Assembly: GCF_028737215.1 (NCBI RefSeq)
Contig: NZ_JAQZAM010000001.1
Span: 372,001-436,000, forward strand
Origin: Actinomycetospora chibensis
GTDB lineage: Bacteria > Actinomycetota > Actinomycetes > Mycobacteriales > Pseudonocardiaceae
Direction of reading: 5' to 3'
Length of the DNA: 64,000 nt
A program made the position numbers and the translations under genes. Shown piece after piece: positions 1 to 64,000 of this stretch; positions within the stretch are counted from its first letter, which is position 1; each line of letters opens with the position of its first letter. Below the pieces are notes generated by a model. The model was not told where the DNA came from. It did not search any database and saw nothing but the letters and a program-made list of their open reading frames with translations.

Positions 1-164
1 TGCGCGCTGCGGTCGACCAGGTCGACACCGAGCTTGCGCTCGAGCAGGCGGATCTGCTTGCTCAGGGCGGGCCCGCTGACATAGAGCCGCGCGGCGGCCC
101 GCCCGAAGTGTCCTTCGTCGACGACGGTCACGAGGTAGCGCACGAGGTGCAGGTTGAGGTCCAC
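1..164 (-). CDS. LysR-type transcriptional regulator, N-terminal fragment
   Basis: About 54 N-terminal residues are visible before the gene runs off the left edge. They form the winged helix-turn-helix of a LysR-type regulator: a first helix reading LNLHLVRYLVTVVDEGHFG, then the recognition helix SGPALSKQIRLLERKLG. The GTG at 164 gives the usual short lead before the helix. The effector domain is outside the window. The gene is divergent from the SnoaL/SDR pair starting at 331, and LysR proteins often control the divergent unit, so that pair is the likely target (inference). Confidence 0.88.
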   Translation of the reverse strand, partial: MDLNLHLVRYLVTVVDEGHFGRAAARLYVSGPALSKQIRLLERKLGVDLVDRSA

Positions 165-229
165 GCCGGCTCCCTCCGACGGGCCGAGTGTCGCACCTCA
201 CGAGACGCAAGGGGCTCTCACCTGGCGCG

Positions 230-244
230 ATAACCGAATGGTTC
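230..244. promoter_or_regulatory. Candidate LysR operator in divergent promoter
   Basis: AACC-GAAT-GGTT is a perfect 4+4 inverted repeat in the 166-base gap between the LysR gene and the gene at 331. Its placement in the divergent promoter is what a LysR site would show. The arms are short, so this is a weak call. Confidence 0.3.
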
Positions 245-330
245 AGGCACGCGACGACATGTGTCATGGACCTTCTCCGTGTCGCCGACGAGCCTCGGTG
301 GCGTCCACCACCGACGGAGGAGACACCGCC

Positions 331-930
331 GTGAGCCGTTACGACCACGAGTTCGTGACGATGTTCGCCGGGCTGGAGAAGCAGCTCGAGAACATCGACA
401 ACCCGCGCCACCGCGCGATCCTGAAGAACTACCGGCGGCACGGGCTCCTGGAGGTGGCCGGGCGCTACCGGGAGCTTCTCGCCCCCGACATGACCGTCGA
501 GCACCCGCAGTACCGCCTGCACGAGGGCGGGCAGTCCATCGTCCTCGACGGGATGGAGCAGGTCGTCGGCTTCTACCAGTCGCTGATGGCCGCCAACGCC
601 ATCGTCATGTGGGTGGCCGAGCAGGACATCGCGGTCAACGACCACGGCTTCTCCGGGGAGGTCGTCTTCAACGCCTTCGTCCCGGCACCCATGCTCGGCG
701 ACAGCGCCTTCTCCGACATCCGCCCGGGCGGCGACCCGACCGAGATGTACCTGCTGCGCCGCACGCTCGCCTTCGTCTGGCCCTACGACGAGCGGTGCCG
801 CCTCATCGGCGAGCACGTCTACGAGGACGGCGCCTCTCGCGAGATCCTCGAGCCCGACCCCGCGGACGTCATCACCGCGGAGCGTGCCGCCGAGCTGCTC
901 GCCCCCGAGATCGACCGGGTCCTGCCGTGA
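331..930 (+). CDS. SnoaL-like / NTF2-fold protein
   Basis: 199 residues of a nuclear-transport-factor-2 / SnoaL-like fold, a small cone-shaped barrel used by many polyketide cyclases, steroid isomerases and dehydratases. The motif-bearing part is residues 40-190, with repeated aromatic/His positions (EHPQYRLHEGG, FNAFVPAP, RTLAFVWPYDE). GTG 331 is preferred over upstream starts because GGAGGAG lies 7-10 bases before it. The stop overlaps the GTG of the next gene (GTGA), so the two are translationally coupled. The substrate cannot be read from sequence; the SDR partner suggests a small hydrophobic or oxygenated compound. Confidence 0.75.
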   Translation: MSRYDHEFVTMFAGLEKQLENIDNPRHRAILKNYRRHGLLEVAGRYRELLAPDMTVEHPQYRLHEGGQSIVLDGMEQVVGFYQSLMAANAIVMWVAEQDIAVNDHGFSGEVVFNAFVPAPMLGDSAFSDIRPGGDPTEMYLLRRTLAFVWPYDERCRLIGEHVYEDGASREILEPDPADVITAERAAELLAPEIDRVLP

Positions 931-1793
931 GCGCCGGTGGCCGGCTGGACGGGAAGGTCGCGTTGATCACCGGAGGAGCCCGTGGGCAAGGTCGCGCGCA
1001 CGCCGTCCGGTTGGCCGAGGAGGGCGCCGACATCGTCCTCGTCGACCACTGCGCGCCGATCGACACGGCTCCCTATCCGATGCCCGATGTCGCGGAGCTC
1101 GAGCACACGGTGACGCTCGTCGAGGACCTCGACCGCCGCGCCCTCGCGTTCCGGGCCGACGTCCGCGACCTGGCTGCTCTGCGCAGCGCGGTCACCGACA
1201 CCGTGGCGGAGCTCGGGCGGCTCGACATCGTCGTCGCCAACGCCGGCATCGGCGGCTTCGCGCCCGCGCTGGAGATGGACGAGGCCACGTGGGACGAGAT
1301 GATCGACATCAACCTGACCGGGGCGTGGAAGACCGTTCGCGCCGCGGCCCCCGCGCTCGTCGACGGCGGTCGGGGCGGGTCGATCGTGCTCACGAGCTCC
1401 GTCGCCGGGCTGATCGGCTTCCCGAACCTCGCCCACTACTGCGCGGCCAAGCACGGCCTGGTGGGGCTGATGAAGGTGTTCGCCATCGAGCTCGCGCCCC
1501 ACCGGGTGCGGGTGAACTCCGTGCACCCCACGAACGTCGACACCGACATGATCCAGAACCCGGCGATGTACGAGCTCTTCAGCGGCGGCGTGCCCGGCGC
1601 GGACCGCGCCTCCGCCGCCGCGGCGATGAAGGGCATGCACGCGCTGCCGATCTCCTGGGTCGACCCGGTCGACATCAGCAACACCGTCACGTGGCTGGCC
1701 TCCGACGAGGCGCGTTACGTGACCGGAGTGGCCCTCCCCGTCGACGGCGGGATGACCGCTCCCTACACGATCCCCCACCCCGCACGGGCGTGA
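927..1793 (+). CDS. SDR oxidoreductase, mycofactocin-dependent type
   Basis: 288-residue classical short-chain dehydrogenase. Residues 9-35 carry the NAD-binding TGGARGQGR motif, whose RGQGR form is typical of the mycofactocin-coupled SDR family (TIGR03971-like), followed by a VDHC/ID segment. NAG is at NANAGIGG, the catalytic Ser at TSSVAG, and Tyr-Lys in YCAAKHG. In that family NAD stays bound and electrons pass to the redox peptide mycofactocin. No mycofactocin biosynthesis gene is in this window. GTG 927 overlaps the previous stop. The substrate is probably an alcohol, but unknown. Confidence 0.88.
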   Translation: MSAGGRLDGKVALITGGARGQGRAHAVRLAEEGADIVLVDHCAPIDTAPYPMPDVAELEHTVTLVEDLDRRALAFRADVRDLAALRSAVTDTVAELGRLDIVVANAGIGGFAPALEMDEATWDEMIDINLTGAWKTVRAAAPALVDGGRGGSIVLTSSVAGLIGFPNLAHYCAAKHGLVGLMKVFAIELAPHRVRVNSVHPTNVDTDMIQNPAMYELFSGGVPGADRASAAAAMKGMHALPISWVDPVDISNTVTWLASDEARYVTGVALPVDGGMTAPYTIPHPARA

Positions 1794-2266
1794 ACGGCCC
1801 GAGGACGACCGCGAGTCCGGGCGTCGGCACCCCCGGCACCGCCGTCCCCGAGCTCCTGGTCGAGATCGAGCTCGTCGCGAGCATCTGACCGCCCGACGTC
1901 CGGTCGGACCCCGTGCAGGCTGCGCCCGTGACCCCGACCGTCGCCGCCGCGCTGCGCCGCTCGACGAGCACCTCGTCCTCGCCCAGGGCAGCAGTGCCTT
2001 CCACGCCGTCCACCGACGGAGCGGCGCGTTCCACGAGCTCGACGTCGTGCCCGGCCAGGTGCTCGCCGTGCACCCCGACCTCGCGACCCTGCTGACGACC
2101 GCCGTCGAGACCCGCTGACCCCGGCGCGAGGGACCGGCGGGACGGCCCGGGAGGAGAGGGGCTCCTTCGGGTCATCGGGGACCTCGCGCGGCGCGCGACG
2201 CTCTAGCGTGCCGTGAGCTCCCTGATCGCGCGGTCCCCGGAGGGGTCCTCGAGAAAGGAACCGGCC
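1794..2266. other. 473-base intergenic region
   Basis: No convincing intact gene. The region holds a possible broken small ORF (1928-2118) and a TAGCGT -10-like element at 2204-2209, about 60 bases before the next start. The -10 could serve the GAP-family gene at 2267. Confidence 0.4.
1928..2118 (+). pseudogene. Possible frameshifted remnant of a small protein gene
   Basis: One frame from GTG 1928 reads VTPTVAAALRR, with normal codon use. From about 1960 a different frame reads LDEHLVLAQGSSAFHAVHRR and continues protein-like (hydrophobic/acidic alternation, no stop) to TGA 2116-2118. Joined, they would make a plausible 63-residue protein, but no single frame contains both parts. It may be a decayed gene, a one-base sequence error or chance. 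I do not recognise the protein. Confidence 0.25.
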
Positions 2267-2932
2267 ATGGGCAGCGCGATCGGCGCGGTGCTCCCGCTCG
2301 CCCTCGGAGTCGCCCTGAGTCCGATCCCGATCATCGCGGTCGTGCTCATGCTGGCGACACCGCGCGCCGGGGTCAACGGAACCTCGTTCCTGCTCGGCTG
2401 GCTGATCGGCCTCTCCGTCGTCGGCACGATCGTCCTGCTCCTCTCCGGAGGATCCGACGGGAGCGCGCCGGCCAGGTGGGTCGACGTCGTGAGCCTCCTG
2501 CTCGGTGTGGCGCTCATCGTGCTCGCGGGGCTGCAGTGGCGCCGCCGTCCCCGCAGCGGGACCGCGGCGCTCCCCGGCTGGATGGCGAGCATCGACCGCT
2601 TCAGCCCCCTGACGTCGGCGGGCCTGGGCCTCGCGCTCTCGGCGGCGAACCCGAAGAACCTGCTCATCACGGTGGGTGCCGCGGCGGCCATCGCCGAGAC
2701 CGGCATGTCCCCGGGTGGGCAGGCCGTCACCCTCGGGCTGTTCGTGCTGCTCGGCACCCTCGGGCCTGCCGTCCCGCCGGCGATCTACCTCGGCCTCGGC
2801 GCGCGGTCGCAGCGGATCCTCGGACGCCTGCGCGGCTGGATGGCCGCGCACAACACCGCGATCCTGTGTGTGCTGCTCGCGGTCATCGGGCTGAAGCTCG
2901 TCGGTGACGGGATCTCGGCCCTCGTCGGCTGA
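2267..2932 (+). CDS. GAP-family (SfLAP-like) membrane protein
   Basis: 221-residue integral membrane protein with about six hydrophobic helices. It resembles the GAP family (Pfam SfLAP), named after the mycobacterial protein tied to transport of surface glycolipids. Family marks seen are the N-terminal LALGVALSPIPIIAVVLML helix, the central SAANPKNLL loop and a C-terminal VIGLKLVGDGI helix. GAAAGGA sits just upstream of ATG 2267 and sets the start. A -10-like TAGCGT lies at 2204. A second member of the family is at 44831 in this window. The transported molecule is unknown. Confidence 0.75.
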   Translation: MGSAIGAVLPLALGVALSPIPIIAVVLMLATPRAGVNGTSFLLGWLIGLSVVGTIVLLLSGGSDGSAPARWVDVVSLLLGVALIVLAGLQWRRRPRSGTAALPGWMASIDRFSPLTSAGLGLALSAANPKNLLITVGAAAAIAETGMSPGGQAVTLGLFVLLGTLGPAVPPAIYLGLGARSQRILGRLRGWMAAHNTAILCVLLAVIGLKLVGDGISALVG

Positions 2933-3233
2933 GATCGGACGCACCTCGCCGACGGACCACGGGTCAGTGCTCCGGGCGGACCGCGACCCTCGCCGCACGC
3001 GCCCGGGGAGACCGCACAGCCCGCGACGTCGGCGCAGACGTGACGCTGCTCCCCGCCGGTTGACTCCCGCGGTGGGGGTCGCGAACATCCCCCGCCATGG
3101 GTGCACGCCGGGTGCTGACGTGGCGACGCCACGTCGACCTCATGCGCGTCGCCAGCAGCGGCTGTCGCTGACACACGAGCCCGGCGCCGGGCTCACGACG
3201 CCTCCCCGTCCCTCCCCCGTCCCGGGAGCCCGT
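2933..3233. other. 301-base intergenic region with one strong palindrome
   Basis: No coding sequence is supported here. The notable element is the 19-base inverted repeat at 3117-3135, about 100 bases upstream of the transporter gene. Confidence 0.4.
3117..3135. promoter_or_regulatory. Perfect inverted repeat upstream of transporter-monooxygenase operon
   Basis: GACGTGGCG-A-CGCCACGTC: 9-base perfect arms around a single base. Position and symmetry suit a dimeric repressor operator (TetR/GntR-like). No U-tract follows, and the preceding gene ends 185 bases upstream, so a terminator is less likely. Confidence 0.45.
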
Positions 3234-4541
3234 GTGTCCACGACCGCCAGCCCGCTGTCGACCGAGTCCACCCACACCCCGCGCCGCGTCGCCCTCGCGA
3301 GCGCCGTCGGCACCACGATCGAGTGGTACGACTTCTACCTCTACGCCACGGCCACCGCCCTGGTGTTCAACCAGCTCTTCTTCCCGTCGATCAGCCCCAC
3401 GGCCGGCACGCTGGCGGCGTTCGCGACCTACGCGGCGGGCTTCGGCGCCCGCCCGATCGGTGCGGTGATCTCGGGTCACCTCGGCGACCGGCTCGGACGC
3501 AAGGCCGTGCTCATCGCCGCGCTGGTGACGATGGGCGTCGCCACCACGGCGATCGGGCTGCTGCCCACCTACGCCACGATCGGCGTCTGGGCCCCGGCGC
3601 TGCTGGTGGTCCTGCGGATCGTCCAGGGCCTCGCCGTCGGCGGCGAGTGGGCGGGTGCGGCGATCCTCGCCGTCGAGCACGCCCCGGAGCGGCGCCGCGG
3701 GTTCTTCGGCAGCTTCACCCAGCTCGGGTCGCCGGCCGGGATGCTGCTCGCCACCGGCTCGCTGTTCGGAGTCCGCGTCATCGCCGGCGACGAGGCGTTC
3801 CTGGCCTGGGCGTGGCGCCTGCCCTTCGTCGCGAGCATCGTGCTCGTCGGCGTCGGCCTGTTCATCCGCCTGCGCATCCAGGACGCCCCCGAGTTCCGGG
3901 CCCTGCGCGAGCGCGGTGACGTCGCCCGCCTCCCGGTCGTCGAGGTGCTGCGCGCCGCCCCGCGCAACGTCGTCCTCACGACGGGGCTTCGGCTCTCGCA
4001 GATCGCCCTGTTCGTCCTGCTCACGACCTACGGCCTGACCTACATCGCCGGCGAGCTGGGCAAGGCCAGCAGCGCGGGCCTGCTCGCGGTGGTCATCACG
4101 TCCGCGCTGGGGCTCGCCACGACGCCGCTGTGGGCGATCCTCTCCGACCGGATCGGACGGCGGACGCCCTACCTCGTCGGCTCGATCGGCGGCACGATCA
4201 CGCTGGCCCTGTTCTTCCTCGCGGTCGGCACGGGCTCGACGACGTTGATCGTCCTGGCGATGGTGCTCGGCATCAACGTCACCCACGACGCGATGTACGG
4301 GCCGCAGGCGGCGTGGTTCGCCGAGCTGTTCTCGACGCGCCTGCGCTACAGCGGCGCGTCGCTCGGCTACGGCATCGGCTCGGTGGTCGCGGGCGGTTTC
4401 GCGCCGCTCGTGGCCGCCGCCCTCGTCGGCGCGACGGGCTCGTTCTGGCTGGTCGTGGCGTTCCTCGCCGTGCTGTCGGTGCTCACGACGGTCGCCGCCC
4501 TGCTGGCGCGGGAGACTGCGCTCGAGCCGCTCGCACCCTAG
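3234..4541 (+). CDS. MFS transporter, metabolite:H+ symporter (MHS) family
   Basis: 435 residues, 12 predicted membrane helices. The N-terminal TTIEWYDFYLYATATALVF segment is the hallmark of the MHS branch (ShiA/KgtP/ProP type importers), followed by the loop GHLGDRLGRK. These carriers take up small organic acids or zwitterions with protons. GTG 3234 follows a weak CCGGGAG site. The stop TAG is followed directly by the ribosome site of the flavin monooxygenase gene, so the two form an operon; the carrier probably imports the monooxygenase substrate (inference). Confidence 0.85.
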   Translation: MSTTASPLSTESTHTPRRVALASAVGTTIEWYDFYLYATATALVFNQLFFPSISPTAGTLAAFATYAAGFGARPIGAVISGHLGDRLGRKAVLIAALVTMGVATTAIGLLPTYATIGVWAPALLVVLRIVQGLAVGGEWAGAAILAVEHAPERRRGFFGSFTQLGSPAGMLLATGSLFGVRVIAGDEAFLAWAWRLPFVASIVLVGVGLFIRLRIQDAPEFRALRERGDVARLPVVEVLRAAPRNVVLTTGLRLSQIALFVLLTTYGLTYIAGELGKASSAGLLAVVITSALGLATTPLWAILSDRIGRRTPYLVGSIGGTITLALFFLAVGTGSTTLIVLAMVLGINVTHDAMYGPQAAWFAELFSTRLRYSGASLGYGIGSVVAGGFAPLVAAALVGATGSFWLVVAFLAVLSVLTTVAALLARETALEPLAP

Positions 4542-4548
4542 GAGGCAC

Positions 4549-5910
4549 GTGTCCCGCCGCATCCACCTCAACGCGTTCGCCATGAACTGCGCCGGCCACC
4601 AGTCGGCGGGGCTGTGGCGCCACCCGCGCGACGAGGGGTTCCGCTACACCGATGTCGAGCACTGGGTGGGTCTCGCCCGGGTGCTCGAGGACGCCGGGTT
4701 CGACGCGCTGTTCCTGGCCGACGTGCTGGGGATCTACGACGTGTACGGCGGCTCGCGGGACGGCGCGCTGCGCGCCGGCACCCAGGTACCGCTCGGCGAC
4801 CCGATGCTGCCCGTGCCGGCGATGGCCGCGGCGACGTCGCGGCTGGGGTTCGGCATCACGGTCTCGGTGAGCTACGAGCACCCCTACGCCCTGGCCCGCC
4901 GCTTCACGACGCTCGACCACCTGACGAAGGGGCGGGTGGCCTGGAACGTCGTCACCGGCTACCTGGCGAGCGCGGCGGCGAACCTCGGCCTGGGCGAGCA
5001 GCTCGCCCACGACCAGCGCTACGAGATGGCCGAGGAGTACCTCGAGGTCTGCTACAAGCTCTGGGAGGGCTCCTGGTCCGACGACGCCGTCGTGCGCGAC
5101 GCCGACCGCGGCGTCTACACCGACCCGGCGAAGGTCCACGACATCAACCACCGCGGCACCTGGTTCGACGTGCCGGGCCCGTTCCTCTGCGAGCCCTCGG
5201 CCCAGCGCACCCCGGCGATCTTCCAGGCCGGGGCGTCGTCGCGTGGCCTCGCGTTCGCCGGGCGGCACGCCGAGGCGGTGTTCGTCTCGGGCCCGTCGAC
5301 GACGGTGGTCGCGAAGTCGGTGGCCGGCATCCGCGCCGCGGCCGCGGAGGCCGGGCGCGACCCGGAGTCGGTGACGGTGTTCGTGCAGCTCGCGCCGGTG
5401 GTGGCCGAGACCTCGGAGGAGGCGCGGGCGCAGTACGAGGAGTACCTCGCGGTGGCCTCGACCGAGGGCGCGCTCGCGCTCTTCGGCGGCTGGACGGGTC
5501 TCGACCTCTCCGGCGTCGACCCGCACGAGCCCCTGCGTCACGTCGAGACCGACGCGGGTCGCTCCGCGCTCGCGTCGTTCACCACCGACGACCCGGACCG
5601 GGAGTGGACCCTGGCCGAGGTCACCGCGCACCTCGCCGTCGGGGGGCGCGGTCCGGTGGCGGTGGGCTCGCCGGGCGAGGTCGCCGACGAGATGGAGCGC
5701 TGGGTCGACGAGACCGGCGCCGACGGCTTCAACCTCGCCTACGCGGTCACGCCGGGCACGTTCGTCGACGTCGCGGAGCTGGTCGTGCCCGAGCTGCGGC
5801 GCCGCGGGCGGATGCCCGCCACTCCGGCGACCGGGACGTTGCGCGAGGTCCTCGGCGGCGCGGGCCCCCGGGTCGCCGCCTCCCATCCGGCGGCTGCGTA
5901 CCGGCGCTGA
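4549..5910 (+). CDS. FMN-dependent monooxygenase, NtaA/SnaA/DszA family
   Basis: 453-residue luciferase-like TIM-barrel monooxygenase of the NtaA/SnaA/SoxA/DszA group, the usual length. These enzymes use FMNH2 from a separate reductase to oxidise sulfur, nitrogen or carbon substrates. Family features: N-terminal LNAFAMNCAGHQSAGLWRHP, LEDAGFDALFLADVLG, GFGITVSVSYEHPYALARRF, VAWNVVTGYLASAAANLG and PAIFQAGASSRGLAFA. GGAGG at 4541-4545 overlaps the previous stop and fixes GTG 4549. No flavin reductase is adjacent. The substrate is unknown; desulfurisation or degradation of an imported acid is plausible. Confidence 0.88.
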   Translation: MSRRIHLNAFAMNCAGHQSAGLWRHPRDEGFRYTDVEHWVGLARVLEDAGFDALFLADVLGIYDVYGGSRDGALRAGTQVPLGDPMLPVPAMAAATSRLGFGITVSVSYEHPYALARRFTTLDHLTKGRVAWNVVTGYLASAAANLGLGEQLAHDQRYEMAEEYLEVCYKLWEGSWSDDAVVRDADRGVYTDPAKVHDINHRGTWFDVPGPFLCEPSAQRTPAIFQAGASSRGLAFAGRHAEAVFVSGPSTTVVAKSVAGIRAAAAEAGRDPESVTVFVQLAPVVAETSEEARAQYEEYLAVASTEGALALFGGWTGLDLSGVDPHEPLRHVETDAGRSALASFTTDDPDREWTLAEVTAHLAVGGRGPVAVGSPGEVADEMERWVDETGADGFNLAYAVTPGTFVDVAELVVPELRRRGRMPATPATGTLREVLGGAGPRVAASHPAAAYRR

Positions 5911-6041
5911 GCCGCAGGGAGCAACGCCGCGCCGGGGTGCCCACACCGGTCGGCGAGCGGGCCGGACGCCTGGAATGATTGTGCGCGACCGTCGTCGGGT
6001 GGAGGTGCCGCGCAGGTGCCGTCGTGAGGGAGGTGGACTCG

Positions 6042-7430
6042 GTGGGTGGCGACGTCGGAGAGCACCCGTCCCCCGTCCCGACCACGCCGCCCGGCCCCGC
6101 GGAGCCGTTCGACCGCCTGACCGAGCTGGCCTGCGACGTCGCGGCCGCCCCGATCGCCCTGGTGAGCCGGCTCGAGGACGACGGCGTCCGGGTGTGGCAT
6201 GCGGCCCCCGGTACGGACGCGATCGACCGGGAGGTGCCGGTCGCCGAGACCCTCTGCCGTCTCGTCGCCGACGCGCAGCGCCCCGTCGTCGTCCCCGACG
6301 CCGACCGTGCTTCCCGCGACGGGGAGTCCGACGCCGTGCTCGCCGTCGGCATCCGCGCGTGGGCGGGGTTCCCGATCCGGGACACCGACGGCGCCGTGCT
6401 GGGGTCGCTCACGGTCGTCGACACCCGGTCGCGGCCCTGGACCGGCGAGCAGGTCCGCCGGCTCGCGGGGATCGCCCGGGCGGCCGGGGACGAGATGGCC
6501 CTGCGTGCCGACCTCGCGGTCTCGCAACGCTCGGCCGACGAGCTCGCCCACCGGCTGCAGGCCTCCGACCGCGCCGCCCGCGCCTCCGACCGGGACGCCC
6601 GCCGGGCGTACGACCGCGCCGAGCGCGCCGACGCCCTCGCCACCGCCGCGCGCCGGCAGGCGGGTGCCGCGGTCGAGCTCGCCGAGACGCTGCAGCAGTC
6701 CCTGACACCCCAGCACCCCCCGCGCGTCCCGGGCATGGAGATCGCCGCGCGGCACCGCGGCCCCACCGACGGCCACTCGTACAGCGGCGAGGTCCTCGGT
6801 GACTTCTACGACGTGTTCGCCACGCCCACGGGGTGGGGCGTCGTCGTCGGCGACGTCTGCGGGCACGGCGCCGACGCCGCCCGCACCACGGCGCTCGCCC
6901 GCTCCACGGCCCGGGCCCTCGGACACAGCGAGCCCGACCCGGCCCTCGTGCTCACCGCCGTCAACGGTGTCCTGCACGACTGGTTCGACACCGCGCGGAG
7001 CTTCGTCACCGCCGTCTACGCCCAGATCACCGACCACGACGCCCCCGAGCCCGCAGGCCTGACCGTCCAGCTCGCCGCCGCCGGGCACCCGCCGGGCGTC
7101 GTCTGGCACCCCGGGGGTGCGGTCACCGAGCTCGACGGCGGAGGTCGCGTCCTCGGCATCCGCGCCGAGGCCGACGTCGCCAGCCAGACGATCATGCTGC
7201 CACCGGGGGCGGCCCTCGTGCTCCACACCGACGGGGTCACCGAGGCCCGCGCGGCGGGCAGCCGGGAACAGTTCGGGGAGGACCGCCTGCGTCAGGCCCT
7301 GGAGGCGCTGCCGGCCGGGGCCCACGCCGACGCCGTCGCGGACGCCGTCCTGGCGGCCGTCGACGTGCACACCGACGGACACCGCGACGACGACACGCTC
7401 GTGCTCGTCGTCCGTTCCCCCGGCGCCTGA
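6042..7430 (+). CDS. GAF-SpoIIE (PP2C-type) serine phosphatase
   Basis: About 462 residues: a GAF sensor domain (~20-165), an Ala/Arg-rich coiled-coil linker with repeated DRAARASDRDARRAYDRAE-type heptads (~170-215), then a SpoIIE/RsbU PP2C phosphatase domain (~225-460). Metal-binding Asp motifs are visible as GDFYDVF, VVGDVCGHG, HTDGVTEAR and DDDTLVLVV. Such proteins dephosphorylate anti-anti-sigma factors to release stress sigma factors. Start choice is uncertain: GTG codons at 6024, 6033 and 6042 are in frame; AGGGAGG eight bases before 6042 favours it. The gene ends one base from the convergent isochorismatase gene. Confidence 0.85.
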   Translation: MGGDVGEHPSPVPTTPPGPAEPFDRLTELACDVAAAPIALVSRLEDDGVRVWHAAPGTDAIDREVPVAETLCRLVADAQRPVVVPDADRASRDGESDAVLAVGIRAWAGFPIRDTDGAVLGSLTVVDTRSRPWTGEQVRRLAGIARAAGDEMALRADLAVSQRSADELAHRLQASDRAARASDRDARRAYDRAERADALATAARRQAGAAVELAETLQQSLTPQHPPRVPGMEIAARHRGPTDGHSYSGEVLGDFYDVFATPTGWGVVVGDVCGHGADAARTTALARSTARALGHSEPDPALVLTAVNGVLHDWFDTARSFVTAVYAQITDHDAPEPAGLTVQLAAAGHPPGVVWHPGGAVTELDGGGRVLGIRAEADVASQTIMLPPGAALVLHTDGVTEARAAGSREQFGEDRLRQALEALPAGAHADAVADAVLAAVDVHTDGHRDDDTLVLVVRSPGA

Positions 7431-7431
7431 G

Positions 7432-7947
7432 TCAGCGGATCAGTTTCTGGACGTCGCGGAACGCGGCGTGGTCGCTGTCGTGCAGCCACTCGAACAGCAC
7501 CATCTCGGTGGTGACGACATCGACGCCGTGCGCGCGCATGCGCCCGAGGGCCCGGTCGTGGTTCGCCGGGGCCCGGCTGCCGACGGCATCGGCGACGACG
7601 GCGACGTCGCGGCCCCTCGCGCGCAGGGCGAGCACGGTCTGGAGCACGCACACGTGGGCCTCGCAGCCCGCGACGACGATCGTGCCCGGCCCGGGGTCGA
7701 TGTCCGCGGCGAAGGACGTCTTCGGCTGCGCGGGACCCGGCAGCAGGTCGGCGATCTCGCCGACGGTCGGGCCGAGGCCCGCCGGGTTCTGCTCGGTGGC
7801 GTGGACGTCGACGCCGGTGAGGCCGGCGCCGCGCAGGAGCCGCTCGGCGTTCTGCAGCACCTCCGCCCCCGCGCTGATGGCCGGCATCAGGCGTTCCTGC
7901 AGGTCGACGACGAGCAGGACCGAGGACTCGGCGGACAGCAGCGGCAT
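7432..7947 (-). CDS. Isochorismatase-family cysteine hydrolase (YcaC-like)
   Basis: 171-residue cysteine hydrolase. The Asp-Lys-Cys triad appears as VVDLQERL (Asp), QPKTSFAA (Lys) and GCEAHVCVLQT (Cys). Length and the AHVCVLQT form match the YcaC/ISOC1 subgroup, whose physiological substrates are mostly unknown. A TAGGGT -10-like element (bottom strand, 7954-7959) ends six bases before the ATG and there is no ribosome site, so the transcript is probably leaderless. Confidence 0.87.
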   Translation of the reverse strand: MPLLSAESSVLLVVDLQERLMPAISAGAEVLQNAERLLRGAGLTGVDVHATEQNPAGLGPTVGEIADLLPGPAQPKTSFAADIDPGPGTIVVAGCEAHVCVLQTVLALRARGRDVAVVADAVGSRAPANHDRALGRMRAHGVDVVTTEMVLFEWLHDSDHAAFRDVQKLIR

Positions 7948-7953
7948 GCCCCG

Positions 7954-7959
7954 ACCCTA
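7954..7959 (-). promoter_or_regulatory. -10 element of a probable leaderless promoter
   Basis: TAGGGT on the bottom strand, six bases before ATG 7947. This is the spacing expected when transcription starts at the initiation codon, as is common in actinobacteria. Confidence 0.45.
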
Positions 7960-8011
7960 GGACGACTGACCCCCGGGACGCTTGACGCCGCACCCCCACC
8001 GGCCGTAGGGC

Positions 8012-9253
8012 ATGACCGTGACGATCTCCCCCGCCGGCGCCACCGACCGCGTCGCCGCGTACACCGAGCGGTTCGCCGCCTTCCTCACCGACGAGGTCGA
8101 GCCCCTGGAGGCCGACCTCGACCGTCAGGACGTCGGCTCGCCCTGGAACCCGCGCCTCGACGAGGCCGGCCGCATGCACCCCGCCGTCTGGGAGGCGCGC
8201 CGAGAGGTCCAGCGCCGCTCGGCGGCGGCCGGGCTCTACAACCCCCACGTCCCGAGCGGCGGCGGCTTCTGCCGGGCCGAGATGCAGCACGTCGAGGAGT
8301 TCGTGTACCGGCACTCCGGGCTGGGCCTGGGCCTGGCCGCGCTGGGCTGGACCGAGGGCGCGAACCCGGCGATCGAGCACTGTTCCGACGCCGCGCGGTC
8401 CCGGTGGCTCGAGCCGCTCATGGCCGGCGAGATCACCGCGGCGTTCGCCAACACCGAGATCTCCGTCGGCACCGACGTCCTGGCGATGCAGACCCGCGCG
8501 CGCCGCGACGGTTCGGACTGGATCCTCGACGGCACCAAGGCCTGGATCACCAACGCGCACTTCGCCGACGTCGTCCAGGTCACCGCCGTCACCGAGCCCG
8601 GTGCCGGCACCCGGTCGCTGTCGATGTTCCTCGTCGACGCGGGCGCGCCCGGGTTCTCCCGCGGGCGCGACATCCCGACGATGCTCGACGACGGCCTCAC
8701 CGGCGAGCTCCACTTCGACGGGGTCCGGGTGCCGGCCGAGGACGTCGTCGGCGAGGTGGGCGACGGGTTCGCGCTGGCCATGGCCTGGATCAACTGGCGG
8801 CGCCTCTGCCGGGGCGGGATGTGCGCGGGCTGGGGCGAGTGGCTGCTGGCGCGGGCGATCGACCGCGCCCGGGAGCGGACCTCGGGCGGGCGGCCGATCG
8901 CCGAGCTGCAGGCGGTGCAGCACATGCTCGCCGACATGGACGCCGACGTGTACGCGGCCCGGGCGGCGTCGCTGCAGGCGCAGGCCGAGCTCGACGCGAT
9001 GCCCGGCGGCGCCTTCGGGGTGCCGCTGCACGCCGACGCGCCGCGCCTCATGAGCCTCGTGAAGGTGCTCAACGACGAGGCGTTCTTCCGCGTCGCCGAC
9101 CGCGCGGTCCAGGTGCACGGCGGCACGGGCCTGCGGCTCGGCTCGCCGGAGGAGAAGCTCTTCCGCCTCGCCCGCAACCTGAAGATCCCCGCGGGCACGG
9201 TGGAGATCCAGCGCAACGCGATCGCGCGCGGGCTGCTCCGGCGCGGGCAGTGA
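8012..9253 (+). CDS. Acyl-CoA dehydrogenase family protein with no canonical catalytic Glu
   Basis: 413 residues with the full acyl-CoA dehydrogenase layout: helical N domain, middle beta domain (AFANTEISVGTDVLAMQTRA, KAWITNAHFADV) and C-terminal helical domain with QVHGGTGL and LARNLKIPAGTVEIQRNAIA. The FAD-binding frame looks intact. Where medium-chain enzymes carry catalytic Glu376 (xEGTxxIQR) there is Ala394 (PAGTVEIQR), and the alternative Glu254-type site of isovaleryl enzymes appears as Arg263 (NWRRL). The protein may use another base or not be a dehydrogenase. GTGA coupling to the next gene places it first in a three-gene operon. Confidence 0.85.
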   Translation: MTVTISPAGATDRVAAYTERFAAFLTDEVEPLEADLDRQDVGSPWNPRLDEAGRMHPAVWEARREVQRRSAAAGLYNPHVPSGGGFCRAEMQHVEEFVYRHSGLGLGLAALGWTEGANPAIEHCSDAARSRWLEPLMAGEITAAFANTEISVGTDVLAMQTRARRDGSDWILDGTKAWITNAHFADVVQVTAVTEPGAGTRSLSMFLVDAGAPGFSRGRDIPTMLDDGLTGELHFDGVRVPAEDVVGEVGDGFALAMAWINWRRLCRGGMCAGWGEWLLARAIDRARERTSGGRPIAELQAVQHMLADMDADVYAARAASLQAQAELDAMPGGAFGVPLHADAPRLMSLVKVLNDEAFFRVADRAVQVHGGTGLRLGSPEEKLFRLARNLKIPAGTVEIQRNAIARGLLRRGQ

Positions 9254-9786
9254 CGCTCTGCTCCCGAGGTCTGGCGGCGGTCACCGGACGCTTCCAGCCC
9301 GTCCACCACCAGCACCTCGAGCTGTTCGCGCTGGCGCTCGCCGAGCACGACCACCTCGTCGTCGCCGTCACCAACCCCGACTCCGGGGCCCGCCACGAGG
9401 CGGCGACCTCGGCGCACCGTCACACCGACGCGGCCAACCCGTTCACCTACTTCGAGCGCCTGCGGCTCCTGCACGCGGCCCTCGACGGCGCGGGACTGGC
9501 CGCCCGTGCCTCGGTCGTGCCGTTCGACCTGACCCGCCCGCAGCTGTGGCCGGAATACGTCCCGCTCGGGGCCCGCCACTTCGTGCGCGCCTTCTCGGCG
9601 TGGGAGAAGGACAAGGCGGGCCGGCTCGCCGACGGCGGCTACGCGGTGACCGTCGTCGACGGCGACCCCGCGACCAAGCTCGACGCCGCCGCGATCCGCG
9701 ACGGGTTCGCCGACGGGACGTGGGAGGCGATGGTGCTCCCGTCGACGATGCCGGTGCTGCGGGAGCTCCTGGGGACGCGGTCGTGA
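9250..9786 (+). CDS. Nucleotidyltransferase, NMN adenylyltransferase (NadM)-like
   Basis: 178-residue HxGH-superfamily nucleotidyltransferase. GRFQPVHHQHLELF near the N-terminus matches GRFQPxHxGH of archaeal-type NadM (NMN + ATP to NAD), but with Gln in place of Gly in HxGH. The PFTYFERLRLLHAAL and VPFDLTRPQLWPEYVP segments resemble the same family. The C-terminal ISSTxxR nucleotide motif is replaced by LPSTMPVLREL. Start GTG 9250 overlaps the acyl-CoA dehydrogenase stop and its own stop overlaps the next GTG. The nucleotide transferred and the acceptor are unproven. Confidence 0.7.
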   Translation: MTLCSRGLAAVTGRFQPVHHQHLELFALALAEHDHLVVAVTNPDSGARHEAATSAHRHTDAANPFTYFERLRLLHAALDGAGLAARASVVPFDLTRPQLWPEYVPLGARHFVRAFSAWEKDKAGRLADGGYAVTVVDGDPATKLDAAAIRDGFADGTWEAMVLPSTMPVLRELLGTRS

Positions 9787-11156
9787 GACCGCCCGGGTAC
9801 GGCGAGACCCAGCCGCGTCTCGACGACGACCGGCTGCCCGTGGTGCTCGTCGTCCTCGACGGGCTGGGCGACCGCCCGGTGCCCGAGCTCGCCGGGTGCA
9901 CGCCGTCCGAGGCCGCGGAGACGCCCGTCCTCGACGCGCTCGCGGCCCGCGGGGCGTCCGGCTGGCACCTGCCCTTCGGCTGGGGCCGCGCGCCGTCGTC
10001 CGAGCTGGCGCACTGGGCGATGTTCGGGTTCGCCGACGTGCCGTTCCCCGGCCGCGCGGTGCTGGAGGCCCTCGGCGCGGGGGTCGACGTGCCGACCGGG
10101 ATCGCGGTCACCCACGCGGCACTGCGGACGGCCCGGACCGACGACGCGGGGCGGGTGTGGATCACCGGGCGGGTCGCGCCCGACGACACCGACGACGCGT
10201 CACGGCTGCTCGGCGACCTGACCGTGCGATTCCGACCTCGTGTCGTCCTGACCCCGCTCCCCCGCCGCGGCGAGGCGCTGCTCGCGCTCACCGGGTACGC
10301 GAGCGGCGCCGTCACCGACTCGGACCCCTTCTTCGAGGACCGCCACCCGTGGCTGCGGGTGCTCCCGCGGGCCGAGGAGCCCGACGCCGCGCCGACGGCC
10401 GCGGCCCTGGAGGCGCTGCTGCGCGAGGCCCGCGCCGCCCTGCGCGCCCACCCCGTCAACCGCGCCCGCACCGATCGCGGCCTCCCGGCGCTGGAGGTGC
10501 TCACGACGAAGTGGTCGGGCGCGCGGTCGCCGATCCCGTCGTTCACGGAGCAGAACGGCGTCGCCGGCGCGGCGGTGACCAGCACGGGGCTCTACCGGGG
10601 CCTCGCCTCCGAGCTCGGCATGGCGTCCCGACACCTGTCCCCCGCCGACGACGTCGCTGCCGATCTCCGAGCCCGCCTCGCCGCCGCCGACGAGCTGATC
10701 GACGCCGGGGCGCGCGTCGTCCACGTCCACATCAAGGCCACCGACGACGCCGGCCACACGAAGCGGCCCCGCGCCAAGCTCGACGTCCTCGAGGCCGCCG
10801 ACCGCGGGCTCGCCGGCCTGCTCGACCTCGCCGATCGCGCGGTCGTCGCCGTCACCGGCGACCACGCCACCCCGTCCACCGGCGGCGTGCTGCACACCGG
10901 CGACCCGACGCCGCTCGTCGTCGCGGGCCCGACGGTGCGCCCCGACGCGGTCACCGCGTTCGGCGAGGCCCCCGCCCACACGGGCTGGTACGGCGTCGTC
11001 ACGGCCCGGGAGCTGCTCCCGCTGCTGATGGGCCACGCGAACCGAGCGGCGTTCCTCGGGCACCGCGCCGGCCCCCGGCGCACCGTCGCCCTGCCCGACG
11101 ACCCGGAGCCGATGATCGACCCCGGCTACCACCGTGAGCGAACTTCGGGCCTATAG
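9783..11156 (+). CDS. Phosphoglycerate mutase-like protein (apgM-type, alkaline phosphatase superfamily)
   Basis: 457 residues of the metal-dependent alkaline phosphatase superfamily, closest in look to archaeal-type cofactor-independent phosphoglycerate mutase (ApgM). Metal and active-site motifs: VVLDGLGDRP, the phospho-serine region APSSELAHWAMFG (SE where ApgM has SD), HIKATDDAGHTK, and VTGDHATPSTGGVLHTGDPTP. Its operon with an NMNAT-like enzyme suggests it acts on a phosphorylated or nucleotide-activated metabolite rather than in glycolysis (inference). Start GTG 9783 is GTGA-coupled. The last codons and stop lie inside the hairpin at 11134. Confidence 0.75.
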   Translation: MRPPGYGETQPRLDDDRLPVVLVVLDGLGDRPVPELAGCTPSEAAETPVLDALAARGASGWHLPFGWGRAPSSELAHWAMFGFADVPFPGRAVLEALGAGVDVPTGIAVTHAALRTARTDDAGRVWITGRVAPDDTDDASRLLGDLTVRFRPRVVLTPLPRRGEALLALTGYASGAVTDSDPFFEDRHPWLRVLPRAEEPDAAPTAAALEALLREARAALRAHPVNRARTDRGLPALEVLTTKWSGARSPIPSFTEQNGVAGAAVTSTGLYRGLASELGMASRHLSPADDVAADLRARLAAADELIDAGARVVHVHIKATDDAGHTKRPRAKLDVLEAADRGLAGLLDLADRAVVAVTGDHATPSTGGVLHTGDPTPLVVAGPTVRPDAVTAFGEAPAHTGWYGVVTARELLPLLMGHANRAAFLGHRAGPRRTVALPDDPEPMIDPGYHRERTSGL

Positions 11157-11173
11157 CCCCGAACTTCGCTCAC
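11134..11173. terminator. Bidirectional hairpin terminator between convergent genes
   Basis: GTGAGCGAA-C-TTCGGG pairs with CCCGAA-C-TTCGCTCAC: 15 of 16 arm positions, one C/C mismatch. It contains the stop codons of both convergent genes (TAG in the loop, the other in the right arm). There is no T-tract on either side. Confidence 0.65.
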
Positions 11174-12342
11174 AGGTCGCGCAGCTCCGCGAGGACCTCG
11201 TCGTTGTGCTCGCCGAGCAGCGGCGCGCGGACGTAGCGGGGATCGGGGTCGCCGGAGAGCTTGACCGGCTCGCCGACGATCCCGAACCGGTCGCCGGGGC
11301 CGGGGCGGTCGATCTGGACGATCATCCGGCGCGCGGCCACGTGAGGGTCGACGGCGATGTCGGCGGCGGTGCTCACCGGGCCGCACGGCACCTGGCCCCC
11401 CAGCGCGTCGACGACCTCCGCGGTCGTGCGGGCGCAGCTCCACTGCTCGATCGCGGCGTAGACGTCGCGGGCGTGCTCGAGGCGCGCGGGGTTGGTGGCG
11501 TAGCGGGGGTCGGCGCCGAGCTCGTCGCGCCCGATCACCACGGCCAGGCGCCGCCACAGGGCGTCGGTCGGGGCGGCCACGGCGACGGCGCCGTCGCGGG
11601 TGCTGACGAGCCCGTACGGGCAGAGCAGCGGGTGGGTGTTGCCCTGCGGCTCGGGGCTGCGTCCGGTCAGCGAGTGCTGGTAGACGATCCGCTCGCTCAG
11701 CGCGAGTACCGCGTCGTACATCGCCACGTCGACGTGCTGGCCCTCGCCGGTGGCCTCGGCCTGCCGGACGGCGGCGAGGATGCCGAACGCGGCGAGGATC
11801 GCGGGCAGGACGTCGCCGATCCCCGGGCCGACCTTCATCGGGTGCTCGCGGTCCGCGCCCGTGACGCTCATCAGCCCGCCCATGGCCTGGGCGATGATGT
11901 CGAACGCCGGGAAGTCGACGTACGGGCTCGCCCCGGCGCGCGGGGTGCCGAACCCGCTGATGCTGGCGTAGACCAGGCGCGGGAAGCGGGCGTGCAGCTC
12001 CTCGTACGACAGCCCGAGGCGCTCCATCACCCCGACGCGGAAGTTCTCGACCAGCACGTCCGCGCCGCCGATGAGCTCGAGCACCGTGGCCCGGTCCTCC
12101 TCGGTGGCCAGGTCCAGGCGGACGCTGCGCTTGTTGCGGTTGACGCTCGCGAAGTAGCCCGCGTACCCGTCGGGGCCGTCCGAGCCCAGCGACGGCCCCC
12201 AGCGGCGGGCGACGTCCCCGGTGGGGGGCTCGACCTTGATCACGTCGGCGCCGAGGTCGGCCAGGAGCATGGTGCAGAACGGGCCGGCCAGGACCTGGGT
12301 CAGGTCGACGATCCGCAGGCCGGCGAGCGGGGGGCCGGTCAT
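11170..12342 (-). CDS. CaiB/BaiF-family CoA transferase
   Basis: 390-residue family III CoA transferase. It moves CoA between carboxylic acids through an aspartyl-CoA thioester. Seen: N-terminal LAGLRIVDLTQVLAGPFCT and LADLGADVIKVEPPTGD, the NRNKRSVRLDL strand, and the catalytic Asp in KVGPGIGDVLPA. The ATG at 12342 overlaps the stop of the OsmC-like gene (ATGA), so the two are co-translated. The substrate is unknown; acyl-CoA dehydrogenase, MaoC and crotonase genes nearby fit fatty or aromatic acid catabolism. Confidence 0.88.
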   Translation of the reverse strand: MTGPPLAGLRIVDLTQVLAGPFCTMLLADLGADVIKVEPPTGDVARRWGPSLGSDGPDGYAGYFASVNRNKRSVRLDLATEEDRATVLELIGGADVLVENFRVGVMERLGLSYEELHARFPRLVYASISGFGTPRAGASPYVDFPAFDIIAQAMGGLMSVTGADREHPMKVGPGIGDVLPAILAAFGILAAVRQAEATGEGQHVDVAMYDAVLALSERIVYQHSLTGRSPEPQGNTHPLLCPYGLVSTRDGAVAVAAPTDALWRRLAVVIGRDELGADPRYATNPARLEHARDVYAAIEQWSCARTTAEVVDALGGQVPCGPVSTAADIAVDPHVAARRMIVQIDRPGPGDRFGIVGEPVKLSGDPDPRYVRAPLLGEHNDEVLAELRDL

Positions 12343-12755
12343 CCCCGAGGCTCGGGCCCCACGTCCAGGCGCGTGACGATCACGAGCGAGTCCTGGAGCA
12401 GGACGGTCACCGGGGTGGAGTCGACGACCGCGGAGAGCTGGGTGCGCAGGTCGTGGTCGAGGTCGGCGACCAGGCCGACGCGCCGGTGCACCGTCGGTGG
12501 GTGCCCGGCCTCGAGCGCGACGTCGACCTCCACGTCGCACGCCTCGACGTCGTGGCGCTGCAGGAACGTGCGCACCGACATGGCGGTGCACGACGACAGC
12601 GACGCCGCGAGCAGCCCGAACGCGGTCGCGCCCTCGGGCTCGCCCTCGTCGGCCGGCACGACGCAGTCGAGCGCGAGCCCGTTCACGTCGAGCGACACCA
12701 CACGTCCGTCACCCTCCGGGAGGCGACCCCGGGCCCACGCCGCCGGCGCGTCCAT
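12339..12755 (-). CDS. OsmC-family protein lacking the second redox Cys
   Basis: 138 residues of the OsmC/Ohr fold, which normally reduces organic hydroperoxides with two Cys. The first Cys is present (LSSCTAMSV). The second, usually CPV at the end of the long helix, reads STPVTVLL, so the classic disulfide cannot form. A further Cys at LDCVV is not at the family position. The ATG at 12755 starts a protein of family length. It is the first gene of the pair with the CoA transferase. The role is uncertain. Confidence 0.7.
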   Translation of the reverse strand: MDAPAAWARGRLPEGDGRVVSLDVNGLALDCVVPADEGEPEGATAFGLLAASLSSCTAMSVRTFLQRHDVEACDVEVDVALEAGHPPTVHRRVGLVADLDHDLRTQLSAVVDSTPVTVLLQDSLVIVTRLDVGPEPRG

Positions 12756-12793
12756 GGACCCCAGCTTCCCACGGGTCGCCGGCAGGAGATCGA

Positions 12794-13090
12794 TCAGGCG
12801 GAGCGATCGTGGTGACGGGCACGGGCGAGGTGCTCGCGCCGCTCCTGCTCGCTCTCCCCGCCCCAGACGCCGTACGGCTCCTCGACCCGCCGGGCCCAGT
12901 CCCGGCAGGGTTCGCGCACCGGGCAGCCCGCGCAGATGCTGGCGGCCGCCGCGACGCGTTCGCTGCGCCGGGGGTCGCGTTCTCCGTCGGGATGGAAGAA
13001 GACCTCGGAGTTCATGCCGCGGCACGCGGCGTGGAGCTGCCAGTCCCAGTGGTCGTTGATCGCCCACGGCAGCCGGGAGACATCAGCCAT
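12794..13090 (-). CDS. WhiB-family [4Fe-4S] transcriptional regulator
   Basis: 98 residues with the four cluster-binding cysteines C23, C53, C56, C62 (CX29CX2CX5C) and the GVWGGESEQERR turn that defines WhiB proteins. WhiB proteins bind a redox- or NO-sensitive iron-sulfur cluster and usually act with the primary sigma factor. The C-terminus is basic (RREHLARARHH) without a clear AT-hook. AGGAGG nine bases before ATG 13090 decides the start. The subclass (WhiB1-7) cannot be fixed from sequence alone. Confidence 0.93.
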   Translation of the reverse strand: MADVSRLPWAINDHWDWQLHAACRGMNSEVFFHPDGERDPRRSERVAAAASICAGCPVREPCRDWARRVEEPYGVWGGESEQERREHLARARHHDRSA

Positions 13091-13204
13091 TGATGCACAC
13101 CTCCTACCGACCGTCGTACACCTCGGCGCCGAGCGTGGCTGTGAGATCCACGTCTCGCGCGACGAGGCGTCTGTCACGGACCGGTCGTGGGCAACCGAGG
13201 TGGT

Positions 13205-14077
13205 TCAGGCGGCGGCGGCGACCGTCGGTGCCGGGGCCCGGCGGCGGGTCTCGCGGCGGCCCCGACGACGACCGACCACGCCCGAGGAGAGCGCGTGCGC
13301 CCAGGCGAACGGGCGCCAGTCGTCGAGGCGGACCTCGAGGCGGTCGACGACCGCGACCAGCGCCGCCGGGTTGTGGGTGAGCCCGCAGTGACTGCTCGGG
13401 ATCACCACGTTCTCGCACAGCTCGCCGTCGTCCTGCCGGCAGCCGTCGCCGTGCAGGAGCCCGTCCCACGTCGAGTAGATCGCCACCGAGCGCACGGGCA
13501 CCGGGCGCCGGACCAGGTCCACGACCTCGCCCGTACGGTTCGAGAAGCCCCAGTGCCGCTCGGCGAGGCGGAACGCGGTGGTCACCCGGTTCTCCTCGGC
13601 CTCCGCGCGCCACGGCGACCCCAGGCAGACGATGCGCTCGACGGCGTCCGGGCGGACGTGGGCGAGCCAGCGGGCCATGAGCCCGCCGAGGCTCCAGCCG
13701 ACGATCGCGATCGGGCGCCCGTGCCGGGCGTGGAGCTCGTCGAAGCGCGCGAGCAGCCCGTCGAGGATCGTGTCGGTGAAGCCCTGGTTGAGGCCGAGGG
13801 TCCACCGATGGGTGTGGAAGCCGCGATTGCGCAGATGCGCCCGCAGCGCGGCCGTGGCGAGATCGCTGGTGAGGAACCCGGGCAGCACGAGCACGGGCTG
13901 GCCGTTGCCGCGGCCGCTGCCGGGCAGGACGTGCCGGACCGCGTGCCACGCGGCGGTCTCCACCGACGCACGTCCGAGATCGGTGACCGTGAGCCACCAG
14001 GCCGGGAAGGGAAGGAATGCACCGGGAGTGCCGGCCTCGGGACGCCGCATCGTCGACGTCGGACTGGGGGCGTCCAT
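13205..14077 (-). CDS. Alpha/beta hydrolase (lipase/esterase-like)
   Basis: 290-residue alpha/beta hydrolase. The nucleophile elbow is GWSLGG, an oxyanion strand reads VLVLPGFLT, the acid may be in YSTWDGLLHGDG, and the His in SSHCGLTHNP. The layout resembles bacterial triacylglycerol-lipase-like proteins without a signal peptide. The start was moved to ATG 14077 because GAGGAGGT lies nine bases before it. The C-terminus is an Arg-rich tail (GRRRGRRETRRR). Substrate unknown. Confidence 0.8.
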   Translation of the reverse strand: MDAPSPTSTMRRPEAGTPGAFLPFPAWWLTVTDLGRASVETAAWHAVRHVLPGSGRGNGQPVLVLPGFLTSDLATAALRAHLRNRGFHTHRWTLGLNQGFTDTILDGLLARFDELHARHGRPIAIVGWSLGGLMARWLAHVRPDAVERIVCLGSPWRAEAEENRVTTAFRLAERHWGFSNRTGEVVDLVRRPVPVRSVAIYSTWDGLLHGDGCRQDDGELCENVVIPSSHCGLTHNPAALVAVVDRLEVRLDDWRPFAWAHALSSGVVGRRRGRRETRRRAPAPTVAAAA

Positions 14078-14203
14078 CACGACCACCTCCTCGCGCGGAG
14101 ACGCCACGACGCGGCTCCGTGTGGTCCACAGATACCCGAACCCGAGTCCACATACGCCCGCCGGGGTCGCGACCGACCCGATCGGGCCGGTGCCCGGGGC
14201 GGG

Positions 14204-14659
14204 TCAGAAGTACGCGCGGGTCACGAGGTCGGCGACGCACGCCGGCTTGGTCTCGCCCTCGACCTCGACGGTCACGCGGGTGACCAGCTGCAACCCGTCG
14301 TCGCCGACGTCCGTGGCGTCCACGAGCGTCGAGCGTGCCCGCACCCGCGTCCCGGACCGCACGACGTTCGGGAAGCGCACGCGCTCGAGCCCGTAGTTCA
14401 GGCCCATCCGCGTGCCCTCGACGCGGCGCAGGCCGTCGAGCAGCAGCGGGAGGAGCGAGAGCGTCAGGAAACCGTGCGCGACCGTCGCGCCGTACGGCCC
14501 GGTCGCGGAACGGTCGGCGTCGACGTGGATCCACTGGTGGTCACCGGTGACGTCGGCGAAACCGTCGATGCGGTCCTGGCCGATCTCCAGCCACTCCCCC
14601 GGTCCGAGCTCGCGGCCCAGTGAGGCGACGAGCTCGTCCCGCCCGTGGAAGGTCTCCAT
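14204..14659 (-). CDS. MaoC-family (R)-hydratase
   Basis: 151-residue single hot-dog protein of the MaoC/(R)-specific enoyl-CoA hydratase family. The hydratase-2 signature is visible as FADVTGDHQWIHVD, with catalytic Asp and His, followed by VAHGFLTLSLLP. It would add water to a trans-2-enoyl-CoA. It sits between a hydrolase and an NmrA-type gene on the same strand. Full family length, no anomaly. Confidence 0.88.
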   Translation of the reverse strand: METFHGRDELVASLGRELGPGEWLEIGQDRIDGFADVTGDHQWIHVDADRSATGPYGATVAHGFLTLSLLPLLLDGLRRVEGTRMGLNYGLERVRFPNVVRSGTRVRARSTLVDATDVGDDGLQLVTRVTVEVEGETKPACVADLVTRAYF

Positions 14660-14681
14660 GCGGCATTCCTACCGCGCGGGC

Positions 14682-15566
14682 CTACACGCGCGCCGCACGG
14701 ATCGCGTCGACCAGCGAGGTCGGTGCACGCCCCAGCAGGTTCTCCAGCGCCGGGCTGTCGGTCTCCAGCTCCCCCCGTGCGATTGAGAGCTCGAGTGACG
14801 TCACGAACCGGGCCGTGTCCTCGTCCATCCCCGCGCCGCGCAGGATGTCGGTGAACTCGTCGGGCGAGACGTCGCGGTAGACGACCTTGGTGCCGGTGGT
14901 CTCGGTGATCGCGTCGGCGAGCTCGCTCATGGAGAACGCCGGTCCGCCGAGCTCCCAGTAGCCCTGCTGGTCGGCGATGTCGCCGGTGAGCAGCGAGACC
15001 GCGGCCTCGGCGTAGTCCGCGCGCGTGGCGGCCGAGACACGACCGTCACCCGAGGCGCCGACGATCTCGCCGCGCTCGAGGTACTCGTCGAGACGGCCGG
15101 TGTAGTTCTCGACGTACCAGCCGTTGCGGGCGACCGCGAACGGCAGTCCGGAGGCCTGGAGGAGGTCCTCGGTGCCGGCGTGCTCGGGCGCCAGCGCGAG
15201 CTCGGTCTCGTCGGCGTGGAGCACGCTCGTGTAGACGACGAAGCCGACGTCGGCGGCGTCCGCGGCCCGGATGACGTTGCCGTGCTGCGTGACGCGGTCG
15301 CCGACCGTGGGGCTCGAGACGAGCAGCAGCCGCTCGATGCCCTCGAGGGCGGGCTCCAGGGTCTCCGGACGGTCGTAGTCGGCCTCGCGCACCCCGACGC
15401 CGAGGGCGGCCAGCTCGTCGGCCTTCGCGGTGTCCCGGACGAGCGCGAACACGTTGCGGGCCGGGACGCCGTGGCGCAGCAGGGCATCGACGGCGAGGCG
15501 GCCGAGGTGACCGGTCGCGCCCGTGACGGCGTACGTGGCGGTGGGAAGGACGGGTGCCTCGCTCAT
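14682..15566 (-). CDS. NmrA/QorB-like atypical SDR, NAD(P)-binding
   Basis: 294-residue atypical short-chain dehydrogenase. The Rossmann motif is VTGATGHLGRLAV, followed by LVRDTAKADEL. LLVSSPTVGDRVTQHGNVI, VYTSVLHAD and ARNGWYVENYTG are typical of NAD(P)H:quinone oxidoreductase 2 (QorB/YtfG) and related NmrA proteins. Start ATG 15566 leads straight into the Rossmann strand. It is divergent from the MFS gene at 15646 across about 80 bases, so the two may share control. Confidence 0.83.
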   Translation of the reverse strand: MSEAPVLPTATYAVTGATGHLGRLAVDALLRHGVPARNVFALVRDTAKADELAALGVGVREADYDRPETLEPALEGIERLLLVSSPTVGDRVTQHGNVIRAADAADVGFVVYTSVLHADETELALAPEHAGTEDLLQASGLPFAVARNGWYVENYTGRLDEYLERGEIVGASGDGRVSAATRADYAEAAVSLLTGDIADQQGYWELGGPAFSMSELADAITETTGTKVVYRDVSPDEFTDILRGAGMDEDTARFVTSLELSIARGELETDSPALENLLGRAPTSLVDAIRAARV

Positions 15567-15645
15567 GGTCGCCAGTGTGCCCGTGCGCCCCGTCGTCCAG
15601 ACGTCGCGGTCCACGAGAGGTAGAGGACGCGACGCGGCGGGCACC

Positions 15646-16836
15646 ATGGAGGTGATGACGGTGGCGACGGGGGGCGGCGTCGCCACCTACGGAGCGGTGC
15701 TGCGCCTCCCCGGCCTCACCCCGCTCGTGACCGTCGGGTTCGCCGCGCGCATCCCGGCCACCGCAACGGCCGTCGTGCTCACGCTGCACGTCGCGGTGGG
15801 CCTGGACGCCGGGTTCGCCGCCGCGGGCCTGGTCGGCGGGGCGGTGACGGCCGGGGTCGCGCTCGGGGCCCCGCTCCTCGGCCGCCTCATGGACCGTCGC
15901 GGCCTGCGTCCCGTCCTGCTGATGTGCGGGCTCGCGCAGGCCGCGTTCTGGGGCGTCGCGTCCCTGCTGCCGGTGACGGCGCTCGCCCCCGCCTCCTTCG
16001 CGGCGGGGATGTTCATGCCGCCCGCGTTCTCCGCGGTGCGCCAGTCCCTCGCCGCCTCGGTGCCCGACGAGCACCAGCGGCCCGCGTTCGCGCTCGACGC
16101 GATGTCCACCGAGGTCGCCTACGCGGTGGGCCCGGCGCTCGGCACCCTCGTAGCGATCGCCCTGCCCGGCCGTCCCGGTCTGTGGGCCGTGGGCGGGGCG
16201 TTCGTCCTCGCGTCGGCCGCGCTGGCGAGGCTCGACCCGCCACTGCGCCTGCCGGGCACGGCCGCGGAGGACCGGACCGCGCCCCCGGTGCGCTCGTGGT
16301 TGCGCGTCCCGATGCTCGTCGCCCTGGCGTCGACGGGCGCGGCGATCCTCATGCTCACGGCCACCGAGCTCGCCGTCGTCGCCGGCCTGACCGCCCGTGG
16401 GGAGACGGCCTGGTTCGCGCTGGCCAACGCCGTGTGGTGCGCCGCGTCGCTCACCGGGGGCTGGATCTACGGCGGTACCCGGCGCCCGCCCCCGACCGCG
16501 GTGCTGCTGGCCCTGCTCGCGCTCGGGTCGCTGCCGGTCGCCCTGGGCGGGCCCTGGTGGACCGTGACGCTCCTGCTGATCCCCGCCGGCGCCTTCTGCG
16601 CGCCGGCACTGGCCTCGGCCACCGAGACCGTGGGGCGCCTGGCCCCCGACGGCGCACGGGGCGTCGCCATCGGACTGCACAGCTCCGCGCTCATGGCGGG
16701 CGCGGCGATCGCCTCGCCCCTGTCCGGCGTCCTGATCGACACCGTCGCCCCGGCGGCCGCGATCGCCGTCGCGGCGGCGGTCACCCTCGCGGTGGCGGTC
16801 GCCGCCGCCGTGGTCACGCGCGCCCGCACCCGGTGA
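15646..16836 (+). CDS. MFS transporter (efflux-like)
   Basis: 396-residue major facilitator protein with 11-12 hydrophobic helices and a GRLMDRRGLRPVLL loop between helices 2 and 3 (the MFS DRxGRR-type turn). The sequence is Ala/Leu/Val rich and lacks a recognisable sub-family signature; drug or metabolite export is the usual role for this type. ATG 15646 and ATG 15655 are both in frame; the ribosome site supports neither strongly. The substrate cannot be told. Confidence 0.78.
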   Translation: MEVMTVATGGGVATYGAVLRLPGLTPLVTVGFAARIPATATAVVLTLHVAVGLDAGFAAAGLVGGAVTAGVALGAPLLGRLMDRRGLRPVLLMCGLAQAAFWGVASLLPVTALAPASFAAGMFMPPAFSAVRQSLAASVPDEHQRPAFALDAMSTEVAYAVGPALGTLVAIALPGRPGLWAVGGAFVLASAALARLDPPLRLPGTAAEDRTAPPVRSWLRVPMLVALASTGAAILMLTATELAVVAGLTARGETAWFALANAVWCAASLTGGWIYGGTRRPPPTAVLLALLALGSLPVALGGPWWTVTLLLIPAGAFCAPALASATETVGRLAPDGARGVAIGLHSSALMAGAAIASPLSGVLIDTVAPAAAIAVAAAVTLAVAVAAAVVTRARTR

Positions 16837-16852
16837 CCCCGGATCCGATGAC

Positions 16853-16870
16853 ACAGTCAGTTCCGACTGT
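16853..16870. promoter_or_regulatory. Operator-like inverted repeat overlapping a promoter
   Basis: ACAGTC-N6-GACTGT, perfect 6-base arms, ends two bases before TATGGT (16872-16877), a good -10 for the SDR gene at 16917. A protein bound here would block the promoter, as TetR-type repressors do. No regulator gene is next to it. Confidence 0.5.
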
Positions 16871-16916
16871 TTATGGTGCGCCTGAGCACCTCGTCGACCA
16901 CGGGAGGAACCCGATC

Positions 16917-17675
16917 ATGGATCTCCAGGGCGTCTCGGCCCTCGTCACCGGCGGCGCGTCCGGCCTCGGGCTGGCCACCGCGCAGGCGATCACCGCCGCG
17001 GGCGGGCGGGTGGTCGTCGCCGACCTCCCGTCGTCGAAGGGCAAGGAGGTCGCCGCGGACCTCGGCGGGGAGTTCGTCGCCGCCGACGTCACCGACGCCG
17101 ACGCGCTGGGCTCCGCGGTCGCCGCGGCCGAGGCCGCCGGTCCGTTCCGCGCCCTCGTGCACTGCGCGGGCATCGGCAGCCTCACCCGCGTCGTGGAGAA
17201 GAACGGCGACCCGGGCGACATGGAGTCCTTCGAGCGGGTCATCCGCGTCAACCTCTTCGGCTCGTTCAACGCCCTGCGCCTCGCCGGCGCCGCCATCGCG
17301 CGCACCGAGCCGGTCAACGGCGAGCGCGGCGCGATGATCATGACGGCCTCCGTGGCGGCGTTCGAGGGCCAGATCGGGCAGATGGCCTACTCGGCGTCGA
17401 AGGGCGGCGTCGTCTCGATGACGCTGTGCGCCGCGCGCGACCTCGCGTCCAAGCTGGTCCGCGTCAACACCATCGCGCCCGGGCTCTTCGACACCCCGCT
17501 GTTCGCGACGCTCTCGGAGGACGTCCGCAAGGCCCTCGGCGAGTCGGTGCCCCACCCCCGCCGCCTCGGCGACCCCGCCGAGTACGGGCAGATGGCGGTC
17601 GCGATGCTGCAGAACCCCATGCTCAACGGCGAGACGATCCGGCTCGACGGCGCGATCCGGATGCCTCCCCGATGA
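16917..17675 (+). CDS. SDR dehydrogenase, 3-hydroxyacyl-CoA dehydrogenase type 2-like
   Basis: 252-residue classical SDR with TGGASGLGLATAQ for NAD binding, a VADLP acidic tip that favours NAD, HCAGIGS, TASVAAFEGQIGQMAYSASKGG (Ser, Tyr and Lys of the catalytic triad) and the APGLFDTPLF loop. These match 3-hydroxyacyl-CoA dehydrogenase type II. GGGAGG upstream supports ATG 16917. It overlaps the crotonase gene by ATGA, so the pair can carry out successive beta-oxidation steps. Confidence 0.88.
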   Translation: MDLQGVSALVTGGASGLGLATAQAITAAGGRVVVADLPSSKGKEVAADLGGEFVAADVTDADALGSAVAAAEAAGPFRALVHCAGIGSLTRVVEKNGDPGDMESFERVIRVNLFGSFNALRLAGAAIARTEPVNGERGAMIMTASVAAFEGQIGQMAYSASKGGVVSMTLCAARDLASKLVRVNTIAPGLFDTPLFATLSEDVRKALGESVPHPRRLGDPAEYGQMAVAMLQNPMLNGETIRLDGAIRMPPR

Positions 17676-18454
17676 GCTCGCCCGCGGGTGACGAGGAGGT
17701 CCTGCGCACCGAGCGCGACGGCACCACGCTGATCATCACCATCGACCGCCCGAAGGCGCGGAACTCGGTGAACACCGCGGTCGCGGAGGGGATCGCCGCG
17801 GCGCTCGACGAGCTCGACGACGACGACGCGCTCGTCGCCGGCATCCTCACCGGCGCCGGCGGGTTCTTCAGCGCCGGCATGGATCTCAAGGCCTTCCTGC
17901 GGGGCGAGCGCCCGCACGTCGGCGACCGCGGATTCGCCGGCATCACCCAGCGCCCGCCGTCGAAGCCGCTGATCGCCGCGGTCGAGGGGCCGGCGCTGGC
18001 CGGCGGGTGCGAGCTGGTGCTGTCCTGCGACCTCGTGGTGGCCTCGGAGGAGGCGACGTTCGGGATCCCGGAGGTCAGGCGCGGGCTCGCCGCCGCCGCC
18101 GGCGGCCTGATGCGCCTGCCCGCCCGCATCCCGCGCACCGTCGCCATGGAGCTCGCGCTCACCGGCGACCCGATGAGCGCGGCCGACGCCCACCGGTGGG
18201 GGCTGGTCAACCACCTCACGCCCGCCGGCGGGGCCCTCGAGGGCGCCCGCGAGCTCGCTGCGCGGATCGGGGCGAACGGTCCCCTCGCGGTGCGGGCGAG
18301 CAAGCAGGTGATCGTCGAGTCCCCCGACTGGAGCTCGGAGGACATGTGGCGCCGCCAGGGCGAGATCCTCGGCCCGGTGCTGAACAGCGAGGACGCCCGC
18401 GAGGGCGCCGCCGCCTTCGCCGAGAAGCGCGCGCCGCAGTGGAAGGGCCGCTAG
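17672..18454 (+). CDS. Enoyl-CoA hydratase (crotonase)
   Basis: 260-residue crotonase. Both catalytic glutamates of true hydratases are present: GGCELVLSCD and FGIPEVRRGL. The oxyanion-hole segment is FFSAGMDLKAF. It should hydrate 2-enoyl-CoA, complementing the dehydrogenase encoded just upstream with an ATGA overlap. The gene ends at the base of the strong hairpin 18453-18526. Confidence 0.9.
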   Translation: MSSPAGDEEVLRTERDGTTLIITIDRPKARNSVNTAVAEGIAAALDELDDDDALVAGILTGAGGFFSAGMDLKAFLRGERPHVGDRGFAGITQRPPSKPLIAAVEGPALAGGCELVLSCDLVVASEEATFGIPEVRRGLAAAAGGLMRLPARIPRTVAMELALTGDPMSAADAHRWGLVNHLTPAGGALEGARELAARIGANGPLAVRASKQVIVESPDWSSEDMWRRQGEILGPVLNSEDAREGAAAFAEKRAPQWKGR

Positions 18455-18526
18455 GTGCGCTTCGCGCTCGTGAGCACTTCGAGGTGCTCCAACACCTCGA
18501 AGTGCTCACATGCGCGGAGCGCACCT
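18453..18526. terminator. Very long bidirectional hairpin between convergent genes
   Basis: An inner perfect 17-base stem (GTGAGCACTTCGAGGTG, six-base loop, exact complement) extends outward through a partly paired section (CGCGC/GCGCG) to an outer perfect 9-base stem (AGGTGCGCT/AGCGCACCT). It fills the whole 73-base gap between two convergent genes. No U-tract. Confidence 0.75.
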
Positions 18527-18527
18527 C

Positions 18528-19049
18528 TCAGAGGGTGTCCTCGCCGTACATCTCGCCGAGCGGGTCCATGATGAACTCGACGCGGGCGCCGTCGGGGTCG
18601 CGCGTGTAGATCGAGACGTCCGACTCGACCATGTACTCGATCCCGCGCTCGTCGAGGCGGCGCTTGATGCCGTACCACTGGCTGCCGGGCACCGAGATCG
18701 CGATGTGGTGCAGCCCGCCGAGCACTTCGGCGTAGGGGCTCGGGTCGACGCCGGGCAGGTCGAAGAAGGCCAGGTTGTTGCCGTTGCCGACGTCGAAGAA
18801 GAAGTGTGTCGAGCCCGCGAGGTCGCGGTTCTCGAACAGCACGGTGACCGGGAAGCCGGCCACGTTCTGGTACCACTCCACCGTCGTGCGCACGTCGCGG
18901 CAGACCAGGGCCGTGTGGTGGATGCCCTTGCCCGTCGACGGCGGACGGTGATCGGACGGGACGAGGAACTCCTCGCGGATCCGATCGCGGGCGGCCGTCA
19001 GCCGCTGCCGCTCCTCTTCGCTGATCAACGACGACTTGTCCGCGCTCAT
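18528..19049 (-). CDS. VOC-family (glyoxalase/dioxygenase fold) protein
   Basis: 173 residues. A charged N-terminal helix (~1-38) precedes a single pair of VOC modules: HHTALVCRDVRTTVEWYQNV, HHIAISVP and VEFIMDPLGEMYGE supply the His/His/Glu metal positions. VOC proteins include glyoxalase I, epimerases and extradiol dioxygenases; the long N-terminal helix argues against glyoxalase I. The substrate is unknown. The gene converges on the crotonase gene. Confidence 0.82.
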   Translation of the reverse strand: MSADKSSLISEEERQRLTAARDRIREEFLVPSDHRPPSTGKGIHHTALVCRDVRTTVEWYQNVAGFPVTVLFENRDLAGSTHFFFDVGNGNNLAFFDLPGVDPSPYAEVLGGLHHIAISVPGSQWYGIKRRLDERGIEYMVESDVSIYTRDPDGARVEFIMDPLGEMYGEDTL

Positions 19050-19068
19050 GCCGCAGACCGTAGACCGT

Positions 19069-20184
19069 TCAACCGAGATCGTGGACCGCGAGCGATCCCG
19101 CGTCGCGCTCCGCCTTGCCGCCCGCCGCGCCGCCGTCGCGGGTGAGCTCGGCGAGCATGCGGTAGGTCAGGCTGCGCGGGCGCAGCCCGAGTTCCGCCGC
19201 TGCCTCCTCGCCGAGCCGTTCGACGAGCGTCTTGGAGACCAGGCGCTGACCACCGGCCGCCACCTGCTCGACGCGGGCGCACTCGTTGACCTCGTCGCCC
19301 AGCGCCGTCACCTCGAGGCGCCCGCCGGTGACGACCTGACCGATGAACAGGTCCGCGCCCCAGTGCGCGCCGACGTTGAGCCGGCAGTGCTCGTCGGAGA
19401 CGTCGACGCCGGTCTCGGCGAGGTCGGCGACGACCTCGGCCACCGCGCCCGGCAGGCCCTGCACGACCCGCAGCGCCGCGGACGCCGCCTCCGAGTCCGA
19501 GCCGTGGCCCTCGGTGAGGAAGTAGGCGCTGGCCCCGTCCCCGGCGTGCTTGCCGACGATGCCGCCGTGCCGCGCGACGAGCGCATCGAACGCCGTCGTG
19601 ATCCCGCGGATGAGCTCGAAGTAGGCGGGCGTCGGCAGGCGGCGGGACAGCGGGCCGGAGGAGTCGACGTCGGCGAAGACGATGGCCGCCGGGCGCTTCG
19701 CCGGCTCCGAGAGGTCGGCCATCCGCGTGAACATCGCCTCGTCGCCCTCGCTGACCAGGGCGAGCACCCGGGCGGGGAGGAGCGGTGCGTAGATCAGTGC
19801 GGCGCCCATCGGTGAGCCGTCGGCGTGGCGCAGACCGACCCCGAGCATGCCCACCGACCGCTGCCGGGCCCCGACCTGCAGGCCCAGCGGCAGGACCCAC
19901 AACGGCGCCGCAGGGTCGGTCTGGCCGTCGAGACGGGGGTGCAGGTCGCGACGCAGCGTCTCGACGGCCTCGGGGGTGAGGAGGTCACGCCACAGCGGGC
20001 GCTCGAGCACCTCGTCGACGTGCTCGCCGTAGCCGACGTCGGTGTCGTCGTCCGCGCCGGCGAGCATCAGCATCTGCTCCGAGACCCAGGCCAGGCGCCC
20101 GTGGGCGTCGATGACCTGCGCTGCCGTCCGCCCCGCGGCCAGGGCGGTGGCGACCTCACCCAGCGGTCCCTCGGGTCCCCCCAC
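19069..20184 (-). CDS. Class III adenylate/guanylate cyclase domain protein
   Basis: 371 residues. The N-terminal half (~1-150) looks PAS-like (AAQVIDAHGRLAWVSEQML). The C-terminal half (~165-345) is a class III nucleotidyl cyclase domain: the two metal Asp positions are IVFADVDSSG and GKHAGDGASAYF, and LGDEVNECARVEQVA matches GDxVNxAARLE. The substrate-specifying Lys/Asp pair is not clear, so cyclic nucleotide type and activity are open. GTG 20184 is the likely start. It ends close to the VOC gene on the same strand. Confidence 0.78.
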   Translation of the reverse strand: MGGPEGPLGEVATALAAGRTAAQVIDAHGRLAWVSEQMLMLAGADDDTDVGYGEHVDEVLERPLWRDLLTPEAVETLRRDLHPRLDGQTDPAAPLWVLPLGLQVGARQRSVGMLGVGLRHADGSPMGAALIYAPLLPARVLALVSEGDEAMFTRMADLSEPAKRPAAIVFADVDSSGPLSRRLPTPAYFELIRGITTAFDALVARHGGIVGKHAGDGASAYFLTEGHGSDSEAASAALRVVQGLPGAVAEVVADLAETGVDVSDEHCRLNVGAHWGADLFIGQVVTGGRLEVTALGDEVNECARVEQVAAGGQRLVSKTLVERLGEEAAAELGLRPRSLTYRMLAELTRDGGAAGGKAERDAGSLAVHDLG

Positions 20185-20195
20185 GGCGCGAGAGC

Positions 20196-20561
20196 CTACG
20201 GACCACCGAACGGGTGATCCGGCATCGACCGGCGATGCTCGGCGTCGTGGACGAGCACCCCGAGGAGCTCTCCCACGTGGTGATCGCGGGCACGCGACAG
20301 GACATGACGTCCCGCACGTCTCTGGGTGATCAGGCCGGCGAGGCGGAGCTTGGCGAGGTGCTGCGACACGGCCGGGCGGGTCGCCCCCAGGCGCGCGGCC
20401 AGGGTGGAAACGTCCAGCTCATCGCCGCAGAGCAGCCACAGCATCCGCAGACGGGTGGGATCGGCCAGCATCCGCAGGCCCTCGACGGCCACGTCGACGT
20501 GCTCGGTGGGTGGGAGCTCGGCCCAGCTCCCACCCCGTTGCACGTTGTCGTGTGCGCACAC
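20196..20561 (-). CDS. ArsR/SmtB-family metal-responsive repressor
   Basis: About 121 residues of winged helix: GLRMLADPTRLRMLWLL, VSTLAARLGATRPAVSQHLAKLRLAGLI, then the C-terminal helix RDHHVGELLGVLVHDAEH. Relative to CzrA/NmtR the alpha-5 metal site D-x-H-x10-H-x2-H is kept as D-x-H-x10-D-x2-H, consistent with Zn/Ni/Co sensing. Divergent from the nicotianamine synthase gene 89 bases away, so it probably represses it and is released by metal. Start is uncertain: ATG 20600, GTG 20561 and GTG 20543 are in frame. Confidence 0.82.
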   Translation of the reverse strand: MCAHDNVQRGGSWAELPPTEHVDVAVEGLRMLADPTRLRMLWLLCGDELDVSTLAARLGATRPAVSQHLAKLRLAGLITQRRAGRHVLSRARDHHVGELLGVLVHDAEHRRSMPDHPFGGP

Positions 20562-20562
20562 G
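20549..20562. promoter_or_regulatory. Palindrome, candidate ArsR operator
   Basis: CGTGTGC-GCACACG is a perfect 14-base palindrome in the ArsR/nicotianamine synthase divergent region. It overlaps GTG 20561, which would make sense for a leaderless or autoregulated gene, or would argue that translation starts at GTG 20543. Confidence 0.45.
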
Positions 20563-20650
20563 CTTACGTATTGTGCCAGAGGACGGAGCCGTGTTGGCAT
20601 CCATTCGGACGCCGCCCGACGACGATCGCCCGCCCGGTGGAGGCAACGAG

Positions 20651-21604
20651 ATGAGCAGTCCGCTCGACCGCCCGGTCCCCCGGACCGCGACACGTCCGTT
20701 CTCGGGGGGCGGGTCGGCCCGGCCCGGCGGCGAGCGGCCCCTCGACCTGCCGTCGCGCCTCGCGGTGCGGGCCTGCGGCACGGAGCGCAGCCCCGACAGC
20801 CCGTCCGGCCTCATCGCCGACATCCTCGCCCTCCACGACGCCCTGGCCGCCGAGCCCTCGCTCGAGCCGGGCCCGCGCACCGACGCGCTGTTCACCGCGC
20901 TGGTGGCGCTGGCCGTCGCCCCCCGCGCGCCGCAGGAGGTGGATGCGGTGCTCGCCGACCCGCGGCTCACCGAGCGCCTCCCCGACCTGCGCGCCCTCTG
21001 CGCCACCGGCGAGTACGCCCTGGAGCGCGCCTGGGCCCACCGGGTGCTCGCCGCGGACGACCCGCACGCCGAGCTCGAGTCGTTCCCGTACCTGCAGAAC
21101 TACCGCGACCTCACGCGCATCGAGTACCACGCCGTCGCCGGTCACGCTCCCCGCGCGCCCCGGCGGGCGCTGTTCGTCGGCGCCGGGCCGCTGCCGCTCT
21201 CGGCGCTGCTGCTCGCCCGCCACAGCGTGCGGGTCGACGCCGTCGACGTCGACCCGGAGGCCGTGGAGCTCGGCGGCCGGTTCGCCGCGACGCTCGGTGA
21301 CGACGTGCGCGTCGCCGCCGGCGACGTTCTGGAGCTCGGCGACCTCGGGGACTACGACCTCGTCTGCGTGGCCGCGCTCGTCGGCCTCGACCCCGACCTG
21401 AAGGCCGCCGCCCTGGCCCACGTGCGCGCCCGCATGCGGCCCGGCGCCATCGTGCTCGCCCGGAGCGCCCACTCGCTGCGCGGCCTGCTCTACCCCGTGC
21501 TCGAGGTGGCCGGCGGCGACCTCGGCGGCCTCGACCCGGTGGCCGTGCTCCACCCCCACACCGACGTCGTCAACTCGGTGGTGCTGGCCCGCGTCCCGGC
21601 CTGA
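20651..21604 (+). CDS. Nicotianamine synthase family protein (CntL-like aminobutyrate transferase)
   Basis: 317 residues; ~40-317 match the nicotianamine synthase family along their length. Strong segments are FPYLQNYRDLTRIEY, the SAM-binding FVGAGPLPLSALLLA with AVDVDPEAVELGGRFA, and the C-terminal CVAALVGLDPDLK, RSAHSLRGLLYP, LHPHTDVVNSVVLAR, close to plant enzymes. Family members join aminobutyrate units of S-adenosylmethionine (nicotianamine) or add one to histidine (staphylopine CntL), making metal chelators. Glu121 and Tyr147 keep the 26-residue spacing of the Glu/Tyr pair I recall from the archaeal structure. GTGGAGG precedes ATG 20651. Confidence 0.9.
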   Translation: MSSPLDRPVPRTATRPFSGGGSARPGGERPLDLPSRLAVRACGTERSPDSPSGLIADILALHDALAAEPSLEPGPRTDALFTALVALAVAPRAPQEVDAVLADPRLTERLPDLRALCATGEYALERAWAHRVLAADDPHAELESFPYLQNYRDLTRIEYHAVAGHAPRAPRRALFVGAGPLPLSALLLARHSVRVDAVDVDPEAVELGGRFAATLGDDVRVAAGDVLELGDLGDYDLVCVAALVGLDPDLKAAALAHVRARMRPGAIVLARSAHSLRGLLYPVLEVAGGDLGGLDPVAVLHPHTDVVNSVVLARVPA

Positions 21605-21636
21605 GCGTCGCGACCCGGGCAGGGCAGGCTGGTCCC

Positions 21637-22203
21637 GTGCCCACCACCCGCACCGGACCGCACCCCGTGGCGGTCGGGGCCGTCCTGCTGCTCGTCGCGA
21701 TGATCGCGGCGGCGCTGTGGAACTCCGACGCCTCGGGAACCGGAGCCCGCAACGTCGGCAGCACGGAGGCGGCCCCCGCTCCCGCTCCCGCCCCCGCTCC
21801 CGGCGCCGCGCCCCCCGGCGCGACCTGCGCCCCGACGGTCACCAACCCCGGCGGGCGCAACAACTACGACGACGACGCCCCTCTCGACGTACCGCTGGGC
21901 CGGGGCCTGGTGATCACCGGCCTCGTGCGCGACACGGCGTGCCGTCCGCTGCCCGGCGTGCCGGTGCAGGTGTGGCTGCAGACCGCCCTGGGCAGCGAGC
22001 GCGAGAACCGGACGACGGTGCTCACCGGCCCCGACGGGCGCTACCGCGTGGACACCGATCCGGCCGTCGCCCAGTTCGGCGAGCCGAACGTGCACGTGGC
22101 GCACGACGTGCGCGGCCCGTGGCGCGCCGTCTTCCAGCGCCATGTCGTCGACTCCGAGGACACCCTGGCCGTCGTCGACCTCACGCTGGTGCCGTCGTCG
22201 TGA
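21637..22203 (+). CDS. Exported protein resembling the intradiol dioxygenase fold
   Basis: 188 residues: an N-terminal signal anchor (~8-26), an Ala-Pro repeat spacer (APAPAPAPAP, ~42-53) and a beta domain (~60-188) with GLVITGLVRDTACRPLPGVPVQVW and TGPDGRYRVDTDP, which look like the core of protocatechuate/catechol dioxygenases. The usual two-Tyr/two-His iron set is not complete; a VHVAH segment sits where HIHF is expected. It may therefore be a binding rather than a catalytic domain. GTG 21637 lies 33 bases after the synthase gene; GTGA overlap with the next gene. Confidence 0.6.
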   Translation: MPTTRTGPHPVAVGAVLLLVAMIAAALWNSDASGTGARNVGSTEAAPAPAPAPAPGAAPPGATCAPTVTNPGGRNNYDDDAPLDVPLGRGLVITGLVRDTACRPLPGVPVQVWLQTALGSERENRTTVLTGPDGRYRVDTDPAVAQFGEPNVHVAHDVRGPWRAVFQRHVVDSEDTLAVVDLTLVPSS

Positions 22204-22793
22204 GCGCCGTCCGGGTCGTCGGGGCCGCGGCGGCGCTCGGCGGGGCGTTCCTCGTCGTCCTGGCCCTCGCGGGCCCGCACCTCGCCGGGGCGCCCGCGCT
22301 GCTCGTGGTGTCGACGCTGGCGGCGTGCGTCGCCGTCGCCGCGCTCGCCGTGCAGCCCTGGCTGACCCGGCGCCGCGTCGGGGTCCACGTCCGGGTCGGC
22401 GGGATCGTCGCGGTCCTGGTCGCCCTGCACGTCGTCGCCCTGTTCGTGGAGGACCCGGACGACGCCCTGTTCTCGATGTCGCCCGACGGGCCGACCCGGT
22501 CGCGCATGGCCCTGTTCGCGACCGTGCTGCTGGTCGCCGTGACGCTGCTCGGGGTGCTGCGGCGGCGCCTGCGCTGGTCCCCGGCCACCTGGCGCTTCCT
22601 GCACGGGAGCCTCGCCGCGCTCGTCGTCGTGCTCGGCGTCGGCCACGCGGTCCTGATCCAGGGCGCACTCGACGGGTGGGGCACCGTGGTGCTTCTCGTG
22701 CTCGGCGGCCTCGGGGTGGTCGGCGCGGTGTGGCGGCTGGTCGTGGTCCTGCGCCGGGCTCCCCGAACCACCGACCCACCGCCGACCCGCTGA
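22200..22793 (+). CDS. Six-helix bis-heme membrane protein, ferric-reductase-like
   Basis: 197 residues, six predicted membrane helices. Helix 3 has a His pair spaced HX13H (GVHVRV...ALH) and helix 5 another HX13H (FLHGS...GVGH). Two HX13H pairs on two helices are the heme-b ligands of the ferric reductase/NOX transmembrane domain. No FAD or NAD domain follows, so an electron donor must come from elsewhere. GTG 22200 overlaps the previous stop. In context it may reduce metal or a metal-chelate across the membrane. Confidence 0.72.
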   Translation: MSAVRVVGAAAALGGAFLVVLALAGPHLAGAPALLVVSTLAACVAVAALAVQPWLTRRRVGVHVRVGGIVAVLVALHVVALFVEDPDDALFSMSPDGPTRSRMALFATVLLVAVTLLGVLRRRLRWSPATWRFLHGSLAALVVVLGVGHAVLIQGALDGWGTVVLLVLGGLGVVGAVWRLVVVLRRAPRTTDPPPTR

Positions 22794-22846
22794 CCTCATC
22801 CCCTGCGGGTGAGGAACGCGCCCGCGCCCGGAGGAAGGGTGCAGCC

Positions 22847-24412
22847 ATGACCGAGGGCCCAGCTGGATCCGAGGCCGCACCCGTCGGCGGACTGCGAGCA
22901 GGGCGGGGGGTGCTCACGGTCGCCTGCGTCTCGACGTTCGTGGTCAACGCGAACACCTCTGCCGTGAGCATCCTGCTGCCGTCGATCGCGGCGGACCTCG
23001 ACACCTCCATCGAGCTGCTCCAGTGGGCCGTCACCGGCTACCTCCTGGTGGGGGCCGCGGTGATCGTCACGTCCGGGGCGCTCGGGGACATCCTGGGGCG
23101 CCGGCGGGTGTTCCTCGCCGGGCTGGCCCTCTTCATCGCGTCCTGCGCGCTGATCGCCCTGGCCGGATCGGGCGCGATGGTGGTGATCGGCCGCGTCATC
23201 CAGGGAGCCGCGGGCGCGACGATCCTGGCGTGCGGCCTGAGCCTGCTCTCGGTCGCGTCGTCCGGGGCCCAGCAGATGCGTGGGGTCGCGCTCTGGGGCG
23301 CCGCCGCCGCGGCCGGCGCGGCCGCCGGCCCGCTGGTCGGCGGTCTCCTCGACGAGGCCACCGGGTGGCAGGGCCTGTTCTGGATCGACGCCGCCATCGC
23401 CCTCGCCTGCGTGCCGCTCACGCTGCGCACCGTGCAGGAGTCGTCCGACCCGGACCGGCCCCGCACGGTCGACGTCGCGGGGACGGCCCTCATCGCGGGG
23501 ATCCTCGTGCCGTTCGTGTTCGCCATGACCAAGGGCGGAGACTGGGGCTGGGTCTCGGTGCCGACCCTGTCCTGCCTCGCCGTCTCGGTGGCGGCCACCG
23601 TGGGCTTCGTCGTGGTCGAGGGACGGGTGCCCGCCCCACTCGTCGATCTCCGGCTGCTGCGGAACCTCGCCCTGGTCGGCTCGACGCTCGCGATCCTCAT
23701 CGGCGCCGGCGCGATCGCCGCCCTCGGCCTGCTGATGAGCCTGTACTTCCAGGACCCGGCCGGCCTCGGCATGTCGAGCCTCGCGGCCGGTCTGGCCTCG
23801 CTGCCGGTGGCGGCGCTGGTCATCCTCGTCGCCCCCGCGATCACGCCGCTGACAGGGCGGTTCGGCACCCGACCGATCATCTCGGCCGGGTTCCTGCTCC
23901 TCACGGGGGGCTTCGTCGTGCTCGTGTTCGTCCAGCCGAGCTGGACCTACGCGACGTTCGTCCTGCCGCTCCTCGCGATCGCCGTCGGGCTGGGACTGTC
24001 CAACGGACCGGCCTCCGCGATCTCGACGTCCTGCGTCTCCCCCGCCGACGTCGGCGCCGCCTCCGGCATCTCGAACATGGCCCGCTACGTGGGCGGCGCG
24101 GTGATGACCGCCGTGGCGGCGGGGATCTACGGCAACATCGGGCTGGCCCGCCAGGGGGCCGGCGAGTCGCCGGAGGACGCGCTCGCGAGCGGCTTCGCGG
24201 CCGCCTCGCTGGCTCTGGCCATCTTCTCGGCCACGGGGATCGTCCTCGCCGTCCTCGCTCGCCGCCGCGCCCGGCGCGGGCCGGCGATCGCCGAGTACGC
24301 CGCGGCGGCCGCCGCGACCACCCACACCCTCCCGGTGCAGGAGGCCGTGGCGGCGGGCGCCGGCTCCCCGATCGCCACCGACGCCCCGCGGCCCGACGGC
24401 GCGCCCCGCTGA
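22847..24412 (+). CDS. DHA2-family MFS exporter (14 helices)
   Basis: 521-residue EmrB/QacA-type exporter. Seen: SILLPSIAADLDTSIELLQWAVTGYLL in helix 1 and loop, GALGDILGRRRVFLAG, the motif-C-like GPLVGGLLDEATGWQGLFW, and a Pro/Ala-rich cytoplasmic tail. GGAGGAAGG eight bases before ATG 22847 gives a strong start. It lies 53 bases after the ferric-reductase-like gene. In staphylopine systems an MFS protein (CntE) exports the metallophore; that role is proposed here by context. A drug-efflux role is the alternative. Confidence 0.85.
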   Translation: MTEGPAGSEAAPVGGLRAGRGVLTVACVSTFVVNANTSAVSILLPSIAADLDTSIELLQWAVTGYLLVGAAVIVTSGALGDILGRRRVFLAGLALFIASCALIALAGSGAMVVIGRVIQGAAGATILACGLSLLSVASSGAQQMRGVALWGAAAAAGAAAGPLVGGLLDEATGWQGLFWIDAAIALACVPLTLRTVQESSDPDRPRTVDVAGTALIAGILVPFVFAMTKGGDWGWVSVPTLSCLAVSVAATVGFVVVEGRVPAPLVDLRLLRNLALVGSTLAILIGAGAIAALGLLMSLYFQDPAGLGMSSLAAGLASLPVAALVILVAPAITPLTGRFGTRPIISAGFLLLTGGFVVLVFVQPSWTYATFVLPLLAIAVGLGLSNGPASAISTSCVSPADVGAASGISNMARYVGGAVMTAVAAGIYGNIGLARQGAGESPEDALASGFAAASLALAIFSATGIVLAVLARRRARRGPAIAEYAAAAAATTHTLPVQEAVAAGAGSPIATDAPRPDGAPR

Positions 24413-24427
24413 CGGGACGCGCCCGCC

Positions 24428-24721
24428 TCACGACACCGGCGACACAGCCCGCTCGCTCGACGACCGCTGGGCCGGGACCGCCAGTGGACCGCGCCACGCG
24501 CCGTAGCCGGCGTTCGTCGCGGCCTGGGCAGCGCCGATCGCGTGCTTCGCGAGCTGGGCGGGGGTCATCTCCGTGCGCTGCTGCCAGCGGCGGCCGGCGC
24601 CGATCACGGCGGCGCTCCCGAGGGCCAGACCGAGGGTGGCGATCGCGCTGCCGATGCCGGTGAGCACGACCCCACCCATCAGCAGGCGGGTGTTGACGAG
24701 GTGTTCCGGATGTGAGGACAA
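24428..24721 (-). CDS. Small membrane protein of unknown function
   Basis: 97 residues with one long or two short hydrophobic helices (LLMGGVVLTGIGSAIATLGLAL and a following Ala-rich stretch) and a basic segment (GAGRRWQQRTEMTPAQLAKHA). TTG 24721 is chosen because GGAGG lies six to seven bases before it; the in-frame ATG 24748 has no such site. I do not recognise the family. The regulon box at 24777 faces this gene at 55 bases. Confidence 0.6.
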   Translation of the reverse strand: MSSHPEHLVNTRLLMGGVVLTGIGSAIATLGLALGSAAVIGAGRRWQQRTEMTPAQLAKHAIGAAQAATNAGYGAWRGPLAVPAQRSSSERAVSPVS

Positions 24722-24776
24722 GAGGGACCTCCAGTGGATTCGGTGCACCCACGGTCGGCCGACTTCTCCGCCCCCG

Positions 24777-24795
24777 CATCACCCGCATCAGATGA
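24777..24795 (-). promoter_or_regulatory. Island regulon box 1
   Basis: Read toward the gene at 24721: TCATC-N7-GGTGATG, 55 bases before the start. Matches the 12-site consensus exactly. Confidence 0.55.
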
Positions 24796-24900
24796 CGGGT
24801 GGTGGGGTAGGAGCGCGGGGCGGACGGCACGTCGCAGGGGCAGCCGTTCCCGAGGCAGGCGCGCGATCACCCGGAGCAGGACCAGCAGGTTCGGTGCGGT

Positions 24901-24925
24901 CCTCACACGGTCGGTCCTCACACGG
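24901..24925. repeat. Short direct repeat
   Basis: CCTCACACGG occurs twice with a 15-base period immediately downstream of the YrhK-like gene. Function unknown. Confidence 0.35.
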
Positions 24926-25187
24926 GGTCGGTACCGACCGCCGCCGCCACCGCCCGAGCACGCTGCCGGGACTCGTACCGCGCGAGGATCTCGCCGATCA
25001 CGCCGACGAGCAGGCCCCAGGACGCGACGACGAACAGCCACGTGCCGGCCCGGGTCAGGGCGGGAGACAGGAAGAACAGGCTGCCGATGACGAACGCGAT
25101 GTTCCCGAACAGGGCGACGCCCAGGTGGACCCAGGGGACGTCGTGGGCGTAGCGGCGGATGTGCCGGACGTAGATGAAGAGCAGCAT
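24918..25187 (-). CDS. YrhK-domain membrane protein
   Basis: 89 residues with two helices (HLGVALFGNIAFVIGSLFFL and TWLFVVASWGLLVGVIGEIL). The NIAFVIGSLFFL core resembles the YrhK-like domain. It is 24 bases downstream of the DUF3040 gene, likely in one operon under box 2. Function unknown; these small two-helix proteins recur in stress clusters. Confidence 0.65.
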   Translation of the reverse strand: MLLFIYVRHIRRYAHDVPWVHLGVALFGNIAFVIGSLFFLSPALTRAGTWLFVVASWGLLVGVIGEILARYESRQRARAVAAAVGTDPV

Positions 25188-25211
25188 GATCGCCTCTCGC
25201 TGGCCGGGTGC

Positions 25212-25532
25212 TCAGGGACCGGGGTCCGGGGCCCGCGGTCCGGGGGGTGTCAGCTCCTCACGGAGGGCCCGGGGCAGCCGGGGACGCCATCCGACCCCCA
25301 CCAGGACCCCCACCGTCAGGAGCAGGATGATCAGCGACTGACCCGGCAGCCCCAGCCACAGCAGACCGACGATCAGCAGCAGCCCCACGACCAGGACGGC
25401 GAACCGGATCCGGGCCGCGCGGCCGCCCCGACCCGACGCGCGGTGCCATCGGCGCGCGAAGGAGGGGTCGTCCGCGGCCAGGGCCCGTTCGGTCTCCGCG
25501 AGCACCGACCGTTCCGCGTCATCCAGCGGCAT
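25212..25532 (-). CDS. DUF3040 membrane protein
   Basis: 106 residues. MPLDDAERSVLAETERALAADDPSFARR at the N-terminus is the DUF3040 signature (usually MPLSEHEQ...IERAL...DP.FA), followed by two hydrophobic helices (FAVLVVGLLLIVGLLWLG, SLIILLLTVGVLVGVGW). An actinobacterial family without known function. GAGGAG before ATG 25532 fixes the start; regulon box 2 lies 86 bases upstream. Confidence 0.8.
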   Translation of the reverse strand: MPLDDAERSVLAETERALAADDPSFARRWHRASGRGGRAARIRFAVLVVGLLLIVGLLWLGLPGQSLIILLLTVGVLVGVGWRPRLPRALREELTPPGPRAPDPGP

Positions 25533-25617
25533 CGTCGACTCCTCTCCCGGCCTCACCCGGGGTCCCGCGCCAAGAGGTCCGGCGCTCCACGAGCGTCGCG
25601 TCCCGCGCCCGGACGCG

Positions 25618-25636
25618 GGTCACCCGGCGGAGATGA
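25618..25636 (-). promoter_or_regulatory. Island regulon box 2
   Basis: Toward the DUF3040 gene: TCATC-N7-GGTGACC. It lies in the gap between that gene and the ClC channel stop at 25638. Confidence 0.5.
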
Positions 25637-25637
25637 A

Positions 25638-26984
25638 TCAGGTCGCCTCCGGGGCGGGTGCGACCCGGGGGCCGGGGTCGGGCAGCCGGAGCGTCACCAC
25701 GTAGGAGACCACCACCCCGACGATCACGAGCGGCATCACGGTCAGGCCGTCGGCTCCCAGGAAGAGCGTGGCCAGCAGCACCGAGGTCAGCGGCAGGCGG
25801 AGCATCCCGACGGTCATCGCCCCCATGCCGATCGCGGCCCCGGGGAGGGCGTCGAGACCTGGCAGGTGGGCCAGCGCGGTGCCGCCGGCGGCCCCGATGA
25901 ACATCGCCGGGAACGTGGGCCCGCCGCGGAAGCCGGCCAGCGCCCCGGCGTACGCGAGTCCCTTGCACACGATCAGCAGCAGCAGCGCACCGACGCCGTA
26001 CGCGGCGGGGTCACGCAGCAGCGGGCCCAGCGCGTCCTGCCCGGAGAACAGCACCTCGCCGACGTCGTGGCCGGTGACGCCGGCGTAGAGGATGGCGAGC
26101 GCGGCGATGGCCAGGCCCAGTGCGGGGATCAGGAGCAGCGCGCGCCGGACGACCAGCGGTTTCATCCGGAGAGCGGCGTCGCGGATCACCCAGCAGAGCA
26201 GGGCCGCCACGGCACCCGCCACCACGGCCCACCCGATCCCGGCCACCGTCGGGGAGCTCGCGGCCGGCAGGTCGGACACGGCGAGGGAGAAGGTGCCGAA
26301 GCCGGTCCACGAGTCGAGACCGACGAAGACCAGGGAGCCGATCCCGGCCCCGAGCAGGCCGGGGACCAGCACCATCGTCGCCGTGGCGCCCCCGAGCCCG
26401 GCCGCCTCCATCATGAGGAAGGCGGCGGCGAGCGGGGACCCGAAGAGCGTGCTCACGGCCGCGAAGCTGCCGGTCGCCGCGACCACCGACGCGACGCTCG
26501 CGGGCACGTTCCCGCGGCGGGCGGTGCGGAGGGCGAGCACGGCGAGCCCGCCCCCGACGGCGATCAGCGGCGCTTCCGGTCCGACGACCACGCCGAGCCC
26601 GATGCTCGCGAGCGCCGCGGCGGCGATCCCGCCGAGGTCACGCCCCGCCGGGAAACCGCCGGCGTGGAAGCCGTCGGCCGGCGACTCGCCCCCGTGGCCC
26701 GGCAGGAACCGGATCACGGGGGCGACGAGCACGCCGGCGATCGTGAGCGGGACGAGCGGCCACCACAGCGGCGGGGCCGCGAAACCCAGCGCGAGGGGTG
26801 CCGTGGTGAACGCCCAGGTCTGGAGCGCCGAGGTCAGGAGGAGGAATCCGTAGGCGAGCGCCGAGATCGGCACCCCGAGCGCGGCGGCCAGCCCCAGCAT
26901 CCCGAGGTAGGGACGCGAGCGCAGGACGGCCATCGGGTCGGCGGGCCCGTCCGCGCTCGCCGGGTGCGCGACCTCAGCGGCCAC
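25638..26984 (-). CDS. ClC-family chloride channel/antiporter
   Basis: 448 residues, about ten helices. ClC selectivity segments are visible: GHGGESP, GVVVGPEAPLIAVGGG (equivalent of GREGP, keeping the gating Glu), GSPLAAAFLMMEAAG and AGFRGGPTFPAMFIGA. No CBS domains. It lies 36 bases after the DUF1269 gene, so the two are probably cotranscribed. Anion transport linked to acid or osmotic stress is the usual role. Confidence 0.85.
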   Translation of the reverse strand: MAAEVAHPASADGPADPMAVLRSRPYLGMLGLAAALGVPISALAYGFLLLTSALQTWAFTTAPLALGFAAPPLWWPLVPLTIAGVLVAPVIRFLPGHGGESPADGFHAGGFPAGRDLGGIAAAALASIGLGVVVGPEAPLIAVGGGLAVLALRTARRGNVPASVASVVAATGSFAAVSTLFGSPLAAAFLMMEAAGLGGATATMVLVPGLLGAGIGSLVFVGLDSWTGFGTFSLAVSDLPAASSPTVAGIGWAVVAGAVAALLCWVIRDAALRMKPLVVRRALLLIPALGLAIAALAILYAGVTGHDVGEVLFSGQDALGPLLRDPAAYGVGALLLLIVCKGLAYAGALAGFRGGPTFPAMFIGAAGGTALAHLPGLDALPGAAIGMGAMTVGMLRLPLTSVLLATLFLGADGLTVMPLVIVGVVVSYVVTLRLPDPGPRVAPAPEAT

Positions 26985-27020
26985 CTCGCACGTCCTCTCT
27001 CCCGGTGCCGGACCGTTCCC

Positions 27021-27518
27021 TCAGACCGCGTGCGCGTCGGAGAAGACCTCGCGGAGCTGGGCCTCCTGCTCGGTGGAGAGGTTGGTGTGCAGGAGCTCGG
27101 CGTCGACGCCGCGGAAGGCCTCGGCGACCTTGTCCCGCACCCCGTCGGAGGTCAGCGCGAACAGCGCGGACGTCCCGGGGGTGACCTTCTCCCGCACCTC
27201 CTTGATGAAGTCGTCGTCGATCCCGACGTCGGCCATCGACGCGGCCGCCGCGCCCATCGCGGCACCCACGAGGAGCCCCAGGATCGGGATGAAGAAGATC
27301 AGCCCGAAGAGCAGGCCCCAGAAGCCGCCGCCGAGGGCGCCCGAGCCGGTGAGGTTGTTCAGCTGGCGGGTCTTGGGCTTCTTGGCCCCCTCCTCCCACG
27401 ACACGATCGCACCGTCGTGCACGACGATCGACCCTTCCCGCTGGAGTCGCTCCAGGATCTCCAAGGCCTCGTCCGCTCCTGTCGCCTTCGGGAACTTCAC
27501 CGCGGTCAGAGTCGCCAT
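27021..27518 (-). CDS. DUF1269-family membrane protein
   Basis: 165 residues: an N-terminal domain (MATLTAVKFPKATGADEALE, VHDGAIVSWEEGAKKPKTRQ), a Gly-rich hydrophobic hairpin (~62-95) and a C-terminal soluble part (KVTPGTSALFALTSD). This is the DUF1269 layout, a common stress-associated family of unknown mechanism. GAGGAGGAAAG before ATG 27518 sets the start. Box 3 lies 89 bases upstream. Confidence 0.82.
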   Translation of the reverse strand: MATLTAVKFPKATGADEALEILERLQREGSIVVHDGAIVSWEEGAKKPKTRQLNNLTGSGALGGGFWGLLFGLIFFIPILGLLVGAAMGAAAASMADVGIDDDFIKEVREKVTPGTSALFALTSDGVRDKVAEAFRGVDAELLHTNLSTEQEAQLREVFSDAHAV

Positions 27519-27607
27519 CGGTCTTTCCTCCTCGTCGTCGAGCCGCGCGGTGCCGGTCGGGCGCACCACCGTCCGACAGCGACTCTCGGCCGGGCCCCAC
27601 CGCCTGA

Positions 27608-27626
27608 CATCACCTCGTCGGTATGA
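27608..27626 (-). promoter_or_regulatory. Island regulon box 3
   Basis: Toward the DUF1269 gene: TCATA-N7-GGTGATG, one change from consensus. It touches the 11-base tandem repeats. Confidence 0.45.
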
Positions 27627-27627
27627 G

Positions 27628-27663
27628 TCGGGACGAGGTCGGGACGAGGTCGGGACGAGTCGG
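27628..27663. repeat. Tandem 11-base repeats
   Basis: TCGGGACGAGG is repeated three times head to tail (the last unit shortened) in the divergent region between the DUF1269 and DUF389 genes. Single copies of CGGGACGA follow boxes 6 and 12, so the unit may be a second protein-binding site. Confidence 0.6.
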
Positions 27664-27733
27664 CGGACCCGCCCTTGCGTCTCCTCCGCGACGGGGGAAG
27701 CGGTCGGTGGTGCGCGCCCCCGACGCTGGAGCG

Positions 27734-28717
27734 ATGCGCGTGGTGGCGGTGTCGGGTGCGGACATCGATCGCATGGCCGACCGGCTCTTCCTCGAGGGAC
27801 ACCGCAAGCAGTCGGCCTTCTGGGTGCTGCTGACCCTGGCGGCGATCATCGCCGGCTCCGGGGTCGTCGCCGACTCCGACGCCACGGTGATCGGGGCGAT
27901 GATCGTCGCGCCGCTGATGACCCCCATCCTCGGCACGGCCCTCGCCGTCGTCCTCGCCGACCGGTCACGCATCCTGCGCGGCGTCACCACCGTGCTCGCC
28001 GGCGCCGCCCTCGTGGTGGCGCTCGGCTTCCTGCTCGGGCTGCTCGTGCCGGAGCCGGTGGTCGCCGCCACGAACTCCCAGGTCGCCTCGCGGGTCAGCC
28101 CCGACCTCATCGACCTGGTCGCCTCCCTGGCGACCGGCCTGGTGGGCGCGTTCGCCCTGGTCCGCGACGACGTCTCGGACACGCTGCCGGGGGTCGCGAT
28201 CGCGATCTCGCTCGTCCCGCCCCTGGCCGTCGTCGGGCTGACGCTCGAGTCCGGTGAGCCCGGCCAGGCCCTCGGGGCCCTGCTGCTCTTCGCGTCGAAC
28301 GTCGCGGCGATCGTCGCCACGGGCACCGGTCTGCTCCTCGCCTACCGGCTCCGGCCGGCCGCGGAGGCGGCCGGCCGCCCGGTCGGCCGCCTCGGGCGCG
28401 GGACGATCGCGGTCGTCGCGGGCTTCGTGGTGCTCGTCGCCGTGCCGCTCGCGGCGGGCAGCTACCAGGTCTACCGCGGCACCACCACGGTTGCGGGGGT
28501 GCGACCGGTGGCCCAGCAGTGGGCGGCCGGCCGCTCCTGGCAGATCGTGACCGTGGCGGGTACCGCGGACGCGGTCCGGATCGAGGCGGTCGGCTCTCCT
28601 CCGGGCCCGGACCTCGCGCTGCTGCGCGAGGAGCTCGACCGGGCCGGCTACGGCGACGTCGCGGTCGAGGTGTCCCTCGTCGTCGGTGGGATGCAGGACC
28701 TGCCCGCCGGCGGATGA
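27734..28717 (+). CDS. DUF389 membrane protein
   Basis: 327 residues, about seven helices. WVLLTLAAIIAGSGVVADSDATVIGAMIVAPLMTPILG is the highly conserved DUF389 core, and ISLVPPLAVVGL also fits. The C-terminal ~90 residues form a small soluble alpha/beta domain. The family is widespread in actinobacteria and cyanobacteria and lacks a defined function. ATG 27734 has only a weak GGAG-like site. It converges on the potassium-channel gene nine bases away. Confidence 0.82.
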   Translation: MRVVAVSGADIDRMADRLFLEGHRKQSAFWVLLTLAAIIAGSGVVADSDATVIGAMIVAPLMTPILGTALAVVLADRSRILRGVTTVLAGAALVVALGFLLGLLVPEPVVAATNSQVASRVSPDLIDLVASLATGLVGAFALVRDDVSDTLPGVAIAISLVPPLAVVGLTLESGEPGQALGALLLFASNVAAIVATGTGLLLAYRLRPAAEAAGRPVGRLGRGTIAVVAGFVVLVAVPLAAGSYQVYRGTTTVAGVRPVAQQWAAGRSWQIVTVAGTADAVRIEAVGSPPGPDLALLREELDRAGYGDVAVEVSLVVGGMQDLPAGG

Positions 28718-28726
28718 GCCCGGTCG

Positions 28727-29254
28727 TCACGGCGCCGTCCTGTTGAGGCGACCGCGGCCGCGCTCGACGGCGTCGAGAACGGCCCGCACGACGAAGCCCA
28801 GCAGGAGCAGGTTGGCGAGCATCTGGACGGTCACCGCGACGCGGGCGACCGTCGACACCGGCGCGATGTCCCCGAAGCCGACGGTCGCGAACACCGTGAC
28901 GGTGAAGTAGATCGCGTCGGTGCGCGACAGGGACTCGGAGAACGACGCGGGGTCCACCTGGGACAGGACGGTGTAGGTCGCCGCGAACAGCATCAGGAAC
29001 AGCGGGAGCGCCACCGCCAGGGTCTCGAAGGCCCTCAGCGACGGGTAGGGCGACCGCGCGATCCCCCGGACCTGCCAGGCGATGAGCGCTCCCAGCAGGG
29101 CCAGCCCGGCCACCAGCCGGAGGAGGGTCCCGACGTCGACGGTCATCCGCAGCGGGACGACGTAGAACACGACGACGATCAGGACGGCGTAGATCAACGC
29201 CCGGACGAGCGCGACCGCGGCCCGCCTGCGCGGGAGCGTGTGGGCGGTGGTCAC
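28727..29254 (-). CDS. Two-helix potassium channel-like protein
   Basis: 175 residues with four hydrophobic segments. The last two flank a pore loop with the selectivity filter TVGFGD (FATVGFGDIAPV), as in K+ channels of the ion-trans-2 family. No RCK or cyclic-nucleotide domain. GTG 29254 follows the AI-2E gene region on the same strand by 25 bases; the order AI-2E then channel suggests one transcript. Confidence 0.85.
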   Translation of the reverse strand: MTTAHTLPRRRAAVALVRALIYAVLIVVVFYVVPLRMTVDVGTLLRLVAGLALLGALIAWQVRGIARSPYPSLRAFETLAVALPLFLMLFAATYTVLSQVDPASFSESLSRTDAIYFTVTVFATVGFGDIAPVSTVARVAVTVQMLANLLLLGFVVRAVLDAVERGRGRLNRTAP

Positions 29255-29279
29255 CCCACGGCCCCCGGGTCACCGCCCG

Positions 29280-30500
29280 TCACGAGGTGACCTTCTCCGG
29301 AGGAGGCACGACCTCGTCGGCCTCACCGGCGACCTCGTCGGCCTCGTCCTCCTCCTCCGGGTCCCCCGGATCGGACCGGAGCAGGGCGTCGGCCCACCGC
29401 GCGCCCGGGTCGATGTCGACGAGCAGGGCCTTGGCCAGCAGGGTCAGCGGGACGGCCAGCAGCGCCCCGAGCCCACCCAGCACCCAGGCCCAGAACAGCA
29501 GCGTCACGAAGGTGACGGTCGCCGAGAGGCCCACCGAATCGCCGATGAAGCGGGGCTGGATGAACGATTGGATGATCACGTTGAGCAGGCAGTAGACGAC
29601 GATGACGAGGATGAACAGCGACCAGCCGCCGGTGAGCAGCGCGAGGATCGCGGGCGGGATGAGCCCGAAGATGAAGCCGATGTTCGGGATGTAGTTGGTG
29701 ATGAACGCCAGCACCCCCCACAGGATCGCGAGCGGTACGCCCATGATCTCGAGGGCGATGGTGTCGAGCACCGCGACGATCCCGCCGAACACGGTGGTGA
29801 CGAAGAGGTAGCTGCGCGTGCCGCGGGCGAAGGTGTCGAGGGCACCGACGATGTGCGGGCGGTCGCCGGCGATGCTGTCGAGCCGCTTGTCGAAGGTGGC
29901 GGCGTCGGCGATGAAGAACAGCAGCAGCGCGAGGATGAGCACGATGACGCTGGCCAGGCTCGAGACCCCCGCGAGGACGTTGCCGACGAGGCCGGCGATG
30001 GAGTTGAAGCTGATGCCCTGGGTGGCGGACTGGATCTGGGCGGGCCCGACCCCGAACCCGGCGAGTGTCTGCTTGAGGCCGTTCACCATGGCGTCGAACT
30101 GGGCGCTGTACGTGGGCAGGACGGTCGCGAGCTGGCCGACCGAGACGAACAGCACCGCGGCGAGGGCGAGCAGTCCGGCGTAGACGACGACGATCAGCGT
30201 CAGCGTGGCGGCCCAGACGGGCCACCCCCGCCGACGGGCCCACCGCTGCACCGGGTGCGCCGCGATCACGATCATCAACGCGAGGAACAGCGGTCCGATC
30301 AGCCAGGCGGTGGCCCGCATCCCGGCCACCGCGATGACGGCGGCGGCGATGCCCAGCAACAGGGTCAGCCCGCGGGGGAAGCCCCCGGGCGACACGGGTG
30401 CGGACTCCCGCTTCGTGCGGTGCCGACCGTTGGACGGCGGCGTGTGAGCGGGTGCGAGTGGGTCCGCTGAGGGCCCCACGCCTTCCAGCGGTGTGGTCAT
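29280..30500 (-). CDS. AI-2E family transporter
   Basis: 406 residues, about eight helices. ITNYIPNIGFIFGLIPPAILAL and the IIQSFIQPRFIGDSVGLSATV segment are typical of the AI-2E (PerM/TqsA) family. Members export varied small solutes or ions, some in Na+ or pH stress; the original autoinducer role is not general. An acidic C-terminal tail (EEEDEADEVAGEADEV) extends past the family core. ATG 30500 is the start; box 4 is 32 bases upstream. Confidence 0.87.
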   Translation of the reverse strand: MTTPLEGVGPSADPLAPAHTPPSNGRHRTKRESAPVSPGGFPRGLTLLLGIAAAVIAVAGMRATAWLIGPLFLALMIVIAAHPVQRWARRRGWPVWAATLTLIVVVYAGLLALAAVLFVSVGQLATVLPTYSAQFDAMVNGLKQTLAGFGVGPAQIQSATQGISFNSIAGLVGNVLAGVSSLASVIVLILALLLFFIADAATFDKRLDSIAGDRPHIVGALDTFARGTRSYLFVTTVFGGIVAVLDTIALEIMGVPLAILWGVLAFITNYIPNIGFIFGLIPPAILALLTGGWSLFILVIVVYCLLNVIIQSFIQPRFIGDSVGLSATVTFVTLLFWAWVLGGLGALLAVPLTLLAKALLVDIDPGARWADALLRSDPGDPEEEDEADEVAGEADEVVPPPEKVTS

Positions 30501-30532
30501 GCCCCTGAGTGTGGGCAGAGGGCGCGACCTCA

Positions 30533-30551
30533 CATCACCTGGAACAGATGA
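30533..30551 (-). promoter_or_regulatory. Island regulon box 4
   Basis: Toward the AI-2E gene: TCATC-N7-GGTGATG, 32 bases before its start. Forms an inverted pair with box 5. Confidence 0.55.
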
Positions 30552-30568
30552 TTCCGCCCCACCGGGAT

Positions 30569-30587
30569 TCATCTGTTGCGGGTGACG
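30569..30587 (+). promoter_or_regulatory. Island regulon box 5
   Basis: Toward the YihY-like gene: TCATC-TGTTGCG-GGTGACG. Mirror image of box 4 across a 17-base spacer, each facing its own gene. Confidence 0.55.
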
Positions 30588-30602
30588 CCGCGCGCCGCGC
30601 CG

Positions 30603-31544
30603 ATGGCCACGCTGTGTGCGATGCCCGAGGCAGGGGACGACGTCCCGGACGGGGGGCGCGTGGAGACCGGAGTCAGCAGGACCCGCCGGCGGGTCGGCGT
30701 CGTGGTCGCCCGTCACGAGAGCGGGCTGGTCCTGCGCGTGTCGCGGCGCATGATGGCGATCAACGGGTACGACCGGGCGCTGGCGCTCGCGGCGCAGGCC
30801 TTCGCGGGGTTGATCCCGGTGCTGGTCGCCGTGTCCGCCCTGTCCCCGCGCCCGATCCGCACCTCGGTGGGGCCCGAGGTGATCGCCGCTCTGGGGGTGA
30901 CCGGCGACGCGGCCGCGGCCCTGACGGCGCTGGTCACGCGCCCACCGGCGGTCCAGCCGCTGACCATCGTCGGCGGCGCCCTGCTCGTGCTGTCGGTCCT
31001 GGGCTTCACCCGGGCCCTGCAGCGCACCTACGTCTCGGCGTGGGAGCTCCCGCCGGGCGGACTCCGCGGCCTGGGGCGCGGGTTCCTGGCCGCCGCGGCG
31101 CTGATCCTGGTGTTCGCGGCGCTCGTGATGGTCGGACCGCTGCTCGCCGTCCTCGACGGCCACGTCGTGCTCGCGCTGGTCGCCAACGCGGTCGTGGCCA
31201 CGCTGCTGTGGTGGCCCGTCCTCCGGATCCTGGTCGGCGGACGGGTCGGGTGGCGGGCCCTGCTGCCGGGTGCCGCGCTCAACGGGTGCGGTCAGGCCGC
31301 GGTGTTCGGCCTCTCCGCGACATACCTGCCGCCGGCCATCTCCGGCGCGGCGGCCGAGTACGGGCTGATCGGCGTCGCCGTCCCGGTGATCTCATGGCTC
31401 GTCGTGCTCGGCTGGCTTCTGGTCCTGTCCGCCGTCCTCGGCGCCGAGCTGGTCCGAGGTGGGTCCGAGGGCGCCGGGACGGGTCACGACCCGGACGGTG
31501 ATGTGGAAGCGACGCGCGACCCCTCGTCCCGGGGATCCCCGTGA
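30603..31544 (+). CDS. YihY/BrkB-like membrane protein
   Basis: About 313 residues, six helices. RMMAINGYDRALALAAQAFAGLIPVLVAV, GFTRALQRTYVSAWE, and the late helix AAEYGLIGVAVPVISWLVVLGWLLVLSAVLGAEL fit the YihY/BrkB (virulence factor BrkB) family; function not settled. The C-terminus is a disordered polar tail. Start is uncertain: ATG 30603, ATG 30621 and GTG 30660 (preceded by GGGGGG) are in frame. An earlier GTG overlaps box 5 and is unlikely. Confidence 0.75.
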   Translation: MATLCAMPEAGDDVPDGGRVETGVSRTRRRVGVVVARHESGLVLRVSRRMMAINGYDRALALAAQAFAGLIPVLVAVSALSPRPIRTSVGPEVIAALGVTGDAAAALTALVTRPPAVQPLTIVGGALLVLSVLGFTRALQRTYVSAWELPPGGLRGLGRGFLAAAALILVFAALVMVGPLLAVLDGHVVLALVANAVVATLLWWPVLRILVGGRVGWRALLPGAALNGCGQAAVFGLSATYLPPAISGAAAEYGLIGVAVPVISWLVVLGWLLVLSAVLGAELVRGGSEGAGTGHDPDGDVEATRDPSSRGSP

Positions 31545-31648
31545 GGTCACGGGAATCGTCGGGGAGATCGGGCGGACCGGAGTCCGTGCGGATTGCTGCA
31601 TGCTGCGCGTCGGTGTCGAGTGGATTGGTGGCGGACCACCTCGAGGCC

Positions 31649-31654
31649 TAGGCT
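31649..31654 (+). promoter_or_regulatory. -10-like element for the STAS gene
   Basis: TAGGCT, 64 bases before ATG 31719. The only clear -10-like hexamer in the 174-base gap. Confidence 0.3.
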
Positions 31655-31718
31655 GACGACGAGCCCACGCCCGGACCCCGCGTCGCACCCGTACCACGCG
31701 AACGGTCCCGGGGGGGTC

Positions 31719-32165
31719 ATGGCGCACGGTGTCCACGCACGATCCGGTTCGCCGGCCGATGAGCCGGCGCCTCCTCCGCACGACACGGCGGCCGCCGGCG
31801 TCCTGGTCGAGTACTCCGGTGACCGTCCCTCGGTGGTCGTGACGGGTCAGGTGGACCGCGCGAAGGTCACCGAGGTGTCGGGCACCGTGCGGGGACTGGT
31901 CACGGTGGGGGTCCGGGTCCTGACCGTCGACCTCACCGCCTCGTGGGACAGCGCTGCCCTCCTCCCGGTGCTCGCGCGCACCCGCGCCGAGCTCGCCGAC
32001 GACGGCGGTTCTCTGCAGGTGGTCGGCGTGGCCCTGCCGGAGTTCCTCGCCGCGCTGTCCGACGCCCCGCTCGACGAGGTCTTCCTCGTCCACGACGCGG
32101 TGCGCGGCGAGGTCTCCTCCGAGACGCGGCAGGCGATCTCGGGCCGGCGCCGCGCCGCCTGGTGA
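31719..32165 (+). CDS. STAS-domain protein (anti-anti-sigma-like)
   Basis: 148 residues: a Pro/Ala-rich N-terminal tail (~1-27), then a STAS domain (VVVTGQVDRAKV, VLTVDLTASWDSAALLPVLA). In anti-anti-sigma factors the Ser after Asp in this turn is phosphorylated; here the turn is WDSAALL, so a phosphoacceptor Ser is available. It could be the partner of an RsbW-type kinase and of phosphatases like the one at 6042 (inference). ATG 31719 follows GGGGGG. Confidence 0.7.
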   Translation: MAHGVHARSGSPADEPAPPPHDTAAAGVLVEYSGDRPSVVVTGQVDRAKVTEVSGTVRGLVTVGVRVLTVDLTASWDSAALLPVLARTRAELADDGGSLQVVGVALPEFLAALSDAPLDEVFLVHDAVRGEVSSETRQAISGRRRAAW

Positions 32166-32187
32166 GACCCGGTGCGGCGCGACGCGA

Positions 32188-32235
32188 CCCCGCCCCACCC
32201 CCGGCCGCCGGAGCGGCCGGGGGTGGGGCGGGGTG
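32188..32235. terminator. Perfect 22-base-arm hairpin between convergent genes
   Basis: Arms 32188-32209 and 32214-32235 are exact complements around the loop CGGA. The stem is almost entirely G:C. It sits between the STAS and DUF7144-like stops and lacks a U-tract. Confidence 0.8.
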
Positions 32236-32252
32236 AGCCGGAGTGACCGTCG

Positions 32253-32732
32253 TCAGGTCTGCCAGCCGCGTCGGTCGGTCGCCAGCGCGTAGATGACGGC
32301 GATGTCGACGGCGATGATGATGATCGACCACATCGGGTAGGCGGCGATGAACACGAGGTTGGCCAGCGCGCTCAGGCCCGCCAGCACGATCCCGGTGAAC
32401 CGTCCCCACGGCTTCCCCGCCAGCACCGCGAACCCGGCGGCGAGGATGAGGATGCCGAGCAGCAGGTGCACCCAGCCCCAGCCGGCGAACGACAGCGAGA
32501 GCACCAGGCCCTCGGAGCCCACCAGGAAGTAGGTCGGGCTGAAGAGCGCCACGAGGCCCTCGACGATCTGGAAGGCCCCCAGCAGGATCATCATGATCCC
32601 GGCGAAGGAGACCCACCCGCTGAAGTAGTCGTCGGTGTCGTGCCCGTAGGACGCCGGCTCCCTGAGATACGCGGCCTGTGCCCCGAAGGTGGGGGTCCGG
32701 TCCTCCTTCTGCACTCCGTCCACGTCGGTCAT
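32253..32732 (-). CDS. DUF7144-like four-helix membrane protein
   Basis: 159 residues with a ~38-residue polar N-terminus and four helices (GWVSFAGIMMILLGAFQIVEGL, GWGWVHLLLGILILAAGFAVL, GIVLAGLSALANLVFIAAYP, SIIIIAVDIAVIYAL). GAFQIVEGLVAL with the final WSIIIIAVDIAVIYAL is typical of an actinobacterial family annotated DUF7144. GAGGAGA precedes ATG 32732. Box 6 lies 101 bases upstream. Confidence 0.75.
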   Translation of the reverse strand: MTDVDGVQKEDRTPTFGAQAAYLREPASYGHDTDDYFSGWVSFAGIMMILLGAFQIVEGLVALFSPTYFLVGSEGLVLSLSFAGWGWVHLLLGILILAAGFAVLAGKPWGRFTGIVLAGLSALANLVFIAAYPMWSIIIIAVDIAVIYALATDRRGWQT

Positions 32733-32833
32733 GTCGTTCTCCTCATCGGCTTCGGCGTCGGGCCGGCTCCGTCGTGCTCCCGTCGGGTGGCGGGGGCGAG
32801 GAGGCCACTGTCGTGCCACGGTGACCCGCGCGC

Positions 32834-32851
32834 GTCACCCGCGGAAGATGA
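32834..32851 (-). promoter_or_regulatory. Island regulon box 6
   Basis: Toward the DUF7144-like gene: TCATC-TTCCGCG-GGTGAC. On its distal side lies TCGGGACGACG, the unit repeated at 27628. Confidence 0.55.
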
Positions 32852-32894
32852 CTCGGGACGACGCGGCGCGAGCCGACGCCGTCCCCGTGCGGTC

Positions 32895-32913
32895 CCCTCC
32901 GCAGCGGGTGATG
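32895..32913 (+). promoter_or_regulatory. Island regulon box 7 (variant)
   Basis: Toward the arylsulfatase gene: CCCTC-N7-GGTGATG, 86 bases before its start. The left half is the G variant (GAGGG on the other strand), as in box 10. Confidence 0.4.
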
Positions 32914-32999
32914 CGGGCGTCGGCGGCCCACCGCACCGTGAGGGCTCGCCCGGGTCGCCCGACCCCGGGCCCCGGTCACGACAGAGGGCGGATCGAGAC

Positions 33000-35366
33000 A
33001 TGGTGGACGAGCGGGGCGCACGTCGTGGGGTTCTGCCGATCCCCGATCGCCCGCACCTCGGGGTGCTCACCTACGACGCGAAGGACCCGGACACGACGTT
33101 CCCGCCCATCGAGCCGTTGCTCCCGCCTGCGGGGGCCCCGAACGTGCTCGTCGTCCTGCTCGACGACGTGGGCTTCGGCGCCGGGAGCCCCTTCGGGGGC
33201 CCGGCGCACATGCCGACCGCCGAGCGGCTGCAGCGCGGGGGGCTGACCTACAACCGCTTCCACACGACGGCGCTCTGCGCTCCGACGCGGGCCGCGCTGC
33301 TCAGCGGCCGCAACCACCACTCCGTGGGCATGGGGATGATCACCGAGACCGCCACCTCGGCGCCCGGGTCGAGTGGTCTGCGCCCGAACACGAAGGCACC
33401 GATCCCCACGACGCTGAAGCTCAACGGCTACGCGACCGCGCAGTTCGGCAAGTGCCACGAGGTGCCGCCGTGGCAGACGTCGCCGGTCGGGCCCTTCGAC
33501 GCCTGGCCGACCGGCGGAGGCGGGTTCGAGCACTTCTACGGCTTCATCGGCGGGGAGAACAACCAGTACTACCCGGCCCTCTACGAGGGCACGACGCCGA
33601 TCGAGCCGGAGCGGGGCCCCGAGGACGGGTACCACCTCACCGAGGACCTCGCCGACCACGCCATCGACTGGGTGCGCACCCAGAAGGCCCTGGCCCCGGA
33701 CAAGCCGTTCTTCGTCTACTTCGCCCCAGGAGCCACGCACGCGCCCCACCACGTGCCGCCGGAGTGGGCGGACCGGTACGCCGGCCGGTTCGCCGACGGC
33801 TGGGACGCCCAGCGGGAGGCGATCCTCGAGCGCCAGAAGCAGAGCGGCGTCGTCCCGACGGACGCGCACCTGACGCAGCGGCCCGACGCGATCCCGGCGT
33901 GGGACGACATGGACCCCGCGCTGAAGCCGGTCCTGGAGCGGCAGGTGGAGGTCTACGCCGGCTTCCTCGAGCACACCGACCACCACGTCGGGCGCCTCGT
34001 CGACGCGCTCGAGGAGATCGGAGCCCTCGAGAACACGCTGGTCTACTACATCATCGGCGACAACGGCGCCTCGGCCGAGGGCACGGTCAACGGCGCCTTC
34101 AACGAGATGGCCAACTTCAACGGTCTCGCCGCGATCGAGACGCCGGAGTTCATGGCGGCGATGAAGGACAAGCTCGGCACGAAGGAGGCCTACAACCACT
34201 ACGCCGTCGGGTGGGCGTGGGCCATGTGCTCGCCGTACCAGTGGACCAAGCAGGTCGCCTCGCACTGGGGCGGCACCCGCAACGGCACGATCGTGCACTG
34301 GCCCGCCGGCATCAGCAGCCGCGGCGGGACGCGGTCCCAGTTCTGCCACGTGATCGACGTCGCGCCCACCGTGCTGGAGGCGGCCGGCATCCCGGAGCCC
34401 GACTTCGTCAACGGCGTGCAGCAGTCGCCGATCGAGGGCACCAGCATGGTCTACAGCTTCGATCAGGCCGACGCTCCCGAGCGCCACGACCTGCAGTACT
34501 TCGAGATGGCCGGCAACCGGGGCATCTACTACAAGGGCTGGAGCGCGGTCACCCGGCACAGCACCCCCTGGCTGCCGCACGAGGAGCTGCCGGCCCTGGA
34601 CGACGACGTGTGGGAGCTCTACGACGGCTCCACCGACTGGAGCCAGGCGCACGACCTGGCCGGGGAGATGCCCGAGCGGCTCGCGGCGCTCCAGCGGCTG
34701 TGGCTGATCGAGGCCGTGAAGTACAACGTCCTGCCCATCGACGACCGTCGCTACGAACGCCTCAACGCCACCATCGCCGGACGCCCCCAGCTGGTCACCG
34801 GGACGACGCAGGTGCTGTTCCCCGGGATGAGGCGCCTGAGCGAGAACAGCGTCCTCGACGTCAAGAACCGATCGTTCGCGGTCACCGCGGCGATCGAAAC
34901 GTCGGCGAAGGAGACCACGAGCGGCGTGATCATCGCGCAGGGCGGCCGGTTCGGCGGCTGGGCGCTCTACGTCGTCGACGGGCGCGCCCGGTTCGTCTAC
35001 AACCTGCTCGGGATGACGTACTACACGATCGAGGCGCAGGAGGAGATCCCCCCGGGCCGGCACCAGCTGCGGGCCGAGTTCGACTACGACGGCGGCGGCC
35101 TCGCGAAGGGCGGGGACGTCACGCTGTACTACGACGGCCGCGATGTCGGCCGCGGGCGCGTGGACCAGACGCAACCGTTGATCTTCTCCGCGGAGGAGAC
35201 CACCGACATCGGGGACGACTACGGCATGCCGGTGAGTGCCGACTACGCCGCCGCGAGCCGCTTCAACGGCCGGATCGAGGTCGTGCAGATCGACCTCGGC
35301 GAGGACGACCATCGCCACCTCATCGACCCGGCCGAGGTCGCGCGGATCGCGACGTCCCGCCAGTGA
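33000..35366 (+). CDS. Arylsulfatase (type I, formylglycine-dependent)
   Basis: 788 residues. The sulfatase domain (~45-560) starts with NVLVVLLDDVGFG (metal Asp pair). The activation motif is LCAPTRAALLSGR, where Cys93 would become formylglycine. GKCHEVP replaces the usual GKWH, and IGDNGASAEG carries further metal ligands. A C-terminal ~190 residues form a beta-rich domain common in long bacterial arylsulfatases. No signal peptide is apparent, so it may be cytoplasmic. A formylglycine-generating enzyme gene is not in the window. Substrate unknown. Confidence 0.9.
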   Translation: MVDERGARRGVLPIPDRPHLGVLTYDAKDPDTTFPPIEPLLPPAGAPNVLVVLLDDVGFGAGSPFGGPAHMPTAERLQRGGLTYNRFHTTALCAPTRAALLSGRNHHSVGMGMITETATSAPGSSGLRPNTKAPIPTTLKLNGYATAQFGKCHEVPPWQTSPVGPFDAWPTGGGGFEHFYGFIGGENNQYYPALYEGTTPIEPERGPEDGYHLTEDLADHAIDWVRTQKALAPDKPFFVYFAPGATHAPHHVPPEWADRYAGRFADGWDAQREAILERQKQSGVVPTDAHLTQRPDAIPAWDDMDPALKPVLERQVEVYAGFLEHTDHHVGRLVDALEEIGALENTLVYYIIGDNGASAEGTVNGAFNEMANFNGLAAIETPEFMAAMKDKLGTKEAYNHYAVGWAWAMCSPYQWTKQVASHWGGTRNGTIVHWPAGISSRGGTRSQFCHVIDVAPTVLEAAGIPEPDFVNGVQQSPIEGTSMVYSFDQADAPERHDLQYFEMAGNRGIYYKGWSAVTRHSTPWLPHEELPALDDDVWELYDGSTDWSQAHDLAGEMPERLAALQRLWLIEAVKYNVLPIDDRRYERLNATIAGRPQLVTGTTQVLFPGMRRLSENSVLDVKNRSFAVTAAIETSAKETTSGVIIAQGGRFGGWALYVVDGRARFVYNLLGMTYYTIEAQEEIPPGRHQLRAEFDYDGGGLAKGGDVTLYYDGRDVGRGRVDQTQPLIFSAEETTDIGDDYGMPVSADYAAASRFNGRIEVVQIDLGEDDHRHLIDPAEVARIATSRQ

Positions 35367-35404
35367 CCGCCCACGAGCGCCCGGAGCCCCCGGGTGGAGG
35401 TCCG

Positions 35405-35674
35405 ATGACCGCCGCACCGCCCGACAGCACGACCACGACCACGGCCCCGACCCCGGCCCCGGCCACCGGGTGGCACGTCGACGTGCCCCTCGTCGGGAAG
35501 GTCGGATGGCCTCCCACCGGGAACCTCGCCTTCCTCGCCGCTCTCGGTGGCCTGGCCGCGCTCGAGGTCGTCGCGTGGCCGGTGGCCGCGGCCCTGGCGG
35601 TCGGGCACGTCCTCGCCCAGGCCCACGACCACCCGGCGATCCGTGCCCTCGGCGAGGGTCTGGAGGAGGCCTGA
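35405..35674 (+). CDS. Small membrane protein downstream of arylsulfatase
   Basis: 89 residues: a Thr/Pro-rich head (DSTTTTTAPTPAPATG), a conserved-looking VPLVGKVGWPPTGNLAFLAALGGL helix and a second helix (EVVAWPVAAALAVGHVLA). GTGGAGG lies before ATG 35405. It starts 38 bases after the sulfatase stop, so the two are one operon. I do not recognise the family; a membrane partner is possible. Confidence 0.65.
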   Translation: MTAAPPDSTTTTTAPTPAPATGWHVDVPLVGKVGWPPTGNLAFLAALGGLAALEVVAWPVAAALAVGHVLAQAHDHPAIRALGEGLEEA

Positions 35675-35690
35675 GCGGCACGGCACCCGG

Positions 35691-38174
35691 TCAGAGGAGG
35701 CCCCGGGCCCGGGCCGCCTGCACCGCCGACCGACGGCTCTGCACCCCGAGCTTGGAGTAGATCGTCTGCACGTGGGTCTTGACGGTGCTGCGCGACACGC
35801 TCAGCGCCGCGGCGATGTCGTCCGACGACATCAGGCTCGGGAGCAGCTCGAGCACGGCGAGCTCACGGTCGGTCAGGCGCGCGTTCGCGGGGGGTTCGCC
35901 CGCGGTGCGTTGAGCGGCGCGCACCCGCGCGGCGAAGGGCTCGTCCCCCTGCTGGTGCTCCGCCAGCAGCTCCCCCACCTCCTCGCCGGCCTGGACGAAG
36001 GGCCGGACCAGGTCGAGCGGGCCCGCGGTGGCCAGCGCGGCCCGGAGGCAGCGGCGGGCGGCGGCGACGTCCCCCGCCCGGACGTCCACCGTCGCCTGCA
36101 CCACCTGCGCCTCGACGACGACGTGGGGCAGGAGCGGCACCTGGGTGCCCGCCACGATCCCGGCGACGCGGGCCGAGGCCGAGCCCGCGCGGTCCCGGTC
36201 GAGCTCGGTCCACGCGGTGAGGAGGGCGACCTCGGCCGATGCGCCGGCCCGCCCGGCGAGACCGCTCGCCCCGTCCGTGGCGCCTGCCGGGTGCCCGAGC
36301 CGCAGAGCCGCCCGGTGCTCGAACAGGGCGGCGATCGCCTCCAGGCGCGCCGGGAGCGGGTGTCCGGCGAGCTCGGTGCGCGCACGCCGGATCTCCGCCA
36401 GCCCGTCGGCGGGCTCGCCCTCGTCCGTCCGGGCCGCGCCGCCCACCACCCGCAGGGCGTAGCGCAGCGTCGGCCCCACGGTCTCGACCGGACGGCTCAG
36501 CGCGGTCTCCGTCGAGGACCGGGCGGTCTCCGGATCGCCCTGCTGGAGCGCGGCGTAGGCGTGCAGGACGTAGGCGAGGGTCACCCACGCCGACGGCTCC
36601 CACGGTGCCCGGGGAGCCGGCGCGGCGACGCCCTCCCCCAGCGCCTCGCCGCTGAGCGTCCGCGCCCCGACGTGGTCGCCCTGCACCGCAGCGACGTACG
36701 CGAGGAGAGTCCGGCACTGCACGGCCGCGAAGTCGAAACCGTGGCGGCACGCGATCCCGAGCGCGTCCTCCAGCCCGTCCCGCGCGCCGTCCAGGTCGGT
36801 GGTGAGGAGATCGCCGAGTCCCCGGTCCAGCGCCTCCAGCACGGCGAGGACCGGGCCGTCGGGCGAGCCGGCCGTGAGCACGTCGGCGACGGCCGCACGC
36901 AGCGTCCGGAGGTCCTCGGCGTCGAGGACGAGGCCGGTGCCCAGCGCGGTGGCCGCGGTCGTCGGCGCTCCCCCCGGCGGGCCCTCCCCCGGGGCCGACG
37001 CCAGGACCCGGCGCAGCGGGGCGTGGTTCCCGGTCAGGGCGAGACGCAGCGCGAACCGGTCCAGCAGCTCCGCGAGCAGCGCGGGGTCGTCCCCACGGCG
37101 GGCGTGCTCCAGGGCGGCGACGGGCGCATCCCGGGCGGCCCACCACCGCGCGGCACGGCCGTGCAGCTCGGCCGCCAGGACGGGACGGCGACGGTGGAGC
37201 TCGGCGAACAGGTACGTCCGGAGCAGCTCGAGGATGCGGTACTCGTGCTGGTCCCCGGCGAGCTCCTCGCACAGCGACGTCTCGCGCTCCAGCCGCTCGA
37301 GGACCTCGACCGCGTCCTCGCGTCCGGTGATCTCGACGGCCAGCGCCCCGGGGAGCGGGTCGGTGATGCTCGCGAGGGTCAGGAACTCGCGGATGGGCGC
37401 CGGGAGGATGTCGAGCACCTCGCCCACCAGGTAGTCGGCGACCGAGCGGTCGTCGCCCGAGAACGCCGCCAGGAAGGCCTCCGGGGACTCCGCCTTCCGC
37501 ATCGCCTGCACCGCGAGCCGGAGGCCGGCGGCCCACCCGCCCGTCTGCTGCTGCAACCGCCGGGTCTCGTCGGCGGACAGGGTCAGCCCGGCGCGCTCCG
37601 CGAGGAGGGCGGTCTCGGCGGGCGAGAAGGCGAGACGATCCGCCCGCAGGTCCCACAGCCGGCCCTCGAGCCGCAGGCGCGGGAGCGACAGCGGGGGGTC
37701 GAAGCGGCTCGACAGCAGGAGCCGCAGACCCCGGGGCCGGTACAGGACGAGCGACCGCAGCTCTCCCATCGCCGCGGCGTCACCGACCTCGTGGACGTCG
37801 TCGAGGACGAGGGTGATCGGCGGGTCCGGGACGTCGAGCGCGTCGCAGAACCGGGCGAGGAAGTCCCGGTCGTCCGCTCCCCGTGGCGGGGCGAGATCGT
37901 GCACCTCGGCGCGGGCCCCCGGGTCCCGGACCAGCGCCGCCAGGATCGCCGACCAGAGCAGGTGGGCGTCGTCGTGACGGTCCAGCGACACCCAGGCGGT
38001 CCGGGCGTGGCCGGCGGCCCACCCGGCGAGCGCGAGGGTCTTCCCGTACCCGGCGGGCGCGCTGACGAGGCCGACACCCGGCGCGTCCGGTGCGTCGAAA
38101 CCCGCGAAGAGCTCCGGGCGGTCCACGACGTCGGGGGGCACGCCCGGCACGGTCGTCTTGCGCCGAGGGATCAC
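35691..38174 (-). CDS. LAL-type LuxR regulator 1 (MalT-like)
   Basis: 827 residues: STAND/AAA-type ATPase with Walker A APAGYGKT (39-46) and Walker B LVLDD (122-126), a winged-helix and TPR-like helical middle (GGWAAGLRLAVQAM, LEALDRGLGDLL), and a C-terminal LuxR helix-turn-helix (LTDRELAVLELLPSLMSSDD; SVSRSTVKTHVQTIYSKLGV). LAL proteins such as E. coli MalT oligomerise with ATP plus an inducer and activate promoters. First of three in the island. GTG 38174; -10-like TAGCCT at 38205-38210. It converges on the sulfatase operon. Confidence 0.92.
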   Translation of the reverse strand: MIPRRKTTVPGVPPDVVDRPELFAGFDAPDAPGVGLVSAPAGYGKTLALAGWAAGHARTAWVSLDRHDDAHLLWSAILAALVRDPGARAEVHDLAPPRGADDRDFLARFCDALDVPDPPITLVLDDVHEVGDAAAMGELRSLVLYRPRGLRLLLSSRFDPPLSLPRLRLEGRLWDLRADRLAFSPAETALLAERAGLTLSADETRRLQQQTGGWAAGLRLAVQAMRKAESPEAFLAAFSGDDRSVADYLVGEVLDILPAPIREFLTLASITDPLPGALAVEITGREDAVEVLERLERETSLCEELAGDQHEYRILELLRTYLFAELHRRRPVLAAELHGRAARWWAARDAPVAALEHARRGDDPALLAELLDRFALRLALTGNHAPLRRVLASAPGEGPPGGAPTTAATALGTGLVLDAEDLRTLRAAVADVLTAGSPDGPVLAVLEALDRGLGDLLTTDLDGARDGLEDALGIACRHGFDFAAVQCRTLLAYVAAVQGDHVGARTLSGEALGEGVAAPAPRAPWEPSAWVTLAYVLHAYAALQQGDPETARSSTETALSRPVETVGPTLRYALRVVGGAARTDEGEPADGLAEIRRARTELAGHPLPARLEAIAALFEHRAALRLGHPAGATDGASGLAGRAGASAEVALLTAWTELDRDRAGSASARVAGIVAGTQVPLLPHVVVEAQVVQATVDVRAGDVAAARRCLRAALATAGPLDLVRPFVQAGEEVGELLAEHQQGDEPFAARVRAAQRTAGEPPANARLTDRELAVLELLPSLMSSDDIAAALSVSRSTVKTHVQTIYSKLGVQSRRSAVQAARARGLL

Positions 38175-38204
38175 GCCGTCCGCTCCCCTCGTCCGCCTGG
38201 GACG

Positions 38205-38210
38205 AGGCTA
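38205..38210 (-). promoter_or_regulatory. -10-like element of LAL regulator 1
   Basis: TAGCCT on the bottom strand, 30 bases upstream of GTG 38174, with GAGGGGAG between them as a ribosome site. Confidence 0.35.
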
Positions 38211-38222
38211 GAGGCCGCGCGG

Positions 38223-38534
38223 TCAACCGCCCAGGATGCGTTGCTTCTGCGTCTCGAACTCCGCCTCGCTGAGCACCCCCTGGGCCTTGAGCTCGCCCAG
38301 GTCCTTGAGCTGCGCCAGCACCTGGTCGTACCCGCCACCGGCGGGCGCCTGCTGTGGCGGAGCCTGCTGCGGCGGAGCCTGCTGCGGGGGGTAGGACTGC
38401 TGGGGGTAGGACTGCTGCTGGTACTCCTGCGCCGCCCACCGACCCGCCTGGCGTCGCGAGACGCGGTTGGAGACGGCGGTCGCGGTGCCCGCGACCATCG
38501 CGGTGCGGGCGAGGCCGCGGAGAAGACCGGGCAT
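38223..38534 (-). CDS. SHOCT-domain protein with Pro-Gln repeats
   Basis: 103 residues: basic N-terminal helix, a Pro/Gln/Tyr low-complexity linker (QQSYPQQSYPPQQAPPQQAP, ~41-62) and a C-terminal SHOCT helix pair (LKDLGELKAQGVLSEAEFETQKQRIL). SHOCT segments usually mediate oligomerisation or membrane association. GAAAGGA precedes ATG 38534. It lies 34 bases after the DUF6325-like gene, so box 8 probably drives both. Confidence 0.8.
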   Translation of the reverse strand: MPGLLRGLARTAMVAGTATAVSNRVSRRQAGRWAAQEYQQQSYPQQSYPPQQAPPQQAPPQQAPAGGGYDQVLAQLKDLGELKAQGVLSEAEFETQKQRILGG

Positions 38535-38568
38535 GGTGAGGGTCCTTTCGCTGGTGGGGTGAGGCCGG

Positions 38569-39009
38569 TCAGGCGACGTACTCGGTCGCATCCAGGGCAC
38601 CGACGAGTGCGTCGACCGGGATGCGCCCCCCGGCGACGACCTGGGCCCCGCTGCGGCGCAGGGCACCGACCAGCGGTGCGGCCCACGAGTTCTCGTAGAC
38701 GACGAGGACGGCGACCCGCCCGTCCTCGAGGACCCGGCCGGCCTCGTCGATGTCGTCCTGGTCGACCAGCCCCGACCACGCGCCCTCGAACACCGTGAGG
38801 TCGAGACCCTCCTCCGCGTCGATCTCGGCGATCGTCAGGGTGCTGACCACACCGCCGGTCTTGCGGACGAAGACCAGGTCGAGGATGCGGACGATCCCCC
38901 GATCGACCAGGTCGACCAGCAGCGGCAGGCTCTCGCCGGTCAGCCGGTCCCCGTCGAACTCCATCACCAGGAAGTCGATCGGGCCCATCTCGCTGGCGTC
39001 GTCGGTCAT
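38569..39009 (-). CDS. DUF6325-like protein
   Basis: 146 residues, soluble. MGPIDFLVMEFDGDRLTG, LVDLVDRGIVRILDLVFVRKT and AVLVVYENSWAAPLVGALR form a family (DUF6325/DUF1269-related) often found next to SHOCT proteins in actinobacteria. Function unknown. GGGAGGA precedes ATG 39009. Box 8 lies 73 bases upstream, inside the 3' end of LAL regulator 2. Confidence 0.7.
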   Translation of the reverse strand: MTDDASEMGPIDFLVMEFDGDRLTGESLPLLVDLVDRGIVRILDLVFVRKTGGVVSTLTIAEIDAEEGLDLTVFEGAWSGLVDQDDIDEAGRVLEDGRVAVLVVYENSWAAPLVGALRRSGAQVVAGGRIPVDALVGALDATEYVA

Positions 39010-39082
39010 CGTGGTCCTCCCGGAGGCCGTGGAGCCTGTGTGCGTGGTACCGGGAACCATCCACGGGATGCCCGCCGCGCAG

Positions 39083-39101
39083 CATCACCCGGACCGGAGG
39101 A
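39083..39101 (-). promoter_or_regulatory. Island regulon box 8 (G variant)
   Basis: Toward the DUF6325-like gene: TCCTC-CGGTCCG-GGTGATG. The left half is the GAGGA variant, matching the T/G degeneracy of MalT boxes. It overlaps the LAL regulator 2 stop codon. Confidence 0.45.
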
Positions 39102-41802
39102 GGTCGGGGGTCCGGAGGACGTCCGGAGTCCGGCCGGGATCCTCGGTGTCGGCGAGCAGGCCCGCGTCGTAGGCCGCGACGACGGCGGCGCGCCGGTCGT
39201 TCACCCCGAGCTTGCTGTAGATCGCGCCGACCTGGGTCTTGATCGTGTTCGGTGAGACGTGCAGGTCCTCGGCGATCTCGGTGGTGGTCGACAACGAGGG
39301 CAGGAGCCGCAGGATGGTCGCCTCCCGGTCGCTGAGGGCGGACCCGCAGGTCGAGCGGCCCCGGACACCCGCGGCCAGTGCCCTGCGCGCGAACCCATCG
39401 GCGGCGCCGAAGCTGCCGACCTGGTGCGCCAGGAGCTCCCGCACCGTCCCGGAGGCGTGCGTGAAGGGCCGCACCAGCTCGAGCGGAGCGGCACGGTCGA
39501 GGGCGTCGACCAGGAGGCGACGGGCGTGGGCCCGGTCCTGCGCCAGCTCGGCCTCACCGGCGGCGAGCAGCAGCGTCTCGACGGCGGCCTCGGGGAGCAG
39601 GGTCGGCGCCGACCCGTCGAGCACCGGACGGAGCCCCCGCTCCGGGGGACCCTTCCCGCCCTCCCCGGGCCCCCGCTCCGCGGCGACCTCGCGGGCGTCC
39701 ATGAGAGCGACCTCGCCGGTCGGGCCGAGGCGCGCGGCGAGCCAGCGCCGGACGGCCCGGGCGTGCGCGGGCCGCCCCAGCGCGACCGCGGTCTCGTGCT
39801 CGAGGATCGCCGCCATGGCGGCCTGCGGGGCCACCAGCTCCCGGTCGGCGAACGCGGTGCGCGCCGCCTGCATCTCCTCGAGGCCGTGGACGAACCGGCC
39901 CTCGTCCACGTCGGCGGCGCCGTGGACGATGTGCATGAGCAGCCTCTCGGCCGGATGCAGGCCGTCATCGGCCCTGGCGAGGAGGTCGGCCGCGTGCTGG
40001 CGGGCGTCGTCCGGCCGTCCGCGCAGGAGCGACCCGTAGGCCAGCGCCGACCGGGCGGAGACCGACCAGGCCGACCCGTCCCGTCCGCCCGGGTCGCTCG
40101 CCGCGGTGGCCGCGGTGGCCGCGATCGCCTCCCGGCCGTGCCGGACCATTCCGGAGGCGTCGCCACCCATCACGGCCGCCGTCGCGAGCAGGGCGGCGCA
40201 CTGCCGGGCGAGACGGTGGTGCCCGAGGTCGGCGGCCCGGGCGGACGCCGCCTCCAGCGTGGGGACCGCCCCGGCGCCGTCCCGGAGGACGAAGAGTCGG
40301 GTCGCGCCGTCGAGGGCCTCGGTCAGCGCGCCCCAGGCCGCGGCACGGGCGCATCGTGCCCGCTCGTCGCCGGGTGTCCGCTCGTCGCCGGGTGCCCGGG
40401 CTCCGGCCGGGTCGGCGGGCTCGACGGTGGCCGCCGCCAGGTCGGCGACGGCGCGGAGCGCGCGGAGCTCGGCCGCGTCCTCCGTCGGGGAGCCGCGCAG
40501 CGCCACCGCGGTGGCCTCCCCCACGCCGCCGTCCAGGGCCGGGAGCACGAGGCGCAGCGCCGGGTCGGCCTCCACGGTCTCGGGAGGGAGCGCCGCACAG
40601 GCCCGGCGCAGCGGCTCGCGGTCGCCGGTGAGGACGAGGGGAACGGCCCAGCCGCGGACCAGGCGGGCCAGGAGCGCGTCGTCACCCGACGCCCGGGCGT
40701 GTTCGAGGGCCTCCACGGGACGATCGTTCGCCGCGGACCACTCGGCCGCACGGACGTGGAGCCGGGCCAGGTGGGCCGGCCGCCGATCGAGCTCGCCGCG
40801 GAGCCACGCACGCAGCAGCGTCGGCATCGCGACGTGCCCGTCGCCGGGGTCGACGGCGACGAGCGAGGTCTCGCGCCCGAGCCGCTCGAGGGTCGGGACG
40901 GCGTCGTCGCGCCCGGTGAGCTCGGCGGCGAGCGACGGCCCGACGGTGGTCGCCACGCTGAGGTCCTCGAGGAGCGTGCGGTCGCCCTCGGAGAGCCCGC
41001 CCAGGACCTCGTCGCGGAAATAGGCCGCGGTCGCGCGCTCGCCCCGCGGGAACGTGGCGAGGAGCCCGGTCACCTCGACGGACCGTCGGGCGGCGGCCGC
41101 GACGAGGCCGAGCCCGGCGGCCCATCCGCCGGTCAGGGCGTGCGCCCTCTCCACCTGGCTCGACGACATCCGGGCCCCGCCCCGCGACAGCAGCGACGTC
41201 GCCTCGGTGACCGAGAAGCGCAGCCGGTCGCCGGGCAGGTCGACGACGCCACCCTCCAGGCGCAGGCGGGCCAGGGACACCGGCGGCGGAGTCCGCCCGC
41301 ACAGGACGACACGGAGGCGTGCCGGCCGGTAGCGGATCATCGCCGCCAGCTCGTCGAGCACCGCGGGGTCGGTGAGCTCCTGGACGTCGTCGAGGACGAG
41401 CCGGACCTCGTCCGGGAGCGTGTCGAGCACGGCGAGCAGACGTCCGGTGGTCAGCGGGTCGCCGGGGTCGCCCGCGAGCCCGTCCGACGACGCGACGAGA
41501 GCCTCGGCGAGGGCGGGCACGCACGCGGCGACGGCGTGGGCCACCGCGGTGGGGAGGCGCCCCGGCCGGTCGTCGGTCGGGTCGAGGGACACCCACGCCG
41601 TCGCGACGGGCGACGTCCGGGCCCAGTCGGCGAGGAGCAGCGTCTTGCCGGCGCCGGCGTGGGCTCGCAAGGTGGTCACCGGCGCCGTCGCGGCCGCCGC
41701 CTCCACCAGGTCGTTCAGGTGGTCCCGGGGGACGAACCCGGTCGGCAGCACGGGTGGGCCGACCTTCGCGGCGGGGACGCGCTGACCGGCGACGCCGACC
41801 AT
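39085..41802 (-). CDS. LAL-type LuxR regulator 2 (MalT-like)
   Basis: 905 residues. Walker A AHAGAGKT (47-54), Walker B VRLVLDDVQEL, TPR-like helical centre, C-terminal LuxR domain (LSDREATILRLLPSLSTTTE; VSPNTIKTQVGAIYSKLGV) and a short extra tail after the helix-turn-helix. Around residue 475 a short repeat GDERTPGDER reflects a local DNA duplication near 40370-40395. GTGGAGG precedes ATG 41802. Two direct CTCATCCTC repeats lie upstream (41857 and 41887). Inducer unknown. Confidence 0.92.
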   Translation of the reverse strand: MVGVAGQRVPAAKVGPPVLPTGFVPRDHLNDLVEAAAATAPVTTLRAHAGAGKTLLLADWARTSPVATAWVSLDPTDDRPGRLPTAVAHAVAACVPALAEALVASSDGLAGDPGDPLTTGRLLAVLDTLPDEVRLVLDDVQELTDPAVLDELAAMIRYRPARLRVVLCGRTPPPVSLARLRLEGGVVDLPGDRLRFSVTEATSLLSRGGARMSSSQVERAHALTGGWAAGLGLVAAAARRSVEVTGLLATFPRGERATAAYFRDEVLGGLSEGDRTLLEDLSVATTVGPSLAAELTGRDDAVPTLERLGRETSLVAVDPGDGHVAMPTLLRAWLRGELDRRPAHLARLHVRAAEWSAANDRPVEALEHARASGDDALLARLVRGWAVPLVLTGDREPLRRACAALPPETVEADPALRLVLPALDGGVGEATAVALRGSPTEDAAELRALRAVADLAAATVEPADPAGARAPGDERTPGDERARCARAAAWGALTEALDGATRLFVLRDGAGAVPTLEAASARAADLGHHRLARQCAALLATAAVMGGDASGMVRHGREAIAATAATAASDPGGRDGSAWSVSARSALAYGSLLRGRPDDARQHAADLLARADDGLHPAERLLMHIVHGAADVDEGRFVHGLEEMQAARTAFADRELVAPQAAMAAILEHETAVALGRPAHARAVRRWLAARLGPTGEVALMDAREVAAERGPGEGGKGPPERGLRPVLDGSAPTLLPEAAVETLLLAAGEAELAQDRAHARRLLVDALDRAAPLELVRPFTHASGTVRELLAHQVGSFGAADGFARRALAAGVRGRSTCGSALSDREATILRLLPSLSTTTEIAEDLHVSPNTIKTQVGAIYSKLGVNDRRAAVVAAYDAGLLADTEDPGRTPDVLRTPDLLRSG

Positions 41803-41856
41803 GCCGACCTCCACGCCCGTTGCGCGAGTGCTCTCCCGGGGGTGGAAGAGACTTCT

Positions 41857-41897
41857 CTCATCCTCCGGAACGCGGGGTGAGAGAGACTCATCCTCGG
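41857..41897. promoter_or_regulatory. Direct MalT-box-like repeats upstream of LAL regulator 2
   Basis: CTCATCCTCCGG (41857-41868) and CTCATCCTCGG (41887-41897), 30 bases apart start to start. Read toward the LAL 2 gene this is GAGGATGAG, containing GGATGA, the MalT core. Paired direct boxes are the normal MalT arrangement. Confidence 0.5.
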
Positions 41898-41931
41898 AGC
41901 ATGAAATGAGATCCCGGAATGACCGGGCCGG

Positions 41932-44574
41932 TCAGAGGAGCCGGAGCTCCCTCGCGCGACGCACGGCCTCGCGCCGTCCGCCGACGCCGAGCTTTCGGTA
42001 GACCGTTTGCTGGTGTGTCTTCACCGTGTTGATGGAGACACTCAATTCTGCGGCGATTTCGGAGTTCCCGAGCGTGCTCGAGAGGTAACGCAGGATGACG
42101 GTTTCGCGCGGGGTGAGGGGGGTCGGTGTCCGACGTGCCGGATCCGGCGCGGGATCGAGCTGACGGCTCAGGCGGCTCATCAGCTCCACGGCGAAGGCGG
42201 CGGCGCCGGTGCCGCGCTCGATCCGCCGGCTCAGCAGCCGGCGCAGACCGTCGGCGCGGGCCGTGAGGGGCCGACGCAGCTCGTGCGGCGCCGCGGTGTG
42301 CAGTGCGCGGTCGAGCGAGCCCAGGGCCGCCTCGTCGTCGCCCCGGGCCGCGGCCGCGAGGGCCCACAGGAGGTCGGTGGCGACCTGCGTCCGCACCGTC
42401 GACGGCCCGCCGCCGAGGCCGGCGAGGAGCTGCTCGGCACCGTCGGGATCGCCCTCGAGCAGGTGCATGCCGGCCAGCGCGACGACGGCCTCGGGGGTGT
42501 CGTGCGCCTGGAGTCCCGCCAGCGCGGACCTCCCCCGGACCGGATCGTGGAGCTGCACCGCGAGCTCGGCCTGCGCGAGCAGGCTGCGGTCGAGGAGCCT
42601 CGCCGGCACGACGGACGGGGCCAGGGCCCGCGTCCTGGTCTGCAGCCCGAGCAGGGCCGCCTCCGGGTCGTTCTCGGCGCGCCGGTGGGCCCGCAGCACG
42701 GCCATGGTCAGCGCGACGTGCGGTTCGGGCGCCGCGGCCGCGACCTCCTCGGCCTTCCGCAGCCACGGGTCGACCTCGGAGAGCTCCCCGCTGTCGAGGT
42801 GCGCCCAGGCCAGGGCCAGGTAGGCCGAGACCACCTGGATGGTCGGCGCCGATCCGGTCGCCGTCGCCCGGGCCACGACCGCGCGGGCCTCGGTCCGCGC
42901 GAGCGTCAGATGTCCCCGTGCGCACTCCAACAGGGCCAGCTGCGCCAGGGCGTTCACCCGTGGCAGCACGAGCCCGACCGCGGGCTCCGCCTCGGTCGCG
43001 GCGCGCAGGTGGACCTCCGCGGCATCGAGCTCGCCCAGCCACAGCTCCGCGGTGCCCTGGTTGCTGAGCGTGAGAACGCGGACGAGGTCCCAGCCCGCCA
43101 GACCCAGCTCCGCGAGCTCGCCGGGATCGAGGGGGATGCGCCGACACGCCGCCGCGAGCCCGTCGAGGTCGCCGCGCAGGCGCGCGTCGGCGAGGGCGAT
43201 CAGGTCCAGCACCAGGCGGACCCGGCGCGCGCGGGGCGCCGGGAGCGCCTCGAGCCGCGCCTCGGCCGCGCCGATCAGGTCCGCGAGCTCCTCGTCGCGC
43301 CCGTACACCATCCGGGCGCCCGCGAGCCCGGCCGCGAGCTCGGGGTGGGCGAGCAACGCGTCGCGGGGCACGGCGGCGAGCATCGTGTCCAGCTCCCGGC
43401 CCCGGCCCCGGAGCACGAGCCCGACGTCGTGGACGCCGACGAGCTCGGCGGCGAGCGGGAGCAGACCGCCGGCGAGGGCGAGGCGGATCGCCGCCTCGGG
43501 CAGGGACCGACGCCGGTACCACTCCGCGGCCCGTCGGTACAGGTCACGGCGGGCTCGTGGCTCGACCATCCGGCTGCGCAGGACGTCGGTCACGAACCCC
43601 GGGAGGCGGAACCACCGTCCGCCCTCCCCCACGGCCTGCACGAACAGGTTCGACGCCGACAGCTCGGCCAGCATCGCGGCGCCGTCGTCGTCGCCGGTCA
43701 CCGCGTCGGCGAGCTCGGCGCAGACCAGGTCGAGGATGCAGATCTTCTCGAGGAACCGCAGGACGCGCTCCGACTGCGGTTCGAGGACCTCGCTCTGCAG
43801 GTAGGCCGTCACCGTGCGGTCGTCACCGGAGAACGACGCGAGGAAGCTCGCGACGTCCGCGCCGGGGGCCCGGAGCGGCAGCGCGGCCAGCCGCAGACCG
43901 GCGGCCCAGCCGTCGGTCCGCCGGACCAGGAGCTCGAGCTGGTCGGTGGTGAGCTCCACGCCGACGAGGGCGAACAGCTCCCGGGCCTCGGGCGGCACGA
44001 AGGCCAGGTCGGAGGCGCGTACCTCGGCGAGCAGCCCGGCGAGCCGCAACCGGTGCAGCGGCCACGGCGGGTCGCGGCGGGTGAGCACCACCAGGCGCAC
44101 CCCCTCAGGGGGTGCCGTGATCCACCGATGCAGCCCGGTCCACACCTCGGGCGAGGTGATCTGGTGGACCTCGTCGAGCACGAGGACGGCCGGTCCCACG
44201 ACGTGGCGCACGGCGTCGGCCACACGGTCGGCGAGGTCCGTGCCGGACCGGTCGTCGGCGACGCGGCGCAGGAGGGCGTCCGCCGGTGCGCCCACGACCG
44301 CCGCCAGGGACGTCGCGACGGCCCGCCAGAAGGTGTCGGGGGTGTCGTCGGCGGGGCCCACCGTCAGCCAGGCGGGACGCTCGACCGCCCGCGCGCCGAG
44401 CCAGGAGGCGAGGAGCACCGTCTTGCCCCACCCCGCGGAGGCGGACACGAGGGTGACGGGTGATTCCGCGCCGAGATCGAGGAGGTCGTACAGACGCGGG
44501 CGGTCGACGACGTGCAAGGCCACGGGAACGGAGTACTTCACGTCGGGGTGCGTGGCGGAAACGTCGGCGGGCAT
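41932..44574 (-). CDS. LAL-type LuxR regulator 3 (MalT-like)
   Basis: 880 residues. Walker A SASAGWGKT (44-52), Walker B AVLVLDEVHQI, a long TPR-like region (LGELDAAEVHLRAATEAEP, ALAWAHLDSGELSE) and C-terminal LuxR domain (LTPRETVILRYLSSTLGNSE; VSINTVKTHQQTVYRKLGV). The DExH-like DEVH Walker B is the usual MalT form. It lies head-to-tail with LAL regulator 2. ATG 44574 is chosen; GTG 44580 is also in frame. CTCATCC at 44599-44605 is a further MalT-core match upstream. Confidence 0.92.
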   Translation of the reverse strand: MPADVSATHPDVKYSVPVALHVVDRPRLYDLLDLGAESPVTLVSASAGWGKTVLLASWLGARAVERPAWLTVGPADDTPDTFWRAVATSLAAVVGAPADALLRRVADDRSGTDLADRVADAVRHVVGPAVLVLDEVHQITSPEVWTGLHRWITAPPEGVRLVVLTRRDPPWPLHRLRLAGLLAEVRASDLAFVPPEARELFALVGVELTTDQLELLVRRTDGWAAGLRLAALPLRAPGADVASFLASFSGDDRTVTAYLQSEVLEPQSERVLRFLEKICILDLVCAELADAVTGDDDGAAMLAELSASNLFVQAVGEGGRWFRLPGFVTDVLRSRMVEPRARRDLYRRAAEWYRRRSLPEAAIRLALAGGLLPLAAELVGVHDVGLVLRGRGRELDTMLAAVPRDALLAHPELAAGLAGARMVYGRDEELADLIGAAEARLEALPAPRARRVRLVLDLIALADARLRGDLDGLAAACRRIPLDPGELAELGLAGWDLVRVLTLSNQGTAELWLGELDAAEVHLRAATEAEPAVGLVLPRVNALAQLALLECARGHLTLARTEARAVVARATATGSAPTIQVVSAYLALAWAHLDSGELSEVDPWLRKAEEVAAAAPEPHVALTMAVLRAHRRAENDPEAALLGLQTRTRALAPSVVPARLLDRSLLAQAELAVQLHDPVRGRSALAGLQAHDTPEAVVALAGMHLLEGDPDGAEQLLAGLGGGPSTVRTQVATDLLWALAAAARGDDEAALGSLDRALHTAAPHELRRPLTARADGLRRLLSRRIERGTGAAAFAVELMSRLSRQLDPAPDPARRTPTPLTPRETVILRYLSSTLGNSEIAAELSVSINTVKTHQQTVYRKLGVGGRREAVRRARELRLL

Positions 44575-44598
44575 CGTCACCCCCGACCTCGGAAGCCT

Positions 44599-44605
44599 CT
44601 CATCC
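44599..44605. promoter_or_regulatory. MalT-core match upstream of LAL regulator 3
   Basis: CTCATCC (GGATGAG on the other strand), 25 bases before the LAL 3 start. Single and short; given because it repeats the 41857 and 41887 sites. Confidence 0.35.
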
Positions 44606-44619
44606 TGCACACGACAGTA

Positions 44620-44638
44620 TCATTCTCGCGGGGTGACT
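44620..44638 (+). promoter_or_regulatory. Island regulon box 9
   Basis: Toward the GAP-family gene: TCATT-CTCGCGG-GGTGACT, one change from consensus. It is far (about 190 bases) from the start, but box 10 lies closer. Confidence 0.4.
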
Positions 44639-44787
44639 CGGCGCGCCAGAATGTCGTGCACCATTCAAGGAGCCTTCTCGGATCATCGGGCGCCGCTGTC
44701 CGGCGCAGGAAATGGCCGCGAACCCCGAGAATTGATTCCGGACGGTGTCGGGACGGTCTCTCTCGGTGGCCCTCCCGGGCACCACCC

Positions 44788-44806
44788 CCCTCCTCCCGGG
44801 GTGATG
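44788..44806 (+). promoter_or_regulatory. Island regulon box 10 (variant)
   Basis: Toward the GAP-family gene: CCCTC-CTCCCGG-GGTGATG. It overlaps ATG 44804, so translation probably begins further in. Confidence 0.4.
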
Positions 44807-44830
44807 CCGGCGGACGCGGGTGGTGCGAGC

Positions 44831-45511
44831 GTGCGCCCGGTGAGCGTCGACGTCATCGTGCTGGGCCTGGCGAGCGTGGTCCGTCCGACGTCCGTCGCCG
44901 CGGTGTACGCGTTCCTCGCGGCCCGGTCCCCGACGCCCCTGCTGCTGGCCTACATCCTCGCGGGCCTCGCGCTCAGCCTGTCGGTCGGCGTCGCCGCGGT
45001 GACGATCGTCCACGTCAGTCCCCCGCCCCCGACGGTGACCAGCACGGGCCGCTCCGTCGCCTACCTCGTGCTCGGGGCCGGGTCGGTGGGGATGGCGCTG
45101 TACTACGCGTTCCGGGATCCGCCCGACCGTCCGGCGAGGGAGCGCCCGGCCCGCCCGCCGGGTGCGTTGCGGCGGCGCCTCGCCCAGCCGACCGTCACGA
45201 ACGCCGCGGTGGCGGGGCTGGCCACCCACCTGCCGGGCGTCTTCTACCTGGGCGCACTCGCCGCGATCGTGGCCGACCGGCCCGGCCTCGTCAGCGGTCT
45301 GCTCCAGGTCGGTGCGTACAACCTGCTCTGGTACGCGGTGCCGCTGGCCGCCCTGGCGTCCTGGACCTGGCACCCCGAGACCACACGTGACAGCGCGGCG
45401 CGCCTGACCTCCTGGGTCCAGGCCCACAAGAAGCACCTCATCGTCACGGTGTTCGTCCTCGTCGGCGCCTACCTCGTGGTCGTCGGGGTCGTCGACCTGG
45501 CCACCGGGTGA
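44831..45511 (+). CDS. GAP-family (SfLAP-like) membrane protein
   Basis: About 226 residues, six helices. SVDVIVLGLASVVRPTSVAAVYAFL and LLLAYILAGLALSLSVG correspond to helices 1-2 of GAP/SfLAP proteins, as in the gene at 2267; the middle carries a basic Pro/Arg loop. Starts at GTG 44831 or GTG 44840 are preferred over ATG 44804, which lies within box 10. Neither has a strong ribosome site. The transported lipid or solute is unknown. Confidence 0.7.
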   Translation: MRPVSVDVIVLGLASVVRPTSVAAVYAFLAARSPTPLLLAYILAGLALSLSVGVAAVTIVHVSPPPPTVTSTGRSVAYLVLGAGSVGMALYYAFRDPPDRPARERPARPPGALRRRLAQPTVTNAAVAGLATHLPGVFYLGALAAIVADRPGLVSGLLQVGAYNLLWYAVPLAALASWTWHPETTRDSAARLTSWVQAHKKHLIVTVFVLVGAYLVVVGVVDLATG

Positions 45512-45566
45512 GAGGGTGCCCCTCGTGCGTGGGGGTGGGGTTCCTGGTGCTCGTCGGCGGGATCGG

Positions 45567-46247
45567 GTGACCGGGGACGCCGCGGAGTCCGCCGCGGCCG
45601 ACGGAGGCCGCTACGGGCTCGTCCTGGCCCTGCTCGTGGCCGGGTACCTGGTGGGCGCGCTGGCGACCGACACCTGGGTGAGCCTCCTGACGGTGCTGCT
45701 CTACCTCGGCGCCCTGGTCCTCGCCATCCGGGCGGCCCGCCTGGGCCGGCCCCTCGTGTGGGGGCTGCGGGTCGGGGCGACGGTCGGCTCGGCGGGGGCG
45801 CTCGCGGTGCTGCTCTCGAACCCCGGGAACGGGTTCCGCGGGGTGGCCGCGCTGTGGCTCGCCCTGATCCTCGGCATCACCGTCGTGCTCGTCGTCCGGC
45901 ACATCCTGCGGCACCGGGTCGTGACGCTCCAGACGATCGCGGGCGCGCTGAGCGCCTACCTGCTCATCGGGCTGATGTTCGCCGAGATCTACACCGGCAT
46001 GTCACGGCTCGGGACGGCGCCGTTCTTCGCGAACGGCCAGGTCCCCGACACCGCCACGGTGCAGTACTTCAGCTTCACGACCCTGACCACCCTCGGGTAC
46101 GGCGACTTCACCGCCGCCCGCAACGCCGGACGTGCCGTCGCCGTGCTCGAGGCCCTGCTCGGCCAGATCTTCCTCGTGACCCTCGTCGCGCGACTCGTGT
46201 CCAACTTCGGCAACGAAAGACCACCACGGCGCGGCGAGGACGGCTGA
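45567..46247 (+). CDS. Potassium channel-like protein with four extra helices
   Basis: 226 residues. Four N-terminal helices precede a two-helix pore module with the selectivity filter TTLGYGDF (FTTLTTLGYGDFTAAR). Arg/His-rich loop VVRHILRHRVV sits before the pore. This layout is between a simple K+ channel and a voltage-gated one; no clear S4 charge ladder is seen. GTG 45567 was taken because GGCGGGA precedes it. It follows the GAP gene by 55 bases. Confidence 0.82.
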   Translation: MTGDAAESAAADGGRYGLVLALLVAGYLVGALATDTWVSLLTVLLYLGALVLAIRAARLGRPLVWGLRVGATVGSAGALAVLLSNPGNGFRGVAALWLALILGITVVLVVRHILRHRVVTLQTIAGALSAYLLIGLMFAEIYTGMSRLGTAPFFANGQVPDTATVQYFSFTTLTTLGYGDFTAARNAGRAVAVLEALLGQIFLVTLVARLVSNFGNERPPRRGEDG

Positions 46248-46254
46248 CGGGGTC

Positions 46255-46461
46255 CTAGGGCACCACGCGGTGGAACGACGTCACCTCGAGCCCCAGGGAC
46301 CGGCAGAGCGCGAGGAGCCCGTGGAGGCCGGACTCGTCGACCACGTCCGTGGAGATCACGGTCTCGGCCGGGACGACGTCGATCGTCGTGTCGGGGAACG
46401 CGTCGCGCGCCCGCTCCGAGAGCCGGCCCGCCACCCTCAGCTCGTACCGGTACCCGTCCAC
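46255..46461 (-). CDS. Small soluble protein of unknown function
   Basis: 68 residues, YELRVAGRLSERARDAFPDT...VISTDVVDESGLHGLLALCRSLGLEVTSFHRV. The strand-helix-strand order resembles the small ACT-like or BON-like alpha/beta proteins seen in stress clusters, but I do not recognise the family. GTG 46461 is one base from the stop of the LapA-like gene, so it is second in that operon. Confidence 0.6.
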   Translation of the reverse strand: MDGYRYELRVAGRLSERARDAFPDTTIDVVPAETVISTDVVDESGLHGLLALCRSLGLEVTSFHRVVP

Positions 46462-46462
46462 C

Positions 46463-46756
46463 TCAGTCCCGCCGTTCGGCCCGGCGGTCCGCGCGGCGCC
46501 GGTGACGGCGCATCACACCGACGCCGAACCAGATCAGCGCCCCGACGAGCGCCGTCACCACGGTGAACAGCCAGAGCGGCCAGGTGAAGCTCCAGAACAG
46601 GAACGTCAGCGTGATGCGTTCGGTGTTCTGGATCATGAAGATGACGAGCAGACCCACCCCGACGAGCGAGGCGATCGCCCCGGCGCCGAGCCGGGCTCCT
46701 CCTCCCCGAGCTCCCCCGGCACCGCCCGCGGTGGCGCCGGAATGTTGCTGGACCAT
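46463..46756 (-). CDS. LapA-domain membrane protein
   Basis: 97 residues with a Gly/Ala-rich head and two helices. VGLLVIFMIQNTERITLTFLFWSFTWPLWL matches the LapA (DUF1049) pattern, where IQN and FLFWSFxxPL are conserved. In other bacteria LapA works in lipopolysaccharide or envelope assembly; its actinobacterial role is unknown. Box 11 lies 67 bases upstream of ATG 46756. Confidence 0.82.
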   Translation of the reverse strand: MVQQHSGATAGGAGGARGGGARLGAGAIASLVGVGLLVIFMIQNTERITLTFLFWSFTWPLWLFTVVTALVGALIWFGVGVMRRHRRRADRRAERRD

Positions 46757-46823
46757 GGGACGTCCTCCGGGCGGCCGTGACGATGGGGGCCACCGGAGCG
46801 TGGCGCGACCGCCGGGGCCGTGG

Positions 46824-46842
46824 CATCACCCGGCCGGGATGA
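46824..46842 (-). promoter_or_regulatory. Island regulon box 11
   Basis: Toward the LapA-like gene: TCATC-CCGGCCG-GGTGATG. Exact consensus. Confidence 0.55.
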
Positions 46843-46868
46843 CGTGGGTGCACGCCCGCCCGCGCCGC

Positions 46869-47144
46869 TCATGCCATGGCTCGGCGCCGTCGGTAGGCAC
46901 CGCCGCCCGCGTAGCTCGAGAGGTCGACCAGCAGCGCCAGCGCCAGGAACAGGAAGTCGAGGCCGACGACACCACCGGGCGCCACGAGGAAGTAGGTCAG
47001 CGTCGTCCAGGGCAGGAAGAGGAACCCCAGGACCGGGACCAGGAACGTTCCGAAGACGGCACTCCACTGCAGCGGCGAGACCAATGCCCACACGAGGATG
47101 ACCGCTCGCGGCCCGATGAGCAGCAGGATGATGAACAGGCACAT
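46869..47144 (-). CDS. Small membrane protein of unknown function
   Basis: 91 residues with three hydrophobic segments (LFIILLLIGPRAVILVWALV, FGTFLVPVLGFLFLPWTTLTYFLV, GLDFLFLALALLVDL) and a basic tail. PWTTLTYFLVAPGGVVGLDFLFLALALLVDLSSY occurs in short actinobacterial membrane proteins without a function. Box 12 lies 32 bases upstream of ATG 47144. Confidence 0.65.
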   Translation of the reverse strand: MCLFIILLLIGPRAVILVWALVSPLQWSAVFGTFLVPVLGFLFLPWTTLTYFLVAPGGVVGLDFLFLALALLVDLSSYAGGGAYRRRRAMA

Positions 47145-47176
47145 GCCGTCTTCGTAGACAGTCCCGCCGCATCGGT

Positions 47177-47195
47177 CCCCACCCCGCGGGGATGA
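47177..47195 (-). promoter_or_regulatory. Island regulon box 12 (imperfect)
   Basis: Toward the gene at 47144: TCATC-CCCGCGG-GGTGGGG, a partial right half. The distal side reads GGGGATGAG, close to the full MalT box. CGGGACGAC follows. Confidence 0.4.
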
Positions 47196-47210
47196 GATGT
47201 GCGGGACGAC

Positions 47211-47222
47211 TCACCCGGGTGA
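47211..47222. promoter_or_regulatory. Short perfect palindrome
   Basis: TCACCC-GGGTGA, 12 bases, 16 bases beyond box 12. Built of the same GGGTGA half-element but symmetric. It may be a second binding site. Confidence 0.35.
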
Positions 47223-47274
47223 ACGCACCCGCCCGATCGTGGGCGAGCCGGGACCGCCCGACCCGACGCGCCAC

Positions 47275-47280
47275 TATCGT
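47275..47280 (+). promoter_or_regulatory. -10 element of a probable leaderless promoter
   Basis: TATCGT, eight bases before ATG 47289, which has no ribosome site. Confidence 0.4.
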
Positions 47281-47288
47281 CGCCCGCG

Positions 47289-47528
47289 ATGGACACCCCG
47301 ATCTTCGCCGAGGTCACCCGCCGCGGGACCGACACCGGTCCGAGCGCCCTCTCGAGGGCCGTCACGAGCGCTCGGGGCGCCCACGAGGCGGGCCGTGACG
47401 GCGGTACCTCGGTGACGGATCTCCTGGGCCGCCAGACCGAGATCGCCCGGACGGACGCAGGGCGGTCGGCCGACACGGTGTACGTCGGCCACGTGCCGGG
47501 CCTGTTGAGTTTCCGTCTGCCGGCCTAG
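47289..47528 (+). CDS. Short hypothetical protein
   Basis: 79 residues (starts MDTPIFAEVTRRGTDT), soluble, no recognised domain. Codon use is normal for the genome (mostly G/C third bases). A -10-like TATCGT eight bases upstream supports a leaderless start. The gene ends 51 bases before the giant carboxylase and could be cotranscribed. It could also be spurious. Confidence 0.45.
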   Translation: MDTPIFAEVTRRGTDTGPSALSRAVTSARGAHEAGRDGGTSVTDLLGRQTEIARTDAGRSADTVYVGHVPGLLSFRLPA

Positions 47529-47566
47529 AGGCCGTCGCGAGGGCCGCACACCACCCCGGTCGCGGT

Positions 47567-47572
47567 TAGGGT
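47567..47572 (+). promoter_or_regulatory. -10 element of a probable leaderless promoter
   Basis: TAGGGT, seven bases before GTG 47580. No ribosome site separates them, so the carboxylase mRNA probably starts at its GTG. Confidence 0.5.
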
Positions 47573-47579
47573 CCGGACC

Positions 47580-53291
<5,712 letters not shown>

Positions 53292-53432
53292 GCCTCGGCA
53301 GGCTCCCGCTGACCGGGCAGCGGGAGCTGGTCGTCCCCGGCGCGCTGGGGCCGTCGGTAGTGGCTGACCACCCACCCCGACTCCCGCGCGTGACCGTGGA
53401 CGAACGCCATACGTCCAGGAAAGCACGTGTGG

Positions 53433-53696
53433 CTACCGCACGACGAGGACGAGGCCCCTGCTCTCGGCGCACTCGCGGGCACAGGTGATCACGCGGGCGA
53501 CGTCCGGGTCGTCCGCCCGGGCGCCGGCCTCGACCACGAGGGTCAGCGACGCCCCGGGGCCGGCGCCCGCGATGACGCCGTGGAGACGGCAGCTCAGCAC
53601 CGCGGCGGCGCGGGGGCCAGCGGGCACGGCGACCACGATCTCGCCGGGGTCGTGGGGCGTCGGGGCCGTCGGGCTGTCGGGCATCACGGTCGTCAC
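53433..53696 (-). CDS. Small STAS-like hypothetical protein
   Basis: 87 residues: GEIVVAVPAGPRAAAVLSCRLHGVIAGAG, then SLTLVVEAGARADDPDVARVITCARECAESRGLVLVV. Strand-helix-strand order recalls a partial STAS or ANTAR-like alpha/beta protein but no catalytic motif is seen. GAGGAGGA five bases before GTG 53696 gives a good start; an internal ATG is also possible. Unknown function. Confidence 0.6.
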   Translation of the reverse strand: MTTVMPDSPTAPTPHDPGEIVVAVPAGPRAAAVLSCRLHGVIAGAGPGASLTLVVEAGARADDPDVARVITCARECAESRGLVLVVR

Positions 53697-54000
53697 GGGT
53701 CCTCCTCGGGGCGTCGACGGCGCCGCTGCGGGGATCGGGTGACCGCTGCGTCGACCCGGCCTTCCGACTGTGGTACCCCGTCCGTGGCCTGTCCACGCTC
53801 TGCGACACGCGGGACCCGCTCGCCGGGTTGTGATCGCTCGTCCGGCGCATCGAGCGAGGGGTGCGCCGATGGTGGGAGCGAGGGTCACCTTGAGTGCGTG
53901 GGAGGCAGCGAGGGTCACCCTCGCTCCACAGCTCCACGACCGAGAGCCTCAGTTCCGGTCACGGTTGACCGTTACCGCGACCTCCGAGAGGGTGCGAGGC
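53697..54000. other. 304-base intergenic region with repeats
   Basis: No gene. It holds three copies of GAGCGAGGG (around 53851, 53876, 53906) and the palindrome at 53907-53925. The enoyl-CoA hydratase promoter must lie here, but I see no clear -10. Confidence 0.4.
53875..53925. repeat. Direct repeat and palindrome
   Basis: GGAGCGAGGGTCACC at 53875 is followed by AGCGAGGGT-C-ACCCTCGCT (53907-53925), 9-base perfect arms round one base. The first copy can also pair with the right arm of the second, giving two alternative stems. Confidence 0.5.
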
Positions 54001-54867
54001 GTGGAGTTCACCGAGATCGACTATTCGGTCGCCGACGGGGTCGCGACGATCGTGCTCGACCGGGAGGCGCGCATGAACGCGTTCACCGGCCGGATGTGCG
54101 ACGAGCTGGTGAGCGCCTGCGACGCGATCGACGCCGACGACGCCGTGCGCGCCCTGGTGATCACCGGACGGGGTCGCGCCTTCTGCGCAGGGGCGGACCT
54201 CGGCGGGGGCGGCAGCACGTTCGACGCCCGGGGCCGCGAGAAGGCCGAGCGCTACGGCGAGGTCAACGGCGTGGGCCGCGACCGGGGCGGCGTGGTGGCC
54301 CTGCGCTTCGCCGCCCTCACCGTGCCCGTGATCGCGGCGATCAACGGGCCCGCGGTCGGGGTCGGGGCGACGATGACGCTGCCCATGGACGTCCGTATCG
54401 CCGGGGCGTCGGCCCGCTTCGGGTTCGTCTTCGCGCGCCGGGGCATCGTGCCCGAGGCCGCGTCGAGCTGGTTCCTCCCACGCGTCGTCGGCATCTCGCA
54501 GGCCATGGAGTGGGCGATGACCGGACGGGTGTTCGGCGCCCGCGAGGCCCACGAGGGCCGCCTCGTCTCGAAGGTCGTGCCCGACGAGGACCTCCTCGAC
54601 ACCGCCTACGCCCTGGCGCGCGAGGTCGCCGAGAACACCTCGGCGGTGTCCGTGGCGGTCACGCGGCAGATGATGTGGTCGATGCTCTCCGCGTCGTCGC
54701 CCTGGGAGGCGCACGCCCTGGACTCGCGGGCGATCGTCGAACTCGGGCGCGACGGCGACGCCGCCGAGGGCGTCACGGCGTTCCTCGAGAAGCGTGCGCC
54801 GGAGTTCCCGCTGCGGCGCACCCGCGACCACACCGATCTCGTGCCGCGGTGGCCGCAGCGGCCCTGA
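54001..54867 (+). CDS. Crotonase-family protein (not a classical hydratase)
   Basis: 288 residues of the enoyl-CoA hydratase/isomerase fold (CAGADLGGGG oxyanion loop, INGPAVGVGATMTLPMDV). The first catalytic Glu position is Ala/Thr (GATMTL), and the second region reads RRGIVPEAASSW with one Glu. That points to an isomerase or other crotonase activity rather than hydration. Longer than average with a basic C-terminal tail. GAGAGG before GTG 54001 marks the start. Confidence 0.8.
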   Translation: MEFTEIDYSVADGVATIVLDREARMNAFTGRMCDELVSACDAIDADDAVRALVITGRGRAFCAGADLGGGGSTFDARGREKAERYGEVNGVGRDRGGVVALRFAALTVPVIAAINGPAVGVGATMTLPMDVRIAGASARFGFVFARRGIVPEAASSWFLPRVVGISQAMEWAMTGRVFGAREAHEGRLVSKVVPDEDLLDTAYALAREVAENTSAVSVAVTRQMMWSMLSASSPWEAHALDSRAIVELGRDGDAAEGVTAFLEKRAPEFPLRRTRDHTDLVPRWPQRP

Positions 54868-54880
54868 ACCGGGTCGCGGG

Positions 54881-55552
54881 TCAGGCGGGCTGCGACTCGG
54901 CGGGCAGGGGCTCGGGCATCCGGACGGCGCCGACGAGGCGCGCGATCACGGACGCGTCGCCGGTGGAGGAGAGCGAGCCGTCGTCCTGCGCGTCCTGGAG
55001 CGGGCGGCCGCCGTAGACGATGCCGGCCAGCGTGATGGGTGAGCAGCGCACGGCGACGTCGGCGTCGGGCAGCTCGCCGCGCTCGATCTCGAGGGCGCCC
55101 CGCCCGAGGTGCACCCGGAACGGCTGCTCGTCGAGCACGAGCTGCATCGTCACGACGTCGTCCCCGGCCTGGTCGGGGACGAACATGGTGCGCAGCGAGA
55201 GGACGAACGAGTCGACCTTGATGCTGTCGGACTCCGGGAGCGAGCGCGCGGCCCACCGGCCCAGCGACTGCAGCACCGGCTCGAGCTCCTGACCCCACTC
55301 GGTGAGCTCGTAGACCGCGGACGCGGCGGGCGGGGGCAGCCGCCGGCGGCGGAGCACCCGGGCGTCCTCGAGCTCGCGCAGGCGCTGCGAGAGGACGTTG
55401 GGGCTGGCGTGCGGGAGGCCGACGCGCAGGTCGGTGAAACGCTTGGGCCCGAGCATCAGCTCGCGCACCACCAGCAACGCCCACCGCTCCCCGACCAGGT
55501 CGAGCGCGTGGGCGGCGCCGCAGCCGTCGAAGTAGTCCCGCCGTGCAGCCAT
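54881..55552 (-). CDS. HxlR-type regulator with SCP2-like domain
   Basis: 223 residues. N-terminal winged helix (~10-105): DLVGERWALLVVRELMLGPKRFTDLR is the HxlR signature, with NVLSQRLRELEDARVLRRR. The C-terminal ~105 residues resemble the SCP2 sterol-binding fold (FRVHLGRGALEIERGELPDA). The combination suggests a regulator that senses a lipid or hydrophobic ligand. It converges on the crotonase gene (54001), a plausible target only if control is indirect. ATG 55552. Confidence 0.82.
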   Translation of the reverse strand: MAARRDYFDGCGAAHALDLVGERWALLVVRELMLGPKRFTDLRVGLPHASPNVLSQRLRELEDARVLRRRRLPPPAASAVYELTEWGQELEPVLQSLGRWAARSLPESDSIKVDSFVLSLRTMFVPDQAGDDVVTMQLVLDEQPFRVHLGRGALEIERGELPDADVAVRCSPITLAGIVYGGRPLQDAQDDGSLSSTGDASVIARLVGAVRMPEPLPAESQPA

Positions 55553-55590
55553 ATGGCCACCCTATCACCGGATACGTCTACCGACCTGCG

Positions 55591-55609
55591 AAGTTGCTTT
55601 GTAGGACTA
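55591..55609 (-). promoter_or_regulatory. Possible HxlR autoregulatory site
   Basis: AGTTGCTTTGTAGGACT, partly symmetric AGT...ACT, 40-60 bases upstream of the HxlR gene. An AT-richer island in a GC-rich region. Weak. Confidence 0.25.
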
Positions 55610-56275
55610 TCACGATCCGTGCTCGGCTGCTACCACTCCGTGCTCCCACGCCCACGCGATGAGCCGCGGACGGTCCGGCAGGCCGAGCTTGTCGAGCACC
55701 CGGCCGAGGTGCGTCTTCACGGTCGTCTCGCCCAGGTGCAGCCGTGCGGCGACCTCGGCGTTCGACAGCCCCCGGGCCACGGACGCGAGCACCTCGGTCT
55801 CGCGAGCGGTCAGGGTGGCGAGCTCCCGGGGCGGCGCCGGTCGCGGACGTGCCCGGGCCACGGCGGCGACCACCCGCGGCACCACCGAGGGGTCGAGCGC
55901 CCCCTGGCCTGCGGCGACGCGGCGCACGGCGTCGAGCATCTGCTCGGGCGGCGCGGTCTTGAGCAGGAAACCCGCCACTCCGGCCCTCAGGGCGGCCTCG
56001 AGCGTCTCGTCCTCGTCGAGGGTCGTGAGGACGAGCACCCGCGCGGGCGAGCCCGACTCGGCGAGCTCGCGCGCGGCACCGATCCCGTCGAGACCCGGCA
56101 TCCGCACGTCCATGAGCACGACGTCGGCGTGCGCCTCGAGCGCGACCCGCACGGCCGCGCGCCCGTCGCCCGCCTCGCCCACGACGACGAGGTCCGGCTC
56201 GCCCTCGAGGAGCATCCGCAGCCCGGCGCGGACCAGCAGCTCGTCGTCGGCCAGGACGACGCGGATCGCGCTCAC
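55610..56275 (-). CDS. NarL-family response regulator
   Basis: 221 residues: receiver domain with VVLADDE, phospho-Asp in VVLMDVRMPG and Lys in FLLKTAPP; C-terminal LuxR-type helix-turn-helix (LTARETEVLASVARGLSNAE; LGETTVKTHLGRVLDKLGL). Partner of the histidine kinase just upstream, whose stop overlaps GTG 56275 (GTGA). Probably regulates the divergent gene at 57665 through the inverted repeat at 57562. Confidence 0.93.
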   Translation of the reverse strand: MSAIRVVLADDELLVRAGLRMLLEGEPDLVVVGEAGDGRAAVRVALEAHADVVLMDVRMPGLDGIGAARELAESGSPARVLVLTTLDEDETLEAALRAGVAGFLLKTAPPEQMLDAVRRVAAGQGALDPSVVPRVVAAVARARPRPAPPRELATLTARETEVLASVARGLSNAEVAARLHLGETTVKTHLGRVLDKLGLPDRPRLIAWAWEHGVVAAEHGS

Positions 56276-57486
56276 GCTCCCGTCACCGCTCCCGTCACCC
56301 CTCCCGCCACGGCGACCGGGGCCGCGCCGAGGGGCAGCTCCGCGTGCACGCGGAACCCGCCGCCCTCCCGCGGGCCGGCGTCGAGGGTGCCGCCGAAGAG
56401 CGTGGCGCGCTCGTGGAGGTGGAGCAGGCCGTGCCCACCCGCGCCGTCGGGTTCCGCGTCGTCGTGACCGGTCCCCCGCCCCCGGTCGAGGACGGTGAGC
56501 GCGACGAGGCCGGGGCGGTACGCGACCACGACCTCGGCCTCGTCGACAGCGGCGTGCCGCAGGACGTTGGTCAGGGCCTCGGCGACGATGCGGTAGGCCG
56601 AGGTGTCCATCGCGGGGGCGAGCGCGACCGGCTCGCCCTCCTGGTGCACCCGGACCCGCAGCCCCACGCCGCCCAGCTCCTCCACGAGCCCGTCGAGACG
56701 GGCGAGCGACGGCGCCGGGCCGAGGGCGTCAGCGTCAGGACAATCGTCGGGACGCTCGCGCAGCGCCCCGACCACGCGCCGGAGCTCATCGACCGACCGC
56801 CGTCCCAGCTCCTCCACGGTGCGCAGCACGTCCCCCTCGGGCGTGTCGTCGAGCCGGCGACGCACGACTCCGACCTGCAAGGTCATCACGCTCACCGTGT
56901 GGGCCACGGCGTCGTGGAGCTCGCGGGAGATGCGGGCACGCTCCTCGACGACCGCGAGGCGCCCCGAGCGCTCGCGCTCGGCGGCCAGGGCGGCGGCGAG
57001 CTCACGCAGCTCGCGTCCGCGCCGCCGTTCCCGGCGCAGCAGCCAGCCCAGCGTCCACGCTCCGCCCATCGTCGCGGCGAAGAACACGAACTCGAAGACC
57101 GATTCGCCGTCGACGACGATCGACGCCGCGGCACCGAGCGCCGCCAGCGCCGCCCCCAGGGCGCTCCACCGCGGCGGCAGGCGCAGGGCCCCGTACGCGA
57201 TCAGCACCATCATCGTGACGAGCGCGGTGCCGCCGACGCCCGGGGAGTCGGGGACTCCGAAGACCTGGACCGGGAAGCTCACCACGGCGGCGAGCACACC
57301 GAGGGCGGGCACGAACGGCGCGACGCCCGCCCCGACGATCAGGACCACCATCGGCAGCAGCACGGTCCCGAGCGGGGCCGCACGGTAGGTCAGCGCCTCG
57401 ACGAGGCTGCAGGCCGTCACCAGTGCGGCGGCGGCGAGGGCCACGAGGAGACGGGTGACGAGCGGGCCCACCGCGCGGTCCCCCAT
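56272..57486 (-). CDS. Sensor histidine kinase (HisKA_3 type)
   Basis: 404 residues: about five to six N-terminal helices with little extracellular domain, a basic linker (RRERRRGRELREL), the phospho-His in ISRELHDAVAHTVSVM and an HATPase domain (EALTNVLRHA, DRGRGTGHDD, GGHGLLHLHERATLFGG). This pairs with NarL regulators. The lack of a sensor domain suggests it detects a membrane state, as in DesK or LiaS. ATG 57486; cotranslated with the response regulator. Confidence 0.92.
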   Translation of the reverse strand: MGDRAVGPLVTRLLVALAAAALVTACSLVEALTYRAAPLGTVLLPMVVLIVGAGVAPFVPALGVLAAVVSFPVQVFGVPDSPGVGGTALVTMMVLIAYGALRLPPRWSALGAALAALGAAASIVVDGESVFEFVFFAATMGGAWTLGWLLRRERRRGRELRELAAALAAERERSGRLAVVEERARISRELHDAVAHTVSVMTLQVGVVRRRLDDTPEGDVLRTVEELGRRSVDELRRVVGALRERPDDCPDADALGPAPSLARLDGLVEELGGVGLRVRVHQEGEPVALAPAMDTSAYRIVAEALTNVLRHAAVDEAEVVVAYRPGLVALTVLDRGRGTGHDDAEPDGAGGHGLLHLHERATLFGGTLDAGPREGGGFRVHAELPLGAAPVAVAGGVTGAVTGA

Positions 57487-57561
57487 CCCGCGGACACTAG
57501 GCCGCCCGGCCCCGTCGCGGGTCCTCCTGCGGGAGGACCCCGGGTGGACCGGCGGAGGATC

Positions 57562-57589
57562 ATCACGGACCGTGGACACGATCCGTGAT
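57562..57589. promoter_or_regulatory. Inverted repeat in kinase/membrane-protein divergent promoter
   Basis: ATCACGGA-N12-TCCGTGAT, perfect 8-base arms. It is 76 bases from the kinase start and 76 from the membrane-protein start. A likely site for the NarL-type response regulator. Confidence 0.55.
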
Positions 57590-57664
57590 CGTAAGCGGCT
57601 TCCTACGGTTCTCGTATCGCTCGATGAGAGCCACGAGACCGCCAGTCATCACCAGGGAGCCACC

Positions 57665-58387
57665 ATGAGCCTCACGACCGACCCCACTGCCGTCCTCACC
57701 ACCTCGGACACCACCGCCACCGAGCCGGTCGGCGCCCCGGCCTTCACCCGCATCGCGGCCGGCCTCGCCCTGGTCGCGTTCCCGCTGTTGTTCACCGCCG
57801 GGGTCGCGACGTCTCCACCCCAGGCATCGGACTCGACGGCGGACTACGTCGCGAGCCTCGGCGCCGACCCGTCGCTGACCGCGCTGTCCGCAGGGCTCCT
57901 GCACTACTCCTGGGTGGCGTTCGCGCTCGGCGTCCTGGCGACCATCGGGCTGGTCCGCGGGCGCCGCGGGCGGGTGGTCGTGCCGGTCGCCGCGATCCTC
58001 ACGTCGTTCTCGGCGATCCAGCTCTCGGGCCTGCTGCTCTCCGACTGGTTCACCGGCGCCGTCGCCCGGGCGATGCCGCTCGAGGCGGCCGCCACGCTGA
58101 CCGAGGGCGTCTGGGCCGACCCGTGGGTGACCACCTGGCAGCTCAGCGGCCAGTTCGTCGGCTTCGTCGGCATCCCGCTGGTCATCGCCGCCCTGGCCCG
58201 CGCGGGCGTCGTCAGCTGGTGGCTGCTGGCCGCGCCGGTCGTCGGCTTCGCCGGCTTCTTCGTGCCGGTGCCCGGCGCGATCGTGGTCGGGATGTTCGTC
58301 AGCTCCGCGCCGATGATCCTCGTCGGCGTCCGGCTGATCCGGCGCGCCTCGGCCCGCGTCCGCCGCGAGGAGCTCGCGGCGAGCTGA
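57665..58387 (+). CDS. Six-helix membrane protein of unknown function
   Basis: 240 residues. A Thr-rich N-terminal tail and about six helices (IAAGLALVAFPLLFTAGVAT, LLHYSWVAFALGVLATIGLV, and others), with the conserved-looking pair WVTTWQLSGQFVGFVGIPLV. I do not recognise the family. GGGAGCC precedes ATG 57665. Divergent from the two-component system, its likely regulator. It ends before a 23-base-arm hairpin. Confidence 0.7.
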   Translation: MSLTTDPTAVLTTSDTTATEPVGAPAFTRIAAGLALVAFPLLFTAGVATSPPQASDSTADYVASLGADPSLTALSAGLLHYSWVAFALGVLATIGLVRGRRGRVVVPVAAILTSFSAIQLSGLLLSDWFTGAVARAMPLEAAATLTEGVWADPWVTTWQLSGQFVGFVGIPLVIAALARAGVVSWWLLAAPVVGFAGFFVPVPGAIVVGMFVSSAPMILVGVRLIRRASARVRREELAAS

Positions 58388-58405
58388 TCCTCGCCGGCCC
58401 CGGAC

Positions 58406-58456
58406 GAACGAACGGCGCTCTCGCTGCTTGCGTAGCAGCGAAAGCGCCGTTCGTTC
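58406..58456. terminator. Bidirectional hairpin terminator
   Basis: 23-base arms (58406-58428 and 58434-58456) with a single mismatch and five-base loop TGCGT, between convergent genes. No U-tract. Confidence 0.78.
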
Positions 58457-58478
58457 GTTCTGAGGCGCGCGGCGGGAC

Positions 58479-58880
58479 TCAGGTGCCGGGCGCGATGAAG
58501 AACTCGAGGGCGATGTTGTCGGGGTCGCGGAACGAGACGCCCGAGCCGTAGTGCGCCTTCTTGATCCCACCGTGCTGGATGCCCAGCTCGTCGAGCCGGT
58601 CGCGCCACTTCTCGAGCTCGGCGGTGCTCGACAGGCCGAAGCTGATGTGGTCGAGGCCGGTCCGGCGCTCGTCGGCGCGGTCCTTGGCCTCCCGGCCCAT
58701 GTGCGTGTGCAGGCCGAAGAGCAGGCCGCCGTCGAGGGCGTAGACGACGTGGTGGAACTCGCCGCCCTCCTCGTCCTCGTCGAGCACCGGGTCGGCGCCG
58801 AAGAGCCGGGAGTACCACTGGGTGCTGGCGTCGAGGTCGGAGACGGTGATCGCGACGTGCTGCAGGCCGGGGAAGGCCAT
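58479..58880 (-). CDS. VOC-family protein
   Basis: 133-residue single-module VOC protein. LQHVAITVSDLDASTQWYSRLFG, LDHISFGLSS and FRDPDNIALEFFIAP give the His/His/Glu metal ligands. Length matches the small glyoxalase/bleomycin-resistance type. A strongly acidic loop DEDEEGGEF is unusual. Next to a crotonase gene 45 bases away on the same strand; likely cotranscribed. Confidence 0.85.
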   Translation of the reverse strand: MAFPGLQHVAITVSDLDASTQWYSRLFGADPVLDEDEEGGEFHHVVYALDGGLLFGLHTHMGREAKDRADERRTGLDHISFGLSSTAELEKWRDRLDELGIQHGGIKKAHYGSGVSFRDPDNIALEFFIAPGT

Positions 58881-58925
58881 GGGATGAAGCTCCTTTGCCT
58901 CGGGATCGGGTCCGACGGGGACCGG

Positions 58926-59738
58926 TCAGTCGTGGTGCTGCCAGACCGGGTCCCGCTTCGCCAGGAAGGCGGACATGCCCTCCTGCGCGTCGCAGGTCAT
59001 GGCGTTGGTCGCCATCGTCTCGCGCATCTGCTCGTAGGCGGCGTCCTCGGGCAGGTCGACCTGCCGGTAGAACGCCTCCTTCCCGATGCGCAGGGTGACC
59101 GCGCTGGCGTCGGCGACCTTCGCCGCCAGCCGGGCGACCGCCCCGTCGAGCTCGCCGGGAGCGACGACCTGGTTCACCAGGCCCCACTCGGCGGCCGTGG
59201 CGGCGTCGATGACCTCGCCGGTGAGCAGCAGCTGCATCGCCCGCTTGCGCCCCATCGCGCGGGTGACCGCCACCATCGGCGTCGAGCAGAACAGCCCGAT
59301 CTTCACACCGGGTGTGCCGAAGACGGCGTTCTCGGCGGCGACGGCGAGGTCGCACGTGGCCACGAGCTGGCACCCGGCGGCGACCGCGACGCCCTGCACG
59401 GCGGCGATCACGGGCTGGGGCACGGCGTGCACCGCGTTCATGAGGTCGGTGCAGACGGCGAAGACCTCGCGCTCCTCCTCAAGCGTCCGGTCGATCATCT
59501 CGGAGAGGTCGTGACCGGCGGAGAAGGCCGGTCCCTCCGCGCGCAGGACGATGACGCGCACGCCGTCGCGGCCGGAGACGTCGGTGATCGCGGCCAGCAG
59601 CTCGCGCATGGTGGCGACCGACAGGGCGTTGCGGCGCTTCGGGTTGTCGAGCGTCAGCACGGCCGTCGGCCCGTCGACCTCGATCCGGACGGCGGAGTCG
59701 GCCGTCGCAGCCTCGGCCCGGGACGCAGTCACGCTCAT
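58926..59738 (-). CDS. Crotonase-family protein, ECHDC3-like
   Basis: 270 residues. AFSAGHDLSEMI is the oxyanion loop. The first catalytic Glu is Gln (AAGCQLVATCD) and the second is Gly (FGTPGVKIGLFCSTP), so hydration by the normal mechanism is not expected. The GLFCSTP segment is characteristic of the ECHDC3 group, whose reaction is unknown. ATG 59738 follows a possible alternative start within its own N-terminus. Upstream of the VOC gene. Confidence 0.83.
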   Translation of the reverse strand: MSVTASRAEAATADSAVRIEVDGPTAVLTLDNPKRRNALSVATMRELLAAITDVSGRDGVRVIVLRAEGPAFSAGHDLSEMIDRTLEEEREVFAVCTDLMNAVHAVPQPVIAAVQGVAVAAGCQLVATCDLAVAAENAVFGTPGVKIGLFCSTPMVAVTRAMGRKRAMQLLLTGEVIDAATAAEWGLVNQVVAPGELDGAVARLAAKVADASAVTLRIGKEAFYRQVDLPEDAAYEQMRETMATNAMTCDAQEGMSAFLAKRDPVWQHHD

Positions 59739-59820
59739 GCGTCCACGTCTATCAGTCGCCCGGCGGCGGGGCCAGCGTCACGGCACCCGCCCGTCCGTCC
59801 GGGCAGGGTGGCGTGGGCTC

Positions 59821-60579
59821 TCAGGCCATGGCGGAGCCGTGCGAGGACTCGCCCGACCCCTGGCGGTCGACCCCGTCGGGGTCCCGGCCGTCGAACGCCA
59901 TCCAGATCGCCCGCCGGTCCTCGTGGTTGCGGGCCTCGTCGGCGGCCCTCATGCGACGGCGCTGCTCGTCGTCGGCGGTCCCCTGCGCGATCGCGCGCGC
60001 GGCCGCGGCCATCGCGGCGTCGGCCGCGGCCTGGGCGGGCGAGGCCGGGTACGACTGCCGGTGGGCGTCCTCGGGCTCGTCGTCGTCCTCCCCGCGCTCC
60101 CGGCGGTAGGGGTTGTCCGGCGGCAGCTTCGACGAGATGCGGCCGTAGGCCCCGAGCAGGAGCAGCACGAGCCCCGCGCCGATCGAGAAGAAGACGTTGG
60201 GGAGGCGGAACGCCAGCAGGTTGTACGGGGTCCCGATCAGCGCGAGGTTGCCGAACGCGGAGACCAGGAACAGCGCCCCGATCACGATCATCACCGTCGA
60301 CGCGAGCTTGCCACCGCGCACGGCGGCGGCCAACAGGATCACGGCCGTGACGACGGAGACGGTGGAGAGCGCCCCGTTGGTGGACAGCCCGCCGGGCATC
60401 GTCGCGCCCTCGGTGTCGAAGAAGCCGAGGCCGCCGACGAAGCCCAGCACGCCGATCGTCGCGATGATGACGGCGACGACGACCGCGCCGACACGGTGCA
60501 CCCAGAGGACGCCGTGGTCCGGCCGCACGGCGTCGGCGACGCGGGACCGGGTGCCCCGGTCGTCCTGGTCGGCGCTCAT
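59821..60579 (-). CDS. DUF4383-type membrane protein
   Basis: 252 residues. Four helices (~28-145) in the DUF4383 pattern (VHRVGAVVVAVIIATIGVLGFVGG, SAFGNLALIGTPYNLLAF), then a long charged C-terminal tail, Ala-rich and acidic (GEDDDEPED, AQAAADAAMAAAARAIAQG). Function unknown. Start ATG 60579 overlaps the stop of the short gene upstream (ATGA), so it is the second gene of that pair. Confidence 0.77.
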   Translation of the reverse strand: MSADQDDRGTRSRVADAVRPDHGVLWVHRVGAVVVAVIIATIGVLGFVGGLGFFDTEGATMPGGLSTNGALSTVSVVTAVILLAAAVRGGKLASTVMIVIGALFLVSAFGNLALIGTPYNLLAFRLPNVFFSIGAGLVLLLLGAYGRISSKLPPDNPYRRERGEDDDEPEDAHRQSYPASPAQAAADAAMAAAARAIAQGTADDEQRRRMRAADEARNHEDRRAIWMAFDGRDPDGVDRQGSGESSHGSAMA

Positions 60580-60869
60580 CGCCGGCCCCGCTCGGCGTCG
60601 CGACGGGCCTCGGCGCCCGTCTCGCCCGCGTACCCGAGATCGCGGCCCGCGGCGCGCCCGACGAACTCGTCGGTCTCGCCCGTGCCCGTGACAGCGCCCT
60701 GATCACCCTGGTGCTCGGTGTGCTCGCCGCCGGCGACCCGGGAGGACGCGGTGCGCGGGTCGTGGCCGGCGTCGGACTCCGAGGGATCGGAGACCCGGGA
60801 CGGCCCGACGGGTCCGCGCTCCCCGGTCAGACGGGCCCGCCAGCGGGCGAGGGTGTCGGCGACGGACAT
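60576..60869 (-). CDS. Short disordered hypothetical protein
   Basis: 97 residues, MSVADTLARWRARLTGERGP at the start then Gly/Asp/Glu-rich and probably disordered (HTEHQGDQGAVTGTGETDEF). No domain recognised. GGGAGC precedes ATG 60869. Translationally coupled to the DUF4383-type gene. Confidence 0.6.
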   Translation of the reverse strand: MSVADTLARWRARLTGERGPVGPSRVSDPSESDAGHDPRTASSRVAGGEHTEHQGDQGAVTGTGETDEFVGRAAGRDLGYAGETGAEARRDAERGRR

Positions 60870-60981
60870 GACAAGTGCTCCCGAGGACGAGGGATCCGGA
60901 CTCCCGGGCATAGGCGCGCCGGGGGGCGCCGAAACGTCACGCTCGGGTCGCGAGCCCGCACCTCATGGCCGGATCCGACCC

Positions 60982-61731
60982 TCACCAGCGGTGCGCGGCG
61001 CGCTCCCCCCGGTCGAGGTAGGCCGGGTCCAGCCAGGGCGGGACCTCGGCCGGGACGTCGACCTCGGCCTGCTCGTCGCGGTAGGTGACGGTCGCGCGGT
61101 CCCCGTGGACCTCGACGTCCACGTGCTCGAGGTTGCGCGGCTCGCCGACGTCGTGGCCCAGGGCCGCGCTGGCGAACGCCCGCAGCAGCGCCGAGTGCGA
61201 GCTGGCGAGCGCCACGGTGCCCGGTTCCTGCGCGCGGATCCCCGCCCAGGCGCGGTAGGCGATCACCTGGGGCGGCTCGAAGTGCAGGTCCGTCGAGACC
61301 ATCCAGCGGTCGATCGGTCCACCGAGCTTGGAGCCCGCGCCGAAGTCGGTGTCGAAGCGATCGAAGGCGCGGGCCCAGTCGGGGAGCTCGCCCTCGAGCC
61401 CGAGCCGGTGCTTCGCGACCCCGGACGACTCCCGCGCCTCGCCCCCGTAGAGGAACTGGAGGCTGTCGAAGCGGGCGTCGGGCACCAGCTCGCCGACGGA
61501 GACGTCGGAGCCCGGGCCCAGTTCGGCGAGCAGCACCTCGCGCAGCGTCACCGCCGTCGCCGTGCCGCGTGCGGTCGGCGCGTGCGGCATCGTCACCCGC
61601 GCGCCCGCGGGCAGGACGGCCGCGAGCTCCTTGCCCTTGGCCCGCGCCTGCGCCTCGCCGTGGTCGGTGAGCCCGACGTCGTCGAAGTAACCGTGGGTCT
61701 CGCCGTGACGGATCAGCAGCACCCGACTCAT
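60982..61731 (-). CDS. Histidine phosphatase superfamily protein
   Basis: 249 residues. VLLIRHGETHGYFDDVGLTDHGEAQA has the RHGE catalytic motif, and a second His is at ASSHSALLRAF. Members dephosphorylate sugars, nucleotides or proteins, or act as mutases; there is no PGM-specific insert. GGTGGAG precedes ATG 61731. It lies 19 bases after the dehydrogenase gene, so cotranscription is likely. Confidence 0.85.
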   Translation of the reverse strand: MSRVLLIRHGETHGYFDDVGLTDHGEAQARAKGKELAAVLPAGARVTMPHAPTARGTATAVTLREVLLAELGPGSDVSVGELVPDARFDSLQFLYGGEARESSGVAKHRLGLEGELPDWARAFDRFDTDFGAGSKLGGPIDRWMVSTDLHFEPPQVIAYRAWAGIRAQEPGTVALASSHSALLRAFASAALGHDVGEPRNLEHVDVEVHGDRATVTYRDEQAEVDVPAEVPPWLDPAYLDRGERAAHRW

Positions 61732-61750
61732 GGGCTCCACCCTGTCGCGA

Positions 61751-63043
61751 TCACCTCGGCGTCGGCACCCCGGGTTCCGTGGTGGCGAACGGGGCGAGCT
61801 CGAGATCCGCCGGGGTCCGCGCGCCGGCGAGCGCGAGCGTGAGGTCGAGCTCGGCGAGCACGTCGCGGGTCACCTGCGCGACCCCCGCCGCCCCGGCCAG
61901 CGCGAGGCCGTAGGCGAACGGGCGCCCGAGGCACACCGCCGTCGCGCCGAGGGCGAGCGCGCGGGCGACGTCGGAACCGCTGCGCACCCCCGAATCGAGC
62001 AGCACCGGCGCGCGCCCGTCGACGGCCTCGACGACGCCGGGCAGGGCGTCGAGGCTCGCCACGGATCCGTCGACCTGGCGCCCGCCGTGGTTGCTCACGA
62101 GCACCCCGTCGACGCCGGCGTCGAGCGCGCGACGGGCGTCGTCGGGGTGCAGGACGCCCTTGAGCACGATCGGCAGGCGCGTGCGGGAGCGCAGCGTCGC
62201 GATGTCGTCCCAGCCCAGCGTCGGGCGCGAGTAGACCCGCAGGAACGTCTCCACCGCGGCGCGCGGCAGCGGCGAGCGCAGGTTGTCGGCGAAGCGCCCG
62301 GGATGGTGGCGGCTGATCTCCACCAGCGTGCGCACCGCGGCCGGGGTCGGGCGGGGCGACGCGCGCCGTGGGCCCGCGGCGGTCTCCCGCGCGAGGCGCG
62401 CGAACACCGGGTCCGACGTGTACTGCGCGATGCCCAGGCCGCGGGCGAACGGCAGGTGCCCGAGGTCCAGGTCGCGCGGGCGCCAGCCGAGCACCGTCGT
62501 GTCGAGGGTGACCACGACGGCGCCCGCCCCGGCGGTCTCGGCGCGGGCGAGGAAGCTGTCGACGAGGTCGTCGGACGTCGACCAGTAGAGCTGGAACCAC
62601 CAGCCCGCCCCGGTCCGGGCGCGCGGCCCGATCTCCTCCATCGGGAAGCCCGCCTGGTTCGAGACGATCATCGGGACGCCCGCCTCCGCGGCCCCCTCGG
62701 CGACGGCCAGATCGGCCCGGCGGTGCACGAGATCGAGCGCCCCGATCGGGGCCAGCAGCAGCGGGTGCGCGAGGCGCTGGCCGAACAGCTCCACGGAGGT
62801 GTCGCGCTCCCCCACCCCGCGCAGCATCCGCGGCACGACGCGCAGACGCCCGAACGCGGCGCGGTTGGCGCGGACGGTCTCCTCGCTGCCGGCGCCGCCC
62901 GCGACGTAGGCGTACGCGCGCCGCGACATCGCCCACCGCGCGCGGCGCTCCAGCGCCGGGAACGCGGTCGGCACCGCGGGCCGCCGCCCCGCGATGCCGC
63001 CCCGGTAGACCTCGTCCTGCCGCACCCGCCCGCTCGCCGCCAC
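61751..63043 (-). CDS. FMN-dependent 2-hydroxyacid dehydrogenase/oxidase
   Basis: About 430 residues of the lactate-dehydrogenase (LldD)/glycolate-oxidase family. YVAGGAGSEETVRANRAAF, PIVLKGVLHPDDARRALDAG, SNHGGRQVDGS (catalytic His in this loop), and LLDSGVRSGSDVARALALGA are all present. Length and the WSTSDDLVDSFLARAETAG region favour the lactate 2-monooxygenase branch. GTG 63043 follows AGGA; the earlier TTG/GTG codons run through the hairpin at 63056. Confidence 0.87.
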   Translation of the reverse strand: MAASGRVRQDEVYRGGIAGRRPAVPTAFPALERRARWAMSRRAYAYVAGGAGSEETVRANRAAFGRLRVVPRMLRGVGERDTSVELFGQRLAHPLLLAPIGALDLVHRRADLAVAEGAAEAGVPMIVSNQAGFPMEEIGPRARTGAGWWFQLYWSTSDDLVDSFLARAETAGAGAVVVTLDTTVLGWRPRDLDLGHLPFARGLGIAQYTSDPVFARLARETAAGPRRASPRPTPAAVRTLVEISRHHPGRFADNLRSPLPRAAVETFLRVYSRPTLGWDDIATLRSRTRLPIVLKGVLHPDDARRALDAGVDGVLVSNHGGRQVDGSVASLDALPGVVEAVDGRAPVLLDSGVRSGSDVARALALGATAVCLGRPFAYGLALAGAAGVAQVTRDVLAELDLTLALAGARTPADLELAPFATTEPGVPTPR

Positions 63044-63055
63044 GCGGGCATCCTG

Positions 63056-63082
63056 GTGCAAGCGTGGGGGCCACGCTTGCAC
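63056..63082. promoter_or_regulatory. Hairpin between 2-hydroxyacid and SnoaL genes
   Basis: GTGCAAGCGTGG-GGG-CCACGCTTGCAC, 12-base perfect arms, in the divergent gap. Its right arm continues as ACTCAACG, repeated inverted at 63624. Confidence 0.45.
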
Positions 63083-63637
63083 TCAACGTCAGGAAATCCG
63101 CATTCTCGCCCCACACGGGTCCACGGAAGGAGCGCGGTGAGCGCAGCAGCAGGTTCGGTCGGCGGCACCACGGCGGCGGCGCTGGAGGCCACGGTGCGGG
63201 GCTACATGGACGCCTGCACGGCCGGCGACGCCGACGGGATCGCCGGCTTCCTCTCGGGCAACGCGCGCCACTACTTCCCGCCGGACATGTACGACGGGCC
63301 GTGGAAGGGCGCTCGTGTGATCGCGCAGCGCTGGGCCACCGCGGTGCGCGAGCGGGGGTCGTCGTGGACCGTCGACGCGATCGTCGTCGACGAGCCCCGC
63401 CGCCAGGCCGTCTGCGAGTGGACCCACCACAAGGGCTCGCTCGGGGTGATCCTGCGCGGTGCCGAGTGGTACGAGTTCGACGACGACGGCCTCATCACCG
63501 AGATCCGCGCCTACTACGCCTCGCCCCAGGCGCCCGACCACACCCGCCTCGAGCTCGGCGGCTTCGACTACGCGGGCCGGGGCTACCCCTACGCCTAGAT
63601 CATGATCGACGTGGATTCACTGGCGTTGAGTGCAAGC
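63075..63637. repeat. Inverted 14-base repeats flanking the SnoaL gene
   Basis: GCTTGCACTCAACG at 63075-63088 and its exact complement CGTTGAGTGCAAGC at 63624-63637 bracket one gene. They resemble terminal repeats, but no transposase is present and no target duplication was identified. Confidence 0.4.
63137..63598 (+). CDS. SnoaL-like / ketosteroid isomerase-like protein
   Basis: 153 residues, NTF2-fold. LEATVRGYMDACTAGDADGIAGFLSGNARHYFPPDM is the helix and first strand; DGLITEIRAYYASPQ is the typical final beta-strand of SnoaL-like proteins. GGAAGGA before GTG 63137 fixes the start. Flanked by the inverted repeats 63075/63624. The ligand is unknown. Confidence 0.8.
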   Translation: MSAAAGSVGGTTAAALEATVRGYMDACTAGDADGIAGFLSGNARHYFPPDMYDGPWKGARVIAQRWATAVRERGSSWTVDAIVVDEPRRQAVCEWTHHKGSLGVILRGAEWYEFDDDGLITEIRAYYASPQAPDHTRLELGGFDYAGRGYPYA

Positions 63638-63659
63638 AAGGACGCAGGGCTTGCACTCA
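63627..63659. terminator. Hairpin between convergent genes
   Basis: TGAGTGCAAGC and GCTTGCACTCA pair fully (11 bases) around an 11-base loop. The right arm contains the stop codon of the hydrolase gene. Confidence 0.6.
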
Positions 63660-64000
63660 GCCCAGGAGAGCGGTGATGTGCCCGAGCACGACGGGCCACG
63701 TCGGGTGGGTCGGGTCGACGAGGGTGAAGTGGTCGCCCGGGACCTCCACGAACACCGCGTCGTCGCCGGCCGCGCGGGCGGCCGCGACGTAGCGGCGGCT
63801 GATCTCGATCGGCACGCGGTCGTCGTCGGGGGCGTGCACGGCGCGCACGGGTACGCCGAGCGGCAGGTGCGCCGACGGGTCGGCCTCGGCGTAGCGCTCG
63901 GGCACCTCGTCGGGCATCCCGCCCACGAGGTCGGGCACGGCCGTGCCGCCGACCTCGTCGCGCGCGGCGTCGGCCAGCGTCAGCACCCCCGCCAGCGACA
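63657..64000 (-). CDS. Alpha/beta hydrolase, C-terminal fragment
   Basis: About 114 C-terminal residues; the gene continues beyond the right edge. VHAPDDDRVPIEISRRYVAAARAAG carries the acid residue region (DD) and VEVPGDHFTLVDP the catalytic His. The nucleophile elbow is outside the window. Likely an esterase or lipase, but not certain. Confidence 0.8.
   Translation of the reverse strand, partial: SLAGVLTLADAARDEVGGTAVPDLVGGMPDEVPERYAEADPSAHLPLGVPVRAVHAPDDDRVPIEISRRYVAAARAAGDDAVFVEVPGDHFTLVDPTHPTWPVVLGHITALLG

Follow-up and report, generated by a model that had tools for sequence, protein, structure and literature searches.

A palindromic promoter box associated with MalT-type LAL regulator genes in Actinomycetospora chibensis and other actinomycetes

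The 64,000-nucleotide stretch of the Actinomycetospora chibensis genome analysed here (the window) contains an island with three genes for LAL regulators, which are large ATP-binding members of the LuxR family. All three lie on the minus strand and encode MalT-like proteins: LAL1 (35691..38174; 827 aa, with ATPase, TPR and GerE HTH), LAL2 (39085..41802; 905 aa) and LAL3 (41932..44574; 880 aa), the last of which falls in a different clade of the tree. Against the solved structure of MalT (chain 8bob_C) LAL1 gives an E-value of 1.6e-34, and the ATPase residues G42, G44, K45 and T46 are invariant. The three proteins score 242, 188.5 and 233.6 bits against the NCBIfam MalT equivalog PRK04841.1 and do not reach its cut-off of 537. 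The host genome encodes eight near-full-length LAL genes, and three LAL genes lie in this island. The Pfam matches of the island genes include no maltose families, and a role of the island in stress is a guess from its gene content.

Many genes of the island are preceded by an imperfect 17-bp palindrome, TCATCC-N5-GGGTGA. When up to two mismatches are allowed, the window has 14 such sites. The gene starts are our own calls and the distances from box to start are approximate. The first site, 22796..22812 (+), lies upstream of an MFS transporter gene (22910-24412) and is kept in A. callitridis (locus L046). Box 24779..24795 (-) precedes a small membrane protein gene (24428-24721); its 17 bp recur unchanged upstream of the homologous gene of A. 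endophytica (L045); in L046 we recognised no counterpart of this gene. Boxes 25620..25636 (-), in front of DUF3040 (25212-25532) and YrhK (24918-25187), and 27610..27626 (-), in front of a DUF1269 gene (27021-27518), have box-led homologues in both L045 and L046. A further candidate at 27682(+), more degenerate with two mismatches and an ANNNT at position 42, was left out of the 14. A divergent promoter carries box 30535..30551 (-) for an AI-2E family transporter (29280-30395) and box 30569..30585 (+) for a gene of unassigned function called at 30582-31544, and the homologues of both genes are box-led in L046. The true start of the latter gene should be further downstream than called. Upstream of the DUF7144 gene (32253-32732) we find box 32835..32851 (-), and upstream of a sulfatase (33000-35366) box 32895..32911 (+), with CCCTCC as its left half; sulfatase homologues are box-led in loci L087, L089, L090, L099 and L100.

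Two boxes precede LAL genes themselves. Box 39085..39101 (-) overlaps the 3' end of LAL2 and lies upstream of DUF6325 (38569-39009), SHOCT (38223-38534) and LAL1, which we take as one operon judging from their spacing; this box is kept in A. callitridis (L101). Box 41888..41904 (-), with the sequence TCATGC-N5-GGATGA, lies upstream of LAL2, and the aligned A. callitridis site (L051) shares 11 of its 12 core bases. The SfLAP gene (44840-45511) is preceded by two boxes, a distal one at 44620..44636 (+), kept in L051, and a proximal one at 44788..44804 (+) with a CCCTCC left half, for which L051 has a weaker matching box at 5214. The remaining sites, both kept in L051, are 46826..46842 (-), in front of a LapA-domain gene (46463-46756) followed by a 68-aa gene (46255-46461), and the weakest, 47179..47195 (-; TCATCC-N5-GGGTGG), in front of a 91-aa gene (46869-47144).

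A preliminary description of this DNA had reported twelve boxes, and all twelve are real; two more, 22796(+) and 41888(-), have to be added to its count. A weight matrix separates the twelve from the rest of the window: it gives 13 matches of at least 15 bits (the twelve and 22796), compared with a mean of 0.6 and a maximum of 4 in 30 dinucleotide-shuffled windows, although it was trained on those very sites. With leave-one-out matrices 11 of the 12 sites score 15.1-28.3, and site 47177 scores 7.6. A loose pattern allowing up to three mismatches is not above chance in the window (90 matches against 110.93 expected). Thirteen of the 14 sites, all but 39085, lie outside called genes, as against 10.8% of positions (p ~3e-12). 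The claim that every box faces its gene in the same orientation holds for all 14. The two half-sites are unequal, with T at position 4 and G at position 14 in every window site except 41888.

The box keeps a constant distance to a -10-like element. In 10 of the 14 sites ANNNT begins at box position 41 and in 13 it does so within one base of that position, the deviating sites being 30535 (position 40), 39085 and 46826 (both 42), and 47179, which lacks ANNNT at 40-42. Leaving out 41888, 9 of 13 sites have ANNNT at 41, whereas other offsets average 0.23 (p ~1e-13). With this spacing the box covers the -35 region, as the sites of class II activators do, and predicts from the sequence a transcription start about 35 nt past the box. 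The same layout is seen in loci of other organisms that encode LAL relatives, where 669 strand instances have ANNNT 211 times at offset 41 and 109 times at 42, but only 2-18 times at each other offset from 20 to 55. At five sites from other families of the order (L053-L057) the signal is weak, with one ANNNT at 41 and two at 42. A fixed distance to a -10-like element and a single direction are also what the promoter of an alternative sigma factor would show. The element is, however, a palindrome, with 34 nt from the end of one 6-bp half to ANNNT and 23 nt from the end of the other. It also goes with LAL genes in loci picked by LAL alone, so that we regard a sigma factor promoter as extremely unlikely.

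In two other species of the genus, A. endophytica (L045) and A. callitridis (L046, L051), homologous genes are likewise preceded by the box. Compared with A. callitridis, 160 of 166 bases are the same in the box core and 1382 of 1536 in the flanks, which is no more than a modest excess of conservation in the core.

The preliminary description had confined the box to a block from 24.7 to 47.2 kb. This does not hold, since site 22796(+) lies outside the block, a second host LAL island about 190 kb away carries the box, and so do scattered host promoters. The 6.18 Mb host genome has 13 exact palindromes, two of them in the window and four no further than 20 kb from another LAL gene, which lies about 190 kb off. 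An equal frequency in non-promoter sequence had been named as evidence against a regulatory site; this objection does not apply, as 12 of the 13 exact sites are found outside genes. We discarded reversed-pattern counts as a background and used spacer controls instead, because at up to one mismatch a spacer of 4 gave 51 sites in the whole host genome and a spacer of 5 about as many (55), which makes the reversed pattern too lenient. In the host, just the exact sites, the sites bearing a -10 and the sites near LAL genes stand out. With the -10 included, the genus Actinomycetospora has 140 matches at spacer 5 against 26 at spacer 4, and across 18 genomes of the genus LAL1 similarity correlates with box count (rho 0.71, p 0.001). 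Outside the genus this correlation is not significant (rho 0.19, p 0.22). The genus-tuned pattern with its -10 likewise gives no signal at up to one mismatch in 43 outside-genus genomes, as 103 matches face 161 at spacer 4. The exact class-wide pattern does show an excess in 196 other genomes: spacer 5 yields 157 matches and spacer 6 yields 55, where a palindrome flanked by a -10 on each side contributes two matches. At spacer 5, 18 genomes have at least 4 matches, while none do at spacer 6.

The pairing of box and regulator gene is seen in 77 loci (1.56 Mb, 15 named genera) that were chosen with the LAL alignment, solely for encoding a LAL relative. The palindrome is present in 72 of them and missing from five. 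With a spacer of 5 these loci hold 126 exact sites, or 336 when up to one mismatch is allowed; each of the remaining spacers between 0 and 11, eleven in all, gives 0-9 and 13-51, respectively. The density of exact sites is about 81 per Mb, whereas the host genome as a whole has about 2 per Mb. Exact sites become only slightly sparser further from the LAL gene in the 38 loci of other genera that have full flanks (23, 11, 15, 4 and 12 per successive 2-kb bin). Two 20-kb stretches with a single recognised LAL each (L085, L091) also bear boxes, which suggests that one LAL could be enough. Among box-led genes of other genera, DUF7144 homologues are the most frequent (27 of 182). Both the GGATGA and the GGGTGA form of the right half occur there, and the half-site asymmetry is mixed, unlike in the window. 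Random orientation outside the window had also been listed as a possible objection, and this is borne out in part, as half-site orientation is fixed within the window and mixed beyond it. We considered a serine for asparagine in the recognition helix of LAL1 as the cause of the fixed asymmetry, but this is unsupported, because Pseudonocardia loci L124, L125, L162 and L174 share the serine and yet have mixed or few boxes.

The spacer counts also bear on a second candidate for the protein that binds the box. The atypical response regulator BldM has an HTH of the LuxR type. Its homodimer site in Streptomyces is given as TCACcC-N4-GgGTGA, and the half-sites of this group I palindrome, TCACcCgnncGgGTGA, are nearly identical to those of our box in the published description (PMC4125116). 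That site has 16 bp and a spacer of 4, whereas the box has 17 bp and a spacer of 5 and does not qualify as a BldM group I site; BldM is moreover described with developmental targets and is not a LAL. The LAL loci contain a single exact spacer-4 site against the 126 at spacer 5, host sites with a -10 number 17 at spacer 5 and none at spacer 4, and among the 50 of 51 host spacer-4 sites listed none falls in the two host LAL islands. It is therefore very improbable that a BldM-type regulator rather than a LAL binds here.

We consider it highly probable, judging from sequence comparison, that the box is the operator of an island-encoded MalT-type LAL activator, most simply LAL1 and its relatives. 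The earlier reading of the box as a regulatory site facing its gene thus stands, and the 72 box-bearing LAL loci together with the Actinoplanes precedent discussed below make a LAL the likely binder. That one regulator governs the whole island, as was first proposed, is plausible, but three LALs are encoded there. The sites, their constant spacing, their link with LAL genes and their conservation are observations; binding and activation, as well as the acting LAL and its ligand, we infer as follows. The active form of the LAL, probably bound to ligand and ATP like MalT, would bind the 17-bp TCAYCC-N5-GGRTGA. The bound palindrome would span the -35 region, its end lying about 35 nt upstream of the transcription start, and the LAL would recruit RNA polymerase to promoters with a usable -10. 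Direction would be fixed by the -10 on one side of the palindrome and, in this clade, would also be marked by the half-sites, with TCATCC far from the -10 and GGGTGA beside it. As a box leads LAL2 and also, by way of the DUF6325 operon, LAL1, the loop should be self-amplifying. A palindrome on the -35 could also obstruct polymerase and keep the island silent until a signal arrives, and a repressor role is described for a different LAL, SCO6993 (PMC9628970). But the Actinoplanes homologue is reported to activate, its deletion lowering 42 of 51 genes (PMC7567727), and TTGAC at box positions 14-26 occurs in 0 of 285 oriented promoters, a weak point as the box fixes most letters up to 17. We think a repressor operator highly unlikely and favour the LAL activator.

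LAL regulators are common in actinomycetes, and few have a known operator. Heptameric direct repeats have reportedly been found for SARP-LAL regulators. One LAL paper states that a consensus for its protein could not be predicted (PMC9628970). In the literature searched we found no further paper on a 'MalT box' and nothing on point on LuxR regulators in Pseudonocardia or Actinomycetospora. What is new here is how widely LAL genes and the box occur together, that the half-sites in this clade are unequal in one direction, and a predicted regulon that reaches beyond the island. The pairing gives many uncharacterised LALs a ready operator and a predicted target list, and the signals of such islands can now be approached by promoter fusion in any of the 15 named genera. 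The one-base difference in spacing from BldM sites makes it possible to test directly how regulators whose half-sites are alike are kept apart. It is about an even chance that TCAYCC-N5-GGRTGA, a fixed -10 and MalT-type LALs form a single code, shared by the class Actinomycetes, for movable islands of ion, envelope, sulfatase and polyphosphate genes, one spacer base away from BldM sites and with direction fixed in one clade by unequal half-sites.

The MalT proteins of E. coli and Klebsiella belong to the same family as LAL1, and their box is quoted as GGGGA(T/G)GAGG (PMC7567727). Both boxes overlap the -35, and the left half of ours reads GGATGA on the other strand, like the enterobacterial box; ours is a palindrome, whereas those sites are described as repeats of an asymmetric hexamer. 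A closer precedent is the MalT-controlled large genomic region (MRLGR) of Actinoplanes sp. SE50/110, ACSP50_3900-3950 (Droste et al. 2020; PMC7567727), a name that occurs in one paper of the literature searched. There the LAL regulator MalT activates this 51-gene region through TCATCC-5nt-GGATGA over the -35, with the 3' end of the box 34.4 +/- 1.0 nt from the transcription start, and its role is backed by deletion and overexpression data. Higher expression on maltose than on glucose is a further mark of this type of region. Both regions contain their LAL genes (two in the MRLGR, three in the island), with ATPase and GerE HTH in the island as in an Actinoplanes-type region, and in both many operons are box-led and most genes poorly annotated. 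They share a palindrome of 6-bp halves with a 5-nt spacer, the same left half and a box over the -35; the start lies about 34-35 nt away in Actinoplanes and is predicted at about 35 nt here. The right half differs, being GGATGA in Actinoplanes and GGGTGA-like in 13 of the 14 window sites, and the likeness of the LALs is at family level. The gene content differs as well, as the island has ion channels, CLC, sulfatase, DUF1269, DUF7144 and SfLAP. The MRLGR includes arginine deiminase, and PPK2 is placed in like regions of relatives and not in that of SE50/110 itself (PMC7567727); each is box-led once among 78 other-genus genes scanned. We read the island as a member of the Actinoplanes MalT type of system outside the Micromonosporaceae.

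Alignment of the twelve boxes that the preliminary description had placed in the block 24777..47195, all of which we found there, gives an imperfect palindrome, TCATCC-N5-GGGTGA. Two additional boxes bring the total in the window to 14: one at 22796 (+), before an MFS gene and beyond that block, and TCATGC-N5-GGATGA at 41888 (-), before LAL2. Thirteen of the 14 lie outside called genes, compared with 10.8% expected; these calls come from a custom script, and their start codons and gap lengths are approximate. A weight matrix built from the twelve sites has 13 matches of at least 15 bits in the window, against a mean of 0.6 and a maximum of 4 in 30 shuffled windows. The box-led island genes encode an AI-2E transporter, DUF1269, DUF3040-YrhK, DUF7144, DUF6325-SHOCT-LAL1, a sulfatase, SfLAP and a LapA-domain protein, together with some proteins without a clear family. 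The island's three MalT-like LAL regulators are LAL1 (35691-38174), LAL2 (39085-41802) and LAL3 (41932-44574), the last standing separate from the other two in the LAL tree. At 20651-22793 a nicotianamine-synthase-like gene lies near a ferric-reductase-like membrane protein, possibly for metal uptake.

Counted from the start of the box, a -10-like ANNNT begins at position 41 in 9 of the initial set of 13 sites, whereas the other offsets average 0.23 sites each. With the box at 41888 included, position 41 accounts for 10/14 sites and positions 40-42 for 13/14, the sole site without one being 47179. From this spacing, transcription would be expected to start about 35 nt after the box, which would then cover the -35 region. 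A degenerate candidate box at 27682-27698 (+), with two mismatches and ANNNT at 42, sits 41 bp upstream of a DUF389 gene (27740-28717). The half-sites are also directional in the window: T occupies position 4 and G position 14 in 13/14 sites. When the count is limited to sites whose own strand has a -10, the window again gives 13/14, the degenerate 27682 site taking the place of 47179, and the other counts are 8/9 in A. endophytica (L045) and 8/8 and 2/4 in two A. callitridis loci (L046, L051). Boxes of the reverse form (C4/A14) and of symmetric forms are common in the islands of other Actinomycetospora. The fixed half-site direction therefore looks like a property of the host's clade, and direction is set everywhere by the -10.

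In A. callitridis (L046, L051, L101) 13 of the 14 window promoters align, box included. For the remaining one, which leads a small membrane protein gene, no box aligns there, and no homologue of this protein was recognised in L046. With the unaligned promoter included, the box core keeps 160/166 bases and the flanks 1382/1536, and the core is thus only somewhat better conserved. For A. endophytica just 2/14 promoters give a good alignment; its homologues of LAL1, SfLAP, DUF6325, DUF3040, DUF1269, DUF7144 and the small membrane protein have an upstream box.

The association with LAL genes was examined in 77 loci from named genomes, fetched by LAL protein alignment only; of 476 confirmed matches the best 80 were retained, which gave these loci. 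The palindrome is present at up to one mismatch in 72 of them, with 336 sites; L122, L126, L149, L176 and L177 have none. Actinomycetospora accounts for 17 loci, and 55 of the other 60 have the palindrome. Spacer 5 has 126 exact sites and spacer 0 has 9, and each of the ten remaining lengths between 1 and 11 has 0-3; at up to one mismatch, spacers other than 5 give 13-51. ANNNT is most frequent at offsets 41 (211) and 42 (109), against 2-18 at the remaining offsets from 20 to 55. Two 20-kb stretches with one recognised LAL each (L085, L091) also have boxes. Sixteen boxes stand immediately upstream of genes longer than 766 aa, eight of which overlap the fetched LAL match (L102, L119, L120, L130, L141, L158, L169, L173), suggesting that putative LAL autoregulation recurs.

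Oriented boxes in these loci precede 276 distinct genes. We analysed the 182 that are from outside Actinomycetospora, complete within the locus and at most 700 aa long, six longer genes being dropped. Window genes are matched by 101: DUF7144 (27), a 68-aa family (25), DUF1269 (18), AI-2E (11), DUF6325 (8), MFS (6) and others (6). Of the remaining 81, 78 were long enough (45 aa or more) to enter a Pfam scan; among the 25 of 30 families listed are SulP (9), DUF2252 (8), NUDIX, DAGK and SHOCT (6 each), DUF308 (5) and GH15 (4), with single matches to arginine deiminase, glutaminase and PPK2. These families would suit an ion-, envelope- and energy-related response. The 68-aa family (window 46255-46461, -), the second commonest first gene after the box in other genera, has the consensus RYExRVxGRLS...LHGxLAxxxSLGLxVVS and no Pfam or NCBIfam match.

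The box had been described as restricted to the stress island, which does not hold for the host genome. Of its 13 exact palindromes, 12 outside genes, 2 are in the window and 4 are no more than 20 kb from a LAL gene of a second island (C11:220558). The other seven lie before an alkylsulfatase (C16), a second sulfatase (C33:187651), a CAAX-protease-like gene (C33:170784), an Na/H exchanger (C55), an MFS gene (C9) and a gene without Pfam match (C18), and within a gene (C52). The box is thus concentrated in LAL islands and not confined to one. At up to one mismatch spacer 5 (55 sites) hardly differs from the spacer-4 control (51), so that single-mismatch sites remote from LAL genes are untrustworthy without a -10. 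With a -10 attached the counts are 17 and 0 in the host, and 140 and 26 in 18 genomes of the genus.

A further host LAL gene, C22:322159 (L093, G000:C22:314001-334000), is flanked by variant boxes TCATCC-N5-GCATGA at C22:320107 and C22:326498, one directly upstream of an alkylsulfatase gene; it is possibly a paralogue with shifted specificity. Four host sulfatase-type genes, two sulfatases and two alkylsulfatases, are box-led (L178, L004, L093, window 33000-35366), although in L093 the box is the variant and the called start is too near it. Together with the SulP transporters frequent among box-led genes of other genera, they make an organosulfur theme possible. In the host and A. callitridis (L002, L052) an 807-aa gene, which in the host encodes an HrpB helicase, is preceded at 26-31 bp by a strong box that is nevertheless oriented away from it; in A. 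callitridis no called gene follows on the box strand within 3.9 kb.

Across 196 other genomes of the class, the exact box with a -10 occurs 157 times at spacer 5 and 55 times at spacer 6, and four or more occurrences are reached by 18 genomes at spacer 5 and by none at spacer 6. For the genus-tuned pattern, 43 genomes from other genera of the order showed no excess (103 hits vs 161 for spacer 4). In another family of the order (G060; L056, L057), the box precedes a pyridoxal-dependent decarboxylase gene adjoining an SfLAP-like gene, and also a GMC oxidoreductase gene that diverges from the gene for cytochrome bd subunit I.

The boxes and LALs of the window have the same arrangement as the MalT system of Actinoplanes sp. 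SE50/110, for which Droste et al. (2020, PMC7567727) report TCATCC-5nt-GGATGA upstream of 17 starts at a distance of 34.4 +/- 1.0 nt, activation by the LAL MalT (ACSP50_3915) as judged by deletion and overexpression, and occurrence of the motif in four further Micromonosporaceae. Among open-licence papers we found none taking the LAL-palindrome arrangement past that family. The Streptomyces BldM site, given as TCACcC-N4-GgGTGA (PMC4125116), has nearly identical halves but a spacer one base shorter, and this length is at background in the 77 LAL loci, with 1 exact site and 20 at up to one mismatch.
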